Of a stretch of 64,000 nucleotides of DNA, positions 1 to 64,000 are shown piece by piece. The stretch is from assembly GCA_900169975.1 (NCBI GenBank), contig LT827126.1, positions 372,001-436,000 of the forward strand, read 5' to 3'. Below the pieces are notes generated by a model. That model ran no database searches, was not told where the DNA came from, and saw only the letters and a program-made list of their open reading frames with translations. How positions within the stretch are numbered: the stretch's first letter is position 1; the number at the start of each line of letters is the position of its first letter. The stretch comes from Pseudoflavonifractor sp. Marseille-P3106. GTDB taxonomy: Bacteria; Bacillota; Clostridia; Oscillospirales; Oscillospiraceae. The position numbers were made by a program, and so were the translations under genes.

Positions 1-2
1 CC

Positions 3-1331
3 TCTATCCCTATCTGTGAATACAACGCCAACATCTTTCGAAAGAGTCGCCGTAACATCCTGACTTCTGATTTCGGAAGCACCTATCTATTCGTTTCCTC
101 TGAGCTGAATGACGAGGGCGGTATCCTGATGGGCGTTGATAGCCAGTATAAATCTCAGGTCTTTGTCAACGTCTTTGACAGCAGGAAGTACCCAAACGCG
201 AATGTTGCAATTTTGGGTTCCTCAGGTGCAGGAAAGACCTACACACTGGAAACTATGGCCCTTCGGATGAGGCAAAATCAGACGCAGGTATTCATCATTG
301 CTCCGTTAAAAGGCTGGGAATTTGAACGGGCCTGCAACCAGGTCGGAGGCAGCTATGTGAAGATTGCCCCAGGGTCCGGCCAGAACATCAACATCATGGA
401 AATCCGCAGACGGGATACTTCAGCAAACCGGAAAATTGATGGAAGTACAGGTGGTTCTGGCTCCATTCTGATGGCAAAAATTCAGCAACTGCACATCTTT
501 TTTTCCTTGCTCGTTCAGGATATTACGGTTGAAGAGCGGCAGTATCTGGACGAAGCGCTGATGAAAACCTATGCTAGATTTGGAATTACGAATAAGAACA
601 AGAGCCTGTTTGACCCCGCTGACCACACGAAGTACCGGAAGATGCCGATACTATCTGACCTGCATGAAGAACTAAAAAAATGCGGGCCTGGGGCGAAGCG
701 GCTGTACCAAATCCTCACTAGATATGTGAGCGGTTCCGCTTCATCGTTTAACTCCCAAACCAATGTGGACCTGACGGAAAAATACATTGTGTTGGATGTT
801 TCCACCCTTTCCAGGGAGATGCTTCCTCTCGGAATGTTCATTGCTCTGGACTATGTGTGGGATAAAATCCAAGAGGATATCACCGCCAGGAAGACCGTTT
901 TTATTGACGAGGCTTGGCGTCTGATTGGCCCCGGCGCTTCGAAACAGGCGGCCGACTTCGTGGTTGAGATATTCAAAACCATAAGAGGCATGGGTGGCAG
1001 TGCCGTTGCCGCAACGCAGGATTTGAACGACTTTTTTGCACTAGATAACGGCAGTTATGGTACTGCTATTATCAGTAACTCCAAAATCAAATTACTTATG
1101 AAATGTGAGCCCAAGGAGGCCGCTGCGATAGCCGAATCCATGGAACTCACAAAGGCAGAAGTCGACAAGATTCAGACGATGAAGCGAGGGACCTGCCTCC
1201 TAGTCGCCAACCAAAACCACATCTTTATTGATGTGAAAGCTACTCCCATGGAGCATGACCTCATTACGACAGACCGCGAGGATTTGCAGCGGATTGCGCG
1301 GAAAAACGCTGAGGCCAGGGTATTCCAGTGA
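3..1331 (+). CDS. VirB4-type conjugation ATPase, 5' end outside window
   Basis: The reading frame is open from the left edge, so only the last 442 residues are present. They include a Walker A motif GSSGAGKT (codons near base 218-240) and a Walker B motif FIDEAW (near base 898-915), with an ATQDLNDF stretch behind it, the usual order in VirB4/TraC/TcpF ATPases of type IV secretion systems. These hexameric ATPases sit under the inner membrane channel and power pilus or channel assembly and DNA transfer. No other secretion gene lies downstream; a hairpin terminator follows at once, so this is the last gene of a transfer operon lying to the left. The motif order makes the family call firm; the exact subfamily is not resolved. 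Confidence 0.88.
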   Translation, partial: SIPICEYNANIFRKSRRNILTSDFGSTYLFVSSELNDEGGILMGVDSQYKSQVFVNVFDSRKYPNANVAILGSSGAGKTYTLETMALRMRQNQTQVFIIAPLKGWEFERACNQVGGSYVKIAPGSGQNINIMEIRRRDTSANRKIDGSTGGSGSILMAKIQQLHIFFSLLVQDITVEERQYLDEALMKTYARFGITNKNKSLFDPADHTKYRKMPILSDLHEELKKCGPGAKRLYQILTRYVSGSASSFNSQTNVDLTEKYIVLDVSTLSREMLPLGMFIALDYVWDKIQEDITARKTVFIDEAWRLIGPGASKQAADFVVEIFKTIRGMGGSAVAATQDLNDFFALDNGSYGTAIISNSKIKLLMKCEPKEAAAIAESMELTKAEVDKIQTMKRGTCLLVANQNHIFIDVKATPMEHDLITTDREDLQRIARKNAEARVFQ

Positions 1332-1340
1332 TGCTGAAAT

Positions 1341-1388
1341 GGCTGTTGCCGCTCTGCTGTGGTGGCACCGGCAACAGCCGTTTCTTTA
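1341..1388 (+). terminator. Intrinsic terminator after VirB4 gene
   Basis: An 11-base perfect stem GGCTGTTGCCG / CGGCAACAGCC with a 17-base loop is followed by a T-rich run. It lies 9 bases after the VirB4 stop codon. Confidence 0.8.
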
Positions 1389-1437
1389 AAAAAATTCATT
1401 TTTATTTCTAATACCCATCTTAAAGGAGCTGATTCGC

Positions 1438-2001
1438 GTGATTTATGAGGCAACCGTAGACAACCTTCAAGCGCTGATGCGTGCCTGTATCGTTCTTGAT
1501 AGGACTCAGATTTACAGATTCTTTTCAGCGCATCATGACCAAAGTAGGATTGACTTTTTCATTGACTTTTTGATTAAGGAGCGCGTGCTGGATGCCGACG
1601 AAACGAAGAAGAATCGTGTCTGGCTCCGGCGGCAGGCACGCCCTATCTCGCGGCCAAAAGAGGCCGTCATAGCGTCCCGGATTAAGGCGTTCTGGGTGAT
1701 TGCCAGCTTTGGGTGTGACAACATTGCCGACGTCGCTCTCCTGGAGTATCCGGCCCAATTCATGTTCGTTACAACGAATAATGAAATCTACGACCTGACG
1801 GTCTGTGATACGCCGCAGGTTGCCGCAGTAGCGGCACATAAGAGAGCACTGTATGCACTACACGATACAAAGTATGACGATGATGTGAACCATATCGCCA
1901 TTGTAAGTGATGAAAAAACGGGCCTTGCTATCGGCGGTTATGGGTTCGATAGTTTCTGTATTTTGGATGCGAACAAGATTCCGAGGTATCAGCAATGGTA
2001 A
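1438..2001 (+). CDS. Unknown protein, DUF5697-like
   Basis: 187 residues, GTG start behind TAAAGGAG. It has no membrane segment or signal peptide. The arrangement (N-terminal helical part about residues 1-60 that looks like a winged helix, then a basic RPISRPKEAVIASR segment and a mixed alpha/beta half) reminds me of DUF5697 proteins carried by Clostridia mobile elements. That assignment is from memory of the family's look and is weak. The next gene overlaps its end by 7 bases, so the two are co-translated. Confidence 0.6.
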   Translation: MIYEATVDNLQALMRACIVLDRTQIYRFFSAHHDQSRIDFFIDFLIKERVLDADETKKNRVWLRRQARPISRPKEAVIASRIKAFWVIASFGCDNIADVALLEYPAQFMFVTTNNEIYDLTVCDTPQVAAVAAHKRALYALHDTKYDDDVNHIAIVSDEKTGLAIGGYGFDSFCILDANKIPRYQQW

Positions 2002-2789
2002 ATGAGAATCTCCCACGTTCGCAAGCTACCAGGTGCGCTCTCCAAGCGTCTGAGTTGGAGGAGCAGGCCAGCACAATGATGCGTGAATCGGCGGCGATAT
2101 ATAAATTGGCAAAGCGCGGCTCGGAGGCGTGCGCAAAGCTAAAAGAAGTCCTTTCAGACCCTCTATGCGGACCAGAAGTTATCCAGCAGGCCATGGATAA
2201 TTTCAATCAATTCTATGCCTCAGCGTTAAGCCGGACACATGCCCTCTATGAGGCCGTTACAAAGCCGAATATAGCCTGCGGTTTGTGCAATCCGAGGGAT
2301 GTCCAACGGGAAAATTACGATGCGTTTGCGGGGGAGATAGAGGGGGTTTTTTCTTTCGTCGAAGACGGAAAATTGTTTATAAAACTGCCCCTTCTTCCTG
2401 CAAAAGTCAACCACGGTGTTCGTGGCAAACAGCAGGGAAACACTGAGAAGTACTACTACTTTTTTAACCGTTCCCTGGACGAAAGCCTTAACAAAATCGA
2501 AGCGCAAGTCCCTCATTTTGAACAGCAGAATATAGCGTACTTTTCAGTTTTTTCTGTCTCATCGAAGACAATTCCTGATGCAGAAAATATAGACACGAAA
2601 AGCGTGACGGACATCATCTGTCTGCATACCATGTGTGATGATTCGTTTGAAAAGACCAGCTTTTTCTATGCCGGATTTTGCGATGATTCAGTCCCTCCAG
2701 GAACTTATATTTGCGTGTCCAATCGGAGATTTCAGGTCCCTAATATTTCCCATATTTTAGGAAAATTTCGAGGCAGGAAAACATATTAA
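1995..2789 (+). CDS. Hypothetical protein
   Basis: 264 residues, ATG overlapping the end of the previous gene. The first 80 residues are Ala/Glu/Lys-rich and predicted helical, possibly a short coiled coil; one CGLCN motif occurs near residue 96. No recognised domain. Confidence 0.6.
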   Translation: MVNENLPRSQATRCALQASELEEQASTMMRESAAIYKLAKRGSEACAKLKEVLSDPLCGPEVIQQAMDNFNQFYASALSRTHALYEAVTKPNIACGLCNPRDVQRENYDAFAGEIEGVFSFVEDGKLFIKLPLLPAKVNHGVRGKQQGNTEKYYYFFNRSLDESLNKIEAQVPHFEQQNIAYFSVFSVSSKTIPDAENIDTKSVTDIICLHTMCDDSFEKTSFFYAGFCDDSVPPGTYICVSNRRFQVPNISHILGKFRGRKTY

Positions 2790-3008
2790 AAAAACGTCAA
2801 TTATTCTCGCACCAGTTTTTATAGGTTTTCTGGTTGCCTATTCTGTTGTGGCACAACGGGTTCCGGCCTGGCTGTACGCCCCAAAAACGGCGGGCTGGAG
2901 CTTCTTCGCCGCAACTGACACTAAACAAGGACTATTCAACTGAATCTTTCAGGGCACATTATGATAAAAAATGAGCTATGAAAAGATTATGAAGAGAGGT
3001 GTTATTTC

Positions 3009-4427
3009 TTGAAGTCGCGGATGTCCTGTTATGACACCATCTTATTCACTCTTCTGTGTTTCAATTATGCTACAAGAAAATCTCTGATGCTACTGAACTT
3101 TTCTGACATCACAATCTACTACGCCATTCAACGTGGACTGAGTGAAAAAACAATCAGCACATCCTCTATTCGGTACAGGAAAGATAAGGGGGAGAGAAAA
3201 CATAAGCTGACCTATCTCACTATTACACGAACTGGCATTCATTATCTGGCAACTCAATGTGCTCGGCATGTGGAGTGGCTGAAATATTTGCCTAACGATT
3301 TAGCAAAGGTCCGCATCCGGGGAGTCCGATGTGCGATGGCACAAGTTGAGCGATTTACCAGGATGTCAATAGCGGCACAAGCTGCAAACTCAATCGGCGC
3401 GTCCGTAAAACCAATGTATCTCACAGTAGACAAGGACGCACTCGTTGAACATGATACCTTGGAACGGGCAGAGTCTGTAACCGGGGCCATGAATTCTGAC
3501 AACACGGGCACCTGGTGGATGGACGAATCCTTTATGGATGCCTCCATTGACGACTTCTTTCTGGGCGAAGACGGCGAGCCGGATGAACAAAGCGAGGTCT
3601 TACTTGAAGACGACACCACCGATGAAGTAGATGACCGGGAACCCCAGATGCTCCTTTCGACGATAGTGTACAACGCCATGAGAGAAGCAGAGGCTAAGAA
3701 CAGATATCCAAATGAGAAAGCAGATATTATATTCCATTCATCGAGAGAGATTAAATCTATTCTGAATGCGAACATCAAGTCCGCAAACAGTACACTGGCA
3801 TCACGGGACTTGATGATTTGCCGGTACTCAGGTCTTTTAGAAAGCTGTTCCAACTCCCTGTTGCTGTATGTGCCCAATGCGATGGGGATGGACTGGAGAG
3901 AACGAATCGTACGGAAAGAGGTTGCAACCCATACGGCCTTTGCGAAGCTGTTCTCAAAATTTGGCCCTATCCGGTATGACCGGCAACATGGAGCGGTACT
4001 TGTTCAGAACGAAAAAATGCTGGGAGACATTTTCTTTGACAGGCAACACCGGCGTGGTGATAACGAGGTCCTTGGGAGGTCGTTCAATAAATTCTACGTC
4101 ATCCCACTGGACAAGGGTGGGATGGATGACCTGCGCACAATCATGACGAAGGATTTAGACAAAATGAGGAAGCAGCTCTTGGAAGCGGCAATAAGAAGCG
4201 GGGTCTATCAGAGAAATGATAAGTTGAGCACAGAGCTTTTCCCACTGCAGAATCAGGAGGGAACCCTGATAGCCGATGGGACAATCATGGATTTAGTCCA
4301 GATAAATGCCATAGAGACGCTGGCCTCGCATATTCCTGACCTTCAATACGGAGTGTTATGTCGGAAGCGCCATCTCCCATATTATCAACGCATCATGCCG
4401 AGAGCATGTTTCATGTTAGTCGAGTGA
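3009..4427 (+). CDS. Unknown protein with possible N-terminal winged helix
   Basis: 472 residues from a TTG start behind GAGAGG; an ATG four codons later is an alternative. Residues 1-80 read like a winged helix (helices followed by a basic RYRKDKGERKHK wing and a LTITRTGIHYLA strand-helix), as in replication-relaxation proteins of Gram-positive mobile elements. Residues 165-210 are very acidic and probably unstructured. The C-terminal half (residues 210-472) has no recognised motif. The position close to conjugation genes fits a plasmid or ICE maintenance role; this is inference. Confidence 0.6.
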   Translation: MKSRMSCYDTILFTLLCFNYATRKSLMLLNFSDITIYYAIQRGLSEKTISTSSIRYRKDKGERKHKLTYLTITRTGIHYLATQCARHVEWLKYLPNDLAKVRIRGVRCAMAQVERFTRMSIAAQAANSIGASVKPMYLTVDKDALVEHDTLERAESVTGAMNSDNTGTWWMDESFMDASIDDFFLGEDGEPDEQSEVLLEDDTTDEVDDREPQMLLSTIVYNAMREAEAKNRYPNEKADIIFHSSREIKSILNANIKSANSTLASRDLMICRYSGLLESCSNSLLLYVPNAMGMDWRERIVRKEVATHTAFAKLFSKFGPIRYDRQHGAVLVQNEKMLGDIFFDRQHRRGDNEVLGRSFNKFYVIPLDKGGMDDLRTIMTKDLDKMRKQLLEAAIRSGVYQRNDKLSTELFPLQNQEGTLIADGTIMDLVQINAIETLASHIPDLQYGVLCRKRHLPYYQRIMPRACFMLVE

Positions 4428-4480
4428 CTTGTAAGAAGGTTAAAATTCCATTGTAGCGAAGCTCGACGCAAATGAAAATA

Positions 4481-4509
4481 TTGCACTATTTATTATTATA
4501 TGGTACAAT
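4481..4509 (+). promoter_or_regulatory. Family A promoter
   Basis: -35 TTGCAC at 4481, 17-base spacer ending TTATTATATGG, -10 TACAAT at 4504. An AATA precedes the -35 as in the other family A sites. It drives the gene at 4539. Confidence 0.8.
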
Positions 4510-4538
4510 ATGATTAAACTGAGAGAGGAGGCTTCCGC

Positions 4539-4994
4539 ATGTACGACATTACACTCAACGGAATTACACGGAGCGCGGAATTCGTCATGGACCTGGAAAA
4601 CCACATTCTGACGAGAACACAGCTCATCATAGAAGACGGAGCGGATAACGAGAACGCCGACGTGCTGGAGGTACATATCCGTGACAGAGATAGCCCATCC
4701 AACATGACAGTCGCATGGATGGTCCTGTATGGAGACAAAGGTGCCATCATTGACGCCATCAAGGATAAATTCCCGATGGCGAAGCTGGAGACAGAGGCCA
4801 TCTTCAATGCGTTTGCGCAGGACGAGCTTGAGGTGAGCGTATGCTATACCTATCCTCTCGACGGCGAGCTGACCCGCATCATGAAGAACTCCAAAACCTA
4901 TCGTGCCTTGTGTGCAGCACAACTAGGTATCGTTGCAAACATGTGGGGGCTTGAGCAAAACCAAGTCCGCGTATTGGAACATACGAATAGCTGA
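4539..4994 (+). CDS. Hypothetical protein
   Basis: 151 residues, ATG behind GAGAGGAGG. Acidic, soluble, alternating strand and helix pattern; no known motif. It is a single-gene unit between a family A promoter and a terminator. Confidence 0.65.
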   Translation: MYDITLNGITRSAEFVMDLENHILTRTQLIIEDGADNENADVLEVHIRDRDSPSNMTVAWMVLYGDKGAIIDAIKDKFPMAKLETEAIFNAFAQDELEVSVCYTYPLDGELTRIMKNSKTYRALCAAQLGIVANMWGLEQNQVRVLEHTNS

Positions 4995-4998
4995 TAAT

Positions 4999-5055
4999 AG
5001 AGAGCGCATTGCATGAATGGGAACCTGCCCAGTTATGTGTGCGCTCTCTTCTCGT
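4999..5055 (+). terminator. Intrinsic terminator
   Basis: AGAGAGCGCA pairs with TGCGCTCTCT across a 31-base loop; a TTCTCGTCTT run follows. Confidence 0.6.
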
Positions 5056-5056
5056 C

Positions 5057-5085
5057 TTGACTATGAGCGGGCGGCATGATAAAAA
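5057..5085 (+). promoter_or_regulatory. Possible promoter for nucleotidyltransferase operon
   Basis: TTGACT near 5057 is followed after about 17 bases by ATAAAAATATAG, a weak -10. It does not match promoter family A or B. Confidence 0.35.
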
Positions 5086-5119
5086 TATAGCATAGAAACT
5101 AAATGAGGAGAGGTCGCTC

Positions 5120-5455
5120 GTGGTTTACACATTGGAAGAGATTAGCCGCCTAGTGCAGCCAGTCGCAGAGAAATATCATCTCAAAACTGTGTACATCTTC
5201 GGCTCCTATGCTCGCGGCGAAGCTCAGGATAATAGCGACATTGATTTGCTGGTGGATTTAACAGGCGCAGACCTGTCTGAATTCTTTGCGGTGGGCGGCC
5301 TCTACAATGACTTGGAGGACGCACTGCAAAAGCACATCAACTTCATGACAACCGGCTCATTGAACCAGATGTGTCTCAAGAGGAGCGACCGCCTCCTGCG
5401 TAATGCAATCCAGGCCGAGATGAAGGAAATCTATACTTCCAAGAGGGGAGAATGA
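5120..5455 (+). CDS. MNT-type nucleotidyltransferase-domain protein
   Basis: 111 residues, GTG start behind GAGGAGAGG. Residues 27-48 carry the polymerase-beta-like nucleotidyltransferase signature: GSYARGEA then DIDLLVD. Small proteins of this kind (MNT) transfer AMP or another nucleotide to a partner, most often a HEPN toxin, and then act as antitoxin. No HEPN gene is next to it: the gene 5 bases downstream is a NERD-domain membrane protein. It could be an orphan MNT, or the pair MNT-NERD could be a functional unit; the sequence alone does not decide. Confidence 0.8.
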   Translation: MVYTLEEISRLVQPVAEKYHLKTVYIFGSYARGEAQDNSDIDLLVDLTGADLSEFFAVGGLYNDLEDALQKHINFMTTGSLNQMCLKRSDRLLRNAIQAEMKEIYTSKRGE

Positions 5456-5459
5456 TAAT

Positions 5460-7022
5460 GTGTCAATCTTTGATTCGAAAAGAGATGTCCGGCGCGATGT
5501 GAAACCGCAGTATATCAAACTATGGCTTCCGTGTGGGATTCTTGCAGTAATTGGAACGCTTATCAATTCGGAATTCATATTTCCACTACTGGTTGTTGGC
5601 ACATGGGCGCTCGCTGCGGGGATGAACAGTGAATTGATTAAAAGTTGGGAACAGGTCCGCGACGATAAACTATACGCCGATGTCGCGGACCAAGACAAGT
5701 TCATTCAATTCACCCTCGGTGGGAACCTTGTGACTCACATTGCCTTCGAATGTGGGGTCATTGCAGTAGCCGCAATTCTGTGTTCGCCTATTTTTAATCA
5801 TACCGGCATCGGTAGTGTCGGCTTCATTGGGGCAGCTTTGTTTTTCTTGATTCTGACCGTGAGCCAGTATTATTTCTTCATGGTTGGACGGGCGATTTTC
5901 CGGGATGTTGAAGGCAAGAATCACTACCCGGACGGGAGCGATTACATCCCAGGAGTGACTTTTGCAGAAGCATATAAACAGTACCGTCAAGAGCAAGAGG
6001 AATCCACAAAACGGTGGCAGGAAAACCAGGCTAAGAAAGCGGCCGAAGAAGCGCGGAAGGCAGAGGAAGAGAAAAGAGCCGATGAGGAACTGCAAAAAGC
6101 ACGTGAGGCCAGTGAATCGGCACGGGCTGCGCATATTGCAGAGTATGAGCGCGATAAGGGGCCTGGCCGGAAAAAGGTCTGGGAGTGGCTGAACATCGGA
6201 TGGAATCTTGATTTCCCAGATGAGGTCTGCGATATTATTGCTGACTATACTTATGGCCGTACAGAGGGCATTACAGGGCGAAGGATAAAGATGCTGCTGT
6301 CAGGTGTCGTGCCCGATAATGAAGCCGCACAGTATGCACGGAAATTTGACTCCATGAATTTCGCTGTTCGTAAGCTGCGCAGTGAGGAAGAAGACCGCGA
6401 AGCCATCGCAGCCCAGCAGAATCCGCTCGGGGTAGAGGGAGAGGCCAATGTCAACTACATGCTGAAATGGTGGCTCAGTTCTCATCCTGGCTACATCATG
6501 GTAGCCAGTGACTGCTTCAGTCAGTACAGCGCAAGTTGTATCCGACTCGCTGCATGGGACTTCATGCGGGAACCTCAGGAAATCGACCATCTTCTGGTTG
6601 GCCCGGCAGGTGTCATCCACATTGAGACGAAGGATTACATCGGCAGCATTGATGTGCAGACCACAACCTACTGGCGGCGGGATAAAGGGAACAATGGCCA
6701 GTCTGTTCCCTTCAACAGCCCGGCGTTCCAGGTCAACCGGCATGATGCGGTGATAAAGCACATCGTGGGCCCTGATGTTCCTGTCCATGCAGTCATCTGC
6801 CTAGCGAACAAAAACGTGGAGCTGCTCCACGCAGAGAAAAGCGAAATCCCTATCGTATGTCTCCGCGATATGGAGACCTACCTCAACAACCTGGATAGCG
6901 GCGAAGCCAACCGGCTCGACGATGCGACGGTGAAGAAGGTCTATCAGCAGATTGAAGACGCCAAGGTGCGGAATTCCAAGAAGCGAGCGGAATATGAAAA
7001 AACTCGCGCCGACAAGCGATGA
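5460..7022 (+). CDS. Membrane protein with coiled coil and NERD nuclease-related domain
   Basis: 520 residues, GTG start 5 bases after the MNT-like gene. Two hydrophobic blocks (about residues 19-50 and 90-145) give probably four membrane segments. Residues 170-225 are a highly charged Glu/Lys/Arg coiled coil. Residues 325-440 are a NERD domain: GVEGEANVNYML, then EIDHLLVGPAGVIHIETKDY, which places the conserved D and the E-x-K of the nuclease-like core. NERD domains are related to restriction-type nucleases and are common in Gram-positive signalling and defence proteins. Substrate is unknown. A terminator follows directly. Confidence 0.82.
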   Translation: MSIFDSKRDVRRDVKPQYIKLWLPCGILAVIGTLINSEFIFPLLVVGTWALAAGMNSELIKSWEQVRDDKLYADVADQDKFIQFTLGGNLVTHIAFECGVIAVAAILCSPIFNHTGIGSVGFIGAALFFLILTVSQYYFFMVGRAIFRDVEGKNHYPDGSDYIPGVTFAEAYKQYRQEQEESTKRWQENQAKKAAEEARKAEEEKRADEELQKAREASESARAAHIAEYERDKGPGRKKVWEWLNIGWNLDFPDEVCDIIADYTYGRTEGITGRRIKMLLSGVVPDNEAAQYARKFDSMNFAVRKLRSEEEDREAIAAQQNPLGVEGEANVNYMLKWWLSSHPGYIMVASDCFSQYSASCIRLAAWDFMREPQEIDHLLVGPAGVIHIETKDYIGSIDVQTTTYWRRDKGNNGQSVPFNSPAFQVNRHDAVIKHIVGPDVPVHAVICLANKNVELLHAEKSEIPIVCLRDMETYLNNLDSGEANRLDDATVKKVYQQIEDAKVRNSKKRAEYEKTRADKR

Positions 7023-7031
7023 TTTTACAAG

Positions 7032-7068
7032 CCCAGTGTACACGATTCCATGTACACTGGGTTCTTTT
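7032..7068 (+). terminator. Intrinsic terminator after NERD gene
   Basis: CCCAGTGTACA pairs perfectly with TGTACACTGGG and is followed by TTCTTTTAT. Confidence 0.85.
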
Positions 7069-7088
7069 ATCAAAATTCTCGCCTAATA

Positions 7089-7117
7089 TTGATTATTTTA
7101 GCGTTATATGGTATAAT
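7089..7117 (+). promoter_or_regulatory. Family A promoter
   Basis: -35 TTGATT at 7089 preceded by AATA, 17-base spacer ending GTTATATGG, -10 TATAAT at 7112 followed by ATTATT. It heads the operon 7171-11035. Confidence 0.88.
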
Positions 7118-7170
7118 ATTATTATAGATTTTCTATGGATTTGTACTGCTTTCCGGTGGAGGGAAAATGT

Positions 7171-7347
7171 ATGGGAGCGACCAGAATAGCAAGCAGGAAA
7201 GTATTCGAGCAATGCAAAACTTGTCCGCAGTACAATCCAAATAGCTATACCTGCAAGTCAGGATTTCAAACATACTACTACCGACGAAGCAAAGCGCTTC
7301 CATGCAGAAAGAGCGCGCAAAGGAGTGATACGAACCATGGATGTTAG
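7171..7347 (+). CDS. Small Cys-rich protein
   Basis: 58 residues. The ATG at 7171 has GGTGGAGGG at the right distance; an upstream in-frame ATG at 7135 sits at the presumed transcription start and lacks a ribosome site. Two Cys pairs (CKTC and CKSG) suggest a metal site. Its end overlaps the next gene. Confidence 0.6.
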   Translation: MGATRIASRKVFEQCKTCPQYNPNSYTCKSGFQTYYYRRSKALPCRKSAQRSDTNHGC

Positions 7348-7795
7348 GCTAATCAATGCTAACTCACTTCACAAAGTCATCAGTGAATGGCCGGAGCCTG
7401 TTATGTACAAAGACTGGGTGCAATCCGCCATCGCTTACGAACCCACAATTCCAGTTACAGTGCCTATCTCGCCATGTGCGTCATGCGGATATCATGGAGA
7501 GCACCTGGAAGCGCCTCCATGTACCAACTGCCCTGCACATCCAAAACAGACTTCGACTCATCAGCCGCTGCTGCTGTCCAGGCTCCAACGGATGGACGGT
7601 AAGCCGATTTGGTATGTGGACCTCAAGACAGGCCACTGCGAGTGGTGCATCCTGCGGGTCATCCACCCGGATTGCTTTGGCCAGGCTGGCGGGTCTAACA
7701 AGTGCAGTGTGAGTTACCAGACCTATGGGGTCACATGGCTTGCCTACCAGTACGAGGTCTATCCCGCGAAAGGTGGTGCATCGGGCAATGCATGA
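7337..7795 (+). CDS. Unknown protein with RLIDANAL-like N-terminal motif and Cys cluster
   Basis: 152 residues. The ATG at 7337 is preferred over GTG 7325 because AAAGGAG then lies at 8-10 bases. The opening MDVRLINANSLHKVI and the following AYEPTIPV resemble the short N-terminal motif (RLIDADAL ... PTI) seen in many Clostridia phage and plasmid proteins. Residues 50-70 hold a CASCGYHG ... CTNC cluster, a likely zinc site. The C-terminal part shares WTAYQYE-type wording with the gene at 7975, so the two may be distant paralogues. Confidence 0.6.
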   Translation: MDVRLINANSLHKVISEWPEPVMYKDWVQSAIAYEPTIPVTVPISPCASCGYHGEHLEAPPCTNCPAHPKQTSTHQPLLLSRLQRMDGKPIWYVDLKTGHCEWCILRVIHPDCFGQAGGSNKCSVSYQTYGVTWLAYQYEVYPAKGGASGNA

Positions 7796-7994
7796 GCTCC
7801 TCTGTTCAAAGTGCCGGAGGCGAATCGTGCTCCCGGCCTTTTCAAAGGGCATCTGTAAGCGATGCGGCGCATCTCTGGTTTGCGCCAACACACCGCCGGA
7901 TGTCCTCTGTCCAGAATGTGCAAATAGAGAGAACCGCTGCATTCATTGCGGCGCAAAATTGACGGAGGGTGGAGATGGCAACATATCCGATTGA
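7788..7994 (+). CDS. Small double zinc-ribbon protein
   Basis: 68 residues. The ATG at 7788 overlaps the previous stop by 8 bases. Four CxxC knuckles (CSKC, CKRC, CPEC, CIHC) spaced through the chain predict two zinc ribbons. Function unknown; such proteins usually bind nucleic acid or protein partners. Confidence 0.65.
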   Translation: MHELLCSKCRRRIVLPAFSKGICKRCGASLVCANTPPDVLCPECANRENRCIHCGAKLTEGGDGNISD

Positions 7995-8355
7995 TGCATA
8001 TGCGCTCAGGAAGAAGCTGATAGATAAATATGGGCTCCGTCTGGACCTTGATGGCCAGGAAGTCCTGAAAGGTGCTATCGCCGAGATTCGCAGTATGCCT
8101 GCGCTCAAAGGCTATCACAATTCAAAACTCAGCATAAGCGACCTTCGACACCTGCCCGATGGAAAATGGGTGTGGATTGAGCGCATTGACCAGTGTGGTG
8201 ATTGGCCGTCCGCGTACTATCAGAAAGAGCCGGATTTCACGAGAGGGCGGGCATTCTGCTGTGGCTACCCCAATCATTCTTTCTCCTTCGATTGCAGGGA
8301 TTACGGCCACACCTGGACAGCATACCAGTTCGAACCGCAGAAGGGGGATGCCTAA
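7975..8355 (+). CDS. Hypothetical protein with PIDAYAL motif
   Basis: 126 residues. ATG 7975 has GGAGGG five bases upstream; GTG 7969 is less likely. The N-terminus YPIDAYALRKKL followed by EVLKGAIAEIRSMPAL is the same RLIDADAL-type motif as in the gene at 7337. The C-terminus has FDCRDYGHTWTAYQFE. No catalytic motif. Confidence 0.6.
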   Translation: MATYPIDAYALRKKLIDKYGLRLDLDGQEVLKGAIAEIRSMPALKGYHNSKLSISDLRHLPDGKWVWIERIDQCGDWPSAYYQKEPDFTRGRAFCCGYPNHSFSFDCRDYGHTWTAYQFEPQKGDA

Positions 8356-8993
8356 TGGAAAAGCCAATCATCATTCAGGAAGATATGATTCCGGCCATCC
8401 CTGCAAAAATCAAGGTCACGACCCGGCAGGTTGTAAAGGCGGCGGACTGGAACAATGCGCCCACAGACACATCTCCATTCCGCATCGATAACCTGCACTG
8501 GGTCTGGCAGTCTAAAGACAAGACAAAATCCGTTGGTGTGGTCCAGCCAGTACAGCCTGGGGATATCCTCTGGGTCAAGGAAGCCTGGCGGCCGGTAGAG
8601 GCGTCTTCCGCCGGGTGGTGCAAAATCGAGTACAAGGATGGGGCCATTCTGTCCTATGATGAAGTCATCGGATTACCCAGCAAGGAAGGAGCGTGGCGTT
8701 CACCGCTCATGATGCCCCGGAAAATCGCACGGTATCTGCTCCGTGTGACCGAGGTGACGCCGGAGCGGCTGCAGAAAATCAACGCCATCGGCGCTTACGA
8801 TGAAGGGGCAGTCAGAGGGCCGCACTTTGTCAGCTATGGTGGCGAACGGTGCCTGGCCCTACATAGCCGCTACCGGGACGACTTTGCCGCAGCCTGGAAC
8901 CGGAATGTACCGGAGATGCTGATGGATACCTGCGGCTGGGATGCGGACCCGTGGGTGTGGGTCATCCGCTTTGAGTTGTGTGATGGCCTATGA
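8355..8993 (+). CDS. ASCH/PUA-like protein common in phages and plasmids
   Basis: 212 residues; ATG shares one base with the previous stop. The pattern PGDILWVKEAW (about residue 72), SPLMMPRKIARYLLRVTEV (about 120) and DADPWVWVIRFE near the end is the signature of a widely distributed mobile-element protein family with a PUA/ASCH-like fold, thought to bind RNA or modified bases. No catalytic function is established. An upstream extension of the frame to 8202 lacks a ribosome site. The truncated gene at 63773 carries a similar PGEIVWVEE segment. Confidence 0.72.
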   Translation: MEKPIIIQEDMIPAIPAKIKVTTRQVVKAADWNNAPTDTSPFRIDNLHWVWQSKDKTKSVGVVQPVQPGDILWVKEAWRPVEASSAGWCKIEYKDGAILSYDEVIGLPSKEGAWRSPLMMPRKIARYLLRVTEVTPERLQKINAIGAYDEGAVRGPHFVSYGGERCLALHSRYRDDFAAAWNRNVPEMLMDTCGWDADPWVWVIRFELCDGL

Positions 8994-9622
8994 AGACGGA
9001 CCTGACGCTCAAGCTGGAGCGGGAGATATGGCTGGCCACAGTCAAGCAGGGAGTATTTGGCTGCTATGAGGTCACTATCGGACAATATGGCCGCGAGCGG
9101 GTGGACTTCATGACCATGGACACCAAGGGCATTTTCCGGTGCTACGAAATCAAAATCAGCAAGAGCGACTTCCACAGCTCCGCCGCACAGACCTTCTGCG
9201 GCCACTACAACTACTTTGTCATGCCCCGGGCTCTCTATGAACAGGTCAAGGCAGAGATTCCAAAGGACATCGGCGTGTTCTGCGAAGCCAGGTTCCGTGA
9301 TGGCACTGCGTATGAGCAGGCCCCATGTGTCTGTGTGAAGCGGGCGCAACGCCGGGAACTGACCGTATCTGTTGATGTGCTCAAGGACAGCCTCATCCGC
9401 TCCCTATCCCGGGATGTAGGCAAGCAGGTACACAGCGGCAGCCCGACTCTCATAGAGCTGTACAATAGAGAGCTGGCGGAGGAACGGCACTTGTCCGAGT
9501 ATTACCGGAAGCAGTGCGATATACTGCGTGGCCAGTACGAGAATCTGTACAAGGTCGTCGCTCAGACCTATGGGGAGCAGTGGGAGAGCGGCCCGGGTAA
9601 AGATTTTGCAGACAGCATTTGA
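8990..9622 (+). CDS. PD-(D/E)XK-like nuclease-fold protein (MmcB-like)
   Basis: 210 residues, ATG overlapping the previous stop by 4 bases. Residues 30-55 contain RVDFMTMDTKGIFRCYEIKIS: a conserved D in a strand, then E-x-K in the next, matching the PD-(D/E)XK nuclease core as in MmcB-type repair proteins. After the core, residues 60-80 (FCGHYNYFVMP) fit the usual following helix-strand. The last 60 residues are a charged helix. Substrate unknown; DNA repair, restriction or host-DNA handling are all possible. Confidence 0.65.
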   Translation: MKTDLTLKLEREIWLATVKQGVFGCYEVTIGQYGRERVDFMTMDTKGIFRCYEIKISKSDFHSSAAQTFCGHYNYFVMPRALYEQVKAEIPKDIGVFCEARFRDGTAYEQAPCVCVKRAQRRELTVSVDVLKDSLIRSLSRDVGKQVHSGSPTLIELYNRELAEERHLSEYYRKQCDILRGQYENLYKVVAQTYGEQWESGPGKDFADSI

Positions 9623-9672
9623 TACTTCGTAAAACGGATGTTCGGTTTTGATTTAGGGGGTATGTAGTAGAG

Positions 9673-9870
9673 ATGCCGGATGAGCGCTATGTAGTCACAC
9701 AACATGCAAACCTATCCAGGCCACACGACACGCGCTATGTCGTGTTTGACCTCGAAGATTTTAAAATTATAGACGATGCCAATGGATACGGATACAAGTC
9801 TGTGCAGGAAGCCCACGCTGCACTTGTCCGCATGAGGAGGTCTGCGCTGAAAAGAGGGGATAGTGCGTGA
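9673..9870 (+). CDS. Hypothetical small protein
   Basis: 65 residues, ATG behind GGGGG. No motif. Its last 4 bases overlap the next gene. Confidence 0.5.
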   Translation: MPDERYVVTQHANLSRPHDTRYVVFDLEDFKIIDDANGYGYKSVQEAHAALVRMRRSALKRGDSA

Positions 9871-10238
9871 AATGTGAAAAGTGTTCGAAGAATATCTTTC
9901 CGGCATATGCGGTCATCTTGGATGTATCGGTGAGCAGCAGACAGTATCTGTCTGGTAATCCTGGGGCATCCCGCCGCAGCTCTGTCACCTTGTGCCCACA
10001 GTGCGCTGCTTCAATAACGAGTAACCTGGAGTCTCTGTCGGGTTCTATCCAGGCGCTGATTCTTGGCAGAAATTTGCCGGAAATGGCCGCGATGAAGGAG
10101 CGCATCGAACTGCTCCGCCAGGAGCGGGACGACGCCCGAGCGCAGTTTGACATGTACGGCGGTGACGAGGGTATCACAGCTATGCTGGAAGAACTGGAGG
10201 TGTTGCGGAAGACACATCCATCCACGCCAGACAAATAG
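9867..10238 (+). CDS. Zinc-ribbon and coiled-coil protein
   Basis: 123 residues, GTG start. N-terminal CEKC and a later CPQC make a zinc ribbon (residues 2-52); residues 70-115 are a charged helix (MKERIELLRQERDDARAQ) that should form a coiled coil, so dimerisation is likely. Translationally coupled to the previous gene. Confidence 0.6.
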   Translation: MKCEKCSKNIFPAYAVILDVSVSSRQYLSGNPGASRRSSVTLCPQCAASITSNLESLSGSIQALILGRNLPEMAAMKERIELLRQERDDARAQFDMYGGDEGITAMLEELEVLRKTHPSTPDK

Positions 10239-10249
10239 GGGAGGGGCAT

Positions 10250-11035
10250 ATGGAGAAGAAAAAGCACTCAATACTCATCGTCCTCGTCCCGGTTCTACTC
10301 ATTGGTGCAGTCATTGCCGGGTGGTACTACCTGCGGACCTGGCCGCTGCGGTTCCAGGGGCAACTGGACGATTTCTTTGGAAAGGACAACTGGGACATCT
10401 CTGAGGATACCAAAGAAAGCCTGATGTACGATAAGAACATCACCATTCGGGATGCCGCATGGTCATCTGAAGAGATTCCTGGCAAATTCCATGAGTGGGA
10501 TATCTCCTTCACGAACCGGAACGGCGATACGGAAGTCTGGACCATCTCAGACCATACAATGAAGATAAATCACGATAAATACTGGCTCCTAAGCCCTGAC
10601 CGCTACTCTGCAAAGCAGTCCCTTGGCCAGGAATTGATGGACATATCCTTCTCCATGGCAGGGGAGCAGGTCCATAAAAAAATCCTCCAGGCTCTATTGC
10701 CAGGCGTTGAAGCAGACTGCGTTGTTGTGGACATCTCCTACCGGGGCGGTAGGCCGGACCCGGAACTGTATGACGAACTGCTGGATGCACCATGGTTCAC
10801 CGCGAACGATGTGACTGCAGAGGATTTCCTCCGCAGCGACCTCAATGACTTCTACCTCGACATCTACGCCTATGACTATCGGGTAGACAAGTTGTCCTCC
10901 GATGAACGCAGGCACCTTCTCGGGAGCCTGACGGATATCGAAAACCTGCTGAAAGACACCTACGGAGACTATGTGGACTACGAAATTTACTTGGGCGACG
11001 GGTGTCGAGCGGAATATAGGGGACCCAAGGGCTGA
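10250..11035 (+). CDS. Membrane-anchored hypothetical protein
   Basis: 261 residues, ATG behind GGGGAGGGG. Basic N-terminus MEKKKHS and one hydrophobic segment (residues 8-27) anchor an otherwise soluble, acidic extracytoplasmic part. No recognised domain. Last gene of the operon starting at 7171. Confidence 0.65.
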   Translation: MEKKKHSILIVLVPVLLIGAVIAGWYYLRTWPLRFQGQLDDFFGKDNWDISEDTKESLMYDKNITIRDAAWSSEEIPGKFHEWDISFTNRNGDTEVWTISDHTMKINHDKYWLLSPDRYSAKQSLGQELMDISFSMAGEQVHKKILQALLPGVEADCVVVDISYRGGRPDPELYDELLDAPWFTANDVTAEDFLRSDLNDFYLDIYAYDYRVDKLSSDERRHLLGSLTDIENLLKDTYGDYVDYEIYLGDGCRAEYRGPKG

Positions 11036-11149
11036 TTTTCGCAGTCAATAAGCTGACAGTGCGAGGAGGGGCCGCCAGCAGGCGGTTTTCTCCCCGCTCT
11101 TTTCTGCCTCTCTCGGTGTTCGCCAGATGGCCCCAAAAATCAAATTTCC

Positions 11150-11175
11150 TCTATCCAGACAAATGTGTTATAATG
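11150..11175 (+). promoter_or_regulatory. Putative promoter of sigma/anti-sigma operon
   Basis: TATAAT at 11170 within GTGTTATAATG; the -35 (around TTTCCT) is poor. A weak -35 would fit dependence on an activator or on the ECF factor itself, but that is inference. Confidence 0.4.
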
Positions 11176-11199
11176 CACAGCACACGGGGGTGGTCTCAT

Positions 11200-11721
11200 A
11201 TGCTCATCTATCTCTCCATGATTGAGAGTGAAGCCGATAAATCACTGTTTGAGCAACTCTATATCCGGTACAAAGGGCTGATGTACCACATCGCGTATCG
11301 GATTTTACAGAACCGGGAGGACGCAGAAGATGCCGTCCACCAGGCTTTCGTGTCTCTTGCGAAAAATATTAAAAAAATTACAGAGGTCGACTGTCCGAAA
11401 ACCTATGGTTACATCGTTACTATTATTGAGAGGAAATCTATTGACAGTCTAAGAGCGAATAAGCACATTGTCAGCACGGATTTTGAAGAGTCTGAACCTG
11501 GCATAGAAATCCCACCGCCGGGAGAGGGAGGTCTTGCAGATGCCATAGCAAAATTGAATCCCCGCTACCGGGAAGTCATCCTGCTTCACTATGCCTATGG
11601 GTACAAGACCAGCGAGTTGGCCGACATGCTGGACATGAAGCAGGACTCCGTTCGCAGATTACTTTGGCGTGCAAAGGAGGCTCTTAGAAAGAACTTAGAG
11701 GAAGGAGGTATTCCAGTATGA
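11200..11721 (+). CDS. ECF-type RNA polymerase sigma factor
   Basis: 173 residues. ATG 11200 has GGGGGTGG upstream; the longer frame from 11059 runs through the promoter. Region 2 is clear at residues 15-70 (FEQLYIRYKGLMYHIAYRIL, NREDAEDAVHQAFVSLAKN) and region 4 at 120-165 (LNPRYREVILLHYAYGY ... SVRRLLWRAKEALRK). Such factors redirect RNA polymerase to a small set of promoters. The gene overlaps by 4 bases a transmembrane DUF4367-like protein, the normal arrangement for a sigma factor with its membrane anti-sigma factor. Confidence 0.88.
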   Translation: MLIYLSMIESEADKSLFEQLYIRYKGLMYHIAYRILQNREDAEDAVHQAFVSLAKNIKKITEVDCPKTYGYIVTIIERKSIDSLRANKHIVSTDFEESEPGIEIPPPGEGGLADAIAKLNPRYREVILLHYAYGYKTSELADMLDMKQDSVRRLLWRAKEALRKNLEEGGIPV

Positions 11722-12410
11722 GAGACCAACTGACAGATGAGATGTTGACTCAGGCGGCAAAGCAAGTCGCGGTATCCATGAAAGCGTCCCTGCCGGTCCC
11801 CGAAGAATGCCACCATGAATTTCCTCCCGAATTCGAGCGTGATATGAAACGGCTCATTGCCCAGACGGAGCGAAGGCGTATTATGCGCAGATATCTCCAG
11901 AGAGTCGTTGCGGCCTGCCTAGCTGTGGTCATCAGCCTGAGCGCCTGGCTGGCCGTTGATGCAGAGGCCCGGGCGGCCTTTGTTCAGTGGGTCAAAACTG
12001 TCTATGAGCAGTCTGTTGTCTACGAGTTCTTCCATTCTGGAGTTGAACAGGCTGATACCAGCTACAGACTTGGTTGGGTGCCGGAAGGCTACACCATGGA
12101 AAATGAGGTGAGTGGAGATGTCATTACCACTCTCATTTATCTCAGCGGTGAGGATGCTATCTACTTCACTTACGAACAGGCAGAGGATGGTGCTCAAACC
12201 AAGCTATTCACTGATGATGCAAATACGGAACCTGTTATGGTCCATGGAGTAGAGGGAGAATTCTATTTGTCTCAAGACAACGCTGAATCCAATAGCCTAG
12301 TATGGTTTGATGGAGAAAACAACATCCTGTTTTCTATCTCTGGCTTCATAGACAAGGAGACAATGATAAAAATGGCAGAGTCTGTTGAAATCATAGAACC
12401 GTCAAATTAG
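11718..12410 (+). CDS. Membrane anti-sigma factor with DUF4367-like domain
   Basis: 230 residues, ATG overlapping the sigma gene stop. Residues 1-55 are a charged cytoplasmic part, residues 56-78 a single membrane segment (VVAACLAVVISLSAWLAV), and residues 110-225 an extracytoplasmic domain containing YRLGWVPEGYTME, the usual motif of DUF4367 proteins. It presumably holds the sigma factor at the membrane until an envelope signal releases it. Confidence 0.82.
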   Translation: MRDQLTDEMLTQAAKQVAVSMKASLPVPEECHHEFPPEFERDMKRLIAQTERRRIMRRYLQRVVAACLAVVISLSAWLAVDAEARAAFVQWVKTVYEQSVVYEFFHSGVEQADTSYRLGWVPEGYTMENEVSGDVITTLIYLSGEDAIYFTYEQAEDGAQTKLFTDDANTEPVMVHGVEGEFYLSQDNAESNSLVWFDGENNILFSISGFIDKETMIKMAESVEIIEPSN

Positions 12411-12488
12411 ATAAAAACTGGCTCCAATTTTATGCTTAATGACGAAAAACAAAAGTTGAAGTCGAGGACTGTCCGATATCACCTCTTT

Positions 12489-12515
12489 GTGACGTTTCTC
12501 CTAGTAGAACGTCAC
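12489..12515 (+). repeat. Inverted repeat directly before ribosome site
   Basis: GTGACGTT pairs with AACGTCAC across an 11-base spacer, ending two bases before AAGGAGG of the secreted protein gene. It could be an operator for a regulator or an RNA hairpin affecting translation. Confidence 0.55.
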
Positions 12516-12530
12516 AAGGAGGTGAATTTT

Positions 12531-12893
12531 TTGAAGAAGCGACTTCTGCCTTTGGGACTTGCAGTAGTGCTTGCTATCGGAATGACTATCTGTGCCTCGG
12601 CCGCTGAACCTCAGATTGAGCCTCGGCTCCTTCAGGTCCACTCCGCTTTGACCTTTTCGGGGACAACTGCTAATTGTGAAGCAATGATTACCAGTGCCTC
12701 TGATAGTATTAAGGCCACTATGACGCTGAAGCAGGGGAACAGAGTTGTCGATTCCTGGTCCGGTTCCGGCACTGGCATAGTCTTTCTGGAGGGCGATTGT
12801 AAAGTCACCAAGGGTGTGACCTACACGCTCACAGTTGAAGGAACTCGGAATGGAGTTGCTTTTGAACCAGCAACAGTTACCAGAACCTGCTGA
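12531..12893 (+). CDS. Small secreted protein
   Basis: 120 residues. TTG 12531 follows AAGGAGG by 8 bases, and from there a clean signal peptide reads MKKRLLPLGLAVVLAIGM ... ASAA with a cleavage site near residue 24. The mature part is Thr/Ser-rich and beta-like with two Cys (around residues 43 and 120) that could bond. An upstream ATG at 12432 would add 33 residues and spoil the signal peptide. It lies just behind the ECF/anti-sigma pair and may be a target of it. Confidence 0.68.
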   Translation: MKKRLLPLGLAVVLAIGMTICASAAEPQIEPRLLQVHSALTFSGTTANCEAMITSASDSIKATMTLKQGNRVVDSWSGSGTGIVFLEGDCKVTKGVTYTLTVEGTRNGVAFEPATVTRTC

Positions 12894-13066
12894 TTCCAGG
12901 TTCAGCGCAGATTTAATCTGGAAAAGGACATATTTCATATGGTCAATATGAGATATGGCAGGTACAGGATTTTTGTACTAACGAAGTGTGTTTCATGGAT
13001 TAACGAAGATTTGCAATCCTTTCCACAGAGAAAACCTGCAAACAAACAAGAAAGGATGCAAGTAAA

Positions 13067-14044
13067 ATGGCGGTTTATGAAATTATCAATGTCGGCGCAA
13101 ACAAGGCCCTTAATATTTCTGGGTCTAATCTGAAAGGAACGAGTTTATATAATAACCAGGGGATTACCCTTTGGTCTCGTTCTGGTTCCAGCGAGCAATC
13201 CTGGATTTTCACAACTACGAGCAAACCAGCGTGTATCAGAAGCTATCTGAACCGTGAATTTGGGCTTAATGCACGCAAAAATAGCTCTACAAAATATAAG
13301 TGTGACATCCACGAGATAGATGGAAACGAGACAGATACGGCCGTTGGCGTTGAACATATTAGCACTGGTGACAGAATCAAGCTGCTGAACTATGACTTAT
13401 ATCTTACGGCTGACGGTACAGGCAATGGAGCTACTGTCTCTTGGGCACCAGAGAGTTCGAGCAATCTCCAGCTTTGGAAGTTAAATGAGAAAGATGTTAT
13501 TACACATGGGAAGACAACGACACTGTATGGCCCTGTAGGAAACTATAAGACTGGTAACTTGTTAGAGAGCCAGCGCAAAACTAACGCAAAATATATTTAT
13601 GATTTTCTCATTGATAACGGTTTCACTAAAGAAGCTGCCTGTGCAGTTCTTGGAAATTGTGAACAAGAAAGCACCTTTAATCCCTCTGTGTGGCAGACAT
13701 TAAATGACCTCGACTTAGGATATGGCATCGTACAGTGGAGTCCTGCCACGAAATTCCTTCAGTGGGCAGTGGACATTGGCTTGATTGCTTCAGTCAGCGC
13801 TGCTATAATCAATACCCTGGCCAAAAGCTCTGTTCAGAAACTTATGGATGCAGAGCTGACATATTTTATTTTTACTGCAGCACTGTCTGGGGATTATTTT
13901 TCCGGTAATTCTTTTGAGACGTTCAAAAACTCAACCGATTCTGTGACCGAACTTGCAAAGACCTTCGTTTTGACCTACGAAAAAACCACCAGCGAAATCG
14001 CAAAGCGGCAAGAATACGCTCAGAACTGGTACGAGTATTTTTAA
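13067..14044 (+). CDS. Ricin-type lectin plus phage-tail-lysozyme-like protein
   Basis: 325 residues, ATG behind AAGGATG. Residues 1-140 look like a ricin B-type beta-trefoil (YEIINVGANKALNISGSNL, then SSEQSWIF and SNLQLWKLNE). Residues 145-325 match the phage-tail lysozyme family: NAKYIYDFLIDNGFTKEAAC, AVLGNCEQESTFNPS with the expected catalytic Glu, and GYGIVQWSP. Peptidoglycan cleavage with carbohydrate binding is likely. No signal peptide is visible, so export would need lysis, a secretion system or a non-classical route; conjugative elements use such lysozymes to open the wall. The gene is AT-richer than its surroundings. Confidence 0.78.
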   Translation: MAVYEIINVGANKALNISGSNLKGTSLYNNQGITLWSRSGSSEQSWIFTTTSKPACIRSYLNREFGLNARKNSSTKYKCDIHEIDGNETDTAVGVEHISTGDRIKLLNYDLYLTADGTGNGATVSWAPESSSNLQLWKLNEKDVITHGKTTTLYGPVGNYKTGNLLESQRKTNAKYIYDFLIDNGFTKEAACAVLGNCEQESTFNPSVWQTLNDLDLGYGIVQWSPATKFLQWAVDIGLIASVSAAIINTLAKSSVQKLMDAELTYFIFTAALSGDYFSGNSFETFKNSTDSVTELAKTFVLTYEKTTSEIAKRQEYAQNWYEYF

Positions 14045-14134
14045 CTGAGTTGTAATGTTGTACCATGTATTAGTACGCGGGGACTGTTCTCAGCCTCCGC
14101 GTACTAATAAATTTTGTTATTGAGGTGGATAAGA

Positions 14135-14944
14135 ATGGTGAATAAGACTTCGGGATGGAAAATGTCTATTGCATGTACAGCTTTTCTGATGATGTGTTCG
14201 CTTGTGCTCTCAGCGTGCAGTGTGGGCAGCATACCAAAGCAAGAAGAGAACTGTGATACAAGCACAACACCGGATGTATGCGAGACAGCGGCAGGAAGCC
14301 AGGAAACCACACCTCAAGTCAATAATGAAATAATAGATATGGCAATGGCTGCGTATCGTGACGTGCTCCTCGGAAAAAGTAATTACTTCGATGCTCCGAC
14401 AGCAGAAAATCTAAACATCAACCAGTTATACGATATTGATAGTATTTTCCCAGCGACTCCAACGCAATTCGTTCTGCAAGATTTGGATGATGATGGTCTT
14501 CCAGAAGTCATTGTTCAAATGGATATGAACGGCATAGAAAATTTTGGGAGTCTAATACTACATTATGAAGATGGCCAAGTTGTTGGATACTGCCTGTGGA
14601 GACGAGCGTTCGGAGACTTAAAAACAGACAATACTTTTTATACATCCGGTGGCGCATTTGACCATGGCTATTCCCGCATTGACTTTTCTGCTTTCGATAA
14701 TACGGCAGATGCTCCGAGTAATACAATTATACATCCAGTATGTTATTGCTCATCCAGCGCAGGCTATGATGAAGACGGCGAGCTTATCGAAAAATATTAT
14801 AACGATGGCGTGGAAATAACTGCTGAAGAATTTGAACGAGAGCAAGAAAGACAATTTGCAAAAGAGAATGTGCAATGGATGGAGTTCACATCAGATAACA
14901 TCAAAAACTCTATTGCACAATTTCAAAATTCATCCAATAGGTAG
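14135..14944 (+). CDS. Lipoprotein of unknown function
   Basis: 269 residues. ATG 14135 has GAGGTGG upstream. Signal sequence with lipobox LSAC (Cys about residue 30), then a low-complexity linker with many Thr/Glu. Residues 115-125 (DLDDDGLPEVIVQ) look like a calcium-binding FG-GAP-type loop. AT-richer than its neighbours. Confidence 0.72.
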   Translation: MVNKTSGWKMSIACTAFLMMCSLVLSACSVGSIPKQEENCDTSTTPDVCETAAGSQETTPQVNNEIIDMAMAAYRDVLLGKSNYFDAPTAENLNINQLYDIDSIFPATPTQFVLQDLDDDGLPEVIVQMDMNGIENFGSLILHYEDGQVVGYCLWRRAFGDLKTDNTFYTSGGAFDHGYSRIDFSAFDNTADAPSNTIIHPVCYCSSSAGYDEDGELIEKYYNDGVEITAEEFEREQERQFAKENVQWMEFTSDNIKNSIAQFQNSSNR

Positions 14945-14975
14945 CAATAGATATTCTGAAGAGCAAATCTCAATT

Positions 14976-15605
14976 TTGAAGGAATATGATGGCAGTCCCA
15001 TTGAAGACAATCCTCAACTGAGGGGTATATTTGCCAATATAAATGGCCGCTTACGGCTTAGAAGCCAAGACGATGATAGTGTTTGCGTTAAGTTCGAATG
15101 GGACTGGGATGGACTTCCAATGTTGTCCGGGTACGCAGTCACAGATGTTGTTACATGTGCTTGGTTAGGAGTAGACTCTAATAATAAAGGTCATGCGTTG
15201 CGGCTTGTTGAAGATGAGTCCGAATGCAAAGTCTATTACTATTCAAGAGACGATTTTAATTACGAATACAGTGAAATGGTAGAGATTGATGACACGAATC
15301 CTGACGAGAGTGCAGAGGCTAGAATTCAAGTTGGGTCAGACAATCCAAACCATATGGATACATTTGCTATGTCGGGTGAAATGGAGATTACACTTGAAGA
15401 ACCAGTTACTGTCAATGATTTGCAATATTGCACACTCGTGTTTGGGTATGGACATACGGTTCTGACATTCGATGCCAGCTTCAGTGTTTCTATTAGCGGC
15501 ATCAGTGTTAGCATATCTCCTACGATGGGAACTGAAGCGATGTTTAATGGCTCTATCTCAGTTTGGTCAGATGGAAGCGTTGATTATGGTGGAGATGCAG
15601 CTTAA
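14976..15605 (+). CDS. Hypothetical protein, start uncertain
   Basis: The frame is open from 14832, but that start would overlap the lipoprotein by 113 bases. TTG 14976 gives 209 residues with a weak GAAGAG upstream. The protein is acidic and strand-rich; the last 60 residues are Ser/Gly/Val-rich repeats (SVSISGISVSISPT). No recognised domain. Confidence 0.5.
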   Translation: MKEYDGSPIEDNPQLRGIFANINGRLRLRSQDDDSVCVKFEWDWDGLPMLSGYAVTDVVTCAWLGVDSNNKGHALRLVEDESECKVYYYSRDDFNYEYSEMVEIDDTNPDESAEARIQVGSDNPNHMDTFAMSGEMEITLEEPVTVNDLQYCTLVFGYGHTVLTFDASFSVSISGISVSISPTMGTEAMFNGSISVWSDGSVDYGGDAA

Positions 15606-15630
15606 AGCCGTTTTGCGTTGGGGTGTGTGA

Positions 15631-15819
15631 ATGGCATACTTAATTCTGGGATTATTGTGCATCGTTGGCGCACTGGTAGCACCATTTCTTTTTTACAGAA
15701 TAGTTAGAAAGGCAGTCAGCAACAAAGCGCCATATATCGAATGCGGAGTATTGGCACTCTTTGGGGTAGCCTTTGTCCTTTGGCTCGTCAGTGTTTTTGG
15801 CTCGCTACCAACTGCATAA
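15631..15819 (+). CDS. Small membrane protein
   Basis: 62 residues with two membrane segments (about residues 3-22 and 38-58) and a basic loop between them. Ends before a strong terminator. Confidence 0.55.
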   Translation: MAYLILGLLCIVGALVAPFLFYRIVRKAVSNKAPYIECGVLALFGVAFVLWLVSVFGSLPTA

Positions 15820-15858
15820 TCATTAAGCCCTATCATCCTGGATAAAACTATTCCACTG

Positions 15859-15890
15859 AATAGGCCCGGCATTACGCCGGGCCTATTTTT
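15859..15890 (+). terminator. Intrinsic terminator
   Basis: AATAGGCCCGGC, loop ATTAC, GCCGGGCCTATTTTT. Confidence 0.88.
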
Positions 15891-15903
15891 ATCCCTCACA
15901 ATA

Positions 15904-15932
15904 TTGATTATTTTAACTTTATATGGTATAAT
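15904..15932 (+). promoter_or_regulatory. Family A promoter
   Basis: -35 TTGATT at 15904 within AATATTGATTATTTTA, 17-base spacer ending TTTATATGG, -10 TATAAT at 15927 followed by ATTATAAA. Heads the operon 15982-18946. Confidence 0.88.
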
Positions 15933-15981
15933 ATTATAAATTTAGCAATGTACATATCTGCAGTGAGGTGAGACGATAACC

Positions 15982-16569
15982 ATGGAAATCAATAAAAACG
16001 CTAACATTTCCGATACCCAGTGGTTTTTGTACCCCAATGGATACGACTCAAATATCAACCTGCTTATCACCGACGCCAGCAAACGTATCCTGGCCGCCAC
16101 AATACTGGGCTGCACTAGCAGAGTGATTCTGCAGTCTATCCCTATGGTCCTGGTCTGTGACAAGGGCAGTACAATTCCTGCGATACAGTATGCTGAAGCC
16201 AGGGGCTACAATATTCACCGCGCAGAGCCAAACTCCAGTGCGGGCGAGTTACTGGAGCCTGGTGATGCACAAGGACCTGCAGCCACCATTGTGGAAACAG
16301 GGGATGGTGGCCTGCCCCTTACGCGGGCTGGCATTATCTTGGGCCGCATCCTGGAGTATGTCTGCTATGCGACCAACCATCCATACCTGGCCATTCTCAT
16401 TGACGACCTGCCCTCCCTGGGTCAGGTGCCGCATATCGAGAATGTCCTGGCCATGTCCAGCAAAATCAATGTCCGGTTTTGTATGACCGCAGAGCACATG
16501 AGCGAGGTCGCCGCCGCCTACCCGGCAACGCACATCAAAATCATCGAGAACTGCAAGGTATTTTTCTAA
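15982..16569 (+). CDS. VirD4/TraG-like coupling protein, C-terminal part only
   Basis: 195 residues. Residues 105-195 follow the C-terminal ATPase half of conjugative coupling proteins: a strand LAILIDDLPSLGQVPHIENVL in place of the Walker B DEFANLGKIP helix, then SSKINVRFCMTAEHMSEVAAAYP, then IKIIENCKVFF where the family has the I-x-NC strand. There is no Walker A in the chain and the Walker B reads DD, so ATPase activity is unlikely. It may be a domesticated or dominant-negative relative, or a decoy for a coupling protein. The similarity is by eye. Confidence 0.55.
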   Translation: MEINKNANISDTQWFLYPNGYDSNINLLITDASKRILAATILGCTSRVILQSIPMVLVCDKGSTIPAIQYAEARGYNIHRAEPNSSAGELLEPGDAQGPAATIVETGDGGLPLTRAGIILGRILEYVCYATNHPYLAILIDDLPSLGQVPHIENVLAMSSKINVRFCMTAEHMSEVAAAYPATHIKIIENCKVFF

Positions 16570-16602
16570 AATGCCAGAGTCTGCTCAAAAGGGGGAAATA
16601 AC

Positions 16603-17136
16603 ATGCAAGGTATCAGAGCCGGAGGAAGCACCGGCTCGAAAATGAGTTTCTACTGCGGATGTGTCTTCAGCGTTGTTGGCGTGATTTTCATTATCACCTT
16701 TTTGCTGGTCATGTCTCATTGGGAAACAGTGGTCATAAATGGTCGTGGCGCGGTGTGGCTCATCCCGGTGGCGTTTGGCCTGATGAGTGTAATAATGCTT
16801 GTCATTGGGTTCTTTCTCCTCCGTTTGTACGGCAACGAACAGAAAAAGATTCGCCGCTTGCTGGAACGTGGAGAGTATGTCATGGCAGACATCACGGGCT
16901 TCCCGATAAACTACCACAACAGAATAAACGGAATCCCAACCTACTTCGTCAAGTGTACCTATCAGGACCCAGCCACCGGGACCATTCATGTGTTTAGAAG
17001 CCGGTATATAAGCATTGCATTGCTTCCACAAAAAATCAAAGCGGACACTGTGAGGGTGTATGTAGACAGAAGCAAAGGATACCAAGACTACTATGTGGAC
17101 GTGGACAGCATCCTGCCCCACGTAGTGCGGCATTAA
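16603..17136 (+). CDS. DUF3592-like membrane protein
   Basis: 177 residues, two membrane segments (about 18-40 and 50-72) followed by a strand-rich cytoplasmic or outer domain (residues 85-170, GEYVMADITGFPI ... YFVKCTYQDP). The layout resembles DUF3592 proteins. A similar layout occurs at 44502. Confidence 0.6.
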   Translation: MQGIRAGGSTGSKMSFYCGCVFSVVGVIFIITFLLVMSHWETVVINGRGAVWLIPVAFGLMSVIMLVIGFFLLRLYGNEQKKIRRLLERGEYVMADITGFPINYHNRINGIPTYFVKCTYQDPATGTIHVFRSRYISIALLPQKIKADTVRVYVDRSKGYQDYYVDVDSILPHVVRH

Positions 17137-17145
17137 GGAGGACCA

Positions 17146-17814
17146 ATGAAACAGACATTTTTCAATCACAGAAAGACAGCGGCATTTCTGAGCACAGTCC
17201 TGTGCCTTTCAGTACTGACCGGGTGCGGGACTCCCAGCAATCAGCCTGCGCAGTCAGAAGGCCCCCAGCAGTCTGAGCAACAGATGGAGTTCCCCTATGA
17301 GCTGACCATCGGCGGCGTGGGCTATTCCTTCGCTTTCTCCTATGACGACCTGACCTTTCTGGGTTGGGAGTCCCAGTCAGTGAAGACGGAGGACGCTGAA
17401 AAGGTCCTGGTGCCCGCCGGGGAGACCAGTGAATCGTCTGAGGACGATGCAGTGTACTACAAGAACGGCGATATCCGGGGCGCACGGCCTATTTTCTATA
17501 ACAGCGACGCCGAAAATCAGTTTGTGACTGAGTGCGAGGTCGTAGGCTTTGTATTCGATGACAGCTATAACTACAGCTATCCCGCCGGTGAGGTTGCGGT
17601 CAGCGGACCGGATGGAACGGTGGAGCTGGGTATCTCTACATACGACGAGGCTTTGGCAGCCCTGGGGACGCCGGTGAGCGACGACGGTACGACCATCCTG
17701 TATACAGGGAACGGGGAGGAGACCTGCACCAAGTATCTGAAACTGGAATTTGACGACACCGGAGTGCTTGAGTTCCTAAGCATTCAGTCGTATACTGCTG
17801 ATACAGAGGACTGA
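17146..17814 (+). CDS. Lipoprotein of unknown function
   Basis: 222 residues. Signal peptide and lipobox LTGC (Cys about residue 27), then a Gln/Ser/Glu-rich linker and a strand-rich domain from residue 48. ATG behind AAGGAGG, ten bases after the previous stop. Confidence 0.72.
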   Translation: MKQTFFNHRKTAAFLSTVLCLSVLTGCGTPSNQPAQSEGPQQSEQQMEFPYELTIGGVGYSFAFSYDDLTFLGWESQSVKTEDAEKVLVPAGETSESSEDDAVYYKNGDIRGARPIFYNSDAENQFVTECEVVGFVFDDSYNYSYPAGEVAVSGPDGTVELGISTYDEALAALGTPVSDDGTTILYTGNGEETCTKYLKLEFDDTGVLEFLSIQSYTADTED

Positions 17815-17840
17815 GGGACATCACACTGGGGGGATAGAAT

Positions 17841-18335
17841 ATGCAGATTGAAAACAGAAAGCACTGGATAGACCAGATTATGGACAACGTGTCGGATTAC
17901 GAGCTGACCGCGATGTTCGCGGACCTCACAGAGTTCCGGCGGACTGCGCTGCTGAAGCCGGAAAGCACTGTCCGGGCTTTGGACAGAATTTTTCGGAAGC
18001 AGTGCGGGCAAAGCGATACCATGCTGCGGGTAGTGGAGGATGCGGTGCTCTATGAGATGGCCCGGCGGTACAACAATGCCAACGAAGATAACAGGGCCGC
18101 AGCCATTGAGAGATGGAAGACTCAGGGATTTAGGGAGGTCTTGCTCTACAAGGACGAGGCGAGCACCCCAATTTTGACGTACTGGGTCTTTGCAGATAAC
18201 GCGGACAACCTCACCCTGGGACACTTTGACAGCGAAGAGGCCGCTCGGGAATTCATCCGTCAGAATGGATACACCTACGGAAACGATGGCTCCGTTATCA
18301 TCGCCTCGGACGAGGGCGGCGCAGAGGACGAATAG
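17841..18335 (+). CDS. Hypothetical protein
   Basis: 164 residues, soluble, helical N-terminal half rich in Arg/Glu; no motif. ATG behind GGGGGG. Confidence 0.6.
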   Translation: MQIENRKHWIDQIMDNVSDYELTAMFADLTEFRRTALLKPESTVRALDRIFRKQCGQSDTMLRVVEDAVLYEMARRYNNANEDNRAAAIERWKTQGFREVLLYKDEASTPILTYWVFADNADNLTLGHFDSEEAAREFIRQNGYTYGNDGSVIIASDEGGAEDE

Positions 18336-18388
18336 CCAAAAGTTTCTGTCAGACTCGGAAAGTACCCGCAGGGAGGAGGGATGAGCAG

Positions 18389-18946
18389 GTGCAGACAATT
18401 TGTTACTGGACAAAACGGCCGGAGTTATCGCAAAAGGCCGAGAGCTTTGCGAAGGAGAAGGTCAATCACGACACACGAATTTACAGGCGAAACCGGGTAT
18501 TCACGATTGCTGCGGTCACATTTCTGTCCATAAGCGGCGTGTTCATGGCCGGTTGCCTTCTGCGAATGATTGCTCACATTATGGCGGGTGTACCGGATGA
18601 TGACCCTCAGTTCTATATCTGGCGGCTCTTTCTCAGCTTATCTACGCTTGCGATAGGTCTCATCCTTTTTCGGGTTCGTCCGGTACTGGAAGAGCTGCCT
18701 TGGCCAGACTGGTATGCGCAGTATATGCTGGACGAGACCCGCCTACAAATCCTTCTCCCTGGGAAGCCTGTCCGGGTCAGCGGCATGGTCGACAGGTTCG
18801 GCCGCCGCCTCCCGGAATGTGAGGCATACCGAGGTATTGCCGATTTCGACTCCAGAAAGTTGTTTCTCCTCTTTCAGGCCGGTCCTGACAGGAAGTTCTG
18901 TGTTATAACCTCTCTGGACGACATGACATTCATCCCATACGGATAG
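18389..18946 (+). CDS. Membrane protein of unknown function
   Basis: 185 residues, GTG start behind GGAGGAGGG at a slightly long distance. Two membrane segments (about residues 40-65 and 76-94) and a soluble C-terminal domain. Last gene of the operon from 15982. Confidence 0.62.
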   Translation: MQTICYWTKRPELSQKAESFAKEKVNHDTRIYRRNRVFTIAAVTFLSISGVFMAGCLLRMIAHIMAGVPDDDPQFYIWRLFLSLSTLAIGLILFRVRPVLEELPWPDWYAQYMLDETRLQILLPGKPVRVSGMVDRFGRRLPECEAYRGIADFDSRKLFLLFQAGPDRKFCVITSLDDMTFIPYG

Positions 18947-18950
18947 GCTC

Positions 18951-18984
18951 AAAGCCATGTACCTTCCCGGGTACATGGCTTTTG
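18951..18984 (+). terminator. Intrinsic terminator
   Basis: AAAGCCATGTACC, loop TTCCC, GGTACATGGCTTTT. Confidence 0.9.
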
Positions 18985-19030
18985 ACATGTAAGAAAAAAT
19001 CGAGGATAATATGGCAGCGGGAGGCGATAA

Positions 19031-19130
19031 CTGTCCGGCAGTGCCAGGTAGTGCTCTGACTTCTCATTGCATTGCCGCAACTCGCCGGAAGTGCCGGATA
19101 GTTCCCTGGCTGCCAGGCAGTTGCGGCAAC
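19031..19130 (+). repeat. Cluster of short repeats inside an inverted repeat
   Basis: The 311-base gap 18947-19257 has no gene. It holds three imperfect direct copies: CCGGCAGTGCCAGGTAGT (19035), CCGGAAGTGCCGGATAGT (19085) and CTGGCTGCCAGGCAGT (19106). The last two sit inside a perfect 11-base inverted repeat TTGCCGCAACT (19072) / AGTTGCGGCAA (19119). It could be a structured RNA, a protein-binding array or a recombination site. Confidence 0.6.
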
Positions 19131-19199
19131 ACTCGTTGCTCCTTCTGCCTGTTTATTGGACGTGGCGGTGAAATAGCAGTCACATGGAGCCTTAAAATA

Positions 19200-19228
19200 T
19201 TGACTAATTTATTATTATATGGTATAAT
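19200..19228 (+). promoter_or_regulatory. Family A promoter
   Basis: -35 TTGACT at 19200 within AATATTGACTAATTTA, 17-base spacer ending TTATTATATGG, -10 TATAAT at 19223 followed by ATTGTT. Heads the long operon 19258-29193. Confidence 0.9.
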
Positions 19229-19257
19229 ATTGTTACAGAAAACGGGAGGTCTGTCCT

Positions 19258-20004
19258 ATGGAAGCACCTAAGCTCTTAAGCACTCAATACCCCGGCCTTA
19301 TGAGTACCTACCACACACCGCATGTCTGCGGCCAGTGCGGCGCTCACATTGCCGACGACTGGTCATTCTGCCCGGAATGTGGGACAGCGACCGGCCTTAC
19401 ACAGGAGGACTTCGAAGAGTCGGCCCGGTGGCTGGATGCGGTGCAGAAGGCTGGCACCTGTACGCCAATGGATACCAAACAGAGGCCCAGATGTGCCCGT
19501 TGCAGGAACCACCACTACGATGTGGAGCAGAAGTTCTCCTGCAGGCTCGGCCACCAAGATACTTTTTCCATGAAAGAGGACATGGGCGAGTGCCCAGACT
19601 TCAAGAGCCGGTATCTGGAGTTCCCACTGACTGTGCAGGGGATTGAGATAAAGGAATGCTTGCCACCAATGCGGCAGGTTGGCAAGCTGGTTCGGGTTCA
19701 GCTCTGCGGGGATGAAAAGACATACCTGGGGATTTACCTCGGTGAACTTGTTTGTGACTCTTTCGTATACACCCGCTCGGATAGCCAAGAGCTGTTTGTA
19801 ATGCCTTATCAGAATCCGGCTCTATACGTCCCGGCCTTGTCCCGCATCGTATGGGGGAATGAGAGCTGGTGGAGCATTATCAGGACCAGTAAGGACCTGG
19901 ACAATATCGCTGACGACGACTTCGCAACTCAATGGTATAACCAGTTAATAAATGCGCTCTACACTGTGGGAGAGCTAGAAAACAGGAGGAAGGAGGAATC
20001 CTGA
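19258..20004 (+). CDS. Double zinc-ribbon protein
   Basis: 248 residues, ATG behind GGGAGG. First ribbon CGQCGAHI ... CPECG (residues 23-42), second CARC ... C (residues 80-97). The C-terminal 130 residues form an unrecognised alpha/beta domain. First gene of the operon. Confidence 0.62.
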   Translation: MEAPKLLSTQYPGLMSTYHTPHVCGQCGAHIADDWSFCPECGTATGLTQEDFEESARWLDAVQKAGTCTPMDTKQRPRCARCRNHHYDVEQKFSCRLGHQDTFSMKEDMGECPDFKSRYLEFPLTVQGIEIKECLPPMRQVGKLVRVQLCGDEKTYLGIYLGELVCDSFVYTRSDSQELFVMPYQNPALYVPALSRIVWGNESWWSIIRTSKDLDNIADDDFATQWYNQLINALYTVGELENRRKEES

Positions 20005-20005
20005 A

Positions 20006-20908
20006 ATGTTGCTCAATAAAGAAACTGCCGTCGGCGGACTTGTCCAGGAGCTGAACCGATGGCTGAAGGTCAAATGGCTGCACGCGGACTACAACAAGCA
20101 GTTGCCAAATGCCCGGGATGTTCTCGATTACTTCAAACGGCTATTCGAGTCCGCCGAGCGGGAATACGGTGGTGCAGTCTGCAATGCACACGCAGACTTC
20201 TACAAGGAGCTGGGAAAGGAACAGCCGGACCAGTGCTGCGACTTCGACACTCTGACACTGCTGGACACATCTGTTCAGGGGAATGACCTGGTTCTTTTCA
20301 CTTGGCTGGGTGGAGAGCAAATCCCTATCCTTGTGTTCCATATGGACATCCAGCACATTGCATTGGATGACGACACCTGTGAGGCAGTCCAGGGTGTTTC
20401 CTGCGATGATGACGCTGAAACCAAACTCGTAGATATCCTGTGCTCAGTCGTCCGTAAGCAGGACGCCACCGAGGTAGATATCATCCAGCGATGGCAGTTG
20501 GCATCGGACTTTTACCGGGAGAAGCATCCCATCTGCCCAGTCTGTGGAAATGGGAATGTCCGCATCGTCCCGAATGACGATTGGAGCAGCAGTGGCCCAG
20601 GGCGGTATGTCTGTGACTACTGCGACTGGGAGTCCCACGGAAAGCAGTACTATTACAAGAGCGACCTGGGAGATAAGGACGCTTTTCAGAAAGAGGTCAA
20701 ATACCTCAAAAAGGTCCGTGACTGCAAAGACGGCGTTCGGACGGCAGATGACACCTTCAAAGCAGCAGTTGAGCTGCTGACCGCCACGCGGGATAAGGCG
20801 TTGAAGGGGAAGGTTGAAGTCTACGTACTTCAGCAGACCCTGGAGAGCTGGTCCAAGCAGCTTGAGCGGCTGACCGCTGAATGGAAAGGAAATAAAAATG
20901 GGCGCTGA
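20006..20908 (+). CDS. Hypothetical protein with central zinc ribbon
   Basis: 300 residues. A zinc ribbon CPVCG ... CDYC lies at about residues 174-208; the C-terminal 70 residues are a Lys/Glu-rich helix. No catalytic motif. Confidence 0.62.
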   Translation: MLLNKETAVGGLVQELNRWLKVKWLHADYNKQLPNARDVLDYFKRLFESAEREYGGAVCNAHADFYKELGKEQPDQCCDFDTLTLLDTSVQGNDLVLFTWLGGEQIPILVFHMDIQHIALDDDTCEAVQGVSCDDDAETKLVDILCSVVRKQDATEVDIIQRWQLASDFYREKHPICPVCGNGNVRIVPNDDWSSSGPGRYVCDYCDWESHGKQYYYKSDLGDKDAFQKEVKYLKKVRDCKDGVRTADDTFKAAVELLTATRDKALKGKVEVYVLQQTLESWSKQLERLTAEWKGNKNGR

Positions 20909-21197
20909 CAGCGGGTATCCTGTGGCAGAGGAAGTTCGGTTGGCCACTCAAGGCGATAAGGAGGCGGCAGGGCGGTTGGCCCAAGCCGGTATTCTCCTGC
21001 CGTGCCCCTTCTGCAAGTCCAATTTGGAACACAAACGCTTCCTCGGCCACTGGTACTGGCTGCACCCGGTTACAGCGTGTCCGCTCATCTGGTGTGCCGA
21101 GGACTCCCAGTATGGGTTTCTGGACGCAGAGAAGAACAACACCATGTGGAACACGCGAAACCTATCCGATTTTGAAAGCGAGGAAGAAAAATGCTGA
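20898..21197 (+). CDS. Lar-like zinc-finger protein
   Basis: 99 residues, overlapping the previous gene. LLPCPFCKSNLEH, a later CAED and the closing MWNTRN follow the Lar (restriction alleviation) pattern of CPFCG ... WNTR. Lar-type proteins of phages and plasmids can relieve type I restriction, but most family members are untested. Confidence 0.6.
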   Translation: MGADSGYPVAEEVRLATQGDKEAAGRLAQAGILLPCPFCKSNLEHKRFLGHWYWLHPVTACPLIWCAEDSQYGFLDAEKNNTMWNTRNLSDFESEEEKC

Positions 21198-21532
21198 AAT
21201 ATTACGACCCCAACTTTAGGGGCGTCCATATTGTGCGGGCCACATTCATGGCCTGGGACTATGTAGGGCATGTGGCATGGCCTATCGGCGGGAACTGCCG
21301 TGGCGCTGCAATGCTGGATACGGACTTTCTGGAGTGCGACACCCAGGAAGATATCGACCGCTATGTGGAGAACGACTGCCAATTCTCCTTTGACGAGGAG
21401 AGCGAGACCTACTCCGCCGTCCTTCACCGGGAAGATGGCGATACACTGGAGTACTCTGGCGACGAGGATGAGTTCAAGAGCATTCTGATTTCCATGGAAA
21501 TCAGCGAGTGCCGGGAACAGAAGACCCATTGA
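21191..21532 (+). CDS. Hypothetical protein
   Basis: 113 residues, acidic, ATG overlapping the previous gene by 7 bases. No motif. Confidence 0.58.
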   Translation: MLKYYDPNFRGVHIVRATFMAWDYVGHVAWPIGGNCRGAAMLDTDFLECDTQEDIDRYVENDCQFSFDEESETYSAVLHREDGDTLEYSGDEDEFKSILISMEISECREQKTH

Positions 21533-21553
21533 TGGCAGGGAGGGAGACGCATT

Positions 21554-22369
21554 TTGAAAGCAGCTATCCTCGCGCTGGCGGTTGTACTGGCCCTATCCGG
21601 GGTCCAGTCAACCCCGGCGGCGGCCGTGGAAGCCCCGGCCATCAAGTCCGGGCCCGCCTATGTTGTGGAGCACGGGACTGAGTACATCCTCCACGCCGGT
21701 GGCGTAACTCCGGCTGGCGCTGTTGGCAGTAATAGCCTGGAGGCCCTGGACTACTCCTATCAACGGGGCTACCGGGCCATGGAGATGGATTTCTTTTGGA
21801 CGACTGACGGCCAACTGGTCTGCGTCCATGATTGGGATGCCTATTACGCCCACAGCCTGGGCAAAGAGGCCCTGACGCTCCAAGAGTTTGAGTCTGTGAA
21901 CGGCTCCTATGGGTTTACCTCCATGACTATCGACAGCCTGACCCAGTGGATAACTCAACACGACGATGTTGTCATCGTCACCGACATCAAAGAGAACTGT
22001 GCGGAGGGCGCGAAGCTGATTGCGGAGCGGTATCCCCAGTTGCGGGACCGATTCTACATCCAAATCTACAACACCCAGGACTATGAGGCGGTATCCGCGC
22101 TGGGCTTTCAGAACATCATCCTGACGGTCTACCAGATGACCTGGGCGGAAAAGGCAGATGTCAATGCCCTGGTGGCCTTCGCCAGCAGTCATACGCTGGC
22201 AGGCATTACATTTCCTATCGACCTGGTAGACCTCATCCCTGGGTATCTTGAGACCCTGGTGGCCTCCGGCACTCCAGTTTTTGTCCACACCGTCAATGAC
22301 GCTGAAACGCAACAGATGCTCTTTGACGCCGGAGTGGCAGGAGTCTACACAGATGGGATGCTTCAGTGA
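21554..22369 (+). CDS. Secreted glycerophosphodiester phosphodiesterase-like protein
   Basis: 271 residues, TTG start behind AGGGAG. Signal peptide (residues 1-25, LALAVVLALSGVQSTPAAA). The TIM-barrel pattern of GDPD enzymes is visible: YILHAGGVTPAGAVGSNSLEAL, GYRAMEMDFFWTTDGQLVCVHDWD, and late VFVHTVNDAETQQML and GVYTDG. The usual opening HRG ... ENT is HAGG ... NSLEA here, so the first catalytic loop is altered; the ExD and HD pairs remain. Probably hydrolyses glycerophosphodiesters or a related wall or lipid substrate outside the cell. Confidence 0.82.
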   Translation: MKAAILALAVVLALSGVQSTPAAAVEAPAIKSGPAYVVEHGTEYILHAGGVTPAGAVGSNSLEALDYSYQRGYRAMEMDFFWTTDGQLVCVHDWDAYYAHSLGKEALTLQEFESVNGSYGFTSMTIDSLTQWITQHDDVVIVTDIKENCAEGAKLIAERYPQLRDRFYIQIYNTQDYEAVSALGFQNIILTVYQMTWAEKADVNALVAFASSHTLAGITFPIDLVDLIPGYLETLVASGTPVFVHTVNDAETQQMLFDAGVAGVYTDGMLQ

Positions 22370-22387
22370 GCAAGGGGGGTACAATCC

Positions 22388-22558
22388 ATGGATGAAACAC
22401 TGATTTGCCCCTATTGCGGGCAGGAACAGTACGGCCACGAGCCAGACGAAATTACGGCTTTCATGTGCTCTACTCAGTGTGAGCACTGCGGCAAAATGTT
22501 CTCGTACTCCGTTACTGTTACCAGAGAATACAACGCCACAAAGGATGAGGCCGATTAG
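22388..22558 (+). CDS. Small zinc-ribbon protein
   Basis: 56 residues, ATG behind AGGGGGG. CPYCGQE near the start and CEHCGKMF later form one zinc ribbon; the tail is Thr/Glu-rich. It is encoded in a frame different from the longer open frame that begins at 22479. Confidence 0.68.
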   Translation: MDETLICPYCGQEQYGHEPDEITAFMCSTQCEHCGKMFSYSVTVTREYNATKDEAD

Positions 22559-22613
22559 ACCTCATCCTCAAAAAAGACGAGACCTGTGTGCGTCAGCCAA
22601 GAGGGGGATGACG

Positions 22614-24935
22614 ATGGAGAGAAAATTCAACACAAATGGGACCGCAAGGTTCACCAATATCAAAGTTCTGACGGCATGGCTCGAAAATCTCAGCGCAGAG
22701 GCCGCTGGGGAGACCTGTGACCGTCTTCTGGCCGTCCGTAAGGGTCAGTTACCGCACGGCCGCTCTGACGCCATACAGGACGTTATAAGCGCGTCCTTTC
22801 AGGTGACAGGCTATGTGCTCTCGAAACCGGACTGGGCGACCAATTTGGGTCCCAGCAAAGAAGAGAAGTGGGCCATGCAGCGCTCAGCCCTCAGTGAGCG
22901 CCTGCAGAAGTTCTATAACTATTGCGCAGAGTTCGGCCAGACCCCCAATGTCGGCTTTTGGGCGGATGGGGAGTATGCCTTTCTGTATCTCGGGAACCCC
23001 AGCTCCGGTATCATTGTGCCGGAGCCGGAAAAGTATCTGGAGTACATCCCACCGAAGGACTATTCCGCTATGACCCCGCTCCAGGTACGAAAGCAACTCG
23101 GTGTCGGCATATCTCAGGAAGACGGCGATATCCAATCTCTGGTCTCCGCAGAGGTCGAGGCCAGTCTAACAGGTGCGGACCTCAAGAAAAGTCTGGACGA
23201 CCAGAATCAAGCGATTGCGGATATCGAGCAGGAAATGAAAGATACTCGGGAGGCCAAGACCGGAGAACTGGCAGAACTCCGCATGGAACTGGAACGTATC
23301 CAGGCGGAACTGGATGCCAAGAAGTCCGCGCTCATGGCAGAACTGGAACAGAAGAAGCGGTATATGGAGCAGATGAAGGAACAGATGGAAAACCAAATCT
23401 ATCTGCTGGACTCTCAAATCTATGCCATCCGCTGCTTCGCCGGAGAGGTCGTCCAGTTTGCCCGCATCCGGTCCGGCCGAAATGCCCCTATCACCGAGCC
23501 TATCGTCATTCATCAGAAACTCCGGTTCCTGGATGAAGACCTGGGCCGCCTAGCGTCTCTCTACGAAATCCAGTGGGAGAGACTGGACCTGTTTGAACAG
23601 TTCCTCCGGCACTCGCCGCTGGCCTTGGATACCTTCGCTCCCAACGAGCGTTGCGTTGTCCTAGTCCGCCTGAGCCGTACCGGCACACAGCAGGGAAGGG
23701 ACAACATCCGCCTCTATACGAATCTCTTCAAGAACTATGAGTATTACCACGGGAAGACCGTGGGCATCATCATCCGAAATGGGGAGAACCTGTATCTGGG
23801 TTGGACGGAAGAGGATAGAGTTCATATCGAGGATGACCTGCTTATCTCCAAGGTGGTCACGGAAGTGACGCCGGGAGAAGAACCAGAATTCATGTTTGAA
23901 TCGGAGCGTGAGTGGTACGAGCAACAACAAAAAGCTGAGCGTCGCCGCCTGGTGGATGGGCTGGTCTCCCGCTCCTTCGTTTACAACATCCTGCAGGGCA
24001 TCGTGGAGCACACCGATATGCTCCCGCTCCCGGAGGGCGTGGCGCTGAATAAGCCCTCGGAGTATGTCATCTACTCTGTGGCGGACAAATGGCTGGTAGA
24101 CAACCGCTTTGGTTCCTTCAACGAAATCGTTGAAAAGTCCAATGAACGGGTCACAGAAGGTGATATGCTATTGACAGTCCAGCACCTTATCCCAGAGCGT
24201 AGCTCCTGGGGCGGAAACTACAGCCCCCGCTGGGACAATGTGCGCGGCAGAGGCGACCGAAACCGGACCCATGACTGCCATGTGGATGACTGCAAAATAT
24301 ATCCCGCCAATCTGGTTGAATATGATGAACCTGTCAGCAAGACACGTTTCAAGCGCCTGGTGCCGCCTGGGTACTTCGAACTCCAGAAGAACCCAGACGC
24401 GAAGCCCACTTGGCGGGAGTTCGTCGAGTACACTGACAGGTATGAGCCGCTCCACAACGAGGATGGTTCCGAGGTCCCGCCAGATGAGCAGGACCAAATT
24501 ATCGATGTGTTCGATTACCGTAGACAGCATGTCTATGTCTCTGTGCCGAAAATGTTCAGCTACGCTGATGCTCGTTCAAATTTTGAACTACAGCCGGAAG
24601 AATATATCAATCTGACCTACCTCAACAGTGTTTGGCTGGAGTGGGCTGTGACCACCAAGAACCTGGGTGGATGGACGGTGGGCAGTAAGGAAGTGACCTA
24701 CGCCTATGCCATCAAGTACATCAAGACGGCCCTGGACTTCATTCGGAAGCGGGAAGCGGAGGAAAAAGCGAACCTGGATGCCGTGGACAGCACCATTACC
24801 CAGGACCCGGATTGGCCGCTGCGGCTGAGCGAATGGAAGCTGGCGAAGGGGGTGCGGCAAATCACGCCATATCAGGCAAAGCGGTTCGCCAAATATTACA
24901 AAGAGCGGGGAGTGGTAAGTAATGGAGCGGGATGA
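22614..24935 (+). CDS. Large coiled-coil protein of unknown function
   Basis: 773 residues; ATG 22614 (or 22608) behind GAGGGGG. Residues 200-285 form a long heptad coiled coil (KKSLDDQNQAIADIEQEMKD ... QKKRYMEQMKEQ). The parts before and after are globular, with LYLGWTEEDRVHIEDD near residue 400 and a CHVDDC pair near residue 555. No nucleotide-binding motif. One of the two largest proteins of the window, so perhaps a scaffold or DNA-associated factor; I do not recognise it. Confidence 0.68.
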   Translation: MERKFNTNGTARFTNIKVLTAWLENLSAEAAGETCDRLLAVRKGQLPHGRSDAIQDVISASFQVTGYVLSKPDWATNLGPSKEEKWAMQRSALSERLQKFYNYCAEFGQTPNVGFWADGEYAFLYLGNPSSGIIVPEPEKYLEYIPPKDYSAMTPLQVRKQLGVGISQEDGDIQSLVSAEVEASLTGADLKKSLDDQNQAIADIEQEMKDTREAKTGELAELRMELERIQAELDAKKSALMAELEQKKRYMEQMKEQMENQIYLLDSQIYAIRCFAGEVVQFARIRSGRNAPITEPIVIHQKLRFLDEDLGRLASLYEIQWERLDLFEQFLRHSPLALDTFAPNERCVVLVRLSRTGTQQGRDNIRLYTNLFKNYEYYHGKTVGIIIRNGENLYLGWTEEDRVHIEDDLLISKVVTEVTPGEEPEFMFESEREWYEQQQKAERRRLVDGLVSRSFVYNILQGIVEHTDMLPLPEGVALNKPSEYVIYSVADKWLVDNRFGSFNEIVEKSNERVTEGDMLLTVQHLIPERSSWGGNYSPRWDNVRGRGDRNRTHDCHVDDCKIYPANLVEYDEPVSKTRFKRLVPPGYFELQKNPDAKPTWREFVEYTDRYEPLHNEDGSEVPPDEQDQIIDVFDYRRQHVYVSVPKMFSYADARSNFELQPEEYINLTYLNSVWLEWAVTTKNLGGWTVGSKEVTYAYAIKYIKTALDFIRKREAEEKANLDAVDSTITQDPDWPLRLSEWKLAKGVRQITPYQAKRFAKYYKERGVVSNGAG

Positions 24936-25326
24936 CCTCATCCTTCGGAGGGTCGCGGCCGCCTACTTCGCGGGGGATGAGGTCATCCCCTGCGGAGAGG
25001 CCCGGGCTGCGATAGAGATGTGTCCGGCGGCAGAACTTCCGCCAGACTGGCTCAGCAGGGAAGCCGTCCAGTTGGCCGTAAGAGAAGCCTATACTGGCTG
25101 TATGGATTCGACCGTCTATGCGCCAAGGGATTTCCTCCGTCTGCTGGACATAGTTCCGTCAGTCCGGCAGCATGAGCAAAATTTCGGTCACTGGATACGC
25201 CGGGATGTGGCAGGGGAGGACCCGTGGGAGTGCAGTGAGTGCGGCAATTCCGTTCCGGTCTATGGATATCATTTCTGTCCAAACTGTGGGTTTCCGATGA
25301 GATTGGGAAAGAAGGCGGGTAAATGA
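24922..25326 (+). CDS. Protein with C-terminal zinc ribbon
   Basis: 134 residues. C-terminal WECSECGNSVPV ... FCPNCGFPM is the zinc ribbon common in Clostridia mobile-element proteins. The N-terminal part is helical. Overlaps both neighbours. Confidence 0.65.
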   Translation: MERDDLILRRVAAAYFAGDEVIPCGEARAAIEMCPAAELPPDWLSREAVQLAVREAYTGCMDSTVYAPRDFLRLLDIVPSVRQHEQNFGHWIRRDVAGEDPWECSECGNSVPVYGYHFCPNCGFPMRLGKKAGK

Positions 25327-25871
25327 AACCTGAAAGTTGCATTCGCAAACTGCCGATTTATCAAGGCAATATCCTCGAAATATCCCATCCGGCTCCGACC
25401 TTTATCGTCCAGCAGGTCAACTGTAAGGGCGTGATGGGTGCTGGTCTGGCAAGGCAAATTCGGGCGAAATGGCCCGGTATCTATGCGCCATATGTAGAAA
25501 TCTGTCGGAACAAGGGTGTACAGGCACTGGGCACAATGTTTCCCTATGTGACACCAGATAATGGTCCCGTTATCTGCAACTGCTTTGCCCAAGACGACTA
25601 TGGCCGCGATAGGCAATATACCTCATATCCGCACCTCCATAAAAGTCTTTGTCAAGTAAGGGCGTATGCGGAAAGCCATTTCAAAGATTATCTTGGTACA
25701 AAAACGCCAGTCTCTATTGCAATCCCCTATGGGTTGGGATGCGGCCTGGCCGGAGGCGATTGGAACACGGTTTATGGCATCCTTAACGAGGTGTTCTTTG
25801 ACTGCAATAACAACTATCTGCACGTTTACATTTGCAAATTGCCCGAGCGGCGGAAGGAGGAACTGAAATGA
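25323..25871 (+). CDS. Macrodomain protein
   Basis: 182 residues covering one macrodomain: NILEIS opening strand, VQQVNCKGVMGAGLARQIR (ADP-ribose-binding loop), then ICNCFAQDDYG and VSIAIPYGLGCGLAGGDW (second ligand loop). Macrodomains bind ADP-ribose and many remove it from proteins, nucleic acids or ADP-ribose-1''-phosphate. It lies three genes before a DNA/RNA nuclease lipoprotein and in one operon with MESH1-like and Sir2-like proteins, hinting at NAD or ADP-ribose chemistry. Confidence 0.85.
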   Translation: MKPESCIRKLPIYQGNILEISHPAPTFIVQQVNCKGVMGAGLARQIRAKWPGIYAPYVEICRNKGVQALGTMFPYVTPDNGPVICNCFAQDDYGRDRQYTSYPHLHKSLCQVRAYAESHFKDYLGTKTPVSIAIPYGLGCGLAGGDWNTVYGILNEVFFDCNNNYLHVYICKLPERRKEELK

Positions 25872-26497
25872 GCACTGTCCCGAGAAGCCCGTATCCAGAT
25901 GGAGACCGCAGCATCCTGGCCTGTCCATCCTGCGGAAGCGGTGAATACCTGTGGAACGAGGACGGAAACCGCAACCATTTCTGCGGCCAGTGCGGTCAGG
26001 CTATTGATTGGGGGGATGAAGCGCCCAGGAAGGACCTGCGGGTCGCCTGTTATTGCCGTGTGGCCACCAGGGAGCAGGCGGAGGAAACTGACATGGAGAC
26101 GCAACGTGAGCTGCTTGCAAGGGAAATCAAGAACGGAAAGTTCGGTCCCAACTGCTATATCCTGAACCCGCAGGAAGACCCCGCCGCCGTCAAGGCGCTC
26201 CGGGCCTATGCCGCCGCGACTGACAACGGGGAACTGGGCATGAGCCTACTGGCTACCATCAAGCCGTTGGAGCGGCCGGAGGAATGCCCATTCGACCAAA
26301 GCACCAAAACACTTCAGTGCCTGTTCGATGAGGCGTGGAAGCTGAACACTTCCGCAGAAACCAGAAGCCAATTTACCCAGATGGTCACGGACCAGCTCTC
26401 CGGCATCATGCAGGATTTCAATTTCCTGGTGGAGAACTGGAAGCTGATGACTGGATTCGCGGATTTCCCGCAGGACAAGGAGGACAACGAAACATGA
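25868..26497 (+). CDS. Zinc ribbon fused to remnant of serine recombinase N-terminus
   Basis: 209 residues, ATG overlapping the macrodomain stop by 4 bases. Residues 18-45 form a zinc ribbon (CPSCG ... CGQCG). Residues 56-85 read LRVACYCRVATREQAEETD then METQRELL, matching the first strand and helix of serine resolvases (usual YCRVSTDEQ), but the catalytic Ser is Ala and the rest of the resolvase domain is absent. Recombination is therefore not possible; the fragment may have been kept as a structural unit, or the likeness is chance. The C-terminal half is helical. Confidence 0.6.
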   Translation: MSTVPRSPYPDGDRSILACPSCGSGEYLWNEDGNRNHFCGQCGQAIDWGDEAPRKDLRVACYCRVATREQAEETDMETQRELLAREIKNGKFGPNCYILNPQEDPAAVKALRAYAAATDNGELGMSLLATIKPLERPEECPFDQSTKTLQCLFDEAWKLNTSAETRSQFTQMVTDQLSGIMQDFNFLVENWKLMTGFADFPQDKEDNET

Positions 26498-26685
26498 AAA
26501 CCTACAAGCTGGTTCTGGGCGGCTTGGATATGCTTGCGGCAGCCGCATCCCTGGCTTTGGCCATCAAAAAGAAGAGCAGCCTGCAGTACGGGTTTGCGGT
26601 CGGATTTGCTCTGATGGGCGCACTCAATCTGCTGGACGCCGCCCAGGACGACAAGTACCCCGACATCTATGGTGGCCGGGCATGA
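26494..26685 (+). CDS. Small membrane protein
   Basis: 63 residues, two hydrophobic segments (about 5-24 and 32-48) flanking KKKSS. Overlaps both neighbours by 4 bases. Confidence 0.6.
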   Translation: MKTYKLVLGGLDMLAAAASLALAIKKKSSLQYGFAVGFALMGALNLLDAAQDDKYPDIYGGRA

Positions 26686-27107
26686 CCTGCGTCATCTGCT
26701 TGGAGGATAGGGGAGGGGTGATGTTCAATCACCGCCGGGTCAGCCGGGATGCGGCCGTCACAGACCGTATCCTGAAACTCGCCGCCGAGTACGGCCCGCT
26801 GAATATCACCCCATATACCCTCCGCCTCCTGCCACAGGAAAATATCCCCTCATGCGTAGCCCATATCTGCGACCACCCGATTACTGAGGAAAAAGGCACC
26901 TGCTGGTTGGAGGATACCGTTGGAGAACTGCGGCCTGACGCCGCAGACAGGCTAATTCTCTTCCGTTGGAACCGAACATATCCGGCAGACACGCTCTTTG
27001 ACCGCGAGGCATTCTTTTCCGGGGGCAACTGGAAGCTGACAAGCCAAGAGGAATTCCCCGGGAAATCTCACGAAAAAATCACTATGGAGGTATACCACCG
27101 TGCTTAG
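26682..27107 (+). CDS. Hypothetical protein
   Basis: 141 residues, soluble, starts within the end of the previous gene. No motif beyond one early CVIC pair. Confidence 0.58.
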   Translation: MTCVICLEDRGGVMFNHRRVSRDAAVTDRILKLAAEYGPLNITPYTLRLLPQENIPSCVAHICDHPITEEKGTCWLEDTVGELRPDAADRLILFRWNRTYPADTLFDREAFFSGGNWKLTSQEEFPGKSHEKITMEVYHRA

Positions 27108-27915
27108 ACAGAAAATTTTAGCGATTGGCACCGCCCTGCTTCTCACCTTTTCCCTTGCCGGGTGCGGCGGGGAGGCCACTCTGGGCGATATCTATGATGG
27201 GCTCAGCGATATTCCGGTCGAGGATATCGTGGATGGGGCCTCCGGTCTGCTGGATGGAGCGATTCAGGACGCCACGGATGCCTGGAACGAAGGTACATCC
27301 CAGAGCGCCGGGCAGAGCACCAGCGCTGTATCCTTGGACGACATCCCCGAGTTCAGCGACAGTCCTTATGTTACAGTGAATGACAATATCCCGTACTTTA
27401 CAAAAGATGACCTGACCACGGAGGCGTTTGAGACCTATTCTGAGTTGGATGACCTGGGCCGCTGCGGCGTCGCATACGCCAATGTGTGTCAGGAACTGAT
27501 GCCCACCGAGGACCGGGGCGAAATCGGCCAGGTGAAGCCGACCGGCTGGCACACTGTCAAGTATGATTTTATCAGCGGCAAGTACCTGTACAACCGCTGC
27601 CATCTGCTGGGGTATCAGCTCACAGCGGAGAATGCCAACGAACAGAACCTCATCACAGGCACCAGATACCTCAATGTAGAGGGGATGCTCCCGTTCGAGA
27701 ACATGGTCGCCGACTATGTGGAGGAAACAGATAACCATGTGCTCTACCGTGTGACTCCTATCTTCCAGGACGACGAACTGGTGGCCCGGGGCGTCCTCAT
27801 GGAGGCCCTATCGGTTGAGGACGACGGCGAGGGTATTTGCTTCAATGTCTACTGCTACAACAACCAGCCCGGCGTCATCATCGACTATGCGACAGGGGAG
27901 AGCCAGGCTGCTTGA
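27100..27915 (+). CDS. Lipoprotein DNA/RNA non-specific endonuclease
   Basis: 271 residues, GTG start. Lipobox LAGC (Cys about residue 22), acidic linker, then a nuclease domain (residues 105-265) of the EndA/NucA type: YNRCHLLGYQLTAEN with the catalytic His, and NLITGTRYLNVEGM. The usual DRGH box is NRCH, as in Gram-positive surface nucleases. It likely degrades extracellular DNA or RNA at the membrane, possibly during DNA uptake or as exclusion of incoming DNA. Confidence 0.83.
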   Translation: MLRQKILAIGTALLLTFSLAGCGGEATLGDIYDGLSDIPVEDIVDGASGLLDGAIQDATDAWNEGTSQSAGQSTSAVSLDDIPEFSDSPYVTVNDNIPYFTKDDLTTEAFETYSELDDLGRCGVAYANVCQELMPTEDRGEIGQVKPTGWHTVKYDFISGKYLYNRCHLLGYQLTAENANEQNLITGTRYLNVEGMLPFENMVADYVEETDNHVLYRVTPIFQDDELVARGVLMEALSVEDDGEGICFNVYCYNNQPGVIIDYATGESQAA

Positions 27916-27930
27916 TAGAGAGGACCAGTT

Positions 27931-28374
27931 ATGATATATACCGTTTTAACTAACAAGGCAATACAGATTGCTTATGAGGCCCATCAGGGGCAGGTCGACA
28001 AAGCGGGACTCCCGTACATCTTCCATCCATTCCATCTAGCCGAGCAGATGACGGATGAAATCTCGACCTGTGTGGCCCTGCTCCACGATGTGGCGGAGGA
28101 TACCGATGTGTCGCTGGACGACCTGGCCGGGGAGTTTCCCCCAGAGGTCATGGAACCGCTGCGGAAGCTCACCCACCAGACTGGGGTGTCCTATGCTGAC
28201 TACATCATCGGCCTACGGGATGACCCGGTGGCCAAGAAGGTCAAAATGGCTGACATCCGGCACAACTCGGACATGAGCCGATTCTCCGGGGGAAAGCCTA
28301 TCTCGCCTCGGGATGCTGCCAGACTGGGCGAAAAGTATAAGATGGCTTTGGCCCTTCTCTCAGAAGGACACTAA
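27931..28374 (+). CDS. MESH1-like HD-domain hydrolase
   Basis: 147 residues, close to the usual size of small alarmone hydrolases. AYEAHQGQVDKAGLPYIFHP, ALLHDVAEDTD (HD plus ED) and KMADIRHN (D-x-x-x-N) are the conserved metal and substrate residues of the RelA/SpoT hydrolase family. Likely removes pyrophosphate from (p)ppGpp; related MESH1 enzymes also act on NADPH. Confidence 0.86.
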   Translation: MIYTVLTNKAIQIAYEAHQGQVDKAGLPYIFHPFHLAEQMTDEISTCVALLHDVAEDTDVSLDDLAGEFPPEVMEPLRKLTHQTGVSYADYIIGLRDDPVAKKVKMADIRHNSDMSRFSGGKPISPRDAARLGEKYKMALALLSEGH

Positions 28375-28398
28375 AATTTCGATAGGAGGTTTTCTGCT

Positions 28399-28623
28399 AT
28401 GAAGCATAAGCGAGCATTTACTGTCCTTGTGGGCATTGCTATCGGCGGCGCGGTCGCCGCCATCGTCCATCAGCTCCGTAAGCCGGTCACATACAATCTT
28501 CGTGACAGCAGCGGGAAAGTGGCGGCCACCGGCACGACGAAGGATGGAAAGGTCACAGTCGACGGGTCGCTTCCCTATGGAACATACACCATTCGGGAGG
28601 AAGACCCGGCCGCCGCTGAGTGA
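28399..28623 (+). CDS. Small membrane-anchored protein
   Basis: 74 residues, ATG behind TAGGAGG. One membrane segment (residues 6-24), then a short strand-rich tail (YNLRDSSGKVAATGTTKDG). Confidence 0.58.
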   Translation: MKHKRAFTVLVGIAIGGAVAAIVHQLRKPVTYNLRDSSGKVAATGTTKDGKVTVDGSLPYGTYTIREEDPAAAE

Positions 28624-28635
28624 GGGTGATGCAGT

Positions 28636-29193
28636 ATGATTCTGGCTTTTACAGGGGCCGGTATCTCCCAGGCATCCGATGTCCCCACATTTGCTGAACA
28701 GCCGGGTATCCGGGACTGCCTCACCCGCAGTTATGCTATCCAGCACCCGGCGGAGTATAGGGAGGTCATCGCTGAGATGCAGGCGGCATGTGATGCCGCT
28801 GCTCCCAATGACGCTCATCTCGCCCTCGCAGAGTATGATGTTCCGGTCATTACTATGAATGTCGACGGGCTTCACCAGAGGGCCAGGAGCCGCCACATTC
28901 TGGCTATCCACGGTACTCTGCCGGACATCGTGCTCTATGACGACCCGGCACCGCTGTACGAAGTGGCTCACAACTGGGTGTTCCAGTTGAGGGAGGGGGA
29001 CTTTTTCCTGATAGTGGGAACATCCTACTACACCAACATCTCTGTGCAGCTCAAACGGGAGGCGCTCAGAAGGGGAGCAGATGTGTTCGAAATCGACCAC
29101 GATGCGGAGCATCTGGTCCGAGACTTCCTCCAGAAGGCGGATACTCCGGCCTGCACATTTGAGCAATTTTTGGCAAGAAGCCCATATGTATGA
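28636..29193 (+). CDS. Short Sir2-like NAD-dependent protein
   Basis: 185 residues, shorter than classical sirtuins (about 240). MILAFTGAGIS is the NAD-binding loop, followed by SDVPTF (the family's GIPDF position), ITMNVDGLH (N-x-D plus substrate loop) and ILAIHGTL with the catalytic His. The zinc-binding Cys4 module is missing. It could deacylate proteins or hydrolyse NAD; Sir2 domains of mobile elements often act in defence by NAD depletion. Last gene of the operon starting at 19258. Confidence 0.8.
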   Translation: MILAFTGAGISQASDVPTFAEQPGIRDCLTRSYAIQHPAEYREVIAEMQAACDAAAPNDAHLALAEYDVPVITMNVDGLHQRARSRHILAIHGTLPDIVLYDDPAPLYEVAHNWVFQLREGDFFLIVGTSYYTNISVQLKREALRRGADVFEIDHDAEHLVRDFLQKADTPACTFEQFLARSPYV

Positions 29194-29198
29194 AAACA

Positions 29199-29232
29199 GC
29201 CTGCGGCTCTAAAATCCTGCCGCAGGCTTTTT
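29199..29232 (+). terminator. Intrinsic terminator after Sir2-like gene
   Basis: GCCTGCGG, 13-base loop, CCGCAGGC, TTTTT. Confidence 0.85.
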
Positions 29233-29305
29233 CTCATGTTCTCCGGTAAATTGGACAAACAGAAATACTGTGTCTATTCACCTAGTATTAAGCAAGAAAG
29301 AATGC

Positions 29306-29352
29306 TAAAAATGGCCTGCGTCCATATTGTATGGGCGCAGGCTGGCTTTTTT
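29306..29352 (-). terminator. Terminator of convergent gene, bidirectional form
   Basis: Stem GCCTGCGTCCAT / ATGGGCGCAGGC with an A-run on the left and T6 on the right. It serves the minus-strand gene 29351-30706 and could also back up the operon from the left. Confidence 0.75.
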
Positions 29353-30706
29353 ATCCAATAATACTCGATACATAAATTTCACTCTGCTCAGGAAACTCGG
29401 CCTGATAGCGAAAGCCCCTTCCTTTTGGTATTGGAAGTTCTGGGAGAGGGGGAAGTTCCTTCTCTACGGGCCCTGGCTCCGCAGCGGCAGTCTTATGGTA
29501 GGTATCTCGGCGTTGACCTGCCTGCGGGACCGCCTTTATCCCAACAGGGTATCCGCTCTGAATGACGGAACACGGAGCGAGGCAAACGCTGTCTAGGACC
29601 TGGGAGGCATACAGCATCACAATCAGGTCCCGGAGATATGTGTAGGGCAGAATAAAATCTGACTCAATTGTGACCGAATAGAAAAATGTTGCCTCTACAT
29701 CATAATATCCGTCAAGGCTTCCAAAAGGGGTATCCACCCGATAGAGGCAGTATTTGCGGCCCTGAAATTCAGTCTCTTTGAGCAATACCCCTGTCAGTTC
29801 CTCCGTCGGGTCATCTATCTCAAAAAACACCCCATTGGGTGGAAGTTGGCCGCAGTTTTCTTTGAGTTGTGTCGAAACCAACTCCGCATCCAGAAGTACA
29901 TGTAGATTTTGAAAAGGGACCTTGACGGTATCAAAGGTCTTCTCCGGCACGATGTCGAAGGTGTACTCATTTATCAGCGGGAGCATGGCCGCTAGGGAGT
30001 TGATATGAATGCGCTGCACCTGTTCCAGCGTAGAAATGTCGTCCAGGGACTGGATGTTCATGCCATACTTTGCATAGAGGTTCTTGACGACCTGCTCCTG
30101 CTCAAATGGGTCTCTGGGCCGCCAGCCGCCAAGTATCTTCTGGTTCAGTTCGTTGGCTGGCCGGTCACTATATGGGAAGGGGCAGGGGCCAGTCAGCCAC
30201 GCTCCGGCTGTGGATACGCCATACACGCAGCACTCCAAGTCGAATTTGTCCGGCCGGAGGTACTCCAGTGTCTGCAACATCAGATTGACATAGGCAGTCC
30301 GAATGTCCTTCTCCACCACAGGAGAACTCTCGTATTGGAGGCGCATTAGCTGGCCCGCAAAAGCGCAGAACTCGCGCTCCATGTGATTCTTCTTGATAAG
30401 TGCGCTCAGGTTGTTATAAAATGCATGGAGACCCAAGACGAACTTTTCCTCATTGGCTCCAGCCAATTCCAACTGCCCTTCGATTTGGCGGGTCAGAACT
30501 TTCTGTGGGAGGGCCGCGCTGATAGCATAAGTCCCGGCCGTGAGTTTCTGAAAGGGGACATTCTCTATGAGTTGAAGGACCCAGGTTGCCGTGCCGAAAG
30601 TGCGGTCCATGATTAACTGAACTTCCAGTGGCTTCCCGGCAATTCGCTTCTGGACACGCTTCAGATACTTTCCAACGAAGTCGGTAGATTTGTTTTCAAA
30701 CTGCAC
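29351..30706 (-). CDS. Hypothetical protein on minus strand
   Basis: 451 residues. The GTG at 30706 has GGGAGGGAGG upstream on its strand; TTG 30724 is an alternative that would place that site inside the gene. No membrane segment or known motif; the last 60 residues are Pro/Glu-rich (PGPVEKELPPLPELPIPK). It is a single-gene unit with its own family A promoter, one of only two minus-strand genes. Confidence 0.66.
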   Translation of the reverse strand: MQFENKSTDFVGKYLKRVQKRIAGKPLEVQLIMDRTFGTATWVLQLIENVPFQKLTAGTYAISAALPQKVLTRQIEGQLELAGANEEKFVLGLHAFYNNLSALIKKNHMEREFCAFAGQLMRLQYESSPVVEKDIRTAYVNLMLQTLEYLRPDKFDLECCVYGVSTAGAWLTGPCPFPYSDRPANELNQKILGGWRPRDPFEQEQVVKNLYAKYGMNIQSLDDISTLEQVQRIHINSLAAMLPLINEYTFDIVPEKTFDTVKVPFQNLHVLLDAELVSTQLKENCGQLPPNGVFFEIDDPTEELTGVLLKETEFQGRKYCLYRVDTPFGSLDGYYDVEATFFYSVTIESDFILPYTYLRDLIVMLYASQVLDSVCLAPCSVIQSGYPVGIKAVPQAGQRRDTYHKTAAAEPGPVEKELPPLPELPIPKGRGFRYQAEFPEQSEIYVSSIIG

Positions 30707-30765
30707 ACAAACCCTCCCTCCCAATGAACGTTTTCCATATCACTTGCTAAAGCCTATGATAGCTT

Positions 30766-30794
30766 ATTGTACCACATAGTAGCAAATCACTCAA
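30766..30794 (-). promoter_or_regulatory. Family A promoter, minus strand
   Basis: Read on the minus strand: -35 TTGAGT (30794-30789), 17-base spacer ending TATGTGG, -10 TACAAT (30771-30766). It is divergent from the next one. Confidence 0.75.
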
Positions 30795-30813
30795 CTGCTA
30801 AAGGAGAAAAATA

Positions 30814-30842
30814 TTGAATAATTCATCATTATGTGGTATAAT
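30814..30842 (+). promoter_or_regulatory. Family A promoter
   Basis: -35 TTGAAT at 30814 within AATATTGAATAATTCA, 17-base spacer ending TTATGTGG, -10 TATAAT at 30837. Drives the gene at 30861. Confidence 0.85.
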
Positions 30843-30860
30843 GTTTTCGAGGTGAGAGAG

Positions 30861-31658
30861 TTGCGTATCCTGTCGATTGACTTTGACTACTTCGTAAATC
30901 CCACGGCGCTTCAGCGTGCGTTATATTTCCCCGATGGCGGCCGTGAAATGAGTGATACACTGAATACCTTCGTGTGGGCTGGAGCGTATGCGCACTCCAA
31001 AATCGCCACGAAAAGGGCAGGCAACGAGAAGAACAGCCTGATGCAGGTCGAGCTGCTGAAAAAGCCTCTCCAGGCAATCCATAATATCGTCATGGCCCAG
31101 GGGGATATCTGCTATATGGTGGCAGACAGCCATGCCCATGCCTACGACTTTATCAATGAAAACTGGGATGGAAGTGTGATGGAATTATACAACGTGGACT
31201 TTCATCACGACACCTTTGACGTCGGTGAGGGGGTCCACTGCGGAAATTGGTTGCGCTGGCTTCTGAATGATGGCACCGTAGATGCCGCATACTGGGTCAA
31301 CCAGCCTGATAGTGAATTGGCAGATAATATGACCCAGGTGATTTCACTCTCAGAGCTTCCCAAAACCGGCTATGACCTGGTATACATCTGCCGCTCCGGC
31401 TGGTGGACGCCGCCCCATATGGATGATGCGTTCATCAAATATCTTGCCCGGCCGCTGATTGCGAATAAGAACGGCTGGGAAGTAAAATATCAGAAGGGCA
31501 TTATGGAGAGCCGTTACAACAATGAACTGAAAAACCTGGTAAAGCAGGAATGTATCTTCCGTGACAAATTTCCCAAAGATATGGTCCTGCAGGAGGACCT
31601 CTCGATGCCCAAAATTGACTCATCCGGTGGGAGATGGTATAATAATCCCAGTATTTGA
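30861..31658 (+). CDS. UPF0489-like (arginase-fold) protein
   Basis: 265 residues, TTG start behind GAGGTGAGAG; the frame upstream runs into the promoter. RILSIDFDYF opens the chain, and VDFHHDTFDVGEGVHCGNWL (about residue 105) is the metal-binding type motif of UPF0489 proteins, relatives of arginases and deacetylases. Enzymatic role unknown. Its last codons contain the -35 and -10 of the following family B promoter, and its stop codon lies in the AGGAAGTATC box. Confidence 0.65.
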   Translation: MRILSIDFDYFVNPTALQRALYFPDGGREMSDTLNTFVWAGAYAHSKIATKRAGNEKNSLMQVELLKKPLQAIHNIVMAQGDICYMVADSHAHAYDFINENWDGSVMELYNVDFHHDTFDVGEGVHCGNWLRWLLNDGTVDAAYWVNQPDSELADNMTQVISLSELPKTGYDLVYICRSGWWTPPHMDDAFIKYLARPLIANKNGWEVKYQKGIMESRYNNELKNLVKQECIFRDKFPKDMVLQEDLSMPKIDSSGGRWYNNPSI

Positions 31659-31748
31659 GGAAGTATCATTGCAAAAATCGCATATGAAGATTCCAGCGGC
31701 TTTCGTTTTATGAAAAACGGAAGCCGCTTTTCTATATACACAAACATC
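31615..31748 (+). promoter_or_regulatory. Family B promoter with attenuator-like leader, copy 1
   Basis: -35 TTGACT at 31615, 17-base spacer, -10 TATAAT at 31638, conserved box GAGGAAGTATC at 31657, terminator-like hairpin 31696-31727 (GCGGCTT / AAGCCGC with CGTTTT / AAAACG inside) and T-run, then TATATACACAAACATC at 31733 and AAGGAGG. The promoter lies inside the end of the upstream gene. Confidence 0.85.
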
Positions 31749-31768
31749 ACCATCAAGGAGGAAGCAGT

Positions 31769-32044
31769 ATGAGTAAAAGCAAGAACGAGGCTGACCAGCT
31801 CAGAGAAGGAACCCGTGTCCTCGTGCATGGAGAGGCTGCCTATCTGTGGATTCAAGACTATAATGGTCTGGTTTTCACGATGGGCACAGTCATACGGACA
31901 CCGAAGCCGACGGACAAAAAGGTTCTGGTCATTCTGGATATGCTGGGCGATAAGTGGGATGTGGTCACAACGGTACGCCGCACCGCACTCAAAATCGCCA
32001 GGCAGCCATCCGCAAAGGAGGGCGACGCTCATGTTCACGCTTGA
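31769..32044 (+). CDS. Hypothetical protein
   Basis: 91 residues, ATG behind AAGGAGG. Strand-rich middle (RVLVHGEAAYLWIQDYNGLV) with charged ends. First gene behind family B leader 1. Confidence 0.62.
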   Translation: MSKSKNEADQLREGTRVLVHGEAAYLWIQDYNGLVFTMGTVIRTPKPTDKKVLVILDMLGDKWDVVTTVRRTALKIARQPSAKEGDAHVHA

Positions 32045-32552
32045 GGATGTCCGGCGTGAATATCATCGTCTGGACGGGATTTGTGGAGTCGACACCTCAC
32101 AAATTCCAGTAAAAATCTCAAAACGGGCCAGGGTGCAACGGGGGTGTTGCGTATGCTTCGGGCGTACCGTGAAGGAAATCCGGCTGTCGGATTTCATTTT
32201 CAGCGAACCTGAGGACCTGTTCTATGACACTGCGCGGCACGAATATGCCCATGCGGTAGTCAAACTGCGGCATCCGACAGAACGACATGTACACGATGAA
32301 GTCTGGAAAGCGGTTTGCCTGGAAGTGGGGTGTAATCCAAATCGGCTCACGTCTACCCCGACCGAAGTACGGAGCCAGCGCGAGGACAAGGCCAAATATG
32401 TGCTGACCTGTAAGCACTGCGGGGTCCAGTGGAAGTTCTATCGGAAAACCAAGTTGATAAAATACTTGCTGGCCGGAGGCACAAAATTAGCCTGCAATCG
32501 ATGCGGTCACACAGATTTTGAGTTGGTCCAGCAAGGCCCAAAAAGGAGATAA
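32031..32552 (+). CDS. SprT-like zinc metalloprotease
   Basis: 173 residues, ATG overlapping the previous gene. Residues 60-80 contain ARHEYAHAVV, an HExxH metal motif, followed by HVHDEVWKAVC; the C-terminus has a Cys4 ribbon (CKHC ... CNRCGH). This is the layout of SprT/Spartan proteases, which in eukaryotes digest DNA-protein crosslinks; bacterial members are little studied. The position before a UvrD-type helicase fits DNA repair. Confidence 0.82.
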   Translation: MFTLEDVRREYHRLDGICGVDTSQIPVKISKRARVQRGCCVCFGRTVKEIRLSDFIFSEPEDLFYDTARHEYAHAVVKLRHPTERHVHDEVWKAVCLEVGCNPNRLTSTPTEVRSQREDKAKYVLTCKHCGVQWKFYRKTKLIKYLLAGGTKLACNRCGHTDFELVQQGPKRR

Positions 32553-32558
32553 GTAAAA

Positions 32559-33368
32559 GTGGCAAAGTATCGGATAGGAGTCACGGAGGCCGGTGATGCC
32601 GGTATCGACCTGAACTGGGTCCAAAAGATGGACACAGTGGACGGTGCAGTCGTTATCACAAAGCAAATTACACACGGTCTCCTTGACGCAGTGCTGGAGC
32701 ACCAGAGAAAGCTCATTGTCCATGCTACTCTGACCGGCTATGGCGGGAGCGTCCTAGAACCTTGCGTTCCGACACCGGACGAGCAGTTCGAGGCGGTCCA
32801 GGCTCTAGTGGATAGCGGTTTCCCACAGGAGAAAATCGTTATCCGGGTGGACCCGCTCATCCCAACAGAGAAGGGCCTGGTCAAAGCGCTGCGGGTTATC
32901 GAGACCTGCATGGATGACGGCTTCCGGCGGTATCGGGTCAGCGTCCTAGACATGTACAGGCATGTCAGGAACCGCTTCCGTGCAACAGGACTTCCGTTGC
33001 CCTATGGTGAAAACCAGTTTGCCAGCAGAGCGCAGTTGTCCGAAGCGGATGCAATGCTCCGCGAAGCCGCCGCATACTGGCAGGGGCTGGGCCAACAGGC
33101 AAGAGACCTGCGGATTGAGTCCTGCGCGGAACCATATCTGCGGTATCCTATCCGCTGCGGATGTGTCTCGGCCTATGACCTGGAACTACTGGGCCTGGAT
33201 GCGAGCGACGCCGACTCCATGGGCTACCAGCGGGAGCACTGCATGTGCTACTCCGGGAAGGTAGAACTACTGAGTCACAAACATCCGTGTTCGCATGGAT
33301 GTCTCTATTGCTATTGGAGAGAATGTACGACAAATTTGAAAAAGGAGGGAAGCTCCAGTGGATTATAA
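32559..33368 (+). CDS. DUF1848-like protein
   Basis: 269 residues, GTG start behind AAAAGGAG. C-terminal Cys cluster CGC ... CMC ... HKHPCSHGCLYCYW matches the DUF1848 type, which has a TIM-barrel and a radical-SAM-like CxxxCxxC that may bind an iron-sulphur cluster. The N-terminal half (residues 1-150) reads as alternating strands and helices. Reaction unknown. Confidence 0.72.
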   Translation: MAKYRIGVTEAGDAGIDLNWVQKMDTVDGAVVITKQITHGLLDAVLEHQRKLIVHATLTGYGGSVLEPCVPTPDEQFEAVQALVDSGFPQEKIVIRVDPLIPTEKGLVKALRVIETCMDDGFRRYRVSVLDMYRHVRNRFRATGLPLPYGENQFASRAQLSEADAMLREAAAYWQGLGQQARDLRIESCAEPYLRYPIRCGCVSAYDLELLGLDASDADSMGYQREHCMCYSGKVELLSHKHPCSHGCLYCYWRECTTNLKKEGSSSGL

Positions 33369-35217
33369 AGAATTCTGCGCTAAGTACCACGTGCGTTTGA
33401 ATGACCAGCAGGCCACCGCTGTACAGAGAGTGAATGGAGCCACTTTGCTGCTGGCTGTGCCGGGGAGCGGGAAGACCACGGTCATCGTGGCCCGTACCGG
33501 CTATTTGCTCCATGTGGTGGGCATCGACCCGCGTAATATCCTGACCATCACCTTCACGAAGGCGGCGGCCCGGGAGATGAAGGAGCGGTTTATCAAGAAG
33601 TTCGGGGAGGTCAACGGCTTTGTGCCGCACTTCTCGACTATCAACAGCTTTTGCCTGTCGGTCATCAAGACCTGTGCCCGGGAAAAGCACATTACGATTC
33701 CTGAACTGGTGCCCAACAATGAGCCCATTATCCGGGACATCGCCCGGACGATGATGAGGGATTATCCCAGCGACTCGACCATCAAGTCCCTGGCACAGAG
33801 CATCGGGAAGGTCAAGAACGAACTGATGGAAAACGACCAAATCAAGCAGATTGAGGAGGAAGGTATCGACTTCTACCAGTTCTACCATAAGTACAAGGCC
33901 CATTTGACCGACAACGGCCTCATGGATTTCGACGACCAGCTTCTGATGGCCAACGAACTGCTGGATACATACCCGGACATCCTGGCCCGGGCAAAGAAGC
34001 AGTACCGCTATATCAGCCTGGATGAGGCACAGGACACCTCTCTGGTACAGCACCGCATTGTCCAGAAGCTGGTGGGGAAGGACGGCAACATCTTCATGGT
34101 CGGCGACGAAGACCAAAGCATCTACGGCTCCCGAGGCGCTTACCCGGAGGCCCTGCTCAGTTTCGAGTCCGACTACAACAACGCCAGCATCATCTACATG
34201 GAGACGAACTTCCGCAGTGACCAGAAAATCGTTCTGGCCGCCAACCAGTTCATCAAGCGGAATAAGGAACGCCATGATAAGAACATGCACCCGAATTCCA
34301 CGGAAGAGGGCAAAATCAACTTCGTCCCTCTGCAGGACATGAAGTCGCAGCCTCATATGGTTTTTGACGCCATCAGAAAGGCTCTGGCCACCAAGGACCA
34401 CACTCTGGCGATTCTCTATCGGAACAACTACTCAGCTATCCCCATCATCAATCTGCTGCAGAAGGCGGGGCTGGGTGTCCGTACCCGGGATGCGGCCGGT
34501 ATCTTCCTGACCAACTTCGTGGTCAGTGATATCCTGACCTTCTTCCGTTTCGCCAAGGACCAGACCAATCTCCAGCTCTTCCGGCAGCTCTACTACAAGT
34601 TGGGGCTCTACCTCAAATCCTCAGTGGTTCAGTCCATTGAAGAGACGATGGCGAGGCAGCCTTGCCGTTCCGCGATGATTCCTCTGACCCATTATGGCCG
34701 GATTTCTGCGCAGTCACGGCAAATCCTCCGGTACATGGATGAACTCCCGAAGATGTCCCCGCTGGACGGTATTGACAGTATCCTCTGGAACATTGGATAC
34801 ATGGATAACTGGCTCCAGCGGAAAATTGATGAAGGAGCCTCCGAGTCTTCGCTCATGCTGAAGGTCAATATCCTGAAGCTCGTGGCCATGGAGTATAAGA
34901 CCGTTGATGAGTTCCTGACCGCTATTGACCGAATTCGGGACTATCAGGGCGACCCGGACTCCAATGTGACGCTTTCTACCATCCATTCCAGCAAGGGCCT
35001 GGAGTTCGACCAGGTAGTGCTGGTGGATGTGTTCAACGGCGTTCTGCCTACTATCAGCAACACCAAGGAGGAGAAGGACGAAGAAGAGGAGGCCAGACTG
35101 TTCTATGTGGGAGCCACTAGAGCCAAGCATCAGCTTGACATCGTGGTCCCGAACGCCATGTTTGGCCAAGCACTGGAAGTGTCCGAGTTCTTGAAGGGAT
35201 TCGGCAGCAGCACATAA
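33358..35217 (+). CDS. UvrD/Rep-type superfamily 1 DNA helicase
   Basis: 619 residues, GTG overlapping the previous gene by 11 bases. Motifs in order: LNDQQATAV (Q motif), AVPGSGKTT (Walker A, residue about 35), ITFTKAAAREM (Ia), YISLDEAQDTS (Walker B, about 218), MVGDEDQSIYGSRGA (III), TNFRSD (IV), STIHSSKGLEFDQVVLV (V), LFYVGATRAKH (VI). It unwinds DNA 3' to 5' in repair or plasmid replication. Slightly short for UvrD (about 720), owing to a small 2B region. Confidence 0.92.
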   Translation: MDYKEFCAKYHVRLNDQQATAVQRVNGATLLLAVPGSGKTTVIVARTGYLLHVVGIDPRNILTITFTKAAAREMKERFIKKFGEVNGFVPHFSTINSFCLSVIKTCAREKHITIPELVPNNEPIIRDIARTMMRDYPSDSTIKSLAQSIGKVKNELMENDQIKQIEEEGIDFYQFYHKYKAHLTDNGLMDFDDQLLMANELLDTYPDILARAKKQYRYISLDEAQDTSLVQHRIVQKLVGKDGNIFMVGDEDQSIYGSRGAYPEALLSFESDYNNASIIYMETNFRSDQKIVLAANQFIKRNKERHDKNMHPNSTEEGKINFVPLQDMKSQPHMVFDAIRKALATKDHTLAILYRNNYSAIPIINLLQKAGLGVRTRDAAGIFLTNFVVSDILTFFRFAKDQTNLQLFRQLYYKLGLYLKSSVVQSIEETMARQPCRSAMIPLTHYGRISAQSRQILRYMDELPKMSPLDGIDSILWNIGYMDNWLQRKIDEGASESSLMLKVNILKLVAMEYKTVDEFLTAIDRIRDYQGDPDSNVTLSTIHSSKGLEFDQVVLVDVFNGVLPTISNTKEEKDEEEEARLFYVGATRAKHQLDIVVPNAMFGQALEVSEFLKGFGSST

Positions 35218-35224
35218 CCGCACA

Positions 35225-35258
35225 GGGCCAGAGGGAATTTCCCCTCTGGTCCTTTTTC
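35225..35258 (+). terminator. Intrinsic terminator after helicase gene
   Basis: GGGCCAGAGGG, AATTTC, CCCTCTGGTCC, TTTTT. Confidence 0.85.
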
Positions 35259-35271
35259 CTTATAAAATAGG

Positions 35272-35299
35272 TTGAATTTATCCTATAATGTGATATAAT
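35272..35299 (+). promoter_or_regulatory. Promoter of Phd-Doc module, family A-like
   Basis: -35 TTGAAT at 35272, 16-base spacer ending TAATGTGA, -10 TATAAT at 35294. The spacer is one base short of the other family A sites. Confidence 0.7.
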
Positions 35300-35317
35300 A
35301 TAATCGAGGTGATGACA

Positions 35318-35560
35318 TTGAAGATTGACACAAATGCTATCTTCTCTATAACAGAGGCCAATCAGAATTTCTCCAAGGTGGCCAGGAAGGTCGACGAACT
35401 GGGTTCTGTGGTCATTATGAAAAACAACGCTCCGAGATACCTGGTCATCGATTTTAGCAAGGCAGAAGCGGATGCGGAGGCCCCGGACGAAGATGTACTG
35501 GCTATCTCTCAAAAACTCATTGAAGAGAACCGGGAAGCCTATGAGGTACTGGCGCAATGA
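35318..35560 (+). CDS. phd: Phd/YefM-type antitoxin
   Basis: 80 residues. TTG 35318 has GAGG at good distance; GTG 35309 and ATG 35312 lie too close to it. IFSITEANQNFSKVARKVDE ... VVIMKNNAPRYLVIDF is the Phd/YefM DNA-binding fold; the acidic C-terminus would neutralise the toxin. Overlaps the toxin gene by 4 bases and should repress its own promoter. Confidence 0.88.
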   Translation: MKIDTNAIFSITEANQNFSKVARKVDELGSVVIMKNNAPRYLVIDFSKAEADAEAPDEDVLAISQKLIEENREAYEVLAQ

Positions 35561-35934
35561 TTCGGCTAACAGCAGCACAAGTTATAAAACTGCACGAGCA
35601 GCTTATCCAGCAGACTGGAGGAAGTCACGGCATCCGGGACATGGGCCTGCTGGAATCGGCGGTAGAGGCCCCGTTCCAGGCGTTCGGCGAACACGAACTG
35701 TATCCGTCTATACAGGCAAAGGCGGCCAGACTGGGTTATGGGCTTATAAAGAATCACGCCATGATTGACGGCAACAAGCGAATCGGTGCTCATGCTATGC
35801 TGGTCATGCTTGCCCTGAATGGGGTTTCGCTGCGGTATACGCAAAAAGACCTGTATACCGTCATCCTGGATGTGGCCGCCGGTCAAAAAGGATATGAAGA
35901 CCTGCTGGACTGGATTTTGGAAAAGCAGATTTGA
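35557..35934 (+). CDS. doc: Doc-type Fic toxin
   Basis: 125 residues, full Doc length. LLESAVEAP and NHAMIDGNKRIGAHAML are hallmarks: the Fic motif HxFx(D/N)GNKR appears as HAMIDGNKR. Doc kinases phosphorylate elongation factor Tu and stop translation. With the antitoxin it forms a plasmid addiction pair. Confidence 0.92.
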   Translation: MIRLTAAQVIKLHEQLIQQTGGSHGIRDMGLLESAVEAPFQAFGEHELYPSIQAKAARLGYGLIKNHAMIDGNKRIGAHAMLVMLALNGVSLRYTQKDLYTVILDVAAGQKGYEDLLDWILEKQI

Positions 35935-35947
35935 AGAAGGTGCCTCT

Positions 35948-36178
35948 ATGGAGGTCATAGCCGAAAATAAACACTATGCCTTTGCAGACTGTTGGGCCTG
36001 GTCTAATAATAGATGTGAACTCATAGAGGGGACTACCGCTGTGGATGGAAATGAACCGGAATTGGACTGCACAGTTTATGTGACCGAGACTGTCAGCGGT
36101 GGGATGGCCAGGGAAAATAAGCACGGGATAGAGTTGTTCCAGGTGGCACTCTCGTCCAATCTTTCAAATCTGAGCTGA
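35948..36178 (+). CDS. Hypothetical protein
   Basis: 76 residues, ATG 13 bases after the toxin stop behind GAAGG. No motif; perhaps a passenger of the toxin-antitoxin operon. Confidence 0.5.
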   Translation: MEVIAENKHYAFADCWAWSNNRCELIEGTTAVDGNEPELDCTVYVTETVSGGMARENKHGIELFQVALSSNLSNLS

Positions 36179-36208
36179 GTGTCAAGGAGCAACTCCTTGT
36201 GGGCCAAA

Positions 36209-36345
36209 TTGACCCGCTTTGGAATACGTGATATAATAATTTCACAAATCAAGGAAGTATACACACCACTTGTACATATTGGCAAAGACTCAAGACAGCC
36301 TATCCGAAAAACGGAGGGCTGTCTTTTTTTATATTTTTTTTGCAA
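36209..36345 (+). promoter_or_regulatory. Family B promoter with attenuator-like leader, copy 2
   Basis: AAATTGACC with -35 at 36209, 17-base spacer, -10 TATAAT at 36232, box CAAGGAAGTATAC at 36250, hairpin 36292-36325 (AAGACAGCC / GGCTGTCTT) with T7. The TATATACACAAACA box is degenerate here, replaced by a T-rich run. Confidence 0.8.
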
Positions 36346-36358
36346 AGGAGATTTTTAC

Positions 36359-36898
36359 ATGGAATGCGTCAATCAACTGCGGAGGCGGTTATTTCCCGCT
36401 TCTGAACCGGAAAACTACATCGTCCATAACCTTCGGACATCCCTGAGCGTGGCAGAGCATCAGCGCGATACCGCTCTGGACCGCCTGAAACATGCGGAAG
36501 CGGAACTAGCAGGGGCTCAGGCAAGGCATCAGTGCTTAGTCCAGAACCTGCAACTCGTCGCCAAGGGTCAATACCAGGCAGTCTATGAGAACATCAAGGA
36601 CAGCCTCGACCCAGAAGGATGGGCACTCTATCGAGCCGCAGAGCACCGCTGTAAAACCTCTGTTCATGAGTTCTTCTCGACTGAGGATAACATGGGGTGC
36701 TTCGAGGCTATGGATGGAACACAACTCCTTCCTTGGCTGGAGTGCGCTAACTTCGGAACCTGCGACTGGAGGCAGTTGGATTGCCCCGGTGGCTACGAGG
36801 TATCCGAAAACCGGCGTATCAATACGGCCAGCGAGGAGTACATCAATTACAGAAAAGAAATTTTTGAGGAAGCAGTCAATGAGCTGCTCCTTCAGTGA
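36359..36898 (+). CDS. Hypothetical protein with coiled coil
   Basis: 179 residues, ATG behind AAAGGAG just downstream of leader 2. Residues 25-65 are a helical, Ala/Glu/Arg-rich coiled coil. No known domain. The open frame extends upstream through the leader but without a start. Confidence 0.62.
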   Translation: MECVNQLRRRLFPASEPENYIVHNLRTSLSVAEHQRDTALDRLKHAEAELAGAQARHQCLVQNLQLVAKGQYQAVYENIKDSLDPEGWALYRAAEHRCKTSVHEFFSTEDNMGCFEAMDGTQLLPWLECANFGTCDWRQLDCPGGYEVSENRRINTASEEYINYRKEIFEEAVNELLLQ

Positions 36899-36913
36899 AC
36901 AAAGGGGGAATAA

Positions 36914-37507
36914 ATGATGTTACCGGAAAAGCGCTGGCAGACCTACGACGAGGCATTGCAAGCTATGCAGGCTCCCGGGCCTGCTGTCCATTACCTCAAG
37001 GAGGTTTCTACTCGGTTCTACACGGAAGAACTGCTAAGCGTGGCTTTGAAAAACCATCGGGGGTCTCTGAGAGAACTCCGTAGGCCAAAGCGCACGAAGA
37101 CACTCTGCCATGTGGTTCTGGAAGCCTGCCGGGATACGGAAGTCGAGTTTATCCCTGACGAGTATTTTGACCTCGCCTTCGCTAAAAAGGCAGCCAGTTT
37201 CTGCCCCAAGGCTCTGAGGACCATCCTGTATCGGTTCCGCAGCTTGCAGGGCAGAGGTTCCTTTACCCCGTATACTGTCGAAGATGTCAAAATCATCGCA
37301 GAAGCAGCCTGTCCCAAGGGATTGGGTCAGTACAAGCTGAGCGGGGCCAAGAACCAAGAACAGGAGCTGGCCGGTCGCACCTTTGAGCAGTATTGCTCGG
37401 AGTTATATGGCTATGTGGATGTTGCCTATACGTATGTGTATAAGCAGGCTCTGGATGTTCTGCTCCAGCATAGTACAGTTCCATGTCAAGGAGATGAAAA
37501 GGCATGA
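36914..37507 (+). CDS. Hypothetical basic protein
   Basis: 197 residues, rich in Arg/Lys, mostly helical; no motif. Overlaps the next gene by 4 bases. Confidence 0.6.
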   Translation: MMLPEKRWQTYDEALQAMQAPGPAVHYLKEVSTRFYTEELLSVALKNHRGSLRELRRPKRTKTLCHVVLEACRDTEVEFIPDEYFDLAFAKKAASFCPKALRTILYRFRSLQGRGSFTPYTVEDVKIIAEAACPKGLGQYKLSGAKNQEQELAGRTFEQYCSELYGYVDVAYTYVYKQALDVLLQHSTVPCQGDEKA

Positions 37508-38208
37508 CCAGTCAGAAGAAAATCAAAAACCTTGTCAGTGCCTATTCGGCCATCCGCATCGACTACGGCGATTCCATGGATGAAATCCTGCTTGACCTGA
37601 AAGAGCATGGTTTCTCGTCTGAGGCACTGCTGCGGCTTGGGGTCATTGATATTCCTGGGAAAGCGGCAGACCTCACCTTTGCAGGTGATGAAGAATTCGG
37701 AAAAGAGTCAGTGCATTGGCTCTTCAGTGAATATACCTCACTGTGTCAGGATGCCGGGGACGAGCCAGAGGATGTCACAGACAGCCTGGAACGTATGGGA
37801 TTCACCTGTGAAGAAATGGCTGAGTATGGTTTCGAAGGGGTCGAGGCAGAGGATGATTTCCCGTATGAGGGGGATGAGGCTCCGGCGGTCGTCAATGTCG
37901 ATATGGCCGCGAGCTTCACACAACCTCCAGTCAAGAGGGACAGCCACCTGCTTCGCTTTGAGGACTATACCCTGGAGGAGTGTCCGAACTGCGAAAGCGA
38001 GGTCGTTATACGAGCGAAGGGTATCTCCAGATGCCCACGCTGTGGGAAGCCGATTCTTCCCTGCACGACCTGCAGTAGCTGTACGACGCCCTGCCCTTAT
38101 GGGTATACCGGCCGGTTCAATGAGCATCTGAAGCCCACGAATCCGCCTATCACACAGAGGGAAGTGGATTTCTACATGACAGAGTTGAATAAGCGGAAGG
38201 AGCGGTAA
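37504..38208 (+). CDS. Protein with C-terminal zinc ribbon
   Basis: 234 residues. Residues 5-130 are helical, with two similar stretches (LKEHGFSSEALLRLGV and LERMGFTCEEMAEYGF) suggesting an internal duplication. The C-terminus carries CPNCES ... CPRCGK and a further CTTCSSC cluster, enough for two zinc sites. Confidence 0.62.
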   Translation: MTSQKKIKNLVSAYSAIRIDYGDSMDEILLDLKEHGFSSEALLRLGVIDIPGKAADLTFAGDEEFGKESVHWLFSEYTSLCQDAGDEPEDVTDSLERMGFTCEEMAEYGFEGVEAEDDFPYEGDEAPAVVNVDMAASFTQPPVKRDSHLLRFEDYTLEECPNCESEVVIRAKGISRCPRCGKPILPCTTCSSCTTPCPYGYTGRFNEHLKPTNPPITQREVDFYMTELNKRKER

Positions 38209-38210
38209 AT

Positions 38211-38462
38211 TTGAAATTTTTGGTGCAATGCAAGAGCCCCGACAATTCTATTGATTGCGGGATGTTTACGGGACAGCAAATCATCGAAATGATGGGTAAT
38301 CGCAACATTACCGGCTGCGAGTACAAAGTCTACGATGTAAGCCGGTTTGGGGAGGCAGAGATACTGACATATGTCAAGCCGGTAGACGCTCCGTCCAATT
38401 TTCATGATTTTCATAACAAGCGGGGTGACAGCTTGATTTCCGGGTACTTCCCGGAGGAGTAA
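38211..38462 (+). CDS. Hypothetical small protein
   Basis: 83 residues, TTG start; AAGGAGCGG overlaps the end of the previous gene. No motif. Confidence 0.55.
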   Translation: MKFLVQCKSPDNSIDCGMFTGQQIIEMMGNRNITGCEYKVYDVSRFGEAEILTYVKPVDAPSNFHDFHNKRGDSLISGYFPEE

Positions 38463-38476
38463 GGAGGAACTGAATT

Positions 38477-38671
38477 ATGAATAGAGAAGAGTTTTTGGAA
38501 TTTGTCAGTAAGAACTTCAACATCGGCGGCGACGCCATGCGTCTCATTGACAACATCCTCCAGTATGCGGAGCGGATTGTTGACCTGGATGAACGCCGGG
38601 AGTTCTTAAACGACACACTCATGGGCACGATTGGCCTCACTGAAGAGGAAGTCGCAAAAATTTCATTGTGA
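38477..38671 (+). CDS. Hypothetical small protein
   Basis: 64 residues, ATG behind AAGGAGG. Helical and acidic, about the size of small mobile-element regulators; no motif. Confidence 0.62.
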   Translation: MNREEFLEFVSKNFNIGGDAMRLIDNILQYAERIVDLDERREFLNDTLMGTIGLTEEEVAKISL

Positions 38672-38685
38672 TGGAGGGACTGACT

Positions 38686-38874
38686 ATGACCGTTCATGAA
38701 TTGACGAGGGAACAACTCATTGAACTGAAGCAGCATATGCTCTGCGAGCAGGGTTCACCGTCTTACGGCGAGCTGGCTGATGCGGATGAGCTGGTTTCGG
38801 ATGAGACCGCATTTGCGGAGTATGATGCCACCGAATTTTCAGAAGATGACTTCTTCTGTACGGCCGGGCAATGA
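38686..38874 (+). CDS. Small acidic protein of a mobile-element family
   Basis: 62 residues from ATG 38686 behind GGAGGG. The order HELTREQLIELKQHM ... SYGELADADELVSDE ... DDFFC is one I recognise from many Clostridia plasmid and phage small proteins of unknown role. Confidence 0.62.
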   Translation: MTVHELTREQLIELKQHMLCEQGSPSYGELADADELVSDETAFAEYDATEFSEDDFFCTAGQ

Positions 38875-38891
38875 GGAGAAAGGAGTTTTTT

Positions 38892-39401
38892 ATGGGCAGA
38901 AAACACCATGTACAGGATACCACGACGCAGTATGGGTTCACGCTGGAATATGTAGAGCGCCAGGAGACAAACTTGGATGGCCTGCGGGACTGGTATAAGT
39001 GGAATAGCGACGATGGCCGCTTTACCGTCTGCTGCAACGATGCCTGTGATGGCAGCGGCCGCCACGCCATTCACATCTTCCAAACTGGGGACTTCAAGTA
39101 CCGGCCGGAGGTGTATGTCAGAATGGACGACAACACCGGGAAAATCGGAAATATCGTTGTCCGGCGTGGCTCAGATGACGGCGGCTTGACCAGTCTGGAG
39201 CAGATTGATGCGTACATCGGCGAATTGGCCGTGACGCGCAAGGCGGTACAGGCGATTCAGGTGCTGTTCATTGACGGCTGGAAGAAGGTAAAGTCCAAGG
39301 TAGACCTTGACTTTGCCCTTGTCAGGCAATTTGGTGAGAACAGGCTTCCCGCGACGAGCGAGGAGTTCTGGGCTAAAGTCATGAAGGAGGGAGATATATG
39401 A
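38892..39401 (+). CDS. Hypothetical protein
   Basis: 169 residues, ATG 38892 behind AAAGGAG (the in-frame ATG at 38871 would start before that site). Mixed alpha/beta, no motif. Overlaps the next gene by 4 bases. Confidence 0.6.
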   Translation: MGRKHHVQDTTTQYGFTLEYVERQETNLDGLRDWYKWNSDDGRFTVCCNDACDGSGRHAIHIFQTGDFKYRPEVYVRMDDNTGKIGNIVVRRGSDDGGLTSLEQIDAYIGELAVTRKAVQAIQVLFIDGWKKVKSKVDLDFALVRQFGENRLPATSEEFWAKVMKEGDI

Positions 39402-39769
39402 ATATTCGAGATGTTGCCATTTCCGGCGCGAAGAAAATCTGCGGGTCGGGCCAATGTATCTGTGGCTTCGACTGCGGCCATTCGAATAAAGCCCCGGCGG
39501 CCCTGCCCAAGGTCGGAACGGAGACAGTTTGCCCTCTGGCAAGATATGAGGTTGAGCCTCAGCCAGTTTCGGACCCATTTGGGCCTCCGGTGACGCAGGA
39601 TGAAATCTATGCGCTTTGCCGTATGTGCCCACATGCAAAGGTCGAGTCCGAGGAGGACGGGCCGGAGCGGCTGACTCGTGTTGACTTCTACGAGGCTTGC
39701 CTGGATTGCCCGGTGAAAGCCTGTGAAGACGCCATGCAGGAGGCCGAGGCAGAGGGGAGGTTCGGATAA
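39398..39769 (+). CDS. Cys-rich protein
   Basis: 123 residues with about ten Cys, including CICGFDC, CRMC and CLDCPVKAC: two metal-binding clusters or an iron-sulphur site. Unknown role. Confidence 0.6.
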   Translation: MNIRDVAISGAKKICGSGQCICGFDCGHSNKAPAALPKVGTETVCPLARYEVEPQPVSDPFGPPVTQDEIYALCRMCPHAKVESEEDGPERLTRVDFYEACLDCPVKACEDAMQEAEAEGRFG

Positions 39770-40107
39770 TGCGGTACATTGGAAGCATTCAAAAGCAGAA
39801 TGGGATGCTCGTCATCTCCGGTGTGATTGGCGTCCGGCGCCATCTGTGGTATAGTAAGCGCGAAGCTATCGTGCGCTATAACCAGGAGTGCCGTAAAAAG
39901 TTACAGCCGGAGCATCCGTCGATTAACGGAGTGCCTCGATTTGAGGAAGGAGATGCCGTCAAGGTCATCTCCAAGAAGTCCAAGTTCAACGGAGATACCG
40001 GCGTTGTCACCGGCTACTGCAACGGGCAGTATCGGACGATTTGCCGGGTCCTTTTGAACAATGGGCATCTCATCAATATCTTCGACCACAACGTCGTACC
40101 GGCGTAA
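39769..40107 (+). CDS. KOW-motif-like protein
   Basis: 112 residues, ATG sharing one base with the previous stop. Residues 60-90 (FEEGDAVKVISKKSKFNGDTGVVTGY) have the strand-Gly-strand form of a KOW motif, found in NusG, ribosomal proteins and other RNA- or polymerase-binding proteins. Given the attenuator-like leaders on this element, a link to transcription elongation is worth a test, but the resemblance is short. Confidence 0.55.
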   Translation: MRYIGSIQKQNGMLVISGVIGVRRHLWYSKREAIVRYNQECRKKLQPEHPSINGVPRFEEGDAVKVISKKSKFNGDTGVVTGYCNGQYRTICRVLLNNGHLINIFDHNVVPA

Positions 40108-40113
40108 GCACTT

Positions 40114-40139
40114 GGGGAGGCTCTAATCAGAGCCTCCCC
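40114..40139 (+). terminator. Hairpin after KOW-like gene
   Basis: GGGGAGGCTCT, AATC, AGAGCCTCCCC; no T-run follows, so termination would be inefficient. Confidence 0.5.
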
Positions 40140-40159
40140 TCCATGTATATGGAGAAACT

Positions 40160-40543
40160 ATGAGTAAGAAAAAAGAGATTTTGGAATACATCAAATCCTA
40201 TATCAATGAGAAGGGATATTCCCCAACAATTCGTGAGATTGGAAAGGCAGTTGGTCTCCAGTCTACATCGGCAGTATCCTTTCATCTGGTGAAGCTGCGC
40301 AAGGAAGGAAAAATCGACTATGAGGAGGGTGTTCCTCGGACAATCACGATTTGTTTGGGGGATAAAGGCCGCACGACCAAGTTCGACCGCCTGGTCACGC
40401 AGCTTCAGGCGAAGGATGGCCCGCTTCATAGCAGGCTGAAGATGGCCGCTTTCTTGGCGCAAGTCCAACTATCGGACACCAGAGACGCCATGGGGTGGCT
40501 GGAGTATCTGGCGAAGCCTGCGGAGAAAGGAGCGCAGCGATGA
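40160..40543 (+). CDS. LexA-type DNA-binding protein without peptidase domain
   Basis: 127 residues. Residues 5-60 match the LexA N-terminal winged helix: ILEYIKSYINEKGYSPTIREIGKAVGLQSTSAVSFHLVKLRKEG. The self-cleaving Ser-Lys peptidase part of LexA is absent; the remaining 65 residues are helical. It may repress genes on the element without responding to DNA damage in the usual way. Confidence 0.82.
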   Translation: MSKKKEILEYIKSYINEKGYSPTIREIGKAVGLQSTSAVSFHLVKLRKEGKIDYEEGVPRTITICLGDKGRTTKFDRLVTQLQAKDGPLHSRLKMAAFLAQVQLSDTRDAMGWLEYLAKPAEKGAQR

Positions 40544-42516
40544 CGACATTCGAAATGCTGGAGCGGTGGGCGCAGTACACCAAGTTTGACCCGGGGCAGA
40601 CCCGGTTCAATTTGCTCACATCGGAGTACACACTCAACCGCAGTAATAAGCGGATTCAGGAGCTCTTGAACAACTATGACCCATCCGGCACCCTGGCAGT
40701 CGTGTATGCGAAAAACATCTGCCGGGAGCTACTCCAGGAGAAAAAGCTGACACTGTTCGAAGCCCTGACGGAGATGGATAAGTACCAGGAGACAAAGGAA
40801 ATCTGGGATATGTTCAGCAGTCAGGAAGTAAGGGACATCGAGGATGTCTACCTCAACGCGGTGGACGAACTGGTCCAACAGGTCACTGGGAACAAAATGC
40901 TCGGTCAGAGGGATATGGACACGGAGCGGGATACGTTCTTCGCGTCTGTGGATGCCGTGGTAGAAGAACTCCACATTGGAATCGGCGGCTGCAACGAGGA
41001 ACTGTACCGGCGTGGGGGAGAGTTCAAGCCTGTTGGAAAATTCTCGACCCACATCCATGTGTTCCAGCGGCTGGCCGACTGCCTGATTTCTTTGGAGTCC
41101 GCTGCGGATGGCATCTATCTCTGCTACATCGCGGAGCATGGTTCTGCCGCCGGGTATTTCGGCTTCTATCTGAAATCGAACGGGAACCTGCTGTCCGTCA
41201 ATGAACGGGTCAATGAAGCGTTCGCCGGAGAGCATAAACGAAGCCGGAACGCCAGATGGACGGATGAGAAAAAGTACCGTCTGTTCCCGTACAGCTTCAT
41301 CATGCAGTTCAGTGAGCACGACTACAAGGGGTATGCGACCAAACATATCATCGACGAAGACAAGCTCAGCTTTATGGAACTGGGTTCGGACGCATACATG
41401 CCCCTGATTTTGGCCATGGTTATGCTGAACCAGAAGTATGTGGGACGGGGATTGGATGACCTCCCCCTGATATATGTGGACTCGCTTATGCCGGTCAACC
41501 TGAAGCATATTGAATCCGGCAGCCAAGCCCTGATGATACCTTCTGACAGCGCCATCGCTCTTTCTCACCGGGAGTTCCAGTTGGATTTCACACCGGAGAA
41601 AGTGCTGGATGGCTTGCTGGCAGACAGATACAACATCGACAGTCCTGGCGCGGCAGGGAAACCTCCCCGACATACCGGGCATTTCAGCAACCGAAACCAG
41701 ATGATGGTCGATATGTATGGGCAGGGGTTCCAGTTCGATGTGAACACCCTGCTCAGGGCAAACCAGCACCTGGAGTTGCCAGGGCGTAAGGAAGACGACC
41801 TGCCAAACAGTGAGTTCGTCGGAGACCAGGCCCGTATGGAACTTCAGGCGTACTACGCGGTCCGAAAAGAACTGGCAGAGTACATGCGGGATAGAATCCA
41901 CGAGGAGTATGTTGCTTACGGTGGGGTAGAGGCTATCAAAAAGTGGTGGCGTGCAGTTCTGAAGAAGAATGCCGAGACCATTGACAAGCTGGCCATTCAG
42001 AAGTTTGTCGGCCTGCCAAAAGACCCGGATGGCCCCGTGTACCAGGAGAACACCTCTGATAACCCGCTGTTGCGGCGCATTACCTATTGCACGGGAAATT
42101 TCCCGTCCGGTAACGATATCGGCTATGACCAGGTTCTGAATTACGGGGAAGGCAAATGGTATTCTAAGACCTACTATTGTCCCATCACGAATGCCAAGGC
42201 CAGCCATTTCTTTGTATTCAAATTGGCTGACTGGACGGAGATGGAGGCTCTGATTGGAGAAGAGGTCCCCCGTATCCTGAAAGGCTGGCGGCTCGCCGGT
42301 CATGACTATACGGGCAACCAACTCCTGTATCCCTGTGACGAGGTGGATGCCGTCGGGACGCCGTTTGAGAAATACCAGTCTCAAAACTGGCGGTATTACG
42401 ACAAGGATGCGCGTATCGACCGATACTCATATGGCCCCGCCTACTTTAACTTTGCCTTCGCGGTGGGGTACAGTAAGAGCGGCCTGAACAAACTGCAGAA
42501 ACAGTACTTAGCCTAA
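40540..42516 (+). CDS. Large protein of unknown function
   Basis: 658 residues, ATG overlapping the LexA-like gene by 4 bases. No signal peptide, membrane segment, P-loop or Cys cluster is evident. Helical N-terminal third, more mixed later. A strong terminator follows. The long antisense open frame opposite it is a coding shadow. Confidence 0.66.
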   Translation: MTTFEMLERWAQYTKFDPGQTRFNLLTSEYTLNRSNKRIQELLNNYDPSGTLAVVYAKNICRELLQEKKLTLFEALTEMDKYQETKEIWDMFSSQEVRDIEDVYLNAVDELVQQVTGNKMLGQRDMDTERDTFFASVDAVVEELHIGIGGCNEELYRRGGEFKPVGKFSTHIHVFQRLADCLISLESAADGIYLCYIAEHGSAAGYFGFYLKSNGNLLSVNERVNEAFAGEHKRSRNARWTDEKKYRLFPYSFIMQFSEHDYKGYATKHIIDEDKLSFMELGSDAYMPLILAMVMLNQKYVGRGLDDLPLIYVDSLMPVNLKHIESGSQALMIPSDSAIALSHREFQLDFTPEKVLDGLLADRYNIDSPGAAGKPPRHTGHFSNRNQMMVDMYGQGFQFDVNTLLRANQHLELPGRKEDDLPNSEFVGDQARMELQAYYAVRKELAEYMRDRIHEEYVAYGGVEAIKKWWRAVLKKNAETIDKLAIQKFVGLPKDPDGPVYQENTSDNPLLRRITYCTGNFPSGNDIGYDQVLNYGEGKWYSKTYYCPITNAKASHFFVFKLADWTEMEALIGEEVPRILKGWRLAGHDYTGNQLLYPCDEVDAVGTPFEKYQSQNWRYYDKDARIDRYSYGPAYFNFAFAVGYSKSGLNKLQKQYLA

Positions 42517-42522
42517 CATCGC

Positions 42523-42555
42523 AAAGCGGCCCCTCCATCGAGGGGCCGCTTTTTC
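42523..42555 (+). terminator. Intrinsic terminator
   Basis: AAAGCGGCCCCT, CCATCG, AGGGGCCGCTTTTT. Confidence 0.9.
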
Positions 42556-42599
42556 GTATATTGAAACGTGTGCAGTTTGTATATCCCATCGGATATATA

Positions 42600-42628
42600 T
42601 TGACTATAATATTGTTATATGGTATAAT
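42600..42628 (+). promoter_or_regulatory. Family A promoter of sigma factor gene
   Basis: -35 TTGACT at 42600 within ATATTGACTATAA, 17-base spacer ending TTATATGG, -10 TATAAT at 42623 followed by ATTGCT. Confidence 0.9.
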
Positions 42629-42657
42629 ATTGCTACTCTATGGGGGAGGGGATTACC

Positions 42658-44034
42658 GTGGGGCGCAAGGGAAAACCCAAGGTCGAATTGACCGATGAAA
42701 CTATCCGTAAATTGCCTGCGGCCGCAGTGATTGAGAAACACCGCAGCCTGCGGGTCCTCCTGAAAAAAGGGCTGAATGAGGGGAAAATCCAGTCCGACGC
42801 CTTGCTGAAGATACTCAATACTATCAATCTCGATGAAGAGAGCGAGGCCGAGGTCTACGGTGCCATAGACACCTTGGGTATCCCTATCAGCACATCTGAG
42901 GAAGAAAACCCCTCCGAGGATGGGCAAGGGCCGCCGGAGGCAGAGCTCGCGGACGACCTGATACCAAAAGCAGATGACTTCCCTTTGGATGACTCGGCCG
43001 CCTACTTCTTCCATGAAATGGCTGAAATCCCCCGGATGACACGGGAGGAGACCCTGGAGATGGCCAAAAGGGTAGAGGCCGGGAAAGCGGCGGAAGCAGA
43101 GCTTCAGGAGAAGGGGGATTCACTGACCGGCGATGAACGCTCCAGCCTGGATAAAATCATAAAAAAGGCGAAAGCGGCCAAGGACCGAATGATAGAGTCA
43201 AATATACGCCTGGTCGTCTCAATCGCCAGAAAGTACGCTCCCAGCACCGCCTCTATGACTATTCTGGACCTCGAACAGGAAGGCGTTTTCGGCCTGATGA
43301 AGGCTGTCGACCGCTTCGACTATAAGAAGGGCTTCCAATTCTCCACCTACGCTACCTGGTGGGTGCGGCAGGCCATTACAAGGGCTATGGCCGACCAGGA
43401 TAAATGTGTCCGTATTCCAGTCCACATGGTGGATACCATCACAAAGGTCCAAAAGATAACCAAATCCCACGAAAAGTCCCTGCAAGACATTGACGAAGAG
43501 GCACTTGCCATCCATATCGCGGGCGGGGAGGACAGATGGTCTGAACTAGGGCCGCGACAGAAGAAAAAATACCGTGACAAAATCCATGAGGCCATTCGGT
43601 TAAGTAAAAACAGTGAGCCGGTGTCCCTGGACCAGCCAGTAGGGGACGAAGAGACTGCCGATACTGTGGTAGGGGATTTCATCCGGGATACCAATACCAA
43701 CATCTCACCGGAGGTCGTGACTGACCGTCTCCTCCTATATGAACGCCTCGACGCCCTCCTGATGACCTTACCGGCCCGGGAGTCAAAGGTGATTCGCCTC
43801 CGCTTTGGCATGGAGGATGGAAAGCCACGCACGCTGGAGGAAATAGGCCGGGAATTCCGTTTGACACGTGAGCGCATTCGCCAAATCGAGGCGAAGGCTA
43901 TGAAAAGGCTGAAATCTCCCTATATCTCAAAGCACCTTGGCAGTGACGCGGAGGATATTCTGGGTACGTACGAGGAGCCTCCTGACCACTTTGAAGAATT
44001 GGATTGGAGTGACCTCGATGATAGTCAGTTTTGA
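42658..44034 (+). CDS. RpoD-like (sigma-70 group 1/2) sigma factor
   Basis: 458 residues. GTG 42658 follows GGGGAGGGG; ATG 42640 lies at the presumed transcript start without a ribosome site. Region 1.2 (DSAAYFFHEMAEIPRMTREETL), region 2 (MIESNIRLVVSIARKYA, LDLEQEGVFGLMKAVDRFDY, FSTYATWWVRQAITRAM), region 3 and region 4 (RESKVIRLRFGMEDGKPRTLEEIG, LTRERIRQIEAKAMKRLK) are all in order. The N-terminal 110 residues resemble region 1.1 of housekeeping factors. Carrying a full primary-type sigma factor on a mobile element is uncommon; with family A promoter upstream it may control the element's own genes. Confidence 0.93.
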   Translation: MGRKGKPKVELTDETIRKLPAAAVIEKHRSLRVLLKKGLNEGKIQSDALLKILNTINLDEESEAEVYGAIDTLGIPISTSEEENPSEDGQGPPEAELADDLIPKADDFPLDDSAAYFFHEMAEIPRMTREETLEMAKRVEAGKAAEAELQEKGDSLTGDERSSLDKIIKKAKAAKDRMIESNIRLVVSIARKYAPSTASMTILDLEQEGVFGLMKAVDRFDYKKGFQFSTYATWWVRQAITRAMADQDKCVRIPVHMVDTITKVQKITKSHEKSLQDIDEEALAIHIAGGEDRWSELGPRQKKKYRDKIHEAIRLSKNSEPVSLDQPVGDEETADTVVGDFIRDTNTNISPEVVTDRLLLYERLDALLMTLPARESKVIRLRFGMEDGKPRTLEEIGREFRLTRERIRQIEAKAMKRLKSPYISKHLGSDAEDILGTYEEPPDHFEELDWSDLDDSQF

Positions 44035-44359
44035 TGTTGTTTTCTCCGCTGTCATTTCCATCTTAATCGTGACTTGTTTTACCACCGCGATTTCTTTTCT
44101 GTGGGAGATGAAAAAGGTTCCCAAGGATACTGATATCGGTAACACAATACATGCTTGGTCGGGCCTTGTGACAGGGTTCTGCGTGTGTGTCCTGTTGACT
44201 ATCGTATTTTCGGTATTTGCGTATATCTTCGCTCCGTATGACCTTCTGCTCAATAACCTTCTAATTCTACTGATATTCTTTGTTCTCTACAAACTTCTAT
44301 ACCGCAGCATCCGCCGTTGGACATGTAATGCCATTGACGGCGATGAATACAACGATTAG
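44018..44359 (+). CDS. Small membrane protein
   Basis: 113 residues, ATG 44018 overlapping the sigma factor end by 17 bases, with GGAG upstream. Three hydrophobic segments (about 5-27, 50-73, 77-97). Possibly a membrane partner of the sigma factor; inference from coupling only. Confidence 0.6.
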   Translation: MIVSFDVVFSAVISILIVTCFTTAISFLWEMKKVPKDTDIGNTIHAWSGLVTGFCVCVLLTIVFSVFAYIFAPYDLLLNNLLILLIFFVLYKLLYRSIRRWTCNAIDGDEYND

Positions 44360-44403
44360 ACCAACATCAGCCGTCCACAGTGTACTGCGCGGCAGCTCCT
44401 TAT

Positions 44404-44479
44404 CCGGGTGTAGCGCAGTTGGTAGCGCACATGGTTTGGGACCATGGGGCCGGGAGTTCGAACCTCCCCACTCGGACCA
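44404..44479 (+). tRNA. tRNA-Pro (anticodon TGG)
   Basis: 76 bases with encoded CCA. Acceptor CCGGGTG / CACTCGG (one G-U), D arm GCGC AGTTGGTA GCGC, anticodon stem CATGG / CCATG with loop TTTGGGA (anticodon TGG), T arm CGGGAGTTCGAACCTCCC, then ACCA. It would read CCN codons. Such tRNAs on mobile elements can support their codon usage or replace tRNAs cut by host defences. Confidence 0.95.
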
Positions 44480-44501
44480 GTTATAGAAAGTTGGGATACA
44501 T

Positions 44502-44954
44502 ATGGACTTGTTGCGCATGGCCATCGCGGCAGTTGTAGCGATTGTGGTAGGAATTCCATTTGTCTTGGCTACTCGGCATATGAGACCCGCCGGGGAAAAG
44601 GAATGGCAAGACGCCGCCCGGGCCGGGCGTGTCACAACCGGCACACTCACAGACAAAGTGTTCCTGCCCCCGGATATGTCATCGCAGTACTCAAAAATGC
44701 GTGAAGTACGATGGAAAGCCAGGTACGACTATACTGTGGATGGGGTGCAATATGCCTACTTCTGCGTCCTGAAAGCACCTGTACCGGAGCAAGTGGACTT
44801 GTATTACTCAGAAGGCCGACCAGACCGTGCAGCATTGCGGAGCGCGATGGTGCGTAAGCGAGGCCCGGCCTATACGTTTTGGTTTTTTGTCCCTGTCGCT
44901 ATCTGGATGGTCGTCTATTGGATGCTCCCGATTTTTGGTATCTCAAAAGCATGA
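44502..44954 (+). CDS. DUF3592-like membrane protein
   Basis: 150 residues. N-terminal and C-terminal membrane segments (about 6-25 and 122-145) flank a strand-rich domain (residues 35-110, RVTTGTLTDKVFL ... YDYTVDGVQYAYF). Layout similar to the protein at 16603. Confidence 0.62.
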   Translation: MDLLRMAIAAVVAIVVGIPFVLATRHMRPAGEKEWQDAARAGRVTTGTLTDKVFLPPDMSSQYSKMREVRWKARYDYTVDGVQYAYFCVLKAPVPEQVDLYYSEGRPDRAALRSAMVRKRGPAYTFWFFVPVAIWMVVYWMLPIFGISKA

Positions 44955-44974
44955 GCACCAGAAGTGTCCTTAAT

Positions 44975-45109
44975 TTGACGTTCAACCCTTCGAAATGGTA
45001 CAATAAATGCGTCAAGTAAGGAAGTATCTATCTGAAACAGCATCATTCTAAAGGTTCAGACAGCACACCGATAACAGGTGTGCTGTCTTTTTTATATACA
45101 CAAACACCA
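44975..45109 (+). promoter_or_regulatory. Family B promoter with attenuator-like leader, copy 3
   Basis: -35 TTGACG at 44975, 18-base spacer ending AAATGG, -10 TACAAT at 44999, box AAGGAAGTATC at 45018, then CTGAAACAGCATCATT, hairpin 45058-45088 (AGACAGCACACC / GGTGTGCTGTCT) with T6, and TATATACACAAACACC at 45094. The hairpin is a perfect 12-base stem. Confidence 0.9.
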
Positions 45110-45135
45110 TCATTGATAAAAGGAGGCAAATCAAA

Positions 45136-45741
45136 ATGTATAAAGCGAAGGAAATTGAGGGAGTTGTTTACCGAGTAAAGCATTTGACAGGCGGATGGTT
45201 GGTCGAAGTGCCGGAAACGGAGGACCCCATTGAGGCCCTGGCCACGTTTGCGGCCGAAAAGTCAGTCAAAGGCTACATCATCACGTCTGTAACACGCATT
45301 TTTGACTGTTCGAAAGACACTCCACGCATGGCTGTTATCTCCACCAAAGAGTTCAAATCCGAAGTCAAGCGTCTGATGGATGAGAAAGCGTATTATGAGC
45401 AGGCAGAGACTTACCCTGAGACCATTGAGGAACTGACTGCCCGTGCGGAGGCCGCCGGATGGAGTGTTGACCGAGACGAAGACGGTGAGCAAATTCGCCT
45501 GTCGTTTGGGCAGTCCACTCCGGCAGGCGAGGACTTCTGGTTTGACGCTTGCGGAGAGGACGTAGAAGAAGTTGTGGACAGTGTGAAGCGGTACGCTTTG
45601 GATTTCGACTGTGATGAACACGTCAGAGAGGTCATGAACGGCCAGGGTGCGCCTGATTTGACGACGCTGGTCGAGGATGCCAAGGCTATTCAGGAGATGC
45701 TGGATGAGCTGGCAGGCAGCCTGATGCGCAAACTGATTTGA
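45136..45741 (+). CDS. Hypothetical protein
   Basis: 201 residues, ATG behind AAAAGGAGG, first gene behind leader 3. Soluble, acidic; residues 85-155 alternate strand and helix around the stretch WSVDRDEDGEQIRLSF. No known domain. Confidence 0.62.
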   Translation: MYKAKEIEGVVYRVKHLTGGWLVEVPETEDPIEALATFAAEKSVKGYIITSVTRIFDCSKDTPRMAVISTKEFKSEVKRLMDEKAYYEQAETYPETIEELTARAEAAGWSVDRDEDGEQIRLSFGQSTPAGEDFWFDACGEDVEEVVDSVKRYALDFDCDEHVREVMNGQGAPDLTTLVEDAKAIQEMLDELAGSLMRKLI

Positions 45742-45754
45742 CGGGGGAAGAATC

Positions 45755-46075
45755 ATGGAGAAGAAAAAGTTTGAGGTCTACACCCTCGATATGTTCCCTG
45801 ATGGGGATGGCGGCTGGGTCGAGAACGAGCGCCAGAAAATCGGCACTATCGAAATCCAAAGCAGTGAGCAGGCATTCCCGGAGGCTATCCTGAATGCCCT
45901 GCGCAATCTCACCTGCAGTGATATCGCGGGTAGAGAGCACCACGTGCTGAACACTACGGACCGGCGGCGCATCTACATCGAGGACTTCTATGGAACCGGC
46001 GAGTGGTGGGAGGTCGGCACGAAGAAGGGCAATAAGCCCTTCCTTGGGCTGCAACTGGTGAAGGAGGCAGAGTGA
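45755..46075 (+). CDS. Hypothetical protein
   Basis: 106 residues, ATG behind GGGGG. Mixed alpha/beta; no motif. One base separates its stop from the next start. Confidence 0.58.
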   Translation: MEKKKFEVYTLDMFPDGDGGWVENERQKIGTIEIQSSEQAFPEAILNALRNLTCSDIAGREHHVLNTTDRRRIYIEDFYGTGEWWEVGTKKGNKPFLGLQLVKEAE

Positions 46076-46076
46076 A

Positions 46077-46328
46077 TTGGCAACCTGCAAAATGAATGTG
46101 GTCCACCGCGACAGCCATAGCGCCCCGGAATGCACAAATTGCGGGCATCGCTTCGATACGGATTATGCCAAGAATCCGTATGCTGAGATGTGCCGTATCG
46201 CAAAGGGGAAATTTGCGTATTGCCCAGTCTGTGGAGCCAAGTATGTTGGCTGTCAGATTGAGGGCGTGGACTTCGATAAGTGTGACCCCTACCAGACCGA
46301 CTGGATTATGCAGGGCCTCAAAGACTGA
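46077..46328 (+). CDS. Small zinc-ribbon protein
   Basis: 83 residues, TTG start behind AAGGAGG. CTNCGHRF and CPVCGAKY form a zinc ribbon across residues 19-52. Confidence 0.65.
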   Translation: MATCKMNVVHRDSHSAPECTNCGHRFDTDYAKNPYAEMCRIAKGKFAYCPVCGAKYVGCQIEGVDFDKCDPYQTDWIMQGLKD

Positions 46329-46352
46329 ATTTTCTACAAGGAGGACAATTTT

Positions 46353-46607
46353 ATGGATAAGCAGAAAGAGCTTGATTTTATGCTCCATTTCGCCAGAGAG
46401 GCGTTTCTGGATGAGGAAGTGTGCGCCGACCAGCTCAGAAGCCTGTGGACGGCGTATTGCCTGCATCATGGCCTCGACGCAGACACCAAGGCGTATGACG
46501 ATGACCTCATGGAGGTTTGGAAGGTCGTTGCTGAGGAAGAAGCAGATACGGCAAACTGGAGCTCCTTCGGCAGCTTCGGCACATTTATGTGCGCCGAGCT
46601 GGTGTGA
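46353..46607 (+). CDS. Small acidic protein
   Basis: 84 residues, helical, ATG behind AAGGAGG. No motif. Confidence 0.58.
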   Translation: MDKQKELDFMLHFAREAFLDEEVCADQLRSLWTAYCLHHGLDADTKAYDDDLMEVWKVVAEEEADTANWSSFGSFGTFMCAELV

Positions 46608-46624
46608 GAGAGGAGTGAACTTGT

Positions 46625-47158
46625 ATGGGACGCGGCAACTGCTGCACCTTTGGGAAACACGAAGGTCTGTTCTATGTGGACAACGATTATCTGGATGTCT
46701 TCTCCCGATATATTGAGGAAGATGACGCATGGGAGTCGCGCCTGAAAGGCGAACTGGATTTCAATGAACTCACTGACCCTGCGTGGGGATACGATGAGAC
46801 TGAGAGCCAGTACAACCTGGATGCCGCCATCTCGAACTTCAAAACCCGTATCATGGCCCGCTTCAAAAGTTTCCGGCCCTGCGATACCTGGGTGAAGTAT
46901 CGAGAGGCCCACGCGATTCTGGAGAACTCCCTGTTCTATATCGCTGTCGAGGACAACGAGTGGAGTCGGGCGTTCGAACTCATCCAGAAGGAGGACCCGT
47001 ACGACGACCACTTGTCCGGTCTCCAGGCAAAGCACTGCCGGAGATATCTGGACGGTATCCGGGACGCCCTGTTTGAGGACTTTGAGTCCCTGGGCATTTA
47101 TGGGTGTGCGTGGACGCATGGAACCATCCATCGAGAGGATTTTCGTAAGAGTGCTTAG
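46625..47158 (+). CDS. Hypothetical protein
   Basis: 177 residues, ATG behind GAGAGGAG at moderate distance. The stretch YNLDAAISNFKTRIMARFKSF and later NSLFYIAVEDNEWS are distinctive but unknown to me. Followed by the palindrome cluster at 47152. Confidence 0.6.
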   Translation: MGRGNCCTFGKHEGLFYVDNDYLDVFSRYIEEDDAWESRLKGELDFNELTDPAWGYDETESQYNLDAAISNFKTRIMARFKSFRPCDTWVKYREAHAILENSLFYIAVEDNEWSRAFELIQKEDPYDDHLSGLQAKHCRRYLDGIRDALFEDFESLGIYGCAWTHGTIHREDFRKSA

Positions 47159-47198
47159 GGACTTAGGTGCTTAAGCACCAATATACCTAAGCACCGAT
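47152..47198. repeat. GTGCTTAAGCAC palindrome, site 1
   Basis: GGTGCTTAAGCACC at 47166-47179, flanked by GTGCTTAG on the left and CCTAAGCACC on the right: four half-sites in 47 bases, at the end of one gene and before another. Confidence 0.75.
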
Positions 47199-47202
47199 GA
47201 GC

Positions 47203-47233
47203 AGCGGGGCCCCGTGGATTTATCCATGGGGCC
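47203..47233 (+). terminator. Hairpin, possible terminator
   Basis: GGCCCCGTGGAT / ATCCATGGGGCC with a two-base loop; only a short T stretch follows. Confidence 0.5.
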
Positions 47234-47263
47234 TTGCGCTCTAAAAAAGGAGGTCAAAATTTC

Positions 47264-47845
47264 ATGTTAGAAATCCGAAAAATGTTGGTAGGCACTGTCG
47301 AGCTTGGCAGTCTATTCGTTGGCCGTCAGGCCCAGCAAGTCCCACAGAACCCTATTGCAAAGACTGGAGATATCCCTATCTATTCTGGAGGCCAAATCAC
47401 TATTCGAAATACAGTCCCCGGGAAGGCCATTACCTGGGTTGCGGCGGGCGATATCCTGATTGCTGACAGATGCCTGCTCAGTGATGTGACCTGGAAGGAA
47501 CTTGACGCTGCCGGACTCATCGCAGGCCGTGAGGTCTGCATTGACGGCCACAAGTATCTGTGCCGTGCCCCCAAAGTGGGATACGACAGCGACCGCCAGA
47601 ATGAGTGGGATAAGGCCCTCGCCATTATGGGTGCTGACAACAGCCTCTGGCATTGGAAATCTATGTATTTCTGGGGGGCAGATGGGCTTACTACCGTCAC
47701 ACGGATTGCCCGGGGTTGTATCACGGCATACACCAGAGATTTTGCGGATGAGGATTCGAGATACTTCAACGTCGGGTTCCGGCCCTGCCTGATTCCCCTG
47801 GAGGACGACTTCGCTTCCTACTTAGTGGGAGGTGAAGCGCAGTGA
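47264..47845 (+). CDS. Hypothetical protein
   Basis: 193 residues, ATG behind AAAAGGAGG. Repeated short strands suggest a beta-rich fold; the closing GFRPCLIPLEDDF resembles the end of phage tail-adaptor or formylglycine-sulphatase-type chains, without enough to name it. Overlaps the cytidylate kinase gene by 4 bases. Confidence 0.58.
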   Translation: MLEIRKMLVGTVELGSLFVGRQAQQVPQNPIAKTGDIPIYSGGQITIRNTVPGKAITWVAAGDILIADRCLLSDVTWKELDAAGLIAGREVCIDGHKYLCRAPKVGYDSDRQNEWDKALAIMGADNSLWHWKSMYFWGADGLTTVTRIARGCITAYTRDFADEDSRYFNVGFRPCLIPLEDDFASYLVGGEAQ

Positions 47846-48528
47846 GCTATTACAGCATCGCAATCGATGGCCCTGTCGCCGCCGGGAAGACTACGCAGGC
47901 CAAGGCTCTGGCCAGTCGGCTGGGGTTTGTCTATGTGGATACCGGCGCGATGTACCGGGCATTTGCGGTCCATAAGCTGTGGCTGGAAAAAGAGATAGGC
48001 GAAGAAATCGAAGTTGAGCGGGCGCTCAGAACCTTCGATTTGGATATTGTCCAGGATGAGAATGGTCAACACATTCTGATTTGGGGCAAGGACGTCACTT
48101 CGCAGTTAAGAACGCCCGAGGTGTCCATGGTTGCGTCCAAAGCATCCGCACATTCGGCTGTTCGGGAGGCCCTCCTGAAAATCCAACAGGTTATGCCTTC
48201 AATGAACAATGTCGTCATGGAGGGACGGGATATCGGGACGGTCGTCATTCCGAACGCCACACTCAAGGTCTTTTTGACGGCCAAAGCAGAGGTCCGGGCA
48301 CAGCGGCGCTGGAAAGAGCAGTGTTCGCATGGCGTGACGGATTCTTATGAGCAAACCTTGGCCCTTCTGCAAAAGCGGGATTACGATGACTCTCACCGGG
48401 AAATCGCGCCGTTGGAGCAGGCTGAGGACGCTGTGCTGGTTGATTGCACGGAGATGACAATTCAGGAAACGACCAATGTGATTCTGGCTCTTTGGAATTC
48501 AAAGGCCAAAAGGGGAGGTATGAATTGA
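47842..48528 (+). CDS. cmk: Cytidylate kinase
   Basis: 228 residues, full length. GTG start. IAIDGPVAAGKTTQAKALA is the P-loop, VDTGAMYRAFA the nucleoside-binding loop, VMEGRDIGTVV the DGRDIGT-type motif, and KAEVRAQRRW the lid Arg region. It phosphorylates CMP and dCMP to the diphosphates in the cytoplasm. A copy on a mobile element could raise dCTP supply for its replication. Confidence 0.93.
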   Translation: MSYYSIAIDGPVAAGKTTQAKALASRLGFVYVDTGAMYRAFAVHKLWLEKEIGEEIEVERALRTFDLDIVQDENGQHILIWGKDVTSQLRTPEVSMVASKASAHSAVREALLKIQQVMPSMNNVVMEGRDIGTVVIPNATLKVFLTAKAEVRAQRRWKEQCSHGVTDSYEQTLALLQKRDYDDSHREIAPLEQAEDAVLVDCTEMTIQETTNVILALWNSKAKRGGMN

Positions 48529-49412
48529 TGTTGAATGGATTGTATTGTCTGATTGGTAAGAGCGGGACCGGGAAGTCTACGGTCATGCAGGCACTGCACG
48601 ACACCTACGGTTACACGATTGCCCAGAGCTATACGGACCGGCCGAAGCGGACCCCGGATGAGCAGGGACATGAATTTCTCAGCCCAGCCGAGTTTGATGC
48701 GCTGAACGGCTTGATTCTGCCGCGCAGCAGTCAGGATGGCCGCTATGGGATGACCGAGGAAATGCTCGATAAGAGCGAACTCATCGTCCTGGACTATCTG
48801 GGCACGCAGGAGCTTCTGCAGTCCTACACCAAGCGCCCCGTCCATGTGATTGGCCTACATGCTGACACACATACCCGTATTGTACGGATTGATGAGAGGG
48901 GAAACACCTTTCAGGAGCGGCGAAAGCGCCTCAGTGCGGATGAGCATGAGTTTTATTCGATGAACGACCTCTGTGACATCGTTGTGCCCAACCGGGACCT
49001 GCAGCAGACGGTCGGCATCATCAAGAACTTCATCGACTTCTGCGAGGAAACGGCTTGGGTTTGCGCAGACGACGACTGCCTTCAGTTCCGCCGACGGGTT
49101 GGTGTAGACAGTAACAAGATGCCGGTCTACGAACTGGTCCAGGTCAACAGTTACGGCGATGACCTGTTTCATGTGGCGCATGGGCGTGTATATTTCAGCG
49201 ATGTCGACGAGGAGGAGCTTGAATCGCTGTTCAGCGAGTATGGTTGGTCGTATTACAGCCTGCTAGGCGAGGACGGCTGGGGTATTGTTGCGGAAGCCGT
49301 TTTTGAAAATAGCGCAACAGAATACGATACCGCAGATGAGTATACAACCTTTGAGGCAGCCGCACGGGCCCTGGGGGAAATTATCGGCCGCGATATTTCA
49401 TCGTACCTGTGA
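48528..49412 (+). CDS. Guanylate-kinase-like protein with extra C-terminal domain
   Basis: 294 residues. The ATG at 48528 overlaps the cmk stop by one base. Residues 1-165: LIGKSGTGKSTVMQAL (P-loop), SYTDRPKRTPDEQGHEFLS (GMP-binding segment), a GRYGM segment in place of the usual GxxYG, and FQERRKRLSADEHEFYSMNDLCDIVVPN (lid and close). Residues 170-294 form an acidic domain absent from ordinary guanylate kinases. Likely converts GMP or dGMP; the extension could confer regulation or another specificity. Confidence 0.8.
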   Translation: MLNGLYCLIGKSGTGKSTVMQALHDTYGYTIAQSYTDRPKRTPDEQGHEFLSPAEFDALNGLILPRSSQDGRYGMTEEMLDKSELIVLDYLGTQELLQSYTKRPVHVIGLHADTHTRIVRIDERGNTFQERRKRLSADEHEFYSMNDLCDIVVPNRDLQQTVGIIKNFIDFCEETAWVCADDDCLQFRRRVGVDSNKMPVYELVQVNSYGDDLFHVAHGRVYFSDVDEEELESLFSEYGWSYYSLLGEDGWGIVAEAVFENSATEYDTADEYTTFEAAARALGEIIGRDISSYL

Positions 49413-49420
49413 GGCGCTGT

Positions 49421-50008
49421 ATGGATGACGATATCTTGCTGTGGCACGTTTCGTTTGACATAGAGCGGCCTCTGATACGCACCTATGTTCCTCTGGTTCC
49501 GAAAAATCCAATGCCCGGCGAGGACACCACGATTCCCAGAATCTGTTTTGCTCCGTCCATTGAGGACTGCCTCAACGCGATGGTCGCAGACCGGGTAGAG
49601 CGTGGCCTTGAAGATGGAAGATTCCTGGGATTTCCGTTCCGGGTAGCCAAGGATGACCCGTTCCTTAAAACGCCAGATGACATCGGAGATATGGTCCCGG
49701 ACGCCTATTGGACACGGGAACACTGGTATTTAAAACCCGTCACACTGGCTGGATATCTGATGCAAGTGGACGACTTCGAGGATTACGAATTCTACGACGC
49801 TTACGAGTCCCATCGGCCGCTGATTTACAAAATCCTGCTGGAGAACGGTGTTTCATCAAAGGATTTGGCCGAGTTCGATGGCTGGAGCACGACAGAAGTG
49901 CTCATGAGTATCCCAACCTGGCTTGGCTATGAAATCGCTCTGCGGCTTAACATCCATCAGCTCCATGCGTTCGAGTGTCTGAATTATCGGTCAATAGAAA
50001 GTGCATAA
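49421..50008 (+). CDS. Hypothetical protein
   Basis: 195 residues, ATG 49421 with only a weak GAGG upstream; probably translated by coupling to the kinase gene. No motif. Its stop codon overlaps palindrome site 2. Confidence 0.58.
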   Translation: MDDDILLWHVSFDIERPLIRTYVPLVPKNPMPGEDTTIPRICFAPSIEDCLNAMVADRVERGLEDGRFLGFPFRVAKDDPFLKTPDDIGDMVPDAYWTREHWYLKPVTLAGYLMQVDDFEDYEFYDAYESHRPLIYKILLENGVSSKDLAEFDGWSTTEVLMSIPTWLGYEIALRLNIHQLHAFECLNYRSIESA

Positions 50009-50030
50009 GTGCTTAGGAGTCTAAGCGCTT
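50007..50030. repeat. GTGCTTA palindrome, site 2
   Basis: AAGTGCTTAG, four bases, CTAAGCGCTT: the same half-sites with a 4-base gap and one mismatch, just before the Xre regulator gene. Confidence 0.6.
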
Positions 50031-50040
50031 TTGCGGAAGG

Positions 50041-50099
50041 AAAGGAGGTTGGGCGGCTTCTCTGTCACATATGTGATGGAGAGGCCGCTCTGTTCTATG
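50041..50099 (+). promoter_or_regulatory. Ribosome site and start separated by hairpin, case 1
   Basis: AAAGGAGG at 50041, four bases, a 36-base inverted repeat 50053-50088 (outer GCGGC / GCCGC, middle TCTC / GAGA, core TCACATATGTGA), eight bases, then ATG 50097. If folded, the ribosome site lies about 12 bases from the start. The palindrome could also be a DNA operator for the regulator encoded next. Confidence 0.65.
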
Positions 50100-50738
50100 C
50101 AGTATGCAGAAAATTTAAACGCGAACAGAGAATTCGCAGCGCAGTTTGCTCAGGCCCTTGTTTCTTGGCGCAAGCGCAAGGGAATGACGCAAAGAGCTCT
50201 AGCTCAAAAAGCTGGAATTGCAAACGCCACACTTCATCGGTATGAGAGTGGAACTCTGTGCCCGTCACCTGAAATCGTTCAGAAACTTGCGGATGCATTA
50301 GATGTTCAGCATGAGGACCTTTTAAACCTGGATAATCTTCTGAAAAGTGAAACGGTCCCGGAACGCATTAAGCGCATGAGACGGCTTCGTGGGATTACTC
50401 AGGAGGAATTGGGCAAAATGGTTGGAACTACGAAGTCCACAATTTCCATATGTGAATCCGGGCGGAACGAATTGAGAAGTACAACGCTGGCCCGGATTGC
50501 CGAAGCGCTTGGCGTGTCGTACGAGTACCTTGTCCTGGGAAAACCTCAAGATGGTGACTTTTTGCAGGAAGGATTAACCCCTTTCAAAAAAGTCCCCGTC
50601 GTTCTAGCTGCGGTCGAAGAGTTCGGTGACGACCATCGGCTGGTCTTCCGCACACTCACGATTCGGGTTCCCAATGATGGTTTAGACTGGCACGTTATGG
50701 GAGAAGTAAAAACAGATTGCCAACAAAACGAGGAGTGA
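50097..50738 (+). CDS. Xre-family regulator with two helix-turn-helix domains
   Basis: 213 residues. First domain residues 12-66 (FAQALVSWRKRKGMTQRALAQKAG), second residues 85-145 (RIKRMRRLRGITQEELGKMVG), both of the Cro/C1 type; the C-terminal 60 residues are an unrecognised strand-rich part. Having two HTH units in one chain suggests binding to a long or two-part operator. The preceding 36-base inverted repeat is a candidate for autoregulation. Confidence 0.88.
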   Translation: MQYAENLNANREFAAQFAQALVSWRKRKGMTQRALAQKAGIANATLHRYESGTLCPSPEIVQKLADALDVQHEDLLNLDNLLKSETVPERIKRMRRLRGITQEELGKMVGTTKSTISICESGRNELRSTTLARIAEALGVSYEYLVLGKPQDGDFLQEGLTPFKKVPVVLAAVEEFGDDHRLVFRTLTIRVPNDGLDWHVMGEVKTDCQQNEE

Positions 50739-50804
50739 GCGCTGCTTCTAGCGAGGACGGCAATGGCTGGCAATTTAATATCTGAACACATTCTATCTGT
50801 CTAT

Positions 50805-50837
50805 CCGCCCCAGGTTGTTCTGGGGCGGCTTTTTTTA
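50805..50837 (+). terminator. Intrinsic terminator after Xre gene
   Basis: CCGCCCCAG, GTTGTT, CTGGGGCGG, then T7. It is the first element in the 346-base gap 50739-51084; the rest of the gap holds palindrome site 3 and family B leader 4. Confidence 0.9.
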
Positions 50838-50864
50838 CAATGTCACCATCCTACCTCACTTATA

Positions 50865-50899
50865 CTTAAGCACCGGAGCGTCTAAGCACTTAAGTGCCG
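50865..50899. repeat. GTGCTTA palindrome, site 3
   Basis: ACTTAAGCACC followed by TAAGCACTTAAGTGCC (core GCACTTAAGTGC 50886-50897), 34 bases upstream of the -35 of family B copy 4. Confidence 0.75.
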
Positions 50900-50930
50900 T
50901 TGCTGGTATTGCCTTTTGTGTACAGCAGTT

Positions 50931-51066
50931 TTGACTTCTATCGTAATAGATGGTAGGATATTACTATCAAACAAGGAAGTATCTCATTAAACAAACATCA
51001 ATCTATCAGTTTCAAGCAGCTAGGTCTTTAAACGGGCCTAGCTGCTTTTTATATATACACAAACAT
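50931..51066 (+). promoter_or_regulatory. Family B promoter with attenuator-like leader, copy 4
   Basis: -35 TTGACT at 50931, 17-base spacer ending AGATGG, -10 TAGGAT at 50954, ACAAGGAAGTATC at 50971, then TTAAACAAACATCAAT, hairpin 51014-51047 (AAGCAGCTAGG / CCTAGCTGCTT) with T5, and TATATACACAAACAT at 51052. Confidence 0.9.
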
Positions 51067-51084
51067 TTTTCAAGGAGGACGACT

Positions 51085-51615
51085 ATGAAGTACAAATTCT
51101 TTCAAGGCGGAGTCACTGAGGTGCCGGTTGAGCACCTGATTGAGGACTACCAGAACCTAGCCCAGACGAAAGCAACTCTGAGCAGATGCATCCAGGCATA
51201 TGCGCGGAAACTGCCCGAGGCTCTTGCCTACGATGAGCGGGCCAAAGAGTCTCTGGCAGCGCTCCAGGATGCCAGTGAGACGATTTCCACGGTTATGGAT
51301 TGTCTTGCGGACAGCATCGACAGCCACACCACTGCCCCGGAAGGACTGAAGTTCCAACCGAGCGTCACATCTGTGATTGCGATGGGGTGTAAAACCGGCA
51401 TCATTGCCCGCGAAGATGGAAGCGATATTCGCTGCGCTGGCGGTATGGATGTGTCCACAGTCTACCCTGGGTGTACCGAGCGGTGCCCGTACAAAAATAA
51501 GTGCGAGCAGGAACTTTGCCGCATCCAACTGGAAACCGGAGCTTTTTATACCGGGGACAGCAGGGAGTCCGATGAACTGCTGGACAGCATCGAGCGGTAT
51601 CCAGAGAAGGAGTGA
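51085..51615 (+). CDS. Hypothetical Cys-containing protein
   Basis: 176 residues from ATG 51085 behind AAGGAGG; the frame is open upstream through the leader but without a credible start. Helical residues 10-80. CTERCPYKNKCEQELC at about 145-160 is a compact Cys cluster. First gene behind leader 4. Confidence 0.62.
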   Translation: MKYKFFQGGVTEVPVEHLIEDYQNLAQTKATLSRCIQAYARKLPEALAYDERAKESLAALQDASETISTVMDCLADSIDSHTTAPEGLKFQPSVTSVIAMGCKTGIIAREDGSDIRCAGGMDVSTVYPGCTERCPYKNKCEQELCRIQLETGAFYTGDSRESDELLDSIERYPEKE

Positions 51616-51621
51616 TGACCT

Positions 51622-51786
51622 GTGCGTTTCACTCCGTCTGAGGTAAATCGAGCGATGCACCGCCTGCACTTGCGGGACACTGCGGACTGCCGCGCCAAGG
51701 CTGTGGCTATTCTGCAAGCCTGGGACCGAGGCATCGGTGACGTAGATGACGTTATCGACGCCTATGAAGCTGCGCAAGCATATTGA
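51622..51786 (+). CDS. Very small hypothetical protein
   Basis: 54 residues, GTG start behind AAGGAG of the preceding gene end. Helical (VNRAMHRLHLRDTADCRAKA) with an acidic tail (GDVDDVIDAYEAAQ). It fills the gap between two expressed genes in the same direction and has its own stop. Confidence 0.6.
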   Translation: MRFTPSEVNRAMHRLHLRDTADCRAKAVAILQAWDRGIGDVDDVIDAYEAAQAY

Positions 51787-51799
51787 GGAAGGAGTTTTT

Positions 51800-51961
51800 A
51801 TGAAAGCAACAAATATCGAATGGGACGTCGATTGTCCTGAAGACCTGGAGACATTGCCCAAAGAGGTCGTGATTCCTGACGGCATGAAAGACGAGGATGA
51901 AATTTCCGACTATCTGTCGGACCTGACAGGCTTCTGCCACAAAGGTTTCTATTTGGAGTAA
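51800..51961 (+). CDS. Small acidic protein of a mobile-element family
   Basis: 53 residues, ATG 51800 behind GAAGGAG. MKATNIEWDVDCPEDLETLP followed by DYLSDLTGFCHKGF is a pattern I recognise from many small proteins on Clostridia plasmids and phages. Function unknown. Confidence 0.66.
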   Translation: MKATNIEWDVDCPEDLETLPKEVVIPDGMKDEDEISDYLSDLTGFCHKGFYLE

Positions 51962-51969
51962 TTTTCTTG

Positions 51970-52035
51970 AAAGGAGGGCGGCTGTGCATCGGGTGCAGGC
52001 ATCATCTGCACCGATGCACAGCCTATTTTACCATG
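51970..52035 (+). promoter_or_regulatory. Ribosome site and start separated by hairpin, case 2
   Basis: AAAGGAGG at 51970, two bases, hairpin 51980-52023 (GGCTGTGCATCGG-GTGCAG / CTGCACCGATGCACAGCC, 18 pairs with one bulged G, 7-base loop), nine bases, then ATG 52033. Folding leaves about 11 bases between ribosome site and start. Confidence 0.72.
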
Positions 52036-52557
52036 GATGTTATTTTGAATCTGCGCGAGATGGACATTGAGTCCGAGTTTGATGCTTCTGGGAACCCCAC
52101 GCCGGAGTTTCTCAGCAACATCATCCAGGCCATCATTCAGGAATATGGGGCCCGGGCATCTGACTCCGAGGCGTTTATTTACCCTGAACTCACAGCCAGC
52201 AACTGTGTGTTCGGCTTCAAGGAGCCGGTCCGACTGCTTCAGCGTGTTTCCGAGTGGAACGGAAGCATTCGGGAACAGTTCCTGCGGTGCGTAGATGCGG
52301 TCTGCAAGATTTCGACGTATGGCCAACTGCCTACCACAGACCAACTGCCGCGTTCAAAGAGCCCTGAGATGTATTCCATGCTTGGAGCCACAAGCGAAAT
52401 GAACGATGACTGGTACGACTACGCCGACCATGCGATTTTCCTGGAGGATGCCAACGGCGACCGCACGTTCCGCTGCGTCCTACAGCCGTTCGACCTGAGC
52501 AATATTCAGCGTGACCCGGCGGAGTATGCCATCGTCACCGTTTTCCCAAAGAGTTGA
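52033..52557 (+). CDS. Hypothetical protein
   Basis: 174 residues from ATG 52033; earlier in-frame codons lie inside the hairpin. No motif. Soluble, acidic. Confidence 0.6.
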   Translation: MDVILNLREMDIESEFDASGNPTPEFLSNIIQAIIQEYGARASDSEAFIYPELTASNCVFGFKEPVRLLQRVSEWNGSIREQFLRCVDAVCKISTYGQLPTTDQLPRSKSPEMYSMLGATSEMNDDWYDYADHAIFLEDANGDRTFRCVLQPFDLSNIQRDPAEYAIVTVFPKS

Positions 52558-52573
52558 GAGAGGAGAGATTATC

Positions 52574-52663
52574 ATGTTCGCTGTCATCAAGAAGAACGAG
52601 GGTCTGGCCAAAGTCATTGATGCCCCTTCCCTCAAGGCGGCCTGTCAGTCACCCCACGAATAA
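52574..52663 (+). pseudogene. 5' fragment of a small gene cut by the IscB element
   Basis: ATG behind GAGAGGAGAG opens a frame that reads MFAVIKKNEGLAKVIDAPSL and on to a stop inside the inserted element. On the far side, bases 54300-54330 read FDDADAKE and stop in a plausible continuing frame, followed at once by the next ribosome site. The original gene thus seems split, perhaps with loss of some sequence. Confidence 0.55.
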
Positions 52664-52958
52664 ATTCGGGGGCTTGAAAAGCCTTGACTGACTACCCTAA
52701 GTGCTTCGGGCACTACGTTATCCGAGAATGCCAGCCGGGCCACAATAGTGGTCTGGCTGGCACATAGGCACCGGCGGGCGTGATATCCGAACCTGCCGCA
52801 CTGCGGCGCATGGTTAAACAGTCCTGATGGGTAGGGGCAGTGCTGTGCGCGGAGAAACCTCGGAATAACATTGGGGACGGATACCTGACGGGCTTCGGCC
52901 CGGGCAGTTTTCTGCGTAGTAGCTGCCAAAATGTGAGAAAGAAAGGAGGCGCACTGAC
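52646..52958 (+). ncRNA. IscB omega RNA
   Basis: 295 bases without a gene, directly upstream of iscB, the position of its guide RNA. It opens with GTCAGTCA, which pairs with TGACTGAC about 45 bases later, enclosing a CCCCACGAATAAATTCGGGGG hairpin-like stretch; further GC-rich inverted repeats follow (for example CCAGCCGGGCCACAA / GTGGTCTGGCTGG). The guide should be the roughly 16-20 bases before GTCAGTCA, that is the flank of the insertion. Confidence 0.75.
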
Positions 52959-54239
52959 ATGGTGTATGTACAGAACCGGCTGGGACAGCCGCTGATGCCC
53001 ACGAAGGACCATCGAAAGGTGCGCCTTCTGCTGGACAGCGGAGCGGCGGTGGTCGTAAAACGCACCCCGTTTACCATCCGGCTGACAACAAAAGCAAAGT
53101 CCTACGTACAGCCAATCATTTTAGGCGTGGATGCTGGGAGCAAGACCATCGGCCTGTCGGCGTCCACGGAGACAGAGGAACTGTTTGCCGCTGAAGTCAC
53201 ACCCCGGAACGACGTAGTGGATAACCTGTCCACCCGCAGGGAATTCCGCCGTTCTCGGCGTAACCGGAAGACGCGATACCGCGAGCCTCGATTCAACAAT
53301 CGGGTCCGCAGCAAACACAAGGGCTGGCTTGCCCCTTCCGTGGAGGTCAAAATCCAGGAGCACATTACCGCTGTCAAGCGTGTGTGCGCCCTGCTCCCGG
53401 TGGGAAAAATCGTTGTGGAAACAGCGGAGTTTGACCTGCAGCTTCTGAAAGCGGTGGAGGCCGGGCTTCCGGTCCCACGGGGAGAGGACTACCAGAAGGG
53501 TGAGATGCTAGGCCACTACAACATCCGGCAGTATGTCCTCTGGCGTGACGGTTACACCTGCCGGTGCTGCGGCACTCATGGGAAGGGCGTGAAATTCCAC
53601 GTCCATCACCTGGAGAGCCGGAAGACCGGCGGAAACGCCCCAGATAACCTCGTAACCCTGTGTGATGGGTGCCACAAGAAGTTCCACAAAGGGATAATCA
53701 CCCCGGATATTCTGAAAAAGAGGAAATGTCGTTCCACCAGGGATGCCGCCTTTATGGGCATTATGCGTAAGACCTTGATGGAACGTCTCCGGGCGGAACT
53801 CGCTATCCAGGTTGTCGAGACCAAAGGGTATATTACCAAGTACACCAGAGTAGAACTTCTGAAACTGGACAAGACCCACACCAACGACGCCCTGGCCATT
53901 GCTCAGGGGCGGAGAGGGTTTGGAGTCGAGGAACTAACGACGATTCCGCAGTCTGATTACATCTACCGCATCCGCCCAGTTCGCCACCATAACCGTCAGC
54001 TCCACAAGGCGACCATCCTCCCGGGAGGCATCCGTAAGAGCAACCAGGCCCCACGCTATGTGCGGGGGTTCCGACTGTTCGACAAGGTATCCTATCTGGG
54101 GGAAGATTGCTTTATTTGGGGCAGACGCAGCAGTGGGAGTTTCCTGCTCAAACTGCTGGATGGCACCAAGGTCAAGGATGGGGTTGGTTACAAGCGTATC
54201 AGTCTTCTGGAACGAAGCGCAAGCTACTTAATATCTTAA
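52959..54239 (+). CDS. iscB: IscB RNA-guided nickase/nuclease
   Basis: 426 residues, ATG behind AAAGGAGG. Domain order is that of IscB, the ancestor of Cas9: short N-terminal PLMD/RRXRR part (residues 1-45), RuvC-I (ILGVDAGSKTIG, catalytic Asp about 54), Arg-rich bridge helix (RREFRRSRRNRKTRYREPRF), RuvC-II (KIVVETAEFDLQLL, Glu), HNH (CRCCG ... FHVHHLESRKTGG ... CDGCHKKFH), and RuvC-III (HTNDALAIAQ). All catalytic residues look intact. With the omega RNA it should cut DNA matching the guide. Confidence 0.95.
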   Translation: MVYVQNRLGQPLMPTKDHRKVRLLLDSGAAVVVKRTPFTIRLTTKAKSYVQPIILGVDAGSKTIGLSASTETEELFAAEVTPRNDVVDNLSTRREFRRSRRNRKTRYREPRFNNRVRSKHKGWLAPSVEVKIQEHITAVKRVCALLPVGKIVVETAEFDLQLLKAVEAGLPVPRGEDYQKGEMLGHYNIRQYVLWRDGYTCRCCGTHGKGVKFHVHHLESRKTGGNAPDNLVTLCDGCHKKFHKGIITPDILKKRKCRSTRDAAFMGIMRKTLMERLRAELAIQVVETKGYITKYTRVELLKLDKTHTNDALAIAQGRRGFGVEELTTIPQSDYIYRIRPVRHHNRQLHKATILPGGIRKSNQAPRYVRGFRLFDKVSYLGEDCFIWGRRSSGSFLLKLLDGTKVKDGVGYKRISLLERSASYLIS

Positions 54240-54342
54240 CAGAAAGGAGAGAAGGGCTGTTTCCTCCCCATGGTTGAAACCAGGGGTTTCTACAGCCCAA
54301 TTTCGATGATGCGGATGCAAAAGAGTGAGGAAGGAGTTTTTT

Positions 54343-54606
54343 ATGGGCATTATGCTTGGGAACCTGTCTGTAAAGGACATTGAAACCCGCCTTGGTATTA
54401 CACTTTCTGCCGAGGATGTTGCCGTTCTGCAGGAAAAACGCCAGGAGAACGTCAGTGTCCCCCTTGCAAGTGGAAAGTGGCACTGCTTTGACATTCCCTT
54501 TATGTTTATGGCTGCTACGAGAGACGATGCTCTGATGTTTGCTGACATCTTCGGGAAATATACCGGGCAGATGCACAGCAAGTTTTCGATTGGATTTGAA
54601 CGATAA
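54343..54606 (+). CDS. Hypothetical small protein
   Basis: 87 residues, ATG behind GAAGGAG. VKDIETRLGITLSAEDVAVL is a helical opening followed by a strand-rich half; the family appears familiar from Clostridia plasmids but is unnamed. Confidence 0.6.
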   Translation: MGIMLGNLSVKDIETRLGITLSAEDVAVLQEKRQENVSVPLASGKWHCFDIPFMFMAATRDDALMFADIFGKYTGQMHSKFSIGFER

Positions 54607-54608
54607 AG

Positions 54609-54657
54609 AAAGGAGGTCAGGCGGCTTCAAATTATGAGGCCGCCCAACAAAATCATG
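54609..54657 (+). promoter_or_regulatory. Ribosome site and start separated by hairpin, case 3
   Basis: AAAGGAGG at 54609, three bases, hairpin 54620-54644 (GGCGGCTTC / GAGGCCGCC, loop AAATTAT), ten bases, then ATG 54655. An ATG inside the loop (54634) is in frame and could be the start instead. Confidence 0.55.
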
Positions 54658-55077
54658 ATGGAGTCTATTATTGTTTACAGCCACTATGAATATGAGGATT
54701 CCCCTCTGTTCATTTTGCGTGCAGGAATGCCCTGTAACCGTGCAGAGTTCTCCAATGCGGCAGATATTCTGGCTGCCTTGGATGAGTGGTATGGCAATAC
54801 TGAGCAGGAAACCACGGAATGGGCTTTGGAGTTCGAAATCTGGGCCCGTTTCCTGCTGCTGAACGGTGGGCTTATCCTGAATCCGCAACACCTAGCCTTG
54901 GAGGAAGTAAAGGATGAGTTTCTGGAACTGCTGAACGACGGCCCCGAGAACATTCGAACCCGCTATGAGCAGATGTTTGCTGCCAACATGGAGTCTCTGA
55001 AGGCGGCTTGGATAGCGGCAGATAAGCCTGAGCAGTTCGAGTTTGACCCGGGTGCGTGCTCCAGCAGGGAGGGGTAA
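54655..55077 (+). CDS. Hypothetical protein
   Basis: 140 residues from ATG 54655. Helical C-terminal half; no motif. Confidence 0.6.
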   Translation: MMESIIVYSHYEYEDSPLFILRAGMPCNRAEFSNAADILAALDEWYGNTEQETTEWALEFEIWARFLLLNGGLILNPQHLALEEVKDEFLELLNDGPENIRTRYEQMFAANMESLKAAWIAADKPEQFEFDPGACSSREG

Positions 55078-55081
55078 GAGT

Positions 55082-55420
55082 ATGTTGCTGGCTACTAAGC
55101 TCAAAAACCGTATCCTGCTGGCTGCGAAGCCCGAGGACCTGCCGTTGAAAATTGAACTCAAAAATATTGTCATCAACGGTGTGAAGCGTGGATGCTCTGG
55201 GTTTGTCACCAATATGCAGACAGGCTCTTGCGTGTACATTGACACTGAGAAGTTGGTCTATGGACCGCTCTCGGACAAATGTATGTATCGGTACGCAAGG
55301 GACAACAAGGACTACTCCAGCAACTGCCTGCAGAACGGCTGGAATCGCTGGGCGACGGATGAGGAACTGCCCAAGCAGGTCGTTGGACTGCTCAGAGAGG
55401 GCATTGGTATCGTCCGATAG
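55082..55420 (+). CDS. Hypothetical protein
   Basis: 112 residues, ATG behind GGGAGGGG. Lys-rich start (LLATKLKNRILLAAKPEDLP), then a strand-rich part. No motif. Confidence 0.58.
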   Translation: MLLATKLKNRILLAAKPEDLPLKIELKNIVINGVKRGCSGFVTNMQTGSCVYIDTEKLVYGPLSDKCMYRYARDNKDYSSNCLQNGWNRWATDEELPKQVVGLLREGIGIVR

Positions 55421-55434
55421 AAGCGGTCTCAAAT

Positions 55435-55567
55435 TTGACGCCCCTTCCGAAAAATGATACCATACTTACAGTAGTTTAAGGGAGTATCACATACTGAAAC
55501 CATATTGCTTTAGCAATCAGCCAGCATCCTCAAACTTGAGGGTGCTGGCTTTTTATATACACAAAAC
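55435..55567 (+). promoter_or_regulatory. Family B promoter with attenuator-like leader, copy 5
   Basis: AAATTTGACG with -35 at 55435, 17-base spacer, -10 TACCAT at 55458, box AAGGGAGTATC at 55478 (one change), then CTGAAACCATATTG, hairpin 55519-55550 (AGCCAGCA-TCCTCAA / TTGAGG-GTGCTGGCT) with T5, TATATACACAAAACG at 55554. Confidence 0.87.
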
Positions 55568-55587
55568 GAAGAAGGAGCGATAATTGC

Positions 55588-56391
55588 ATGTACTATCTGG
55601 TAGACCTGAAGGAGCAGAAGACTGAAGTTTTCAAAAGCAAACTGGACCTGCTATACTACCGCTTCAGCAAGCCGGAGCATCGCCCCCTGTGGTGGGCTCC
55701 TGACGAAATCATCTATCGGATGATGGACTTCATTGAGCTGAACGTGACCGGCAAGGATATTGTTACGGGCTTTGAGAAGGTCCCCGGTAAGTTTTGGTTC
55801 TATGGTGGAACCGCCTTCCCGTGCTACGAGAAGGTGGCCACGCTTCGCCGCTACATGGTCACGGATGAGCAGGGGAGACGTATCGACATCCGCACTTGGC
55901 TCCCGGAAATTGCCCTTGTCCAGTCCGGCAAATACCGGCCCACCCACAAGGCGGCTGATTCCAAGGGGCCTGCGTATCGTCGGGAACCCTGTGGTCAGGG
56001 CCGCAAACAGCACTTCCACAGAGTAGGCTGTCCTGCTATGTGGCACCGCTCTCTGGCTGAAGCCATGGGTGAAGAAGACCTGGCGCTGGAGGCGGATGTC
56101 CGGCCTATGCGGGACCACTCTGGTATCCGTAAACGCGGCATCAAGGACGAGACCTCCTTTGAGCGGGCTGAGCGCCGGGCGAGTCGTAGCTGGACCTGCT
56201 CCAAGTGCTGGAAGGACCAGTCCAAGGCTGGCCGCCAGTGGGCCAAGCATAAGAAGGCCAAAAACGGCCGGTTCCTGCGTGAGAGCATCGACAACCTGCC
56301 GCTGCTCTACGCGCACCCGGAGTTTGCGGATGACGATTACTGCTTCCGCCTTCTGATGATGGAATTCATTTTGTGGGGACGTACCTACTAA
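55588..56391 (+). CDS. Hypothetical basic protein
   Basis: 267 residues, ATG behind GAAGGAG. Residues 125-245 are strongly basic with a WTCSKCWKDQSKAG Cys pair, suggesting nucleic-acid contact. C-terminus acidic (YAHPEFADDDYCFRLL). First gene behind leader 5. Confidence 0.62.
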   Translation: MYYLVDLKEQKTEVFKSKLDLLYYRFSKPEHRPLWWAPDEIIYRMMDFIELNVTGKDIVTGFEKVPGKFWFYGGTAFPCYEKVATLRRYMVTDEQGRRIDIRTWLPEIALVQSGKYRPTHKAADSKGPAYRREPCGQGRKQHFHRVGCPAMWHRSLAEAMGEEDLALEADVRPMRDHSGIRKRGIKDETSFERAERRASRSWTCSKCWKDQSKAGRQWAKHKKAKNGRFLRESIDNLPLLYAHPEFADDDYCFRLLMMEFILWGRTY

Positions 56392-56397
56392 ACGTAG

Positions 56398-56432
56398 CTT
56401 GCGGGGGGAAGCATAATGCTCTCCCCGCAAGC
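56398..56432 (+). terminator. Hairpin without T-run
   Basis: GCTTGCGGGGGGA / TCTCCCCGCAAGC, loop AGCATAATGC. Lies between two genes; may limit read-through or protect the RNA end. Confidence 0.5.
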
Positions 56433-56455
56433 CGCTGCACGAGGGAGGTGATATT

Positions 56456-56701
56456 GTGGCACACGCAGAGGAATGTCCCTTTTGCGCTGAACTACAGCAC
56501 ATCAGGGAGCTGAATGAGTATCTCGTAAAGAGCGGCAACCGCCCCGGGAAGACCCGCATTGAATATCGGGTCGCACTGGTGCAGAATACCAACTACAACG
56601 GCTATTCCTGCGGAAGCAGCACCAGCCAGTCGTTCCCGCTGAATTGCTGTCCCGTCTGTGGTCGGGAAATTGGGAATGTTGACCTAGTGGAGGGGGGGTG
56701 A
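56456..56701 (+). CDS. Small zinc-ribbon protein
   Basis: 81 residues, GTG behind GGGAGG. ECPFCAEL near the start and CCPVCGRE near the end make one zinc ribbon split by a 50-residue insert. Confidence 0.65.
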   Translation: MAHAEECPFCAELQHIRELNEYLVKSGNRPGKTRIEYRVALVQNTNYNGYSCGSSTSQSFPLNCCPVCGREIGNVDLVEGG

Positions 56702-56714
56702 TTAGGGCTAAATT

Positions 56715-56745
56715 GTTGACTTTATTTGGAAATTCCTTGTAATCA
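56715..56745 (+). promoter_or_regulatory. Possible promoter
   Basis: TTGACT at 56715 and TTGTAAT about 16-17 bases later. Not a member of family A or B. Would drive the gene at 56817. Confidence 0.4.
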
Positions 56746-56816
56746 AATTGTGTGTAAACGTGTGTGATAGGAGGATGATAAAGACTGGCTAATGGCCAAC
56801 ATATTGGGAGGAAACT

Positions 56817-57557
56817 ATGAAATTAACAGATGAGCAATGCGCTGTATTAGAAAAGATTGCCTCTAAATCCCAAATGGACTGCTGGTTCTACATTGACGGA
56901 GACAACCAAATCCGGGATTTAGAGGAAGGCGAAAAGGTCATAGATACCATGGAGGGCGTCCGACTGTTGCAGGAAGGCATGTCCTGTTACGCAGACTACG
57001 ATTTGACCTACCGAGAAATCTATATCTTCGAGCATATCCCCGGGTTAAACGTCCAGCCTGAACACTGGGAAGGGTTGGAAAAGCCCATGGACTATTTCGA
57101 CGCAGAGAAACTCTACTCAGATAAGGTCAGGTGCATCTTAAAAAATACCTATGGCATCGATAATCTTGATTTTGAGGAGGGGGACGCCCTGCGGGTCGAT
57201 ATTATCCTGGATATAGCCTTCTTTCTGAGTTCAGGCAAATCAGAACAGGAAAGTATCGAGGCCGCATTGTCGGAACACAAGGACGAAATCCACTATATTC
57301 GGATGGCATCCCACGGCTACGTCATTGCGCACAGTATAGATGCCCAGTCTGGAAATATTCCTAATGCAGACTTTGTGAGCCTCTATCGTGGACTGGTCGG
57401 CACAGAGTTTGCTGATGAGGACCTGGCAGTGCAACTAGCGAAGGCGGATGGTGTCAAATTTATCGAAGGGATGAATGGGGTCCCGGATAACTACTATATT
57501 GACACGCCACAAAATAGGAACGCCATTCTGAAGCATCTGCAAGCAGATAACCATTAG
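56817..57557 (+). CDS. Hypothetical protein
   Basis: 246 residues, ATG behind TTGGGAGG. Acidic, mixed alpha/beta; no motif. Single-gene unit ending in a strong terminator. Confidence 0.62.
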   Translation: MKLTDEQCAVLEKIASKSQMDCWFYIDGDNQIRDLEEGEKVIDTMEGVRLLQEGMSCYADYDLTYREIYIFEHIPGLNVQPEHWEGLEKPMDYFDAEKLYSDKVRCILKNTYGIDNLDFEEGDALRVDIILDIAFFLSSGKSEQESIEAALSEHKDEIHYIRMASHGYVIAHSIDAQSGNIPNADFVSLYRGLVGTEFADEDLAVQLAKADGVKFIEGMNGVPDNYYIDTPQNRNAILKHLQADNH

Positions 57558-57562
57558 CATAT

Positions 57563-57597
57563 GCCCCGCTCTTTCTTGAAGAGCGGGGCCGTTTTTT
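57563..57597 (+). terminator. Intrinsic terminator
   Basis: GCCCCGCTCTT, TCTTG, AAGAGCGGGGC, then T6. Confidence 0.92.
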
Positions 57598-57650
57598 CAA
57601 CGGGTCTATTTTGAATAGGCACGGTGCAGGGCATATCTTACCCATGGAAT

Positions 57651-57802
57651 TTGACCTTGACCAGCTTAAAATGGTATAATTCTTCTATCAAACAAGGAAG
57701 TATCTATCTACCAACAAATCGAAATATCAAACTCACAGTCAGTCCTTTTACGATTCTGTAAGGGGACTGGCTGTTTTTTATATATCAAATTTATATACAT
57801 GA
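57651..57802 (+). promoter_or_regulatory. Family B promoter with attenuator-like leader, copy 6
   Basis: AATTTGACC with -35 at 57651, 18-base spacer ending AAATGG, -10 TATAAT at 57675, ACAAGGAAGTATCTAT at 57692, hairpin 57735-57773 (17 pairs with three G-U, GGGGACTGGCTGT on the 3' side) with T6, then a variant box TTTATATACATGAACG at 57790. Confidence 0.88.
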
Positions 57803-57817
57803 ACGGAGGAAAATAAA

Positions 57818-58147
57818 ATGCGTAACGCACAGACCACAAAACAGGTAACTTTTGATGAGGCTATCCGCCTGATGGAGGGTATCCGTCGCTCTAATTTGGT
57901 GATGGGATACCACTTCATCAACTACGCCAATGATGAGTGCATCATCCGTCCCACTAAGGTCTCGGCAATCTATCGGGACTGGTATTGGGAGTGCGATTGC
58001 TGTCCGCCCAACGATACGGTCGTCACGCACCTGCACATCCTGCTGCCGTCACATGTTGCTCTCGACGTTGTGGAGTCTGTTAAGTTTGGCACCCTGATGG
58101 AGGCCATCGAAGAGTTCACCGTCGGCAGCAAGTACCGTGATTCTTAA
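57818..58147 (+). CDS. Hypothetical protein
   Basis: 109 residues, ATG behind CGGAGG. A CDCC cluster at about residue 65; otherwise mixed alpha/beta. First gene behind leader 6. Confidence 0.6.
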   Translation: MRNAQTTKQVTFDEAIRLMEGIRRSNLVMGYHFINYANDECIIRPTKVSAIYRDWYWECDCCPPNDTVVTHLHILLPSHVALDVVESVKFGTLMEAIEEFTVGSKYRDS

Positions 58148-58160
58148 GTGCTTAAGCACT
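58144..58160. repeat. GTGCTTAAGCAC palindrome, site 4
   Basis: AGTGCTTAAGCACT at 58147-58160, overlapping the stop codon of the preceding gene and 20 bases before the next start. Confidence 0.75.
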
Positions 58161-58181
58161 CAATAAAGGAGGAGTAGACCT

Positions 58182-58685
58182 ATGTTGCCCCAGTACGTTG
58201 AAAAACAGTTGACGCTGAACCTGCTGACAGACGATATCGTCAATACAGCATTGGAGGCTGGCGACTATGAGGGTATCAGCACGGAGACTGCCAGGCAGGC
58301 GTGCTACCAATGGATGAGCCACTCTGCAGTCTGGAATGATGAGCTGGCTCAGTTCACGGCCGAGTATTGCCAGAGTGCTGACTCTGAGCCGGATGACCTT
58401 CAGGTTCTGGATGTCATTGCGGATATTTCCAACGAAATCGAGCGACTGCTGGTAAACGAGGCCGTCATCGAGTATAGGAAGGAGCATATTCACGATGAGT
58501 CTGTTGTTCAGGCGATGGAGAAGGCCGGTGTCCTGGCGGATGTCGTGGATATGTCGGCACTCCTGGCGTCTCTGGCTGTCGGCGGGAAGCAGGAAGTGGA
58601 GGACAACTGCGAACCGCTCCTGGAAGAAAACAATTTGACTGTGGCAGATGTCATCAAAGTGGCGGATGCCTACCAAGGTAAATAA
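58182..58685 (+). CDS. Hypothetical protein
   Basis: 167 residues, ATG behind AAAGGAGG. Acidic, all-helical looking; no motif. Confidence 0.6.
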   Translation: MLPQYVEKQLTLNLLTDDIVNTALEAGDYEGISTETARQACYQWMSHSAVWNDELAQFTAEYCQSADSEPDDLQVLDVIADISNEIERLLVNEAVIEYRKEHIHDESVVQAMEKAGVLADVVDMSALLASLAVGGKQEVEDNCEPLLEENNLTVADVIKVADAYQGK

Positions 58686-58698
58686 GGGAGGTTTCTTT

Positions 58699-58908
58699 AT
58701 GTGGTACGTATTGGTGTCTCATTACATTGGCCCTGGCGTTGCGCTCCAGCGTGGATGGCGGGAGTGTGAGAACGAGGAACAGGTACGAGATGCTATCGCC
58801 GAAGTTCTGGAACGTGGGGTCTGTGCGGATGAAATAACGGTTCTATGTGTTTCTGAGCCAGAAAATACCATGTCGGTCGATGAATTCCGGGACAAGCTCG
58901 GTATCTAA
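58699..58908 (+). CDS. Hypothetical small protein
   Basis: 69 residues, ATG 58699 behind GGGAGG. Short strand-helix-strand chain; no motif. Confidence 0.58.
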   Translation: MWYVLVSHYIGPGVALQRGWRECENEEQVRDAIAEVLERGVCADEITVLCVSEPENTMSVDEFRDKLGI

Positions 58909-58921
58909 ATCAAAATTTTTG

Positions 58922-58984
58922 AAAAGGAGGACGGCCTTCGCATTCCAGGGCATAAGCCTTGGGATGCAAGGGCCAATTTTTATG
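58922..58984 (+). promoter_or_regulatory. Ribosome site and start separated by hairpin, case 4
   Basis: AAAAGGAGG at 58922, two bases, hairpin 58933-58974 (GGCCTTCGCATTCCAGGGC / GCCTTGGGATGCAAGGGCC), AATTTTT, then ATG 58982. Folding leaves about nine bases. The T-run after the stem also resembles a terminator, so attenuation is an alternative reading. Confidence 0.68.
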
Positions 58985-59869
58985 AAAGTATTTACGAACA
59001 AGGACAAGTATCCCTTTGAATTTTACTGCAATGCCACCGGCGATTTGTTTATCCCTGACACGGACCCCAACGGGACGCCCCACGACCTCAAGGATATGTC
59101 AGAACTTCCGTACCCGCTCCAGGCTCTCTATGAGCGCTTCTGGAGCGAGCAGTATGGCTGGTTGACCTATATGGTCAAGGCCGATACTGGGTTCGGGATG
59201 ATGATGGAGCAGGAGTATGTTGCATTCTCAGTAGACCCCGATACCAAAGACTATGATATCCAGATGGATGCGCTCTACGAGCAGGTCACTGCCATGGCGG
59301 AGAAAATTGAAAAGTCTCTTGCCGTCTTCTGTCCAAAAGCTGAGGTGTACCTCGGCCGGGAAACAGGGCTGGATGGCTGTCATGAGCTCTGCGTGTTTGT
59401 CCCGGCAGATGCGATGGAGTATGAAATCGAGCAGATGATTTATGTCCTGACCCTGGTGGGGAAGGAGCAGGAACCCCCGTATGAGAAAAAGGAGCTAGAC
59501 TCCTGGAAATATTCGGCTTTCCAGAAGGATAACAATTATTTCTCCATTTGCGGAGGATTCGACCCGTACTACGCCAAGCAGCCTGTTGTGACCATTGGTT
59601 TCACAGATGACTGCGGACTGGCGGAATTCACTGTGCTCGTCGCACGGAAGGCCATGGAGGAAGACGGCGTATTTAACGCCGATAGGGTGAAGGAACGGAT
59701 GGAACAGGTCATGCGTAACATCAAGAAATCCGCCGCAGAGGCCGGGAAAAGTGTGGTCCCAGACGTTCTGATGATTCGTGCCTGCAACACGCTCTTTCCC
59801 TGTGCGTGGGAGTTCCCGAAGCCGGTATTCACTATCAACTTTGATGCTCTGGACGAGGAGGATGAGTAA
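58982..59869 (+). CDS. Hypothetical protein
   Basis: 295 residues from ATG 58982; upstream codons in frame fall in the hairpin. Acidic; residues 110-200 alternate helix and strand. No known motif. Confidence 0.62.
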   Translation: MKVFTNKDKYPFEFYCNATGDLFIPDTDPNGTPHDLKDMSELPYPLQALYERFWSEQYGWLTYMVKADTGFGMMMEQEYVAFSVDPDTKDYDIQMDALYEQVTAMAEKIEKSLAVFCPKAEVYLGRETGLDGCHELCVFVPADAMEYEIEQMIYVLTLVGKEQEPPYEKKELDSWKYSAFQKDNNYFSICGGFDPYYAKQPVVTIGFTDDCGLAEFTVLVARKAMEEDGVFNADRVKERMEQVMRNIKKSAAEAGKSVVPDVLMIRACNTLFPCAWEFPKPVFTINFDALDEEDE

Positions 59870-59872
59870 ATC

Positions 59873-60262
59873 ATGCCGAGCACACCAGATTTAATCATGG
59901 AGCTGAACGACTTCGCCAACCACTGCGGGTATTTCTTCAATGCCTGTATGAAGGATGGCATTATCGCTAACAACGGCTATAACTGTTCACACCCAGACCA
60001 AGACGAGACGGTAGAGGACGAAGACAGCGGCGAGTCCGTTGGGTGCTGCTATTGCTGGAGCTGTCCGCTCGGGTATCCGCCGAACGCCAAAGACCTCGTT
60101 GACTGCGGCATCCTAAGTGAAGAAGATGCCCGTGCAGACTACTTCGATGAACTCTCTGGCGAGTATTTTTCGGCAGTAGACTACATCGTCGTGTCGGATG
60201 AGGATACCATCCGGCGGCTGCGGGAGGCCGGGATAACCGGACTGGCCGTAAGCACCAATTAA
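59873..60262 (+). CDS. Hypothetical Cys-containing protein
   Basis: 129 residues, ATG three bases after the previous stop behind GAGGAGG. GCCYCWSCPLGYPP near residue 60 may bind metal. No named domain. Confidence 0.6.
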   Translation: MPSTPDLIMELNDFANHCGYFFNACMKDGIIANNGYNCSHPDQDETVEDEDSGESVGCCYCWSCPLGYPPNAKDLVDCGILSEEDARADYFDELSGEYFSAVDYIVVSDEDTIRRLREAGITGLAVSTN

Positions 60263-60286
60263 AACTTGAGAGGGAGGAAAAAGAGC

Positions 60287-60529
60287 ATGAAGGAACACGC
60301 GGAAATCACGGTGCGGGATATCGCCAACCGCACCAGTAGTCACATGGTCATTAAGGACAACGGCAACGGCTCGACGCTATGGAGCGGATACCAGTATAAG
60401 GTGCTGGAATCCATCTATGCGGACGCCGTGTGCGAGAACGTCACTGTCCAGTCGAACCTCCTTATCTTGTGGCTGCACCACGATGAGGTGGAGCGGGTCA
60501 CACGCAAGGCGGCGACAGCCCGACTCTAA
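60287..60529 (+). CDS. Hypothetical small protein
   Basis: 80 residues, ATG 60287 behind AGGGAGG. Strand-rich; no motif. Confidence 0.58.
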   Translation: MKEHAEITVRDIANRTSSHMVIKDNGNGSTLWSGYQYKVLESIYADAVCENVTVQSNLLILWLHHDEVERVTRKAATARL

Positions 60530-60533
60530 ATGT

Positions 60534-60567
60534 AAGCCCCTAAGCACTTAAGTGCTTGGGGGCTTTT
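60534..60567 (+). terminator. Terminator built around palindrome, site 5
   Basis: AAGCCCC and GGGGCTTTT flank AAGCACTTAAGTGCTT (60542-60557), so the element's recurrent palindrome forms the inner stem of a terminator. It lies 20 bases upstream of the -35 of family B copy 7. Confidence 0.75.
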
Positions 60568-60577
60568 CTTTCCGTTT

Positions 60578-60764
60578 TTGACACTCTATCTTGAAAAGTG
60601 GTATAATGAAACCAAATTTAAGGAAGTATCAGTCAGTTATCACAAAACATTATCTTCGAAAGACGACGCAGCTATCTATAACGATGGCTGCGTCTTTTTT
60701 TGAAACCTCCGGGCACAGACCAGACTTTTAGCCTGATTGGTGTCCGTTTATATACACAAACATT
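60578..60764 (+). promoter_or_regulatory. Family B promoter with leader, copy 7, two hairpins
   Basis: -35 TTGACA at 60578, 18-base spacer ending AAGTGG, -10 TATAAT at 60602, box AAGGAAGTATC at 60620, hairpin 60665-60694 (GACGCAGCTATC / GATGGCTGCGTC) with T7, then an extra weaker hairpin (GGGCAC ... GTGTCC, about 60711-60745), then TTATATACACAAACATT at 60748. Confidence 0.87.
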
Positions 60765-60789
60765 CAAAACTTTCAAGGAGGAATCACAA

Positions 60790-61029
60790 ATGAACATCTA
60801 TGCTATTTTCGCCCACCCCAACAACGGCCGGGATTCCGACCAGGCAGAGGCTAAGGACCTTACCCCTGGAAAGAAATACACCCTGCAAAACGCCTTCGTT
60901 GGAAGGAGCAATACGCGAGTGTTGCTTAAGGACATCACGGGGTATTTTAACTCCGTCTTGTTCGATTTCGTAGATGAACAGGGAAATCCTGTCAACATCT
61001 ATGAGATGCCTCGGTTTAGGGCCTACTAG
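60790..61029 (+). CDS. Hypothetical small protein
   Basis: 79 residues, ATG behind AAGGAGG. Strand-rich with RVLLKDITGYFNSVLFDFVD; possibly an SH3-like fold. First gene behind leader 7. Confidence 0.6.
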   Translation: MNIYAIFAHPNNGRDSDQAEAKDLTPGKKYTLQNAFVGRSNTRVLLKDITGYFNSVLFDFVDEQGNPVNIYEMPRFRAY

Positions 61030-61042
61030 GGGAGGGACCATT

Positions 61043-61074
61043 GCGGTGTCTGTTCCTAACTGAACAGGCACCGC
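61043..61074 (+). terminator. Hairpin, weak terminator
   Basis: GCGGTGTCTGTTC / GAACAGGCACCGC with one mismatch, followed by TTTGCT. Confidence 0.5.
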
Positions 61075-61139
61075 TTTGCTCCATTCCGGTCAATTTCATC
61101 AAAAATTAATCTTAAAAATTTATAAGGGAGGAATTTTAC

Positions 61140-61580
61140 ATGCTAACCAGAATGGAGCAGGCTGACTTCACATGGACATATCGTGACCTGTGGGGCGGAA
61201 CGAAAATTGGTATGGACACCCATGCTCTCAGAAGAAGCATTGGCCGTTTTTATCAGTTTATGTCCTTTGAACTGCTGAGCAGCAATATCAGGGACATCTA
61301 CCTGAAAGGCGGAGACGACTTGGAAGAGTTGGTTATGGCCATTCCCTTCGGCGGGAAATTCGTTGTGTTCGACGAAAAGACGAGAATGGCTATATTCGCG
61401 GCCATCGACTTCAATGAAAGGACGAATCTCAATGAAGTTTTCGTCCATTCCGTCTATGTACTCGGCGAAGGCGAGAACGACCGTGTTTTCTGCGAAGCAG
61501 AGAATAAAGGACTCTTTAAGGTCCTTGAGGATGGCTCAGTGCAGGAGAATCCTCTGGAACTTGTCCGAAAGCCGAAATAA
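61140..61580 (+). CDS. Hypothetical protein
   Basis: 146 residues, ATG behind AAGGGAGG. No motif; mixed alpha/beta. Confidence 0.6.
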   Translation: MLTRMEQADFTWTYRDLWGGTKIGMDTHALRRSIGRFYQFMSFELLSSNIRDIYLKGGDDLEELVMAIPFGGKFVVFDEKTRMAIFAAIDFNERTNLNEVFVHSVYVLGEGENDRVFCEAENKGLFKVLEDGSVQENPLELVRKPK

Positions 61581-61619
61581 GACTGGCACTCTGCAATCAC
61601 AGGGCGCCAGCCTTTTTTT
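61580..61619. terminator. Terminator between convergent genes
   Basis: CTGGC ... GCCAG stem with T7 on the plus side. It ends the gene at 61140 and faces the end of the minus-strand gene. Confidence 0.65.
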
Positions 61620-62124
61620 ATTTTGCCACGTCCCGGGACAACTGCATGGCATACTCTCGAAGCTGCACACGGAAGTTCTCCTCGCCCTCCTGGTGGGCTT
61701 TGAGTACATCAAAGAGGTGGGGGAGCTTCCCGGCCAGGTAGCAAAGTGAAACACAAGTCTCAGACGCGATACCGCAAAGGTAGTCGTAATTTCCGGCATG
61801 GGCCAGCCAGGCATCCGCTTTGGCTACGGAATCCTGGGTGGGGATATAGAACCCATCCTGCCCATCAGACTCAGTATGGGCGGTCTGGAATTGCGCAGTG
61901 CCTCCAGTGCTCTGCTTAGCGAGGGACAGTCCGCACTCGCTAAGAATCGACAGGATTTCATTGACTGACGCGGCAGGGAAGTTCCGAATCGCGGCGAGTT
62001 CCTCCTGCGTCAGCGCGGCAATATCGCCAATTTTCCGAATCCCGGCCCGCATAAGGGCATTATACGCCGGGGGAGACATGGCCAGCAGGCCAATCGAGGT
62101 ATCAGCAGAAAAGCAGTTATCCAT
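61618..62124 (-). CDS. Free-standing RNA polymerase alpha C-terminal-domain-like protein
   Basis: 168 residues. The ATG at 62124 has AAGGAGG upstream on its strand; longer versions to 62235 run through the promoter. Residues 8-70 follow the alpha-CTD: SIGLLAMSPPAYNALMRAGI, RKIGDIAALTQEELAAIRNF, SVNEILSILSECGLSL, including the helix-hairpin-helix that contacts promoter UP elements and regulators. The N-terminal assembly domain of alpha is absent. The C-terminal 95 residues are helical and unknown. It might bind DNA or compete with host alpha at promoters. Confidence 0.75.
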   Translation of the reverse strand: MDNCFSADTSIGLLAMSPPAYNALMRAGIRKIGDIAALTQEELAAIRNFPAASVNEILSILSECGLSLAKQSTGGTAQFQTAHTESDGQDGFYIPTQDSVAKADAWLAHAGNYDYLCGIASETCVSLCYLAGKLPHLFDVLKAHQEGEENFRVQLREYAMQLSRDVAK

Positions 62125-62188
62125 TATGGAGAAAACCTCCTTATCATCTATAATATTCGGGGCGTACTGGGTTCCCTTTATATTATAT

Positions 62189-62217
62189 ATTATACCACAC
62201 AATGATAAATAATTCAA
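62189..62217 (-). promoter_or_regulatory. Family A promoter, minus strand
   Basis: Read on the minus strand: TTGAAT (62217-62212) within ATATTGAATTATTTA, 17-base spacer ending TTGTGTGG, -10 TATAAT (62194-62189). Drives the alpha-CTD-like gene; back-to-back with family B copy 8, so the 307-base gap 62125-62431 is a divergent control region. Confidence 0.85.
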
Positions 62218-62218
62218 T

Positions 62219-62240
62219 ATTAAGTGCTTAAGCACCTAAG
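62219..62240. repeat. GTGCTTAAGCAC palindrome, site 6
   Basis: GTGCTTAAGCAC at 62224-62235 plus a further CTAAG, lying between the minus-strand family A promoter (touching its -35) and family B copy 8 (39 bases before its -35). Confidence 0.75.
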
Positions 62241-62274
62241 AACTTTTTTACCCAATACAGCCCCCCTTCGCAAT

Positions 62275-62406
62275 TTGACTTACATCTCAGAACGTGGTAG
62301 CATGAATCTATACAGCAAGGAAGTATCTATCAAACAACATACCATACCAAATTCAGCAGTCATTCTTTCGAACAAAGAGTGGCTGCTTTTTTATATATAC
62401 ACAAAC
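62275..62406 (+). promoter_or_regulatory. Family B promoter with attenuator-like leader, copy 8
   Basis: AATTTGACT with -35 at 62275, 17-base spacer ending ACGTGG, -10 TAGCAT at 62298, CAAGGAAGTATCTAT at 62316, AAACAACATACCAT, hairpin 62355-62386 (AGCAGTCATTCTTT / AAAGAGTGGCTGCT, two G-U) with T6, TATATACACAAACG at 62393. Confidence 0.9.
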
Positions 62407-62431
62407 GAGGTTATGAAAGGAGTCTTTGACC

Positions 62432-62821
62432 ATGAAAGTAACAAGTGGATACCCGCAGGTGTTCCATGTCCTACCCCACGAGAAGGCATACTTGGCCGAC
62501 GAAGCCATTGAGCGGATACGGGCGCAGGACAAGTACCTGAGGGCAAGCCTAGCACGAGAAATCCCGGCTCTGATGAAGCAGACCAAGACCATGCGGCGGA
62601 ATGAACTGACCGTTGGACGACGGTACGGCGTACTGGGAATTTCCCCGTTTGCCAACGCAGTCCGGGACGGCAAGATATGCGAGCGGCATGGAGAGGTTTA
62701 CCTCTATCTCTGGATACTCGGCGAGGACGGGATGTTCTGGAATGAGAACGCCTGGGGGCACCTGGAGTTCAGTGCCTATCCTTGCCATGGAGAAGCAGAA
62801 GGAATCTTAGTTGAGGTTTGA
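62432..62821 (+). CDS. Hypothetical protein
   Basis: 129 residues, ATG 62432 behind AAAGGAG. Basic middle (REIPALMKQTKTMRRNEL), then a strand-rich end. First gene behind leader 8. Confidence 0.6.
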   Translation: MKVTSGYPQVFHVLPHEKAYLADEAIERIRAQDKYLRASLAREIPALMKQTKTMRRNELTVGRRYGVLGISPFANAVRDGKICERHGEVYLYLWILGEDGMFWNENAWGHLEFSAYPCHGEAEGILVEV

Positions 62822-62835
62822 AGGAGGAATTTAGA

Positions 62836-63117
62836 ATGTCCATTGAAACAACAAATACAGGGAGCACAGTTGATGTTACCTATGGCTCCATGTGCGGGCG
62901 TATGGGGTATCACTTCGACTTCGGCGACCATGTGGAGTATATCTCCCTTCTGGACCAGCGCAAGGCTTTCTTGCGAGTCCTTGAACTGATGGACGCTGGC
63001 AAGCATGTGCATCTTTGGAACTGCACGTTGACTTCCATCTATAAGGAAATCCGAGCCTGCCAGCAGAACCTCGTCGACGAGGCGGCCAACCTTTTGGCCA
63101 AGCTGAAGCGGGACTGA
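62836..63117 (+). CDS. Hypothetical small protein
   Basis: 93 residues, ATG 62836 behind GAAGGAGG; the TTG at 62818 precedes that site. Strand-rich first half, helical second half. Confidence 0.6.
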   Translation: MSIETTNTGSTVDVTYGSMCGRMGYHFDFGDHVEYISLLDQRKAFLRVLELMDAGKHVHLWNCTLTSIYKEIRACQQNLVDEAANLLAKLKRD

Positions 63118-63155
63118 GCGGTCACATTACATTTTTTGAAAAGGAGATTTTTGAA

Positions 63156-63536
63156 ATGTTGGATATTTCGAGACTGAGCAGCGATTCGTACATTCCTGGC
63201 GTCGGTGAGACGGTATATGCTATCCGCCGGAAGAAGCGGCGCAATTCCGCTGGCAGATGGATTCAGTGCCCGCGCAACACGGATGTGGAGATTGTCCAGG
63301 TCATTGTGGACGAAATCACGTTCTTCCATCCCATCGGGGCTACGGAACTGGCTTGGAAGGGCGCAGGCTATCCGCCTCTCAGCCCGGATGATACCTTCTA
63401 TGGTCAAGTCCGCATCTGCAAGGATAATGTTGCCTCTACACAGAAGGAAGCGGAAGCCCTGCTGTCCAAGTTCAAGAAAATCGGCCTGTCGTTCAATGTG
63501 GACGATGTTGTCGAGGAAAGTGGTGACGCAGTGTGA
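63156..63536 (+). CDS. Hypothetical protein
   Basis: 126 residues, ATG behind AAAAGGAG. GVGETVYAIRRKKR near residue 15 is basic; no motif. Overlaps the next gene by 4 bases. Confidence 0.6.
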   Translation: MLDISRLSSDSYIPGVGETVYAIRRKKRRNSAGRWIQCPRNTDVEIVQVIVDEITFFHPIGATELAWKGAGYPPLSPDDTFYGQVRICKDNVASTQKEAEALLSKFKKIGLSFNVDDVVEESGDAV

Positions 63537-63757
63537 AGAACTGCCGTACTGTCAGCGGCCTGCAGGTTGCAATCAGCAGGGGAGAGCGGGCCCAGCTCAA
63601 GGTGTATACCACCAGCACGGCCAATCAGGTGCTCCCCGGGACATGGGCAGTCAACGGTGACAGTGTTACCCTGAACCTGGGCGGCGGCAGGTTTGCTCAG
63701 GTATCCCGCCGGGAGTATGAGTTCATCAAGGGCCATCTAAATGCAATCATGTGCTAA
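63533..63757 (+). CDS. Hypothetical small protein
   Basis: 74 residues, GTG start coupled to the previous gene. Strand-rich (VNGDSVTLNLGGGRFAQVSR). Confidence 0.55.
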   Translation: MKNCRTVSGLQVAISRGERAQLKVYTTSTANQVLPGTWAVNGDSVTLNLGGGRFAQVSRREYEFIKGHLNAIMC

Positions 63758-63772
63758 AAGGAGAGAACTGAG

Positions 63773-64000
63773 TTGAAACAGTGTACATTGAATACGGAGA
63801 CTGCGGTGCAGTTCTTTGACAACCAGCCGCGTACTATCCAGCACGATGTCCGCCCTCAGCCGGAACTGACGGGAGAAGGCGTCTGGCAGTGGAATGACTA
63901 CCAATGGGAGAGCGGTGTAACGGAAATCAACGACCCCCAGGTCATGATGCACTGCCCGGATAAGCCTGGCGAGATTGTCTGGGTCGAGGAACTGCCCGGA
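63773..64000 (+). CDS. Protein cut by window end, possibly ASCH/PUA-like
   Basis: 76 residues so far, TTG start behind AAAAGGAG. The last visible residues, CPDKPGEIVWVEELPG, resemble PGDILWVKEAW of the ASCH/PUA-like protein at 8355. The rest lies beyond the window. Confidence 0.5.
   Translation, partial: MKQCTLNTETAVQFFDNQPRTIQHDVRPQPELTGEGVWQWNDYQWESGVTEINDPQVMMHCPDKPGEIVWVEELPG

Follow-up and report, generated by a model that had tools for sequence, protein, structure and literature searches.

Large conjugative elements hold hundreds of genes that are silent while the element is integrated and are expressed in concert on transfer. The locus described here raises the question of what a short promoter-terminator leader, repeated along such an element, does there. 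The window, by which we mean the whole stretch of 64,000 nucleotides analysed, is part of a ~252 kb insertion in the sporulation gene spoIVA of a gut bacterium: the gene is split at profile position 150 and its halves lie ~252 kb apart, which we took as the chromosomal insertion of an integrative and conjugative element (ICE). The element encodes a CD1115-type VirD4 coupling protein, scoring above its cut-off, and a VirB4-type ATPase matching several VirB4 models, all below their curated cut-offs; the two were counted as the coupling protein and T4SS ATPase of an ICE. Homologues of this transfer ATPase occur in 18 of 200 family genomes, its own genome included. Resolvase or recombinase domains were found in one protein among 48 scanned, and no relaxase was among the matches listed in Pfam scans of part of the element genes. 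The gene at L013:9254-10513 was rejected as a serine recombinase, NCBIfam giving a DGQHR domain. We regard the leaders as sitting on an integrated conjugative element.

An earlier note on this DNA had named eight sites in the window. All eight are present, each with a promoter, a box and a hairpin followed by a T-run:

Leader 1, 31615-31745, + strand: -35 at 31615, -10 at 31638-31643, tail at 31733-31745, gene start at 31769
Leader 1 box, 31657-31667, + strand: GAGGAAGTATC
Leader 1 terminator-like hairpin (31695-31728) with its T-run, 31695-31732, + strand: dG -22.7
Leader 2, 36209-36340, + strand: -35 at 36209, -10 at 36232-36237, hairpin at 36292-36325, gene start at 36359
Leader 2 box, 36251-36261, + strand: AAGGAAGTATA, eleventh base A, not C
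Leader 3, 44975-45105, + strand: -35 at 44975, -10 at 44999-45004, box at 45018-45028, hairpin at 45058-45088, tail at 45093-45105, gene start at 45136
Leader 4, 50931-51064, + strand: -35 at 50931, -10 at 50954-50959, box at 50973-50983, hairpin at 51014-51047, tail at 51052-51064, gene start at 51085; top covariance-model match, 106.5 bits
Leader 5, 55435-55566, + strand: -35 at 55435, -10 at 55458-55463, box at 55478-55488 (AAGGGAGTATC), hairpin at 55519-55550, tail at 55554-55566 (one mismatch), gene start at 55588
Leader 6, 57651-57804, + strand: -35 at 57651, -10 at 57675-57680, box at 57694-57704, hairpin at 57735-57774, tail at 57792-57804 (two mismatches), gene start at 57818
Leader 7, 60578-60761, + strand: -35 at 60578, -10 at 60602-60607, box at 60620-60630, hairpin at 60665-60694, tail displaced to 60749-60761, gene start at 60790
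Leader 8, 62275-62406, + strand: -35 at 62275, -10 at 62298-62303, box at 62317-62327, hairpin at 62355-62387, tail at 62394-62406, gene start at 62432

The element as a whole carries 30 copies, every one on the + strand. The earlier proposal, that a mobile element carries a promoter-terminator leader many times over, is thereby extended from eight copies by a further 22, and by two orthologues in one Intestinimonas MAG; an absence of further copies had been named as one outcome that would speak against it. The order of parts is a sigma-70-type promoter, the box RAGGRAGTAT, an unstructured spacer of ~30 bases, a terminator hairpin with T-run and, in some copies, a tail. All eight window leaders have TTGAC and a TAnnAT -10, separated by 17 bases in five and 18 in three, and in all eight the box RAGGRAGTAT starts 12-14 bases past the -10. 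The T-run lies 66-80 bases downstream of the box in the 26 regular copies (sd 3.1), the hairpin being irregular or absent in the other four of the 30. Most window copies span ~130 bases in total, and the distance from box to called start codon is 107-124 bases in 24/30 leaders; genes were called with a home-made hexamer script, and two or more of the called starts close to leaders seem misplaced (with tail-to-start distances of -29 and 71).

In the whole genome (3.12 Mb) there are 16 exact occurrences of AAGGAAGTATC, each on the + strand within the element, and the reversed pattern gives 1+1 occurrences in the same genome. A promoter-plus-box expression allowing up to two box mismatches matched 26 sites on the + strand, one on the - strand (its box two letters off) and none on the reversed sequence. 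When the architecture was scanned without the box, over 244.7 kb of element sequence, 21 sites were found; each lies on the + strand and belongs to the leaders, which we call class I; eight comparison sets of 40-248 kb each gave 0-1 sites per set. The recurrence of the leader is not due to chance. At the Rfam gathering score, only HEARO and tRNA were matched in the window, and no leader.

Eight of the ten box bases are invariant in all 30 copies and the remaining two are A in 25 and G in 5, even though up to two mismatches at any position were permitted when 26 of the 30 boxes were gathered. The box described earlier is near-invariant. The loose AAACA-CATC block named alongside it is not a fixed box in the larger set: in an ungapped comparison no column 11-29 bases past the box start exceeds 18/30. 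The box is non-palindromic. We rejected the idea that it serves as a ribosome site for a leader peptide: its fifth position is A in 30/30 copies, so that a perfect AGGAGG never occurs there, and only 6/30 leaders have an ATG no more than 45 bases from where the box starts. The CAAGGAAGT within the box resembles the CsrA consensus, but with GGG instead of GGA in five boxes we did not retain the idea of a CsrA site.

The box lies close to the inferred transcript start and could act in promoter escape alone. Along this line, leaky hairpins might constitutively damp the expression of costly genes, with the box setting promoter escape or transcript start and no regulator involved. The position of the box just past the inferred start agrees with this, since the initial transcribed sequence matters there, as do the fewness of internal terminators and the failure to find a factor (one family, NusG, was searched). 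However, if the box affected initial transcription alone, one would not expect eight of ten bases to be fixed in 30 copies, nor the distance from box to T-run to be held so narrowly while the hairpin sequences diverge, and we consider this explanation unlikely.

A hairpin with a T-run was found by a permissive script in 29/30 copies, with energies from -17 to -27 kcal/mol. Its sequence had been said to vary while pairing is kept by compensating change, and this is borne out: 94.8% of the cells are paired, and 12 of 14 pairs have changed on both sides. The covariation score of 0.80, against 0.25 after shuffling and 0.12-0.17 in slid registers, is tilted in favour of structure, as the alignment was fitted to the model. 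In the 26 leaders left after dropping the four irregular ones, the 5' segment pairs with the 5' arm of the hairpin worse than shuffled sequence does (mean z +0.61); without an alternative antiterminator pairing, the leader is not a classical attenuator. Two-hairpin attenuation and a riboswitch were likewise rejected, no mutually exclusive fold being found in these 26 leaders, in which the 5' segment is also less folded than shuffled sequence (mean z +0.52). The suggestion that box and tail pair and enclose the hairpin is not supported, real boxes doing no better in the 26 leaders than shuffled ones (mean z 0.06).

An unstructured 5' segment followed by a terminator hairpin is the usual shape of a small RNA. 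The product might then be the short RNA itself, about 30 terminated RNAs of ~80 bases sharing a single-stranded 5' motif and serving as sponges or guides for an RNA-binding partner of the host or the element, which 30 copies could titrate. Yet a sponge needs no placement at 107-124 bases before a called start codon, as seen for 24/30 boxes, and the short gap past the T-run leaves little room for a further -35/-10 promoter to serve the gene; we regard this reading as decidedly unlikely.

The genes behind the leaders had been described as small and unknown. This holds for the first genes, seven of seven being without a Pfam match at 0.001 in one-by-one scans (the eighth, 62432-62821, was covered by a group Pfam scan only), but not for the operons, which in the window also include SprT-like and UvrD-type helicase genes (leader 1) and a cytidylate kinase gene (leader 3). 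Across the element, most class I genes are without a name, and among those named are genes for nucleotide metabolism, recombination and DNA methylation and some with toxin-antitoxin domains. Of the 140 class I genes of at least 75 aa lying whole in one locus, 139 were scanned in groups and the last separately. A defence-system scan of one group (A4) gave mostly helicase models on one protein. A second class of promoters without leader (class II; gathered with up to 8 substitutions, 7/37 that overlapped class I sites being removed) precedes ParA, cas and most of the T4SS names found, 46/91 class II genes having been covered by the group scan. The split is imperfect, a second VirD4-like gene standing behind a class I leader. 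By script, 37 terminators lie at operon ends (three are adjacent duplicates) against 12 internal ones, so a processive antiterminator would be needless and even inconvenient.

Within 130 bases upstream, a GCACTTAAGTGC-type repeat accompanies 12/30 class I leaders and 2/30 class II promoters (Fisher p 0.005). This association favours control of initiation by a DNA-binding protein, either repressing or activating, whose site would be the box or these palindromes, the hairpin being a secondary guard against leakage. That scheme is very improbable in our view: the box is no palindrome, 18/30 leaders lack the repeat, and promoter-proximal hairpins in 29/30 would go unexplained.

The tail, TATATACACAAAC, is present within two mismatches in 19/30 leaders and missing from 11/30. 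It had been described as fixed in all eight window leaders, of which five have it exactly; those at 55554 and 57792 deviate by one and two mismatches, and leader 2 (36209) has none. It begins 4-7 bases past the start of the T-run in five window leaders, 18 in leader 6 (57651) and 54 in leader 7 (60578). In 17/19 tail-bearing copies, the displaced ones (60749, 57792) included, 13-30 bases separate the end of the tail from the called start codon. The element codes for its own sigma-70 and two alpha-CTD proteins, one of the latter at C20:300472, and the candidate players in the window are:

42640-44034, + strand: RpoD-like sigma factor, 464 aa, with a class II promoter at 42600
61618-62124, - strand: RNA polymerase alpha C-terminal domain protein, 168 aa, with a class II promoter near 62197 (- strand), divergent from leader 8

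The steady distance of the tail from the start codon, kept even when it is displaced, and the sigma factor of the element would suit a tail TATATATACACAAAC acting as a second promoter of the -10-only type, as T4 late promoters are, for an element factor, with the hairpin insulating it from the upstream promoter. Against this, only 19/30 leaders have the tail at up to two mismatches, and the upstream promoter and the box are left without an evident role; we give the idea very little credence.

Elsewhere, the portions of other relatives that we inspected contained no leaders. The covariance-model search proposed in the earlier note, which scored 9-12 first-look candidates per genome, recovered leader 4 as its top match, but the matches in seven order-level genomes (40.6-45.2 bits) were rejected, as they lack the full box and appear to be ordinary terminators between A+T flanks. 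A pattern scan gave single matches in G291, G303 and G310, which are isolated and whose surroundings show no leader by eye (for G303 those on the other strand were inspected); the spacer in this pattern was too long, recovering 7/30 copies in G000 and 0/2 in G287, so leader fragments may be missed elsewhere. A separate scan of the genome collection was confined to exact box and tail, and viral contigs gave no match to an exact box-tail pattern. A Subdoligranulum plasmid and a Vescimonas record have a related transfer ATPase; in both there was no match to the leader model below E 0.1, and the 0-2 loose promoter-hairpin pairs per strand included none with the box.

We put at roughly one half the probability that the leaders make up a single regulon, in which termination close to the promoter is the block and a factor reading the box relieves it. 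This proposal is built on features of the DNA: promoter-like sites, the box, terminator-like hairpins, narrow spacing and no alternative fold. Polymerase would start ~6 bases before the box, copy it and then the unstructured spacer, and by default stop at the hairpin, ~80 bases from the start. A putative factor, most likely element-encoded, would read the linear RAGGRAGTAT, either on the nascent transcript or in early-transcribed DNA, and alter polymerase so that the hairpin is passed, which would turn on ~30 operons together by local rather than long-range read-through. More tentatively, and with odds somewhat against it, this may be a new antitermination regulon in which one element-encoded factor, possibly built from RNA polymerase parts such as the element's own sigma-70 and alpha-CTD proteins, reads the linear 10-base box just past the start and lifts termination at ~30 dispersed operons together when the element exits the chromosome or enters a new cell. 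To our knowledge, a 30-operon regulon of promoter-proximal termination would exceed in extent any other attenuation regulon of a mobile element. A linear box with divergent yet paired hairpins would offer ready test cases for the way in which a factor lets polymerase disregard terminators.

No described family of such leaders was found in the literature searched. The put and EAR RNA antiterminators are structured RNAs upstream of a terminator, whereas the 5' segment here is less structured than shuffled sequence in the 26 leaders. RfaH with its ops element, Bacteroides UpxY and LoaP are NusG paralogues acting on operon leaders. We know of no ops element that the box resembles, and this type was set aside: PF02357 searched over the genome gives one match, on contig C19 outside the element, and no NusG paralogue. 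The likeness is that a short shared leader element recruits one read-through factor (for LoaP, see PMC12691694). Lambda Q (see PMC7171158) resembles the proposed scheme in that it is loaded near the promoter, after which a terminator close by is read through; a sigma-dependent pause soon after initiation is also typical of Q-type systems. It differs in serving one late promoter rather than 30 sites and in its binding element, as the leaders have no strongly conserved -35/-10 interval (no column from -37 to -23 above 19/30, in a register set on the box that leaves 17- and 18-base spacers unaligned).

The establishment gene regulatory sequences of pLS20-family plasmids (PMC8708921) are alike in setting: on a Gram-positive conjugative element, one regulatory sequence recurs ahead of several operons that are dispersed and variable, and so reveals a regulon. 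EGeRS1 is 400-600 bp long, contains multiple inverted repeats and lacks a strong sigma-A promoter, and EGeRS2 is a promoter under a repressor. The leader of the present element differs from both: it is short (~130 bases with TTGAC-17/18-TAnnAT in most window copies) and in its 30 copies combines a promoter of sigma-70 type with a linear box and a terminator close to the promoter. An EGeRS2-like arrangement would have operators of one repressor at every promoter; the palindromic repeat lies upstream of 12/30 leaders only. Antitermination logic on a Gram-positive conjugative element is shared with conAn of pLS20. As described in PMC8955417, conAn heads a single operon and carries polymerase past more than 20 terminators within that operon, whereas here a promoter and a hairpin precede every operon separately and the terminators detected inside operons are few.

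The leaders, typically consisting of a promoter, the box RAGGRAGTAT, a terminator hairpin with a T-run and, in most copies, a tail, are a real and repeated device under selection. The eight reported for the window in the earlier note are all present, with -35 elements starting at 31615, 36209, 44975, 50931, 55435, 57651, 60578 and 62275. All carry TTGAC, a spacer of 17 or 18 bases, a -10 with a preceding TGn, the box beginning 12-14 bases past the -10, and the hairpin with its T-run. The tail TATATACACAAAC is found at up to 2 mismatches in seven of the eight, shifted from its usual place in two of them (60578 and 57651); none was found at the 36209 leader. Throughout the genome (3.12 Mb, 20 contigs), the 16 exact occurrences of AAGGAAGTATC lie on one strand within positions 255478-478036 of the window's contig, C20 (LT827126.1), where the window itself occupies 372001-436000. 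In the 318 kb read around the window there are 26 promoter-plus-box sites on the + strand, and four further copies have a weaker -35 (C20:334543, 336258, 340080 and 457106), for a total of 30 leaders on the element. Within the ten-base box, eight positions never vary among the 30 copies, the other two being A in 25 copies and G in 5, and a called start codon follows the box by 107-124 bases in 24 of the 30.

The element carrying these leaders interrupts spoIVA: the match to the family profile breaks off at position 150 near C20:237290 and resumes, with positions 150-492, at about 489505. The distance between the two halves indicates an insertion of about 252 kb, the window included, perhaps acquired in two or more events. 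It may be an intervening element of a sporulation gene, one that has to be cut out for sporulation to proceed. Its genes include those for a CD1115-type coupling protein, a VirB4-type ATPase, two T4SS-pilin-domain proteins, ParA and Cas5/Cas7/Csd1, along with a full RpoD-like sigma factor and two alpha-CTD proteins, and the description that suits it best is that of a very large integrative conjugative element. Features read on it are:

window 42640-44034: full-length RpoD-like sigma factor with 45% identity to the RpoD-type protein of the host
window 44404-44479: tRNA-Pro (TGG) gene
window 52644-54239: HEARO RNA (124 bits), then an RRXRR/HNH ORF, within the leader 4 operon
window 61618-62124 (-): small protein with an RNA polymerase alpha C-terminal domain
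locus L012:5472-5843: second small protein with an RNA polymerase alpha C-terminal domain
C20:249314-252895 (locus L009): type I-C-like genes for Cas5, Csd1 and Cas7, downstream of a class II promoter

We take the ORF 3' of the HEARO RNA to be IscB-like. The tRNA-like 10-mer GTGGGTTCGA was found in five intergenic regions. Palindromic GCACTTAAGTGC-type repeats (for example at window 47159, 50886 and 60544) number 67 in the element versus 2 in 73 kb outside; 57 of the 67 are intergenic, and 12 of the 30 leaders have one within 130 bases upstream.

The 24 kb of window 36000-60000 have no close match among phage records and only matches of under 100 bases among plasmids. A 22,782-base contig of an Intestinimonas MAG (NZ_JAPFEA010000023.1, taken to be contig C54 of comparison genome G287 because the match coordinates agree) matches the region at 89-97% identity over the four longest stretches. 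It holds two leaders, at positions equivalent to 476579 and 478026. Together with the 22 leaders that the element has beyond the first eight, they show that further copies exist. By eye, the 478026 leader and its orthologue differ in the extended -10, spacer, loop and tail, and nowhere in the box or stem. A scan that ignored the box and sought a promoter, a hairpin with T-run, and a ribosome site with start codon found 21 sites in the element's 244.7 kb, all on the + strand and all leaders. The same scan gave 1, 1, 0, 1 and 0 sites in stretches of 46-80 kb from genomes G154, G125, G118, G020 and G145, and none in 40 kb around a second transfer region of the source genome, a 248 kb Subdoligranulum plasmid or 65 kb of host flanks. 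A covariance model of the leaders found one match at E 0.46, and none stronger, in 20 stretches around related VirB4 genes. Scoring 9-12 first-look candidates per genome, it matched 2 of 300 genomes in the family sample (the source genome and G287) and 8 of 394 in the order sample, the source genome and seven others; these seven were judged false. A pattern search, which recovered 7 of the 30 copies in the source genome and neither of the two in G287, had hits in 2 of 400 and in 3 of 394 genomes, the source genome both times and otherwise single isolated sites.

A permissive script found a T-run-ending hairpin of -17 to -27 kcal/mol in 29 of the 30 leaders and none at 336279; those at 289429, 334564 and 476579 are irregular. 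The hairpin alignment comprises 24 of the 30 copies plus one leader from G287, 25 distinct sequences in all; at 43.2 bits, the 60578 leader of the window fell under the score limit and was left out. Standard pairs fill 94.8% of cells, and 12 of 14 pairs have changed on both sides, in line with the compensating change first proposed from the window alone. The covariation score is 0.80 versus 0.25 for shuffles and 0.12-0.17 for slid registers, in an alignment fitted to the model and thus favouring structure. The stem base is well conserved and the upper stem freely variable.

Geometry and folding were analysed on 26 leaders, leaving out four irregular ones. The box lies 66-80 bases from the T-run start (mean 73.7, sd 3.1), with 23-35 bases between box and hairpin and a hairpin of 30-40 bases; spacer and hairpin lengths are not significantly correlated (-0.31, permutation 0.067). 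Compared with shuffled sequence, the 5' segment has slightly less structure (z +0.52), and no pairing was found between it and the 5' arm of the hairpin (z +0.61). The suggested pairing of box and tail, which would have enclosed the hairpin, scores no better than with shuffled boxes (z 0.06). The box, if it acts at all, thus acts as linear sequence.

Termination at the hairpin is probably conditional, which would best account for the placing of a strong terminator between promoter and operon. As a competing fold is absent, the remaining reading is a factor working on polymerase via the box. Judging from sequence, this mechanism is likely: the factor would read the box, as RNA or as DNA, and act on polymerase. 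We counted 12 internal terminators versus 37 at operon ends (3 of the 37 being adjacent duplicates), which suggests that read-through is local and not processive. A search of the genome with PF02357 turned up no NusG paralogue; the sigma factor, the alpha-CTD proteins and small proteins without assigned function are candidates only.

About 30 promoters on the + strand and a few on the - strand form a second class (class II, the leaders being class I), probably a second regulon. They are TTGAYTAATATAATNATAAATGGTATAATATTG-like and share a conserved spacer rich in A+T, and neither box nor leader hairpin was seen at them. Window positions 4481, 7089, 15904, 19200, 30814 and 42600 and 24 more in the insertion are sites of this class, with its A+T-rich spacer (TTGACTAATATAATNATAAATGGTATAATATTG-like). 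Assigning each called gene to the closest promoter upstream of it gives 169 genes for class I (median 131 aa) and 105 for class II (median 200 aa). Among the matches listed, class I Pfam names include NrdD, radical-SAM, dUTPase, NT5C, ERF, YqaJ, RecD2, UvrD, cytidylate kinase, DNA methylase and several toxin-antitoxin domains, and a second VirD4-like coupling protein lies behind a class I leader. Those of class II (46 of 91 genes scanned) include, among the matches listed, ParA, Cas5/Cas7/Csd1, topoisomerase, ligase, HU, sortase, pilin and T4SS. This content would fit, roughly, a class I that serves transfer or establishment and a class II with the genes for maintenance and for the transfer machine. 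One protein of group A5 (class I genes, loci L016-L018) has a Phage ProQ C-terminal-like domain (E 8.6e-10); it was not among the ten members scanned singly.

The leader is built of ordinary parts in an arrangement without description in the literature searched, where most subscription papers are not represented. No published account of such a leader was found there, nor, among the matches listed, by its motif letters, and the view that no family of this form has been described stands within that literature. In that literature, the nearest concept is the establishment regulon of pLS20 (PMC8708921), and the nearest mechanism on a conjugative element is conAn of pLS20 (PMC8955417).
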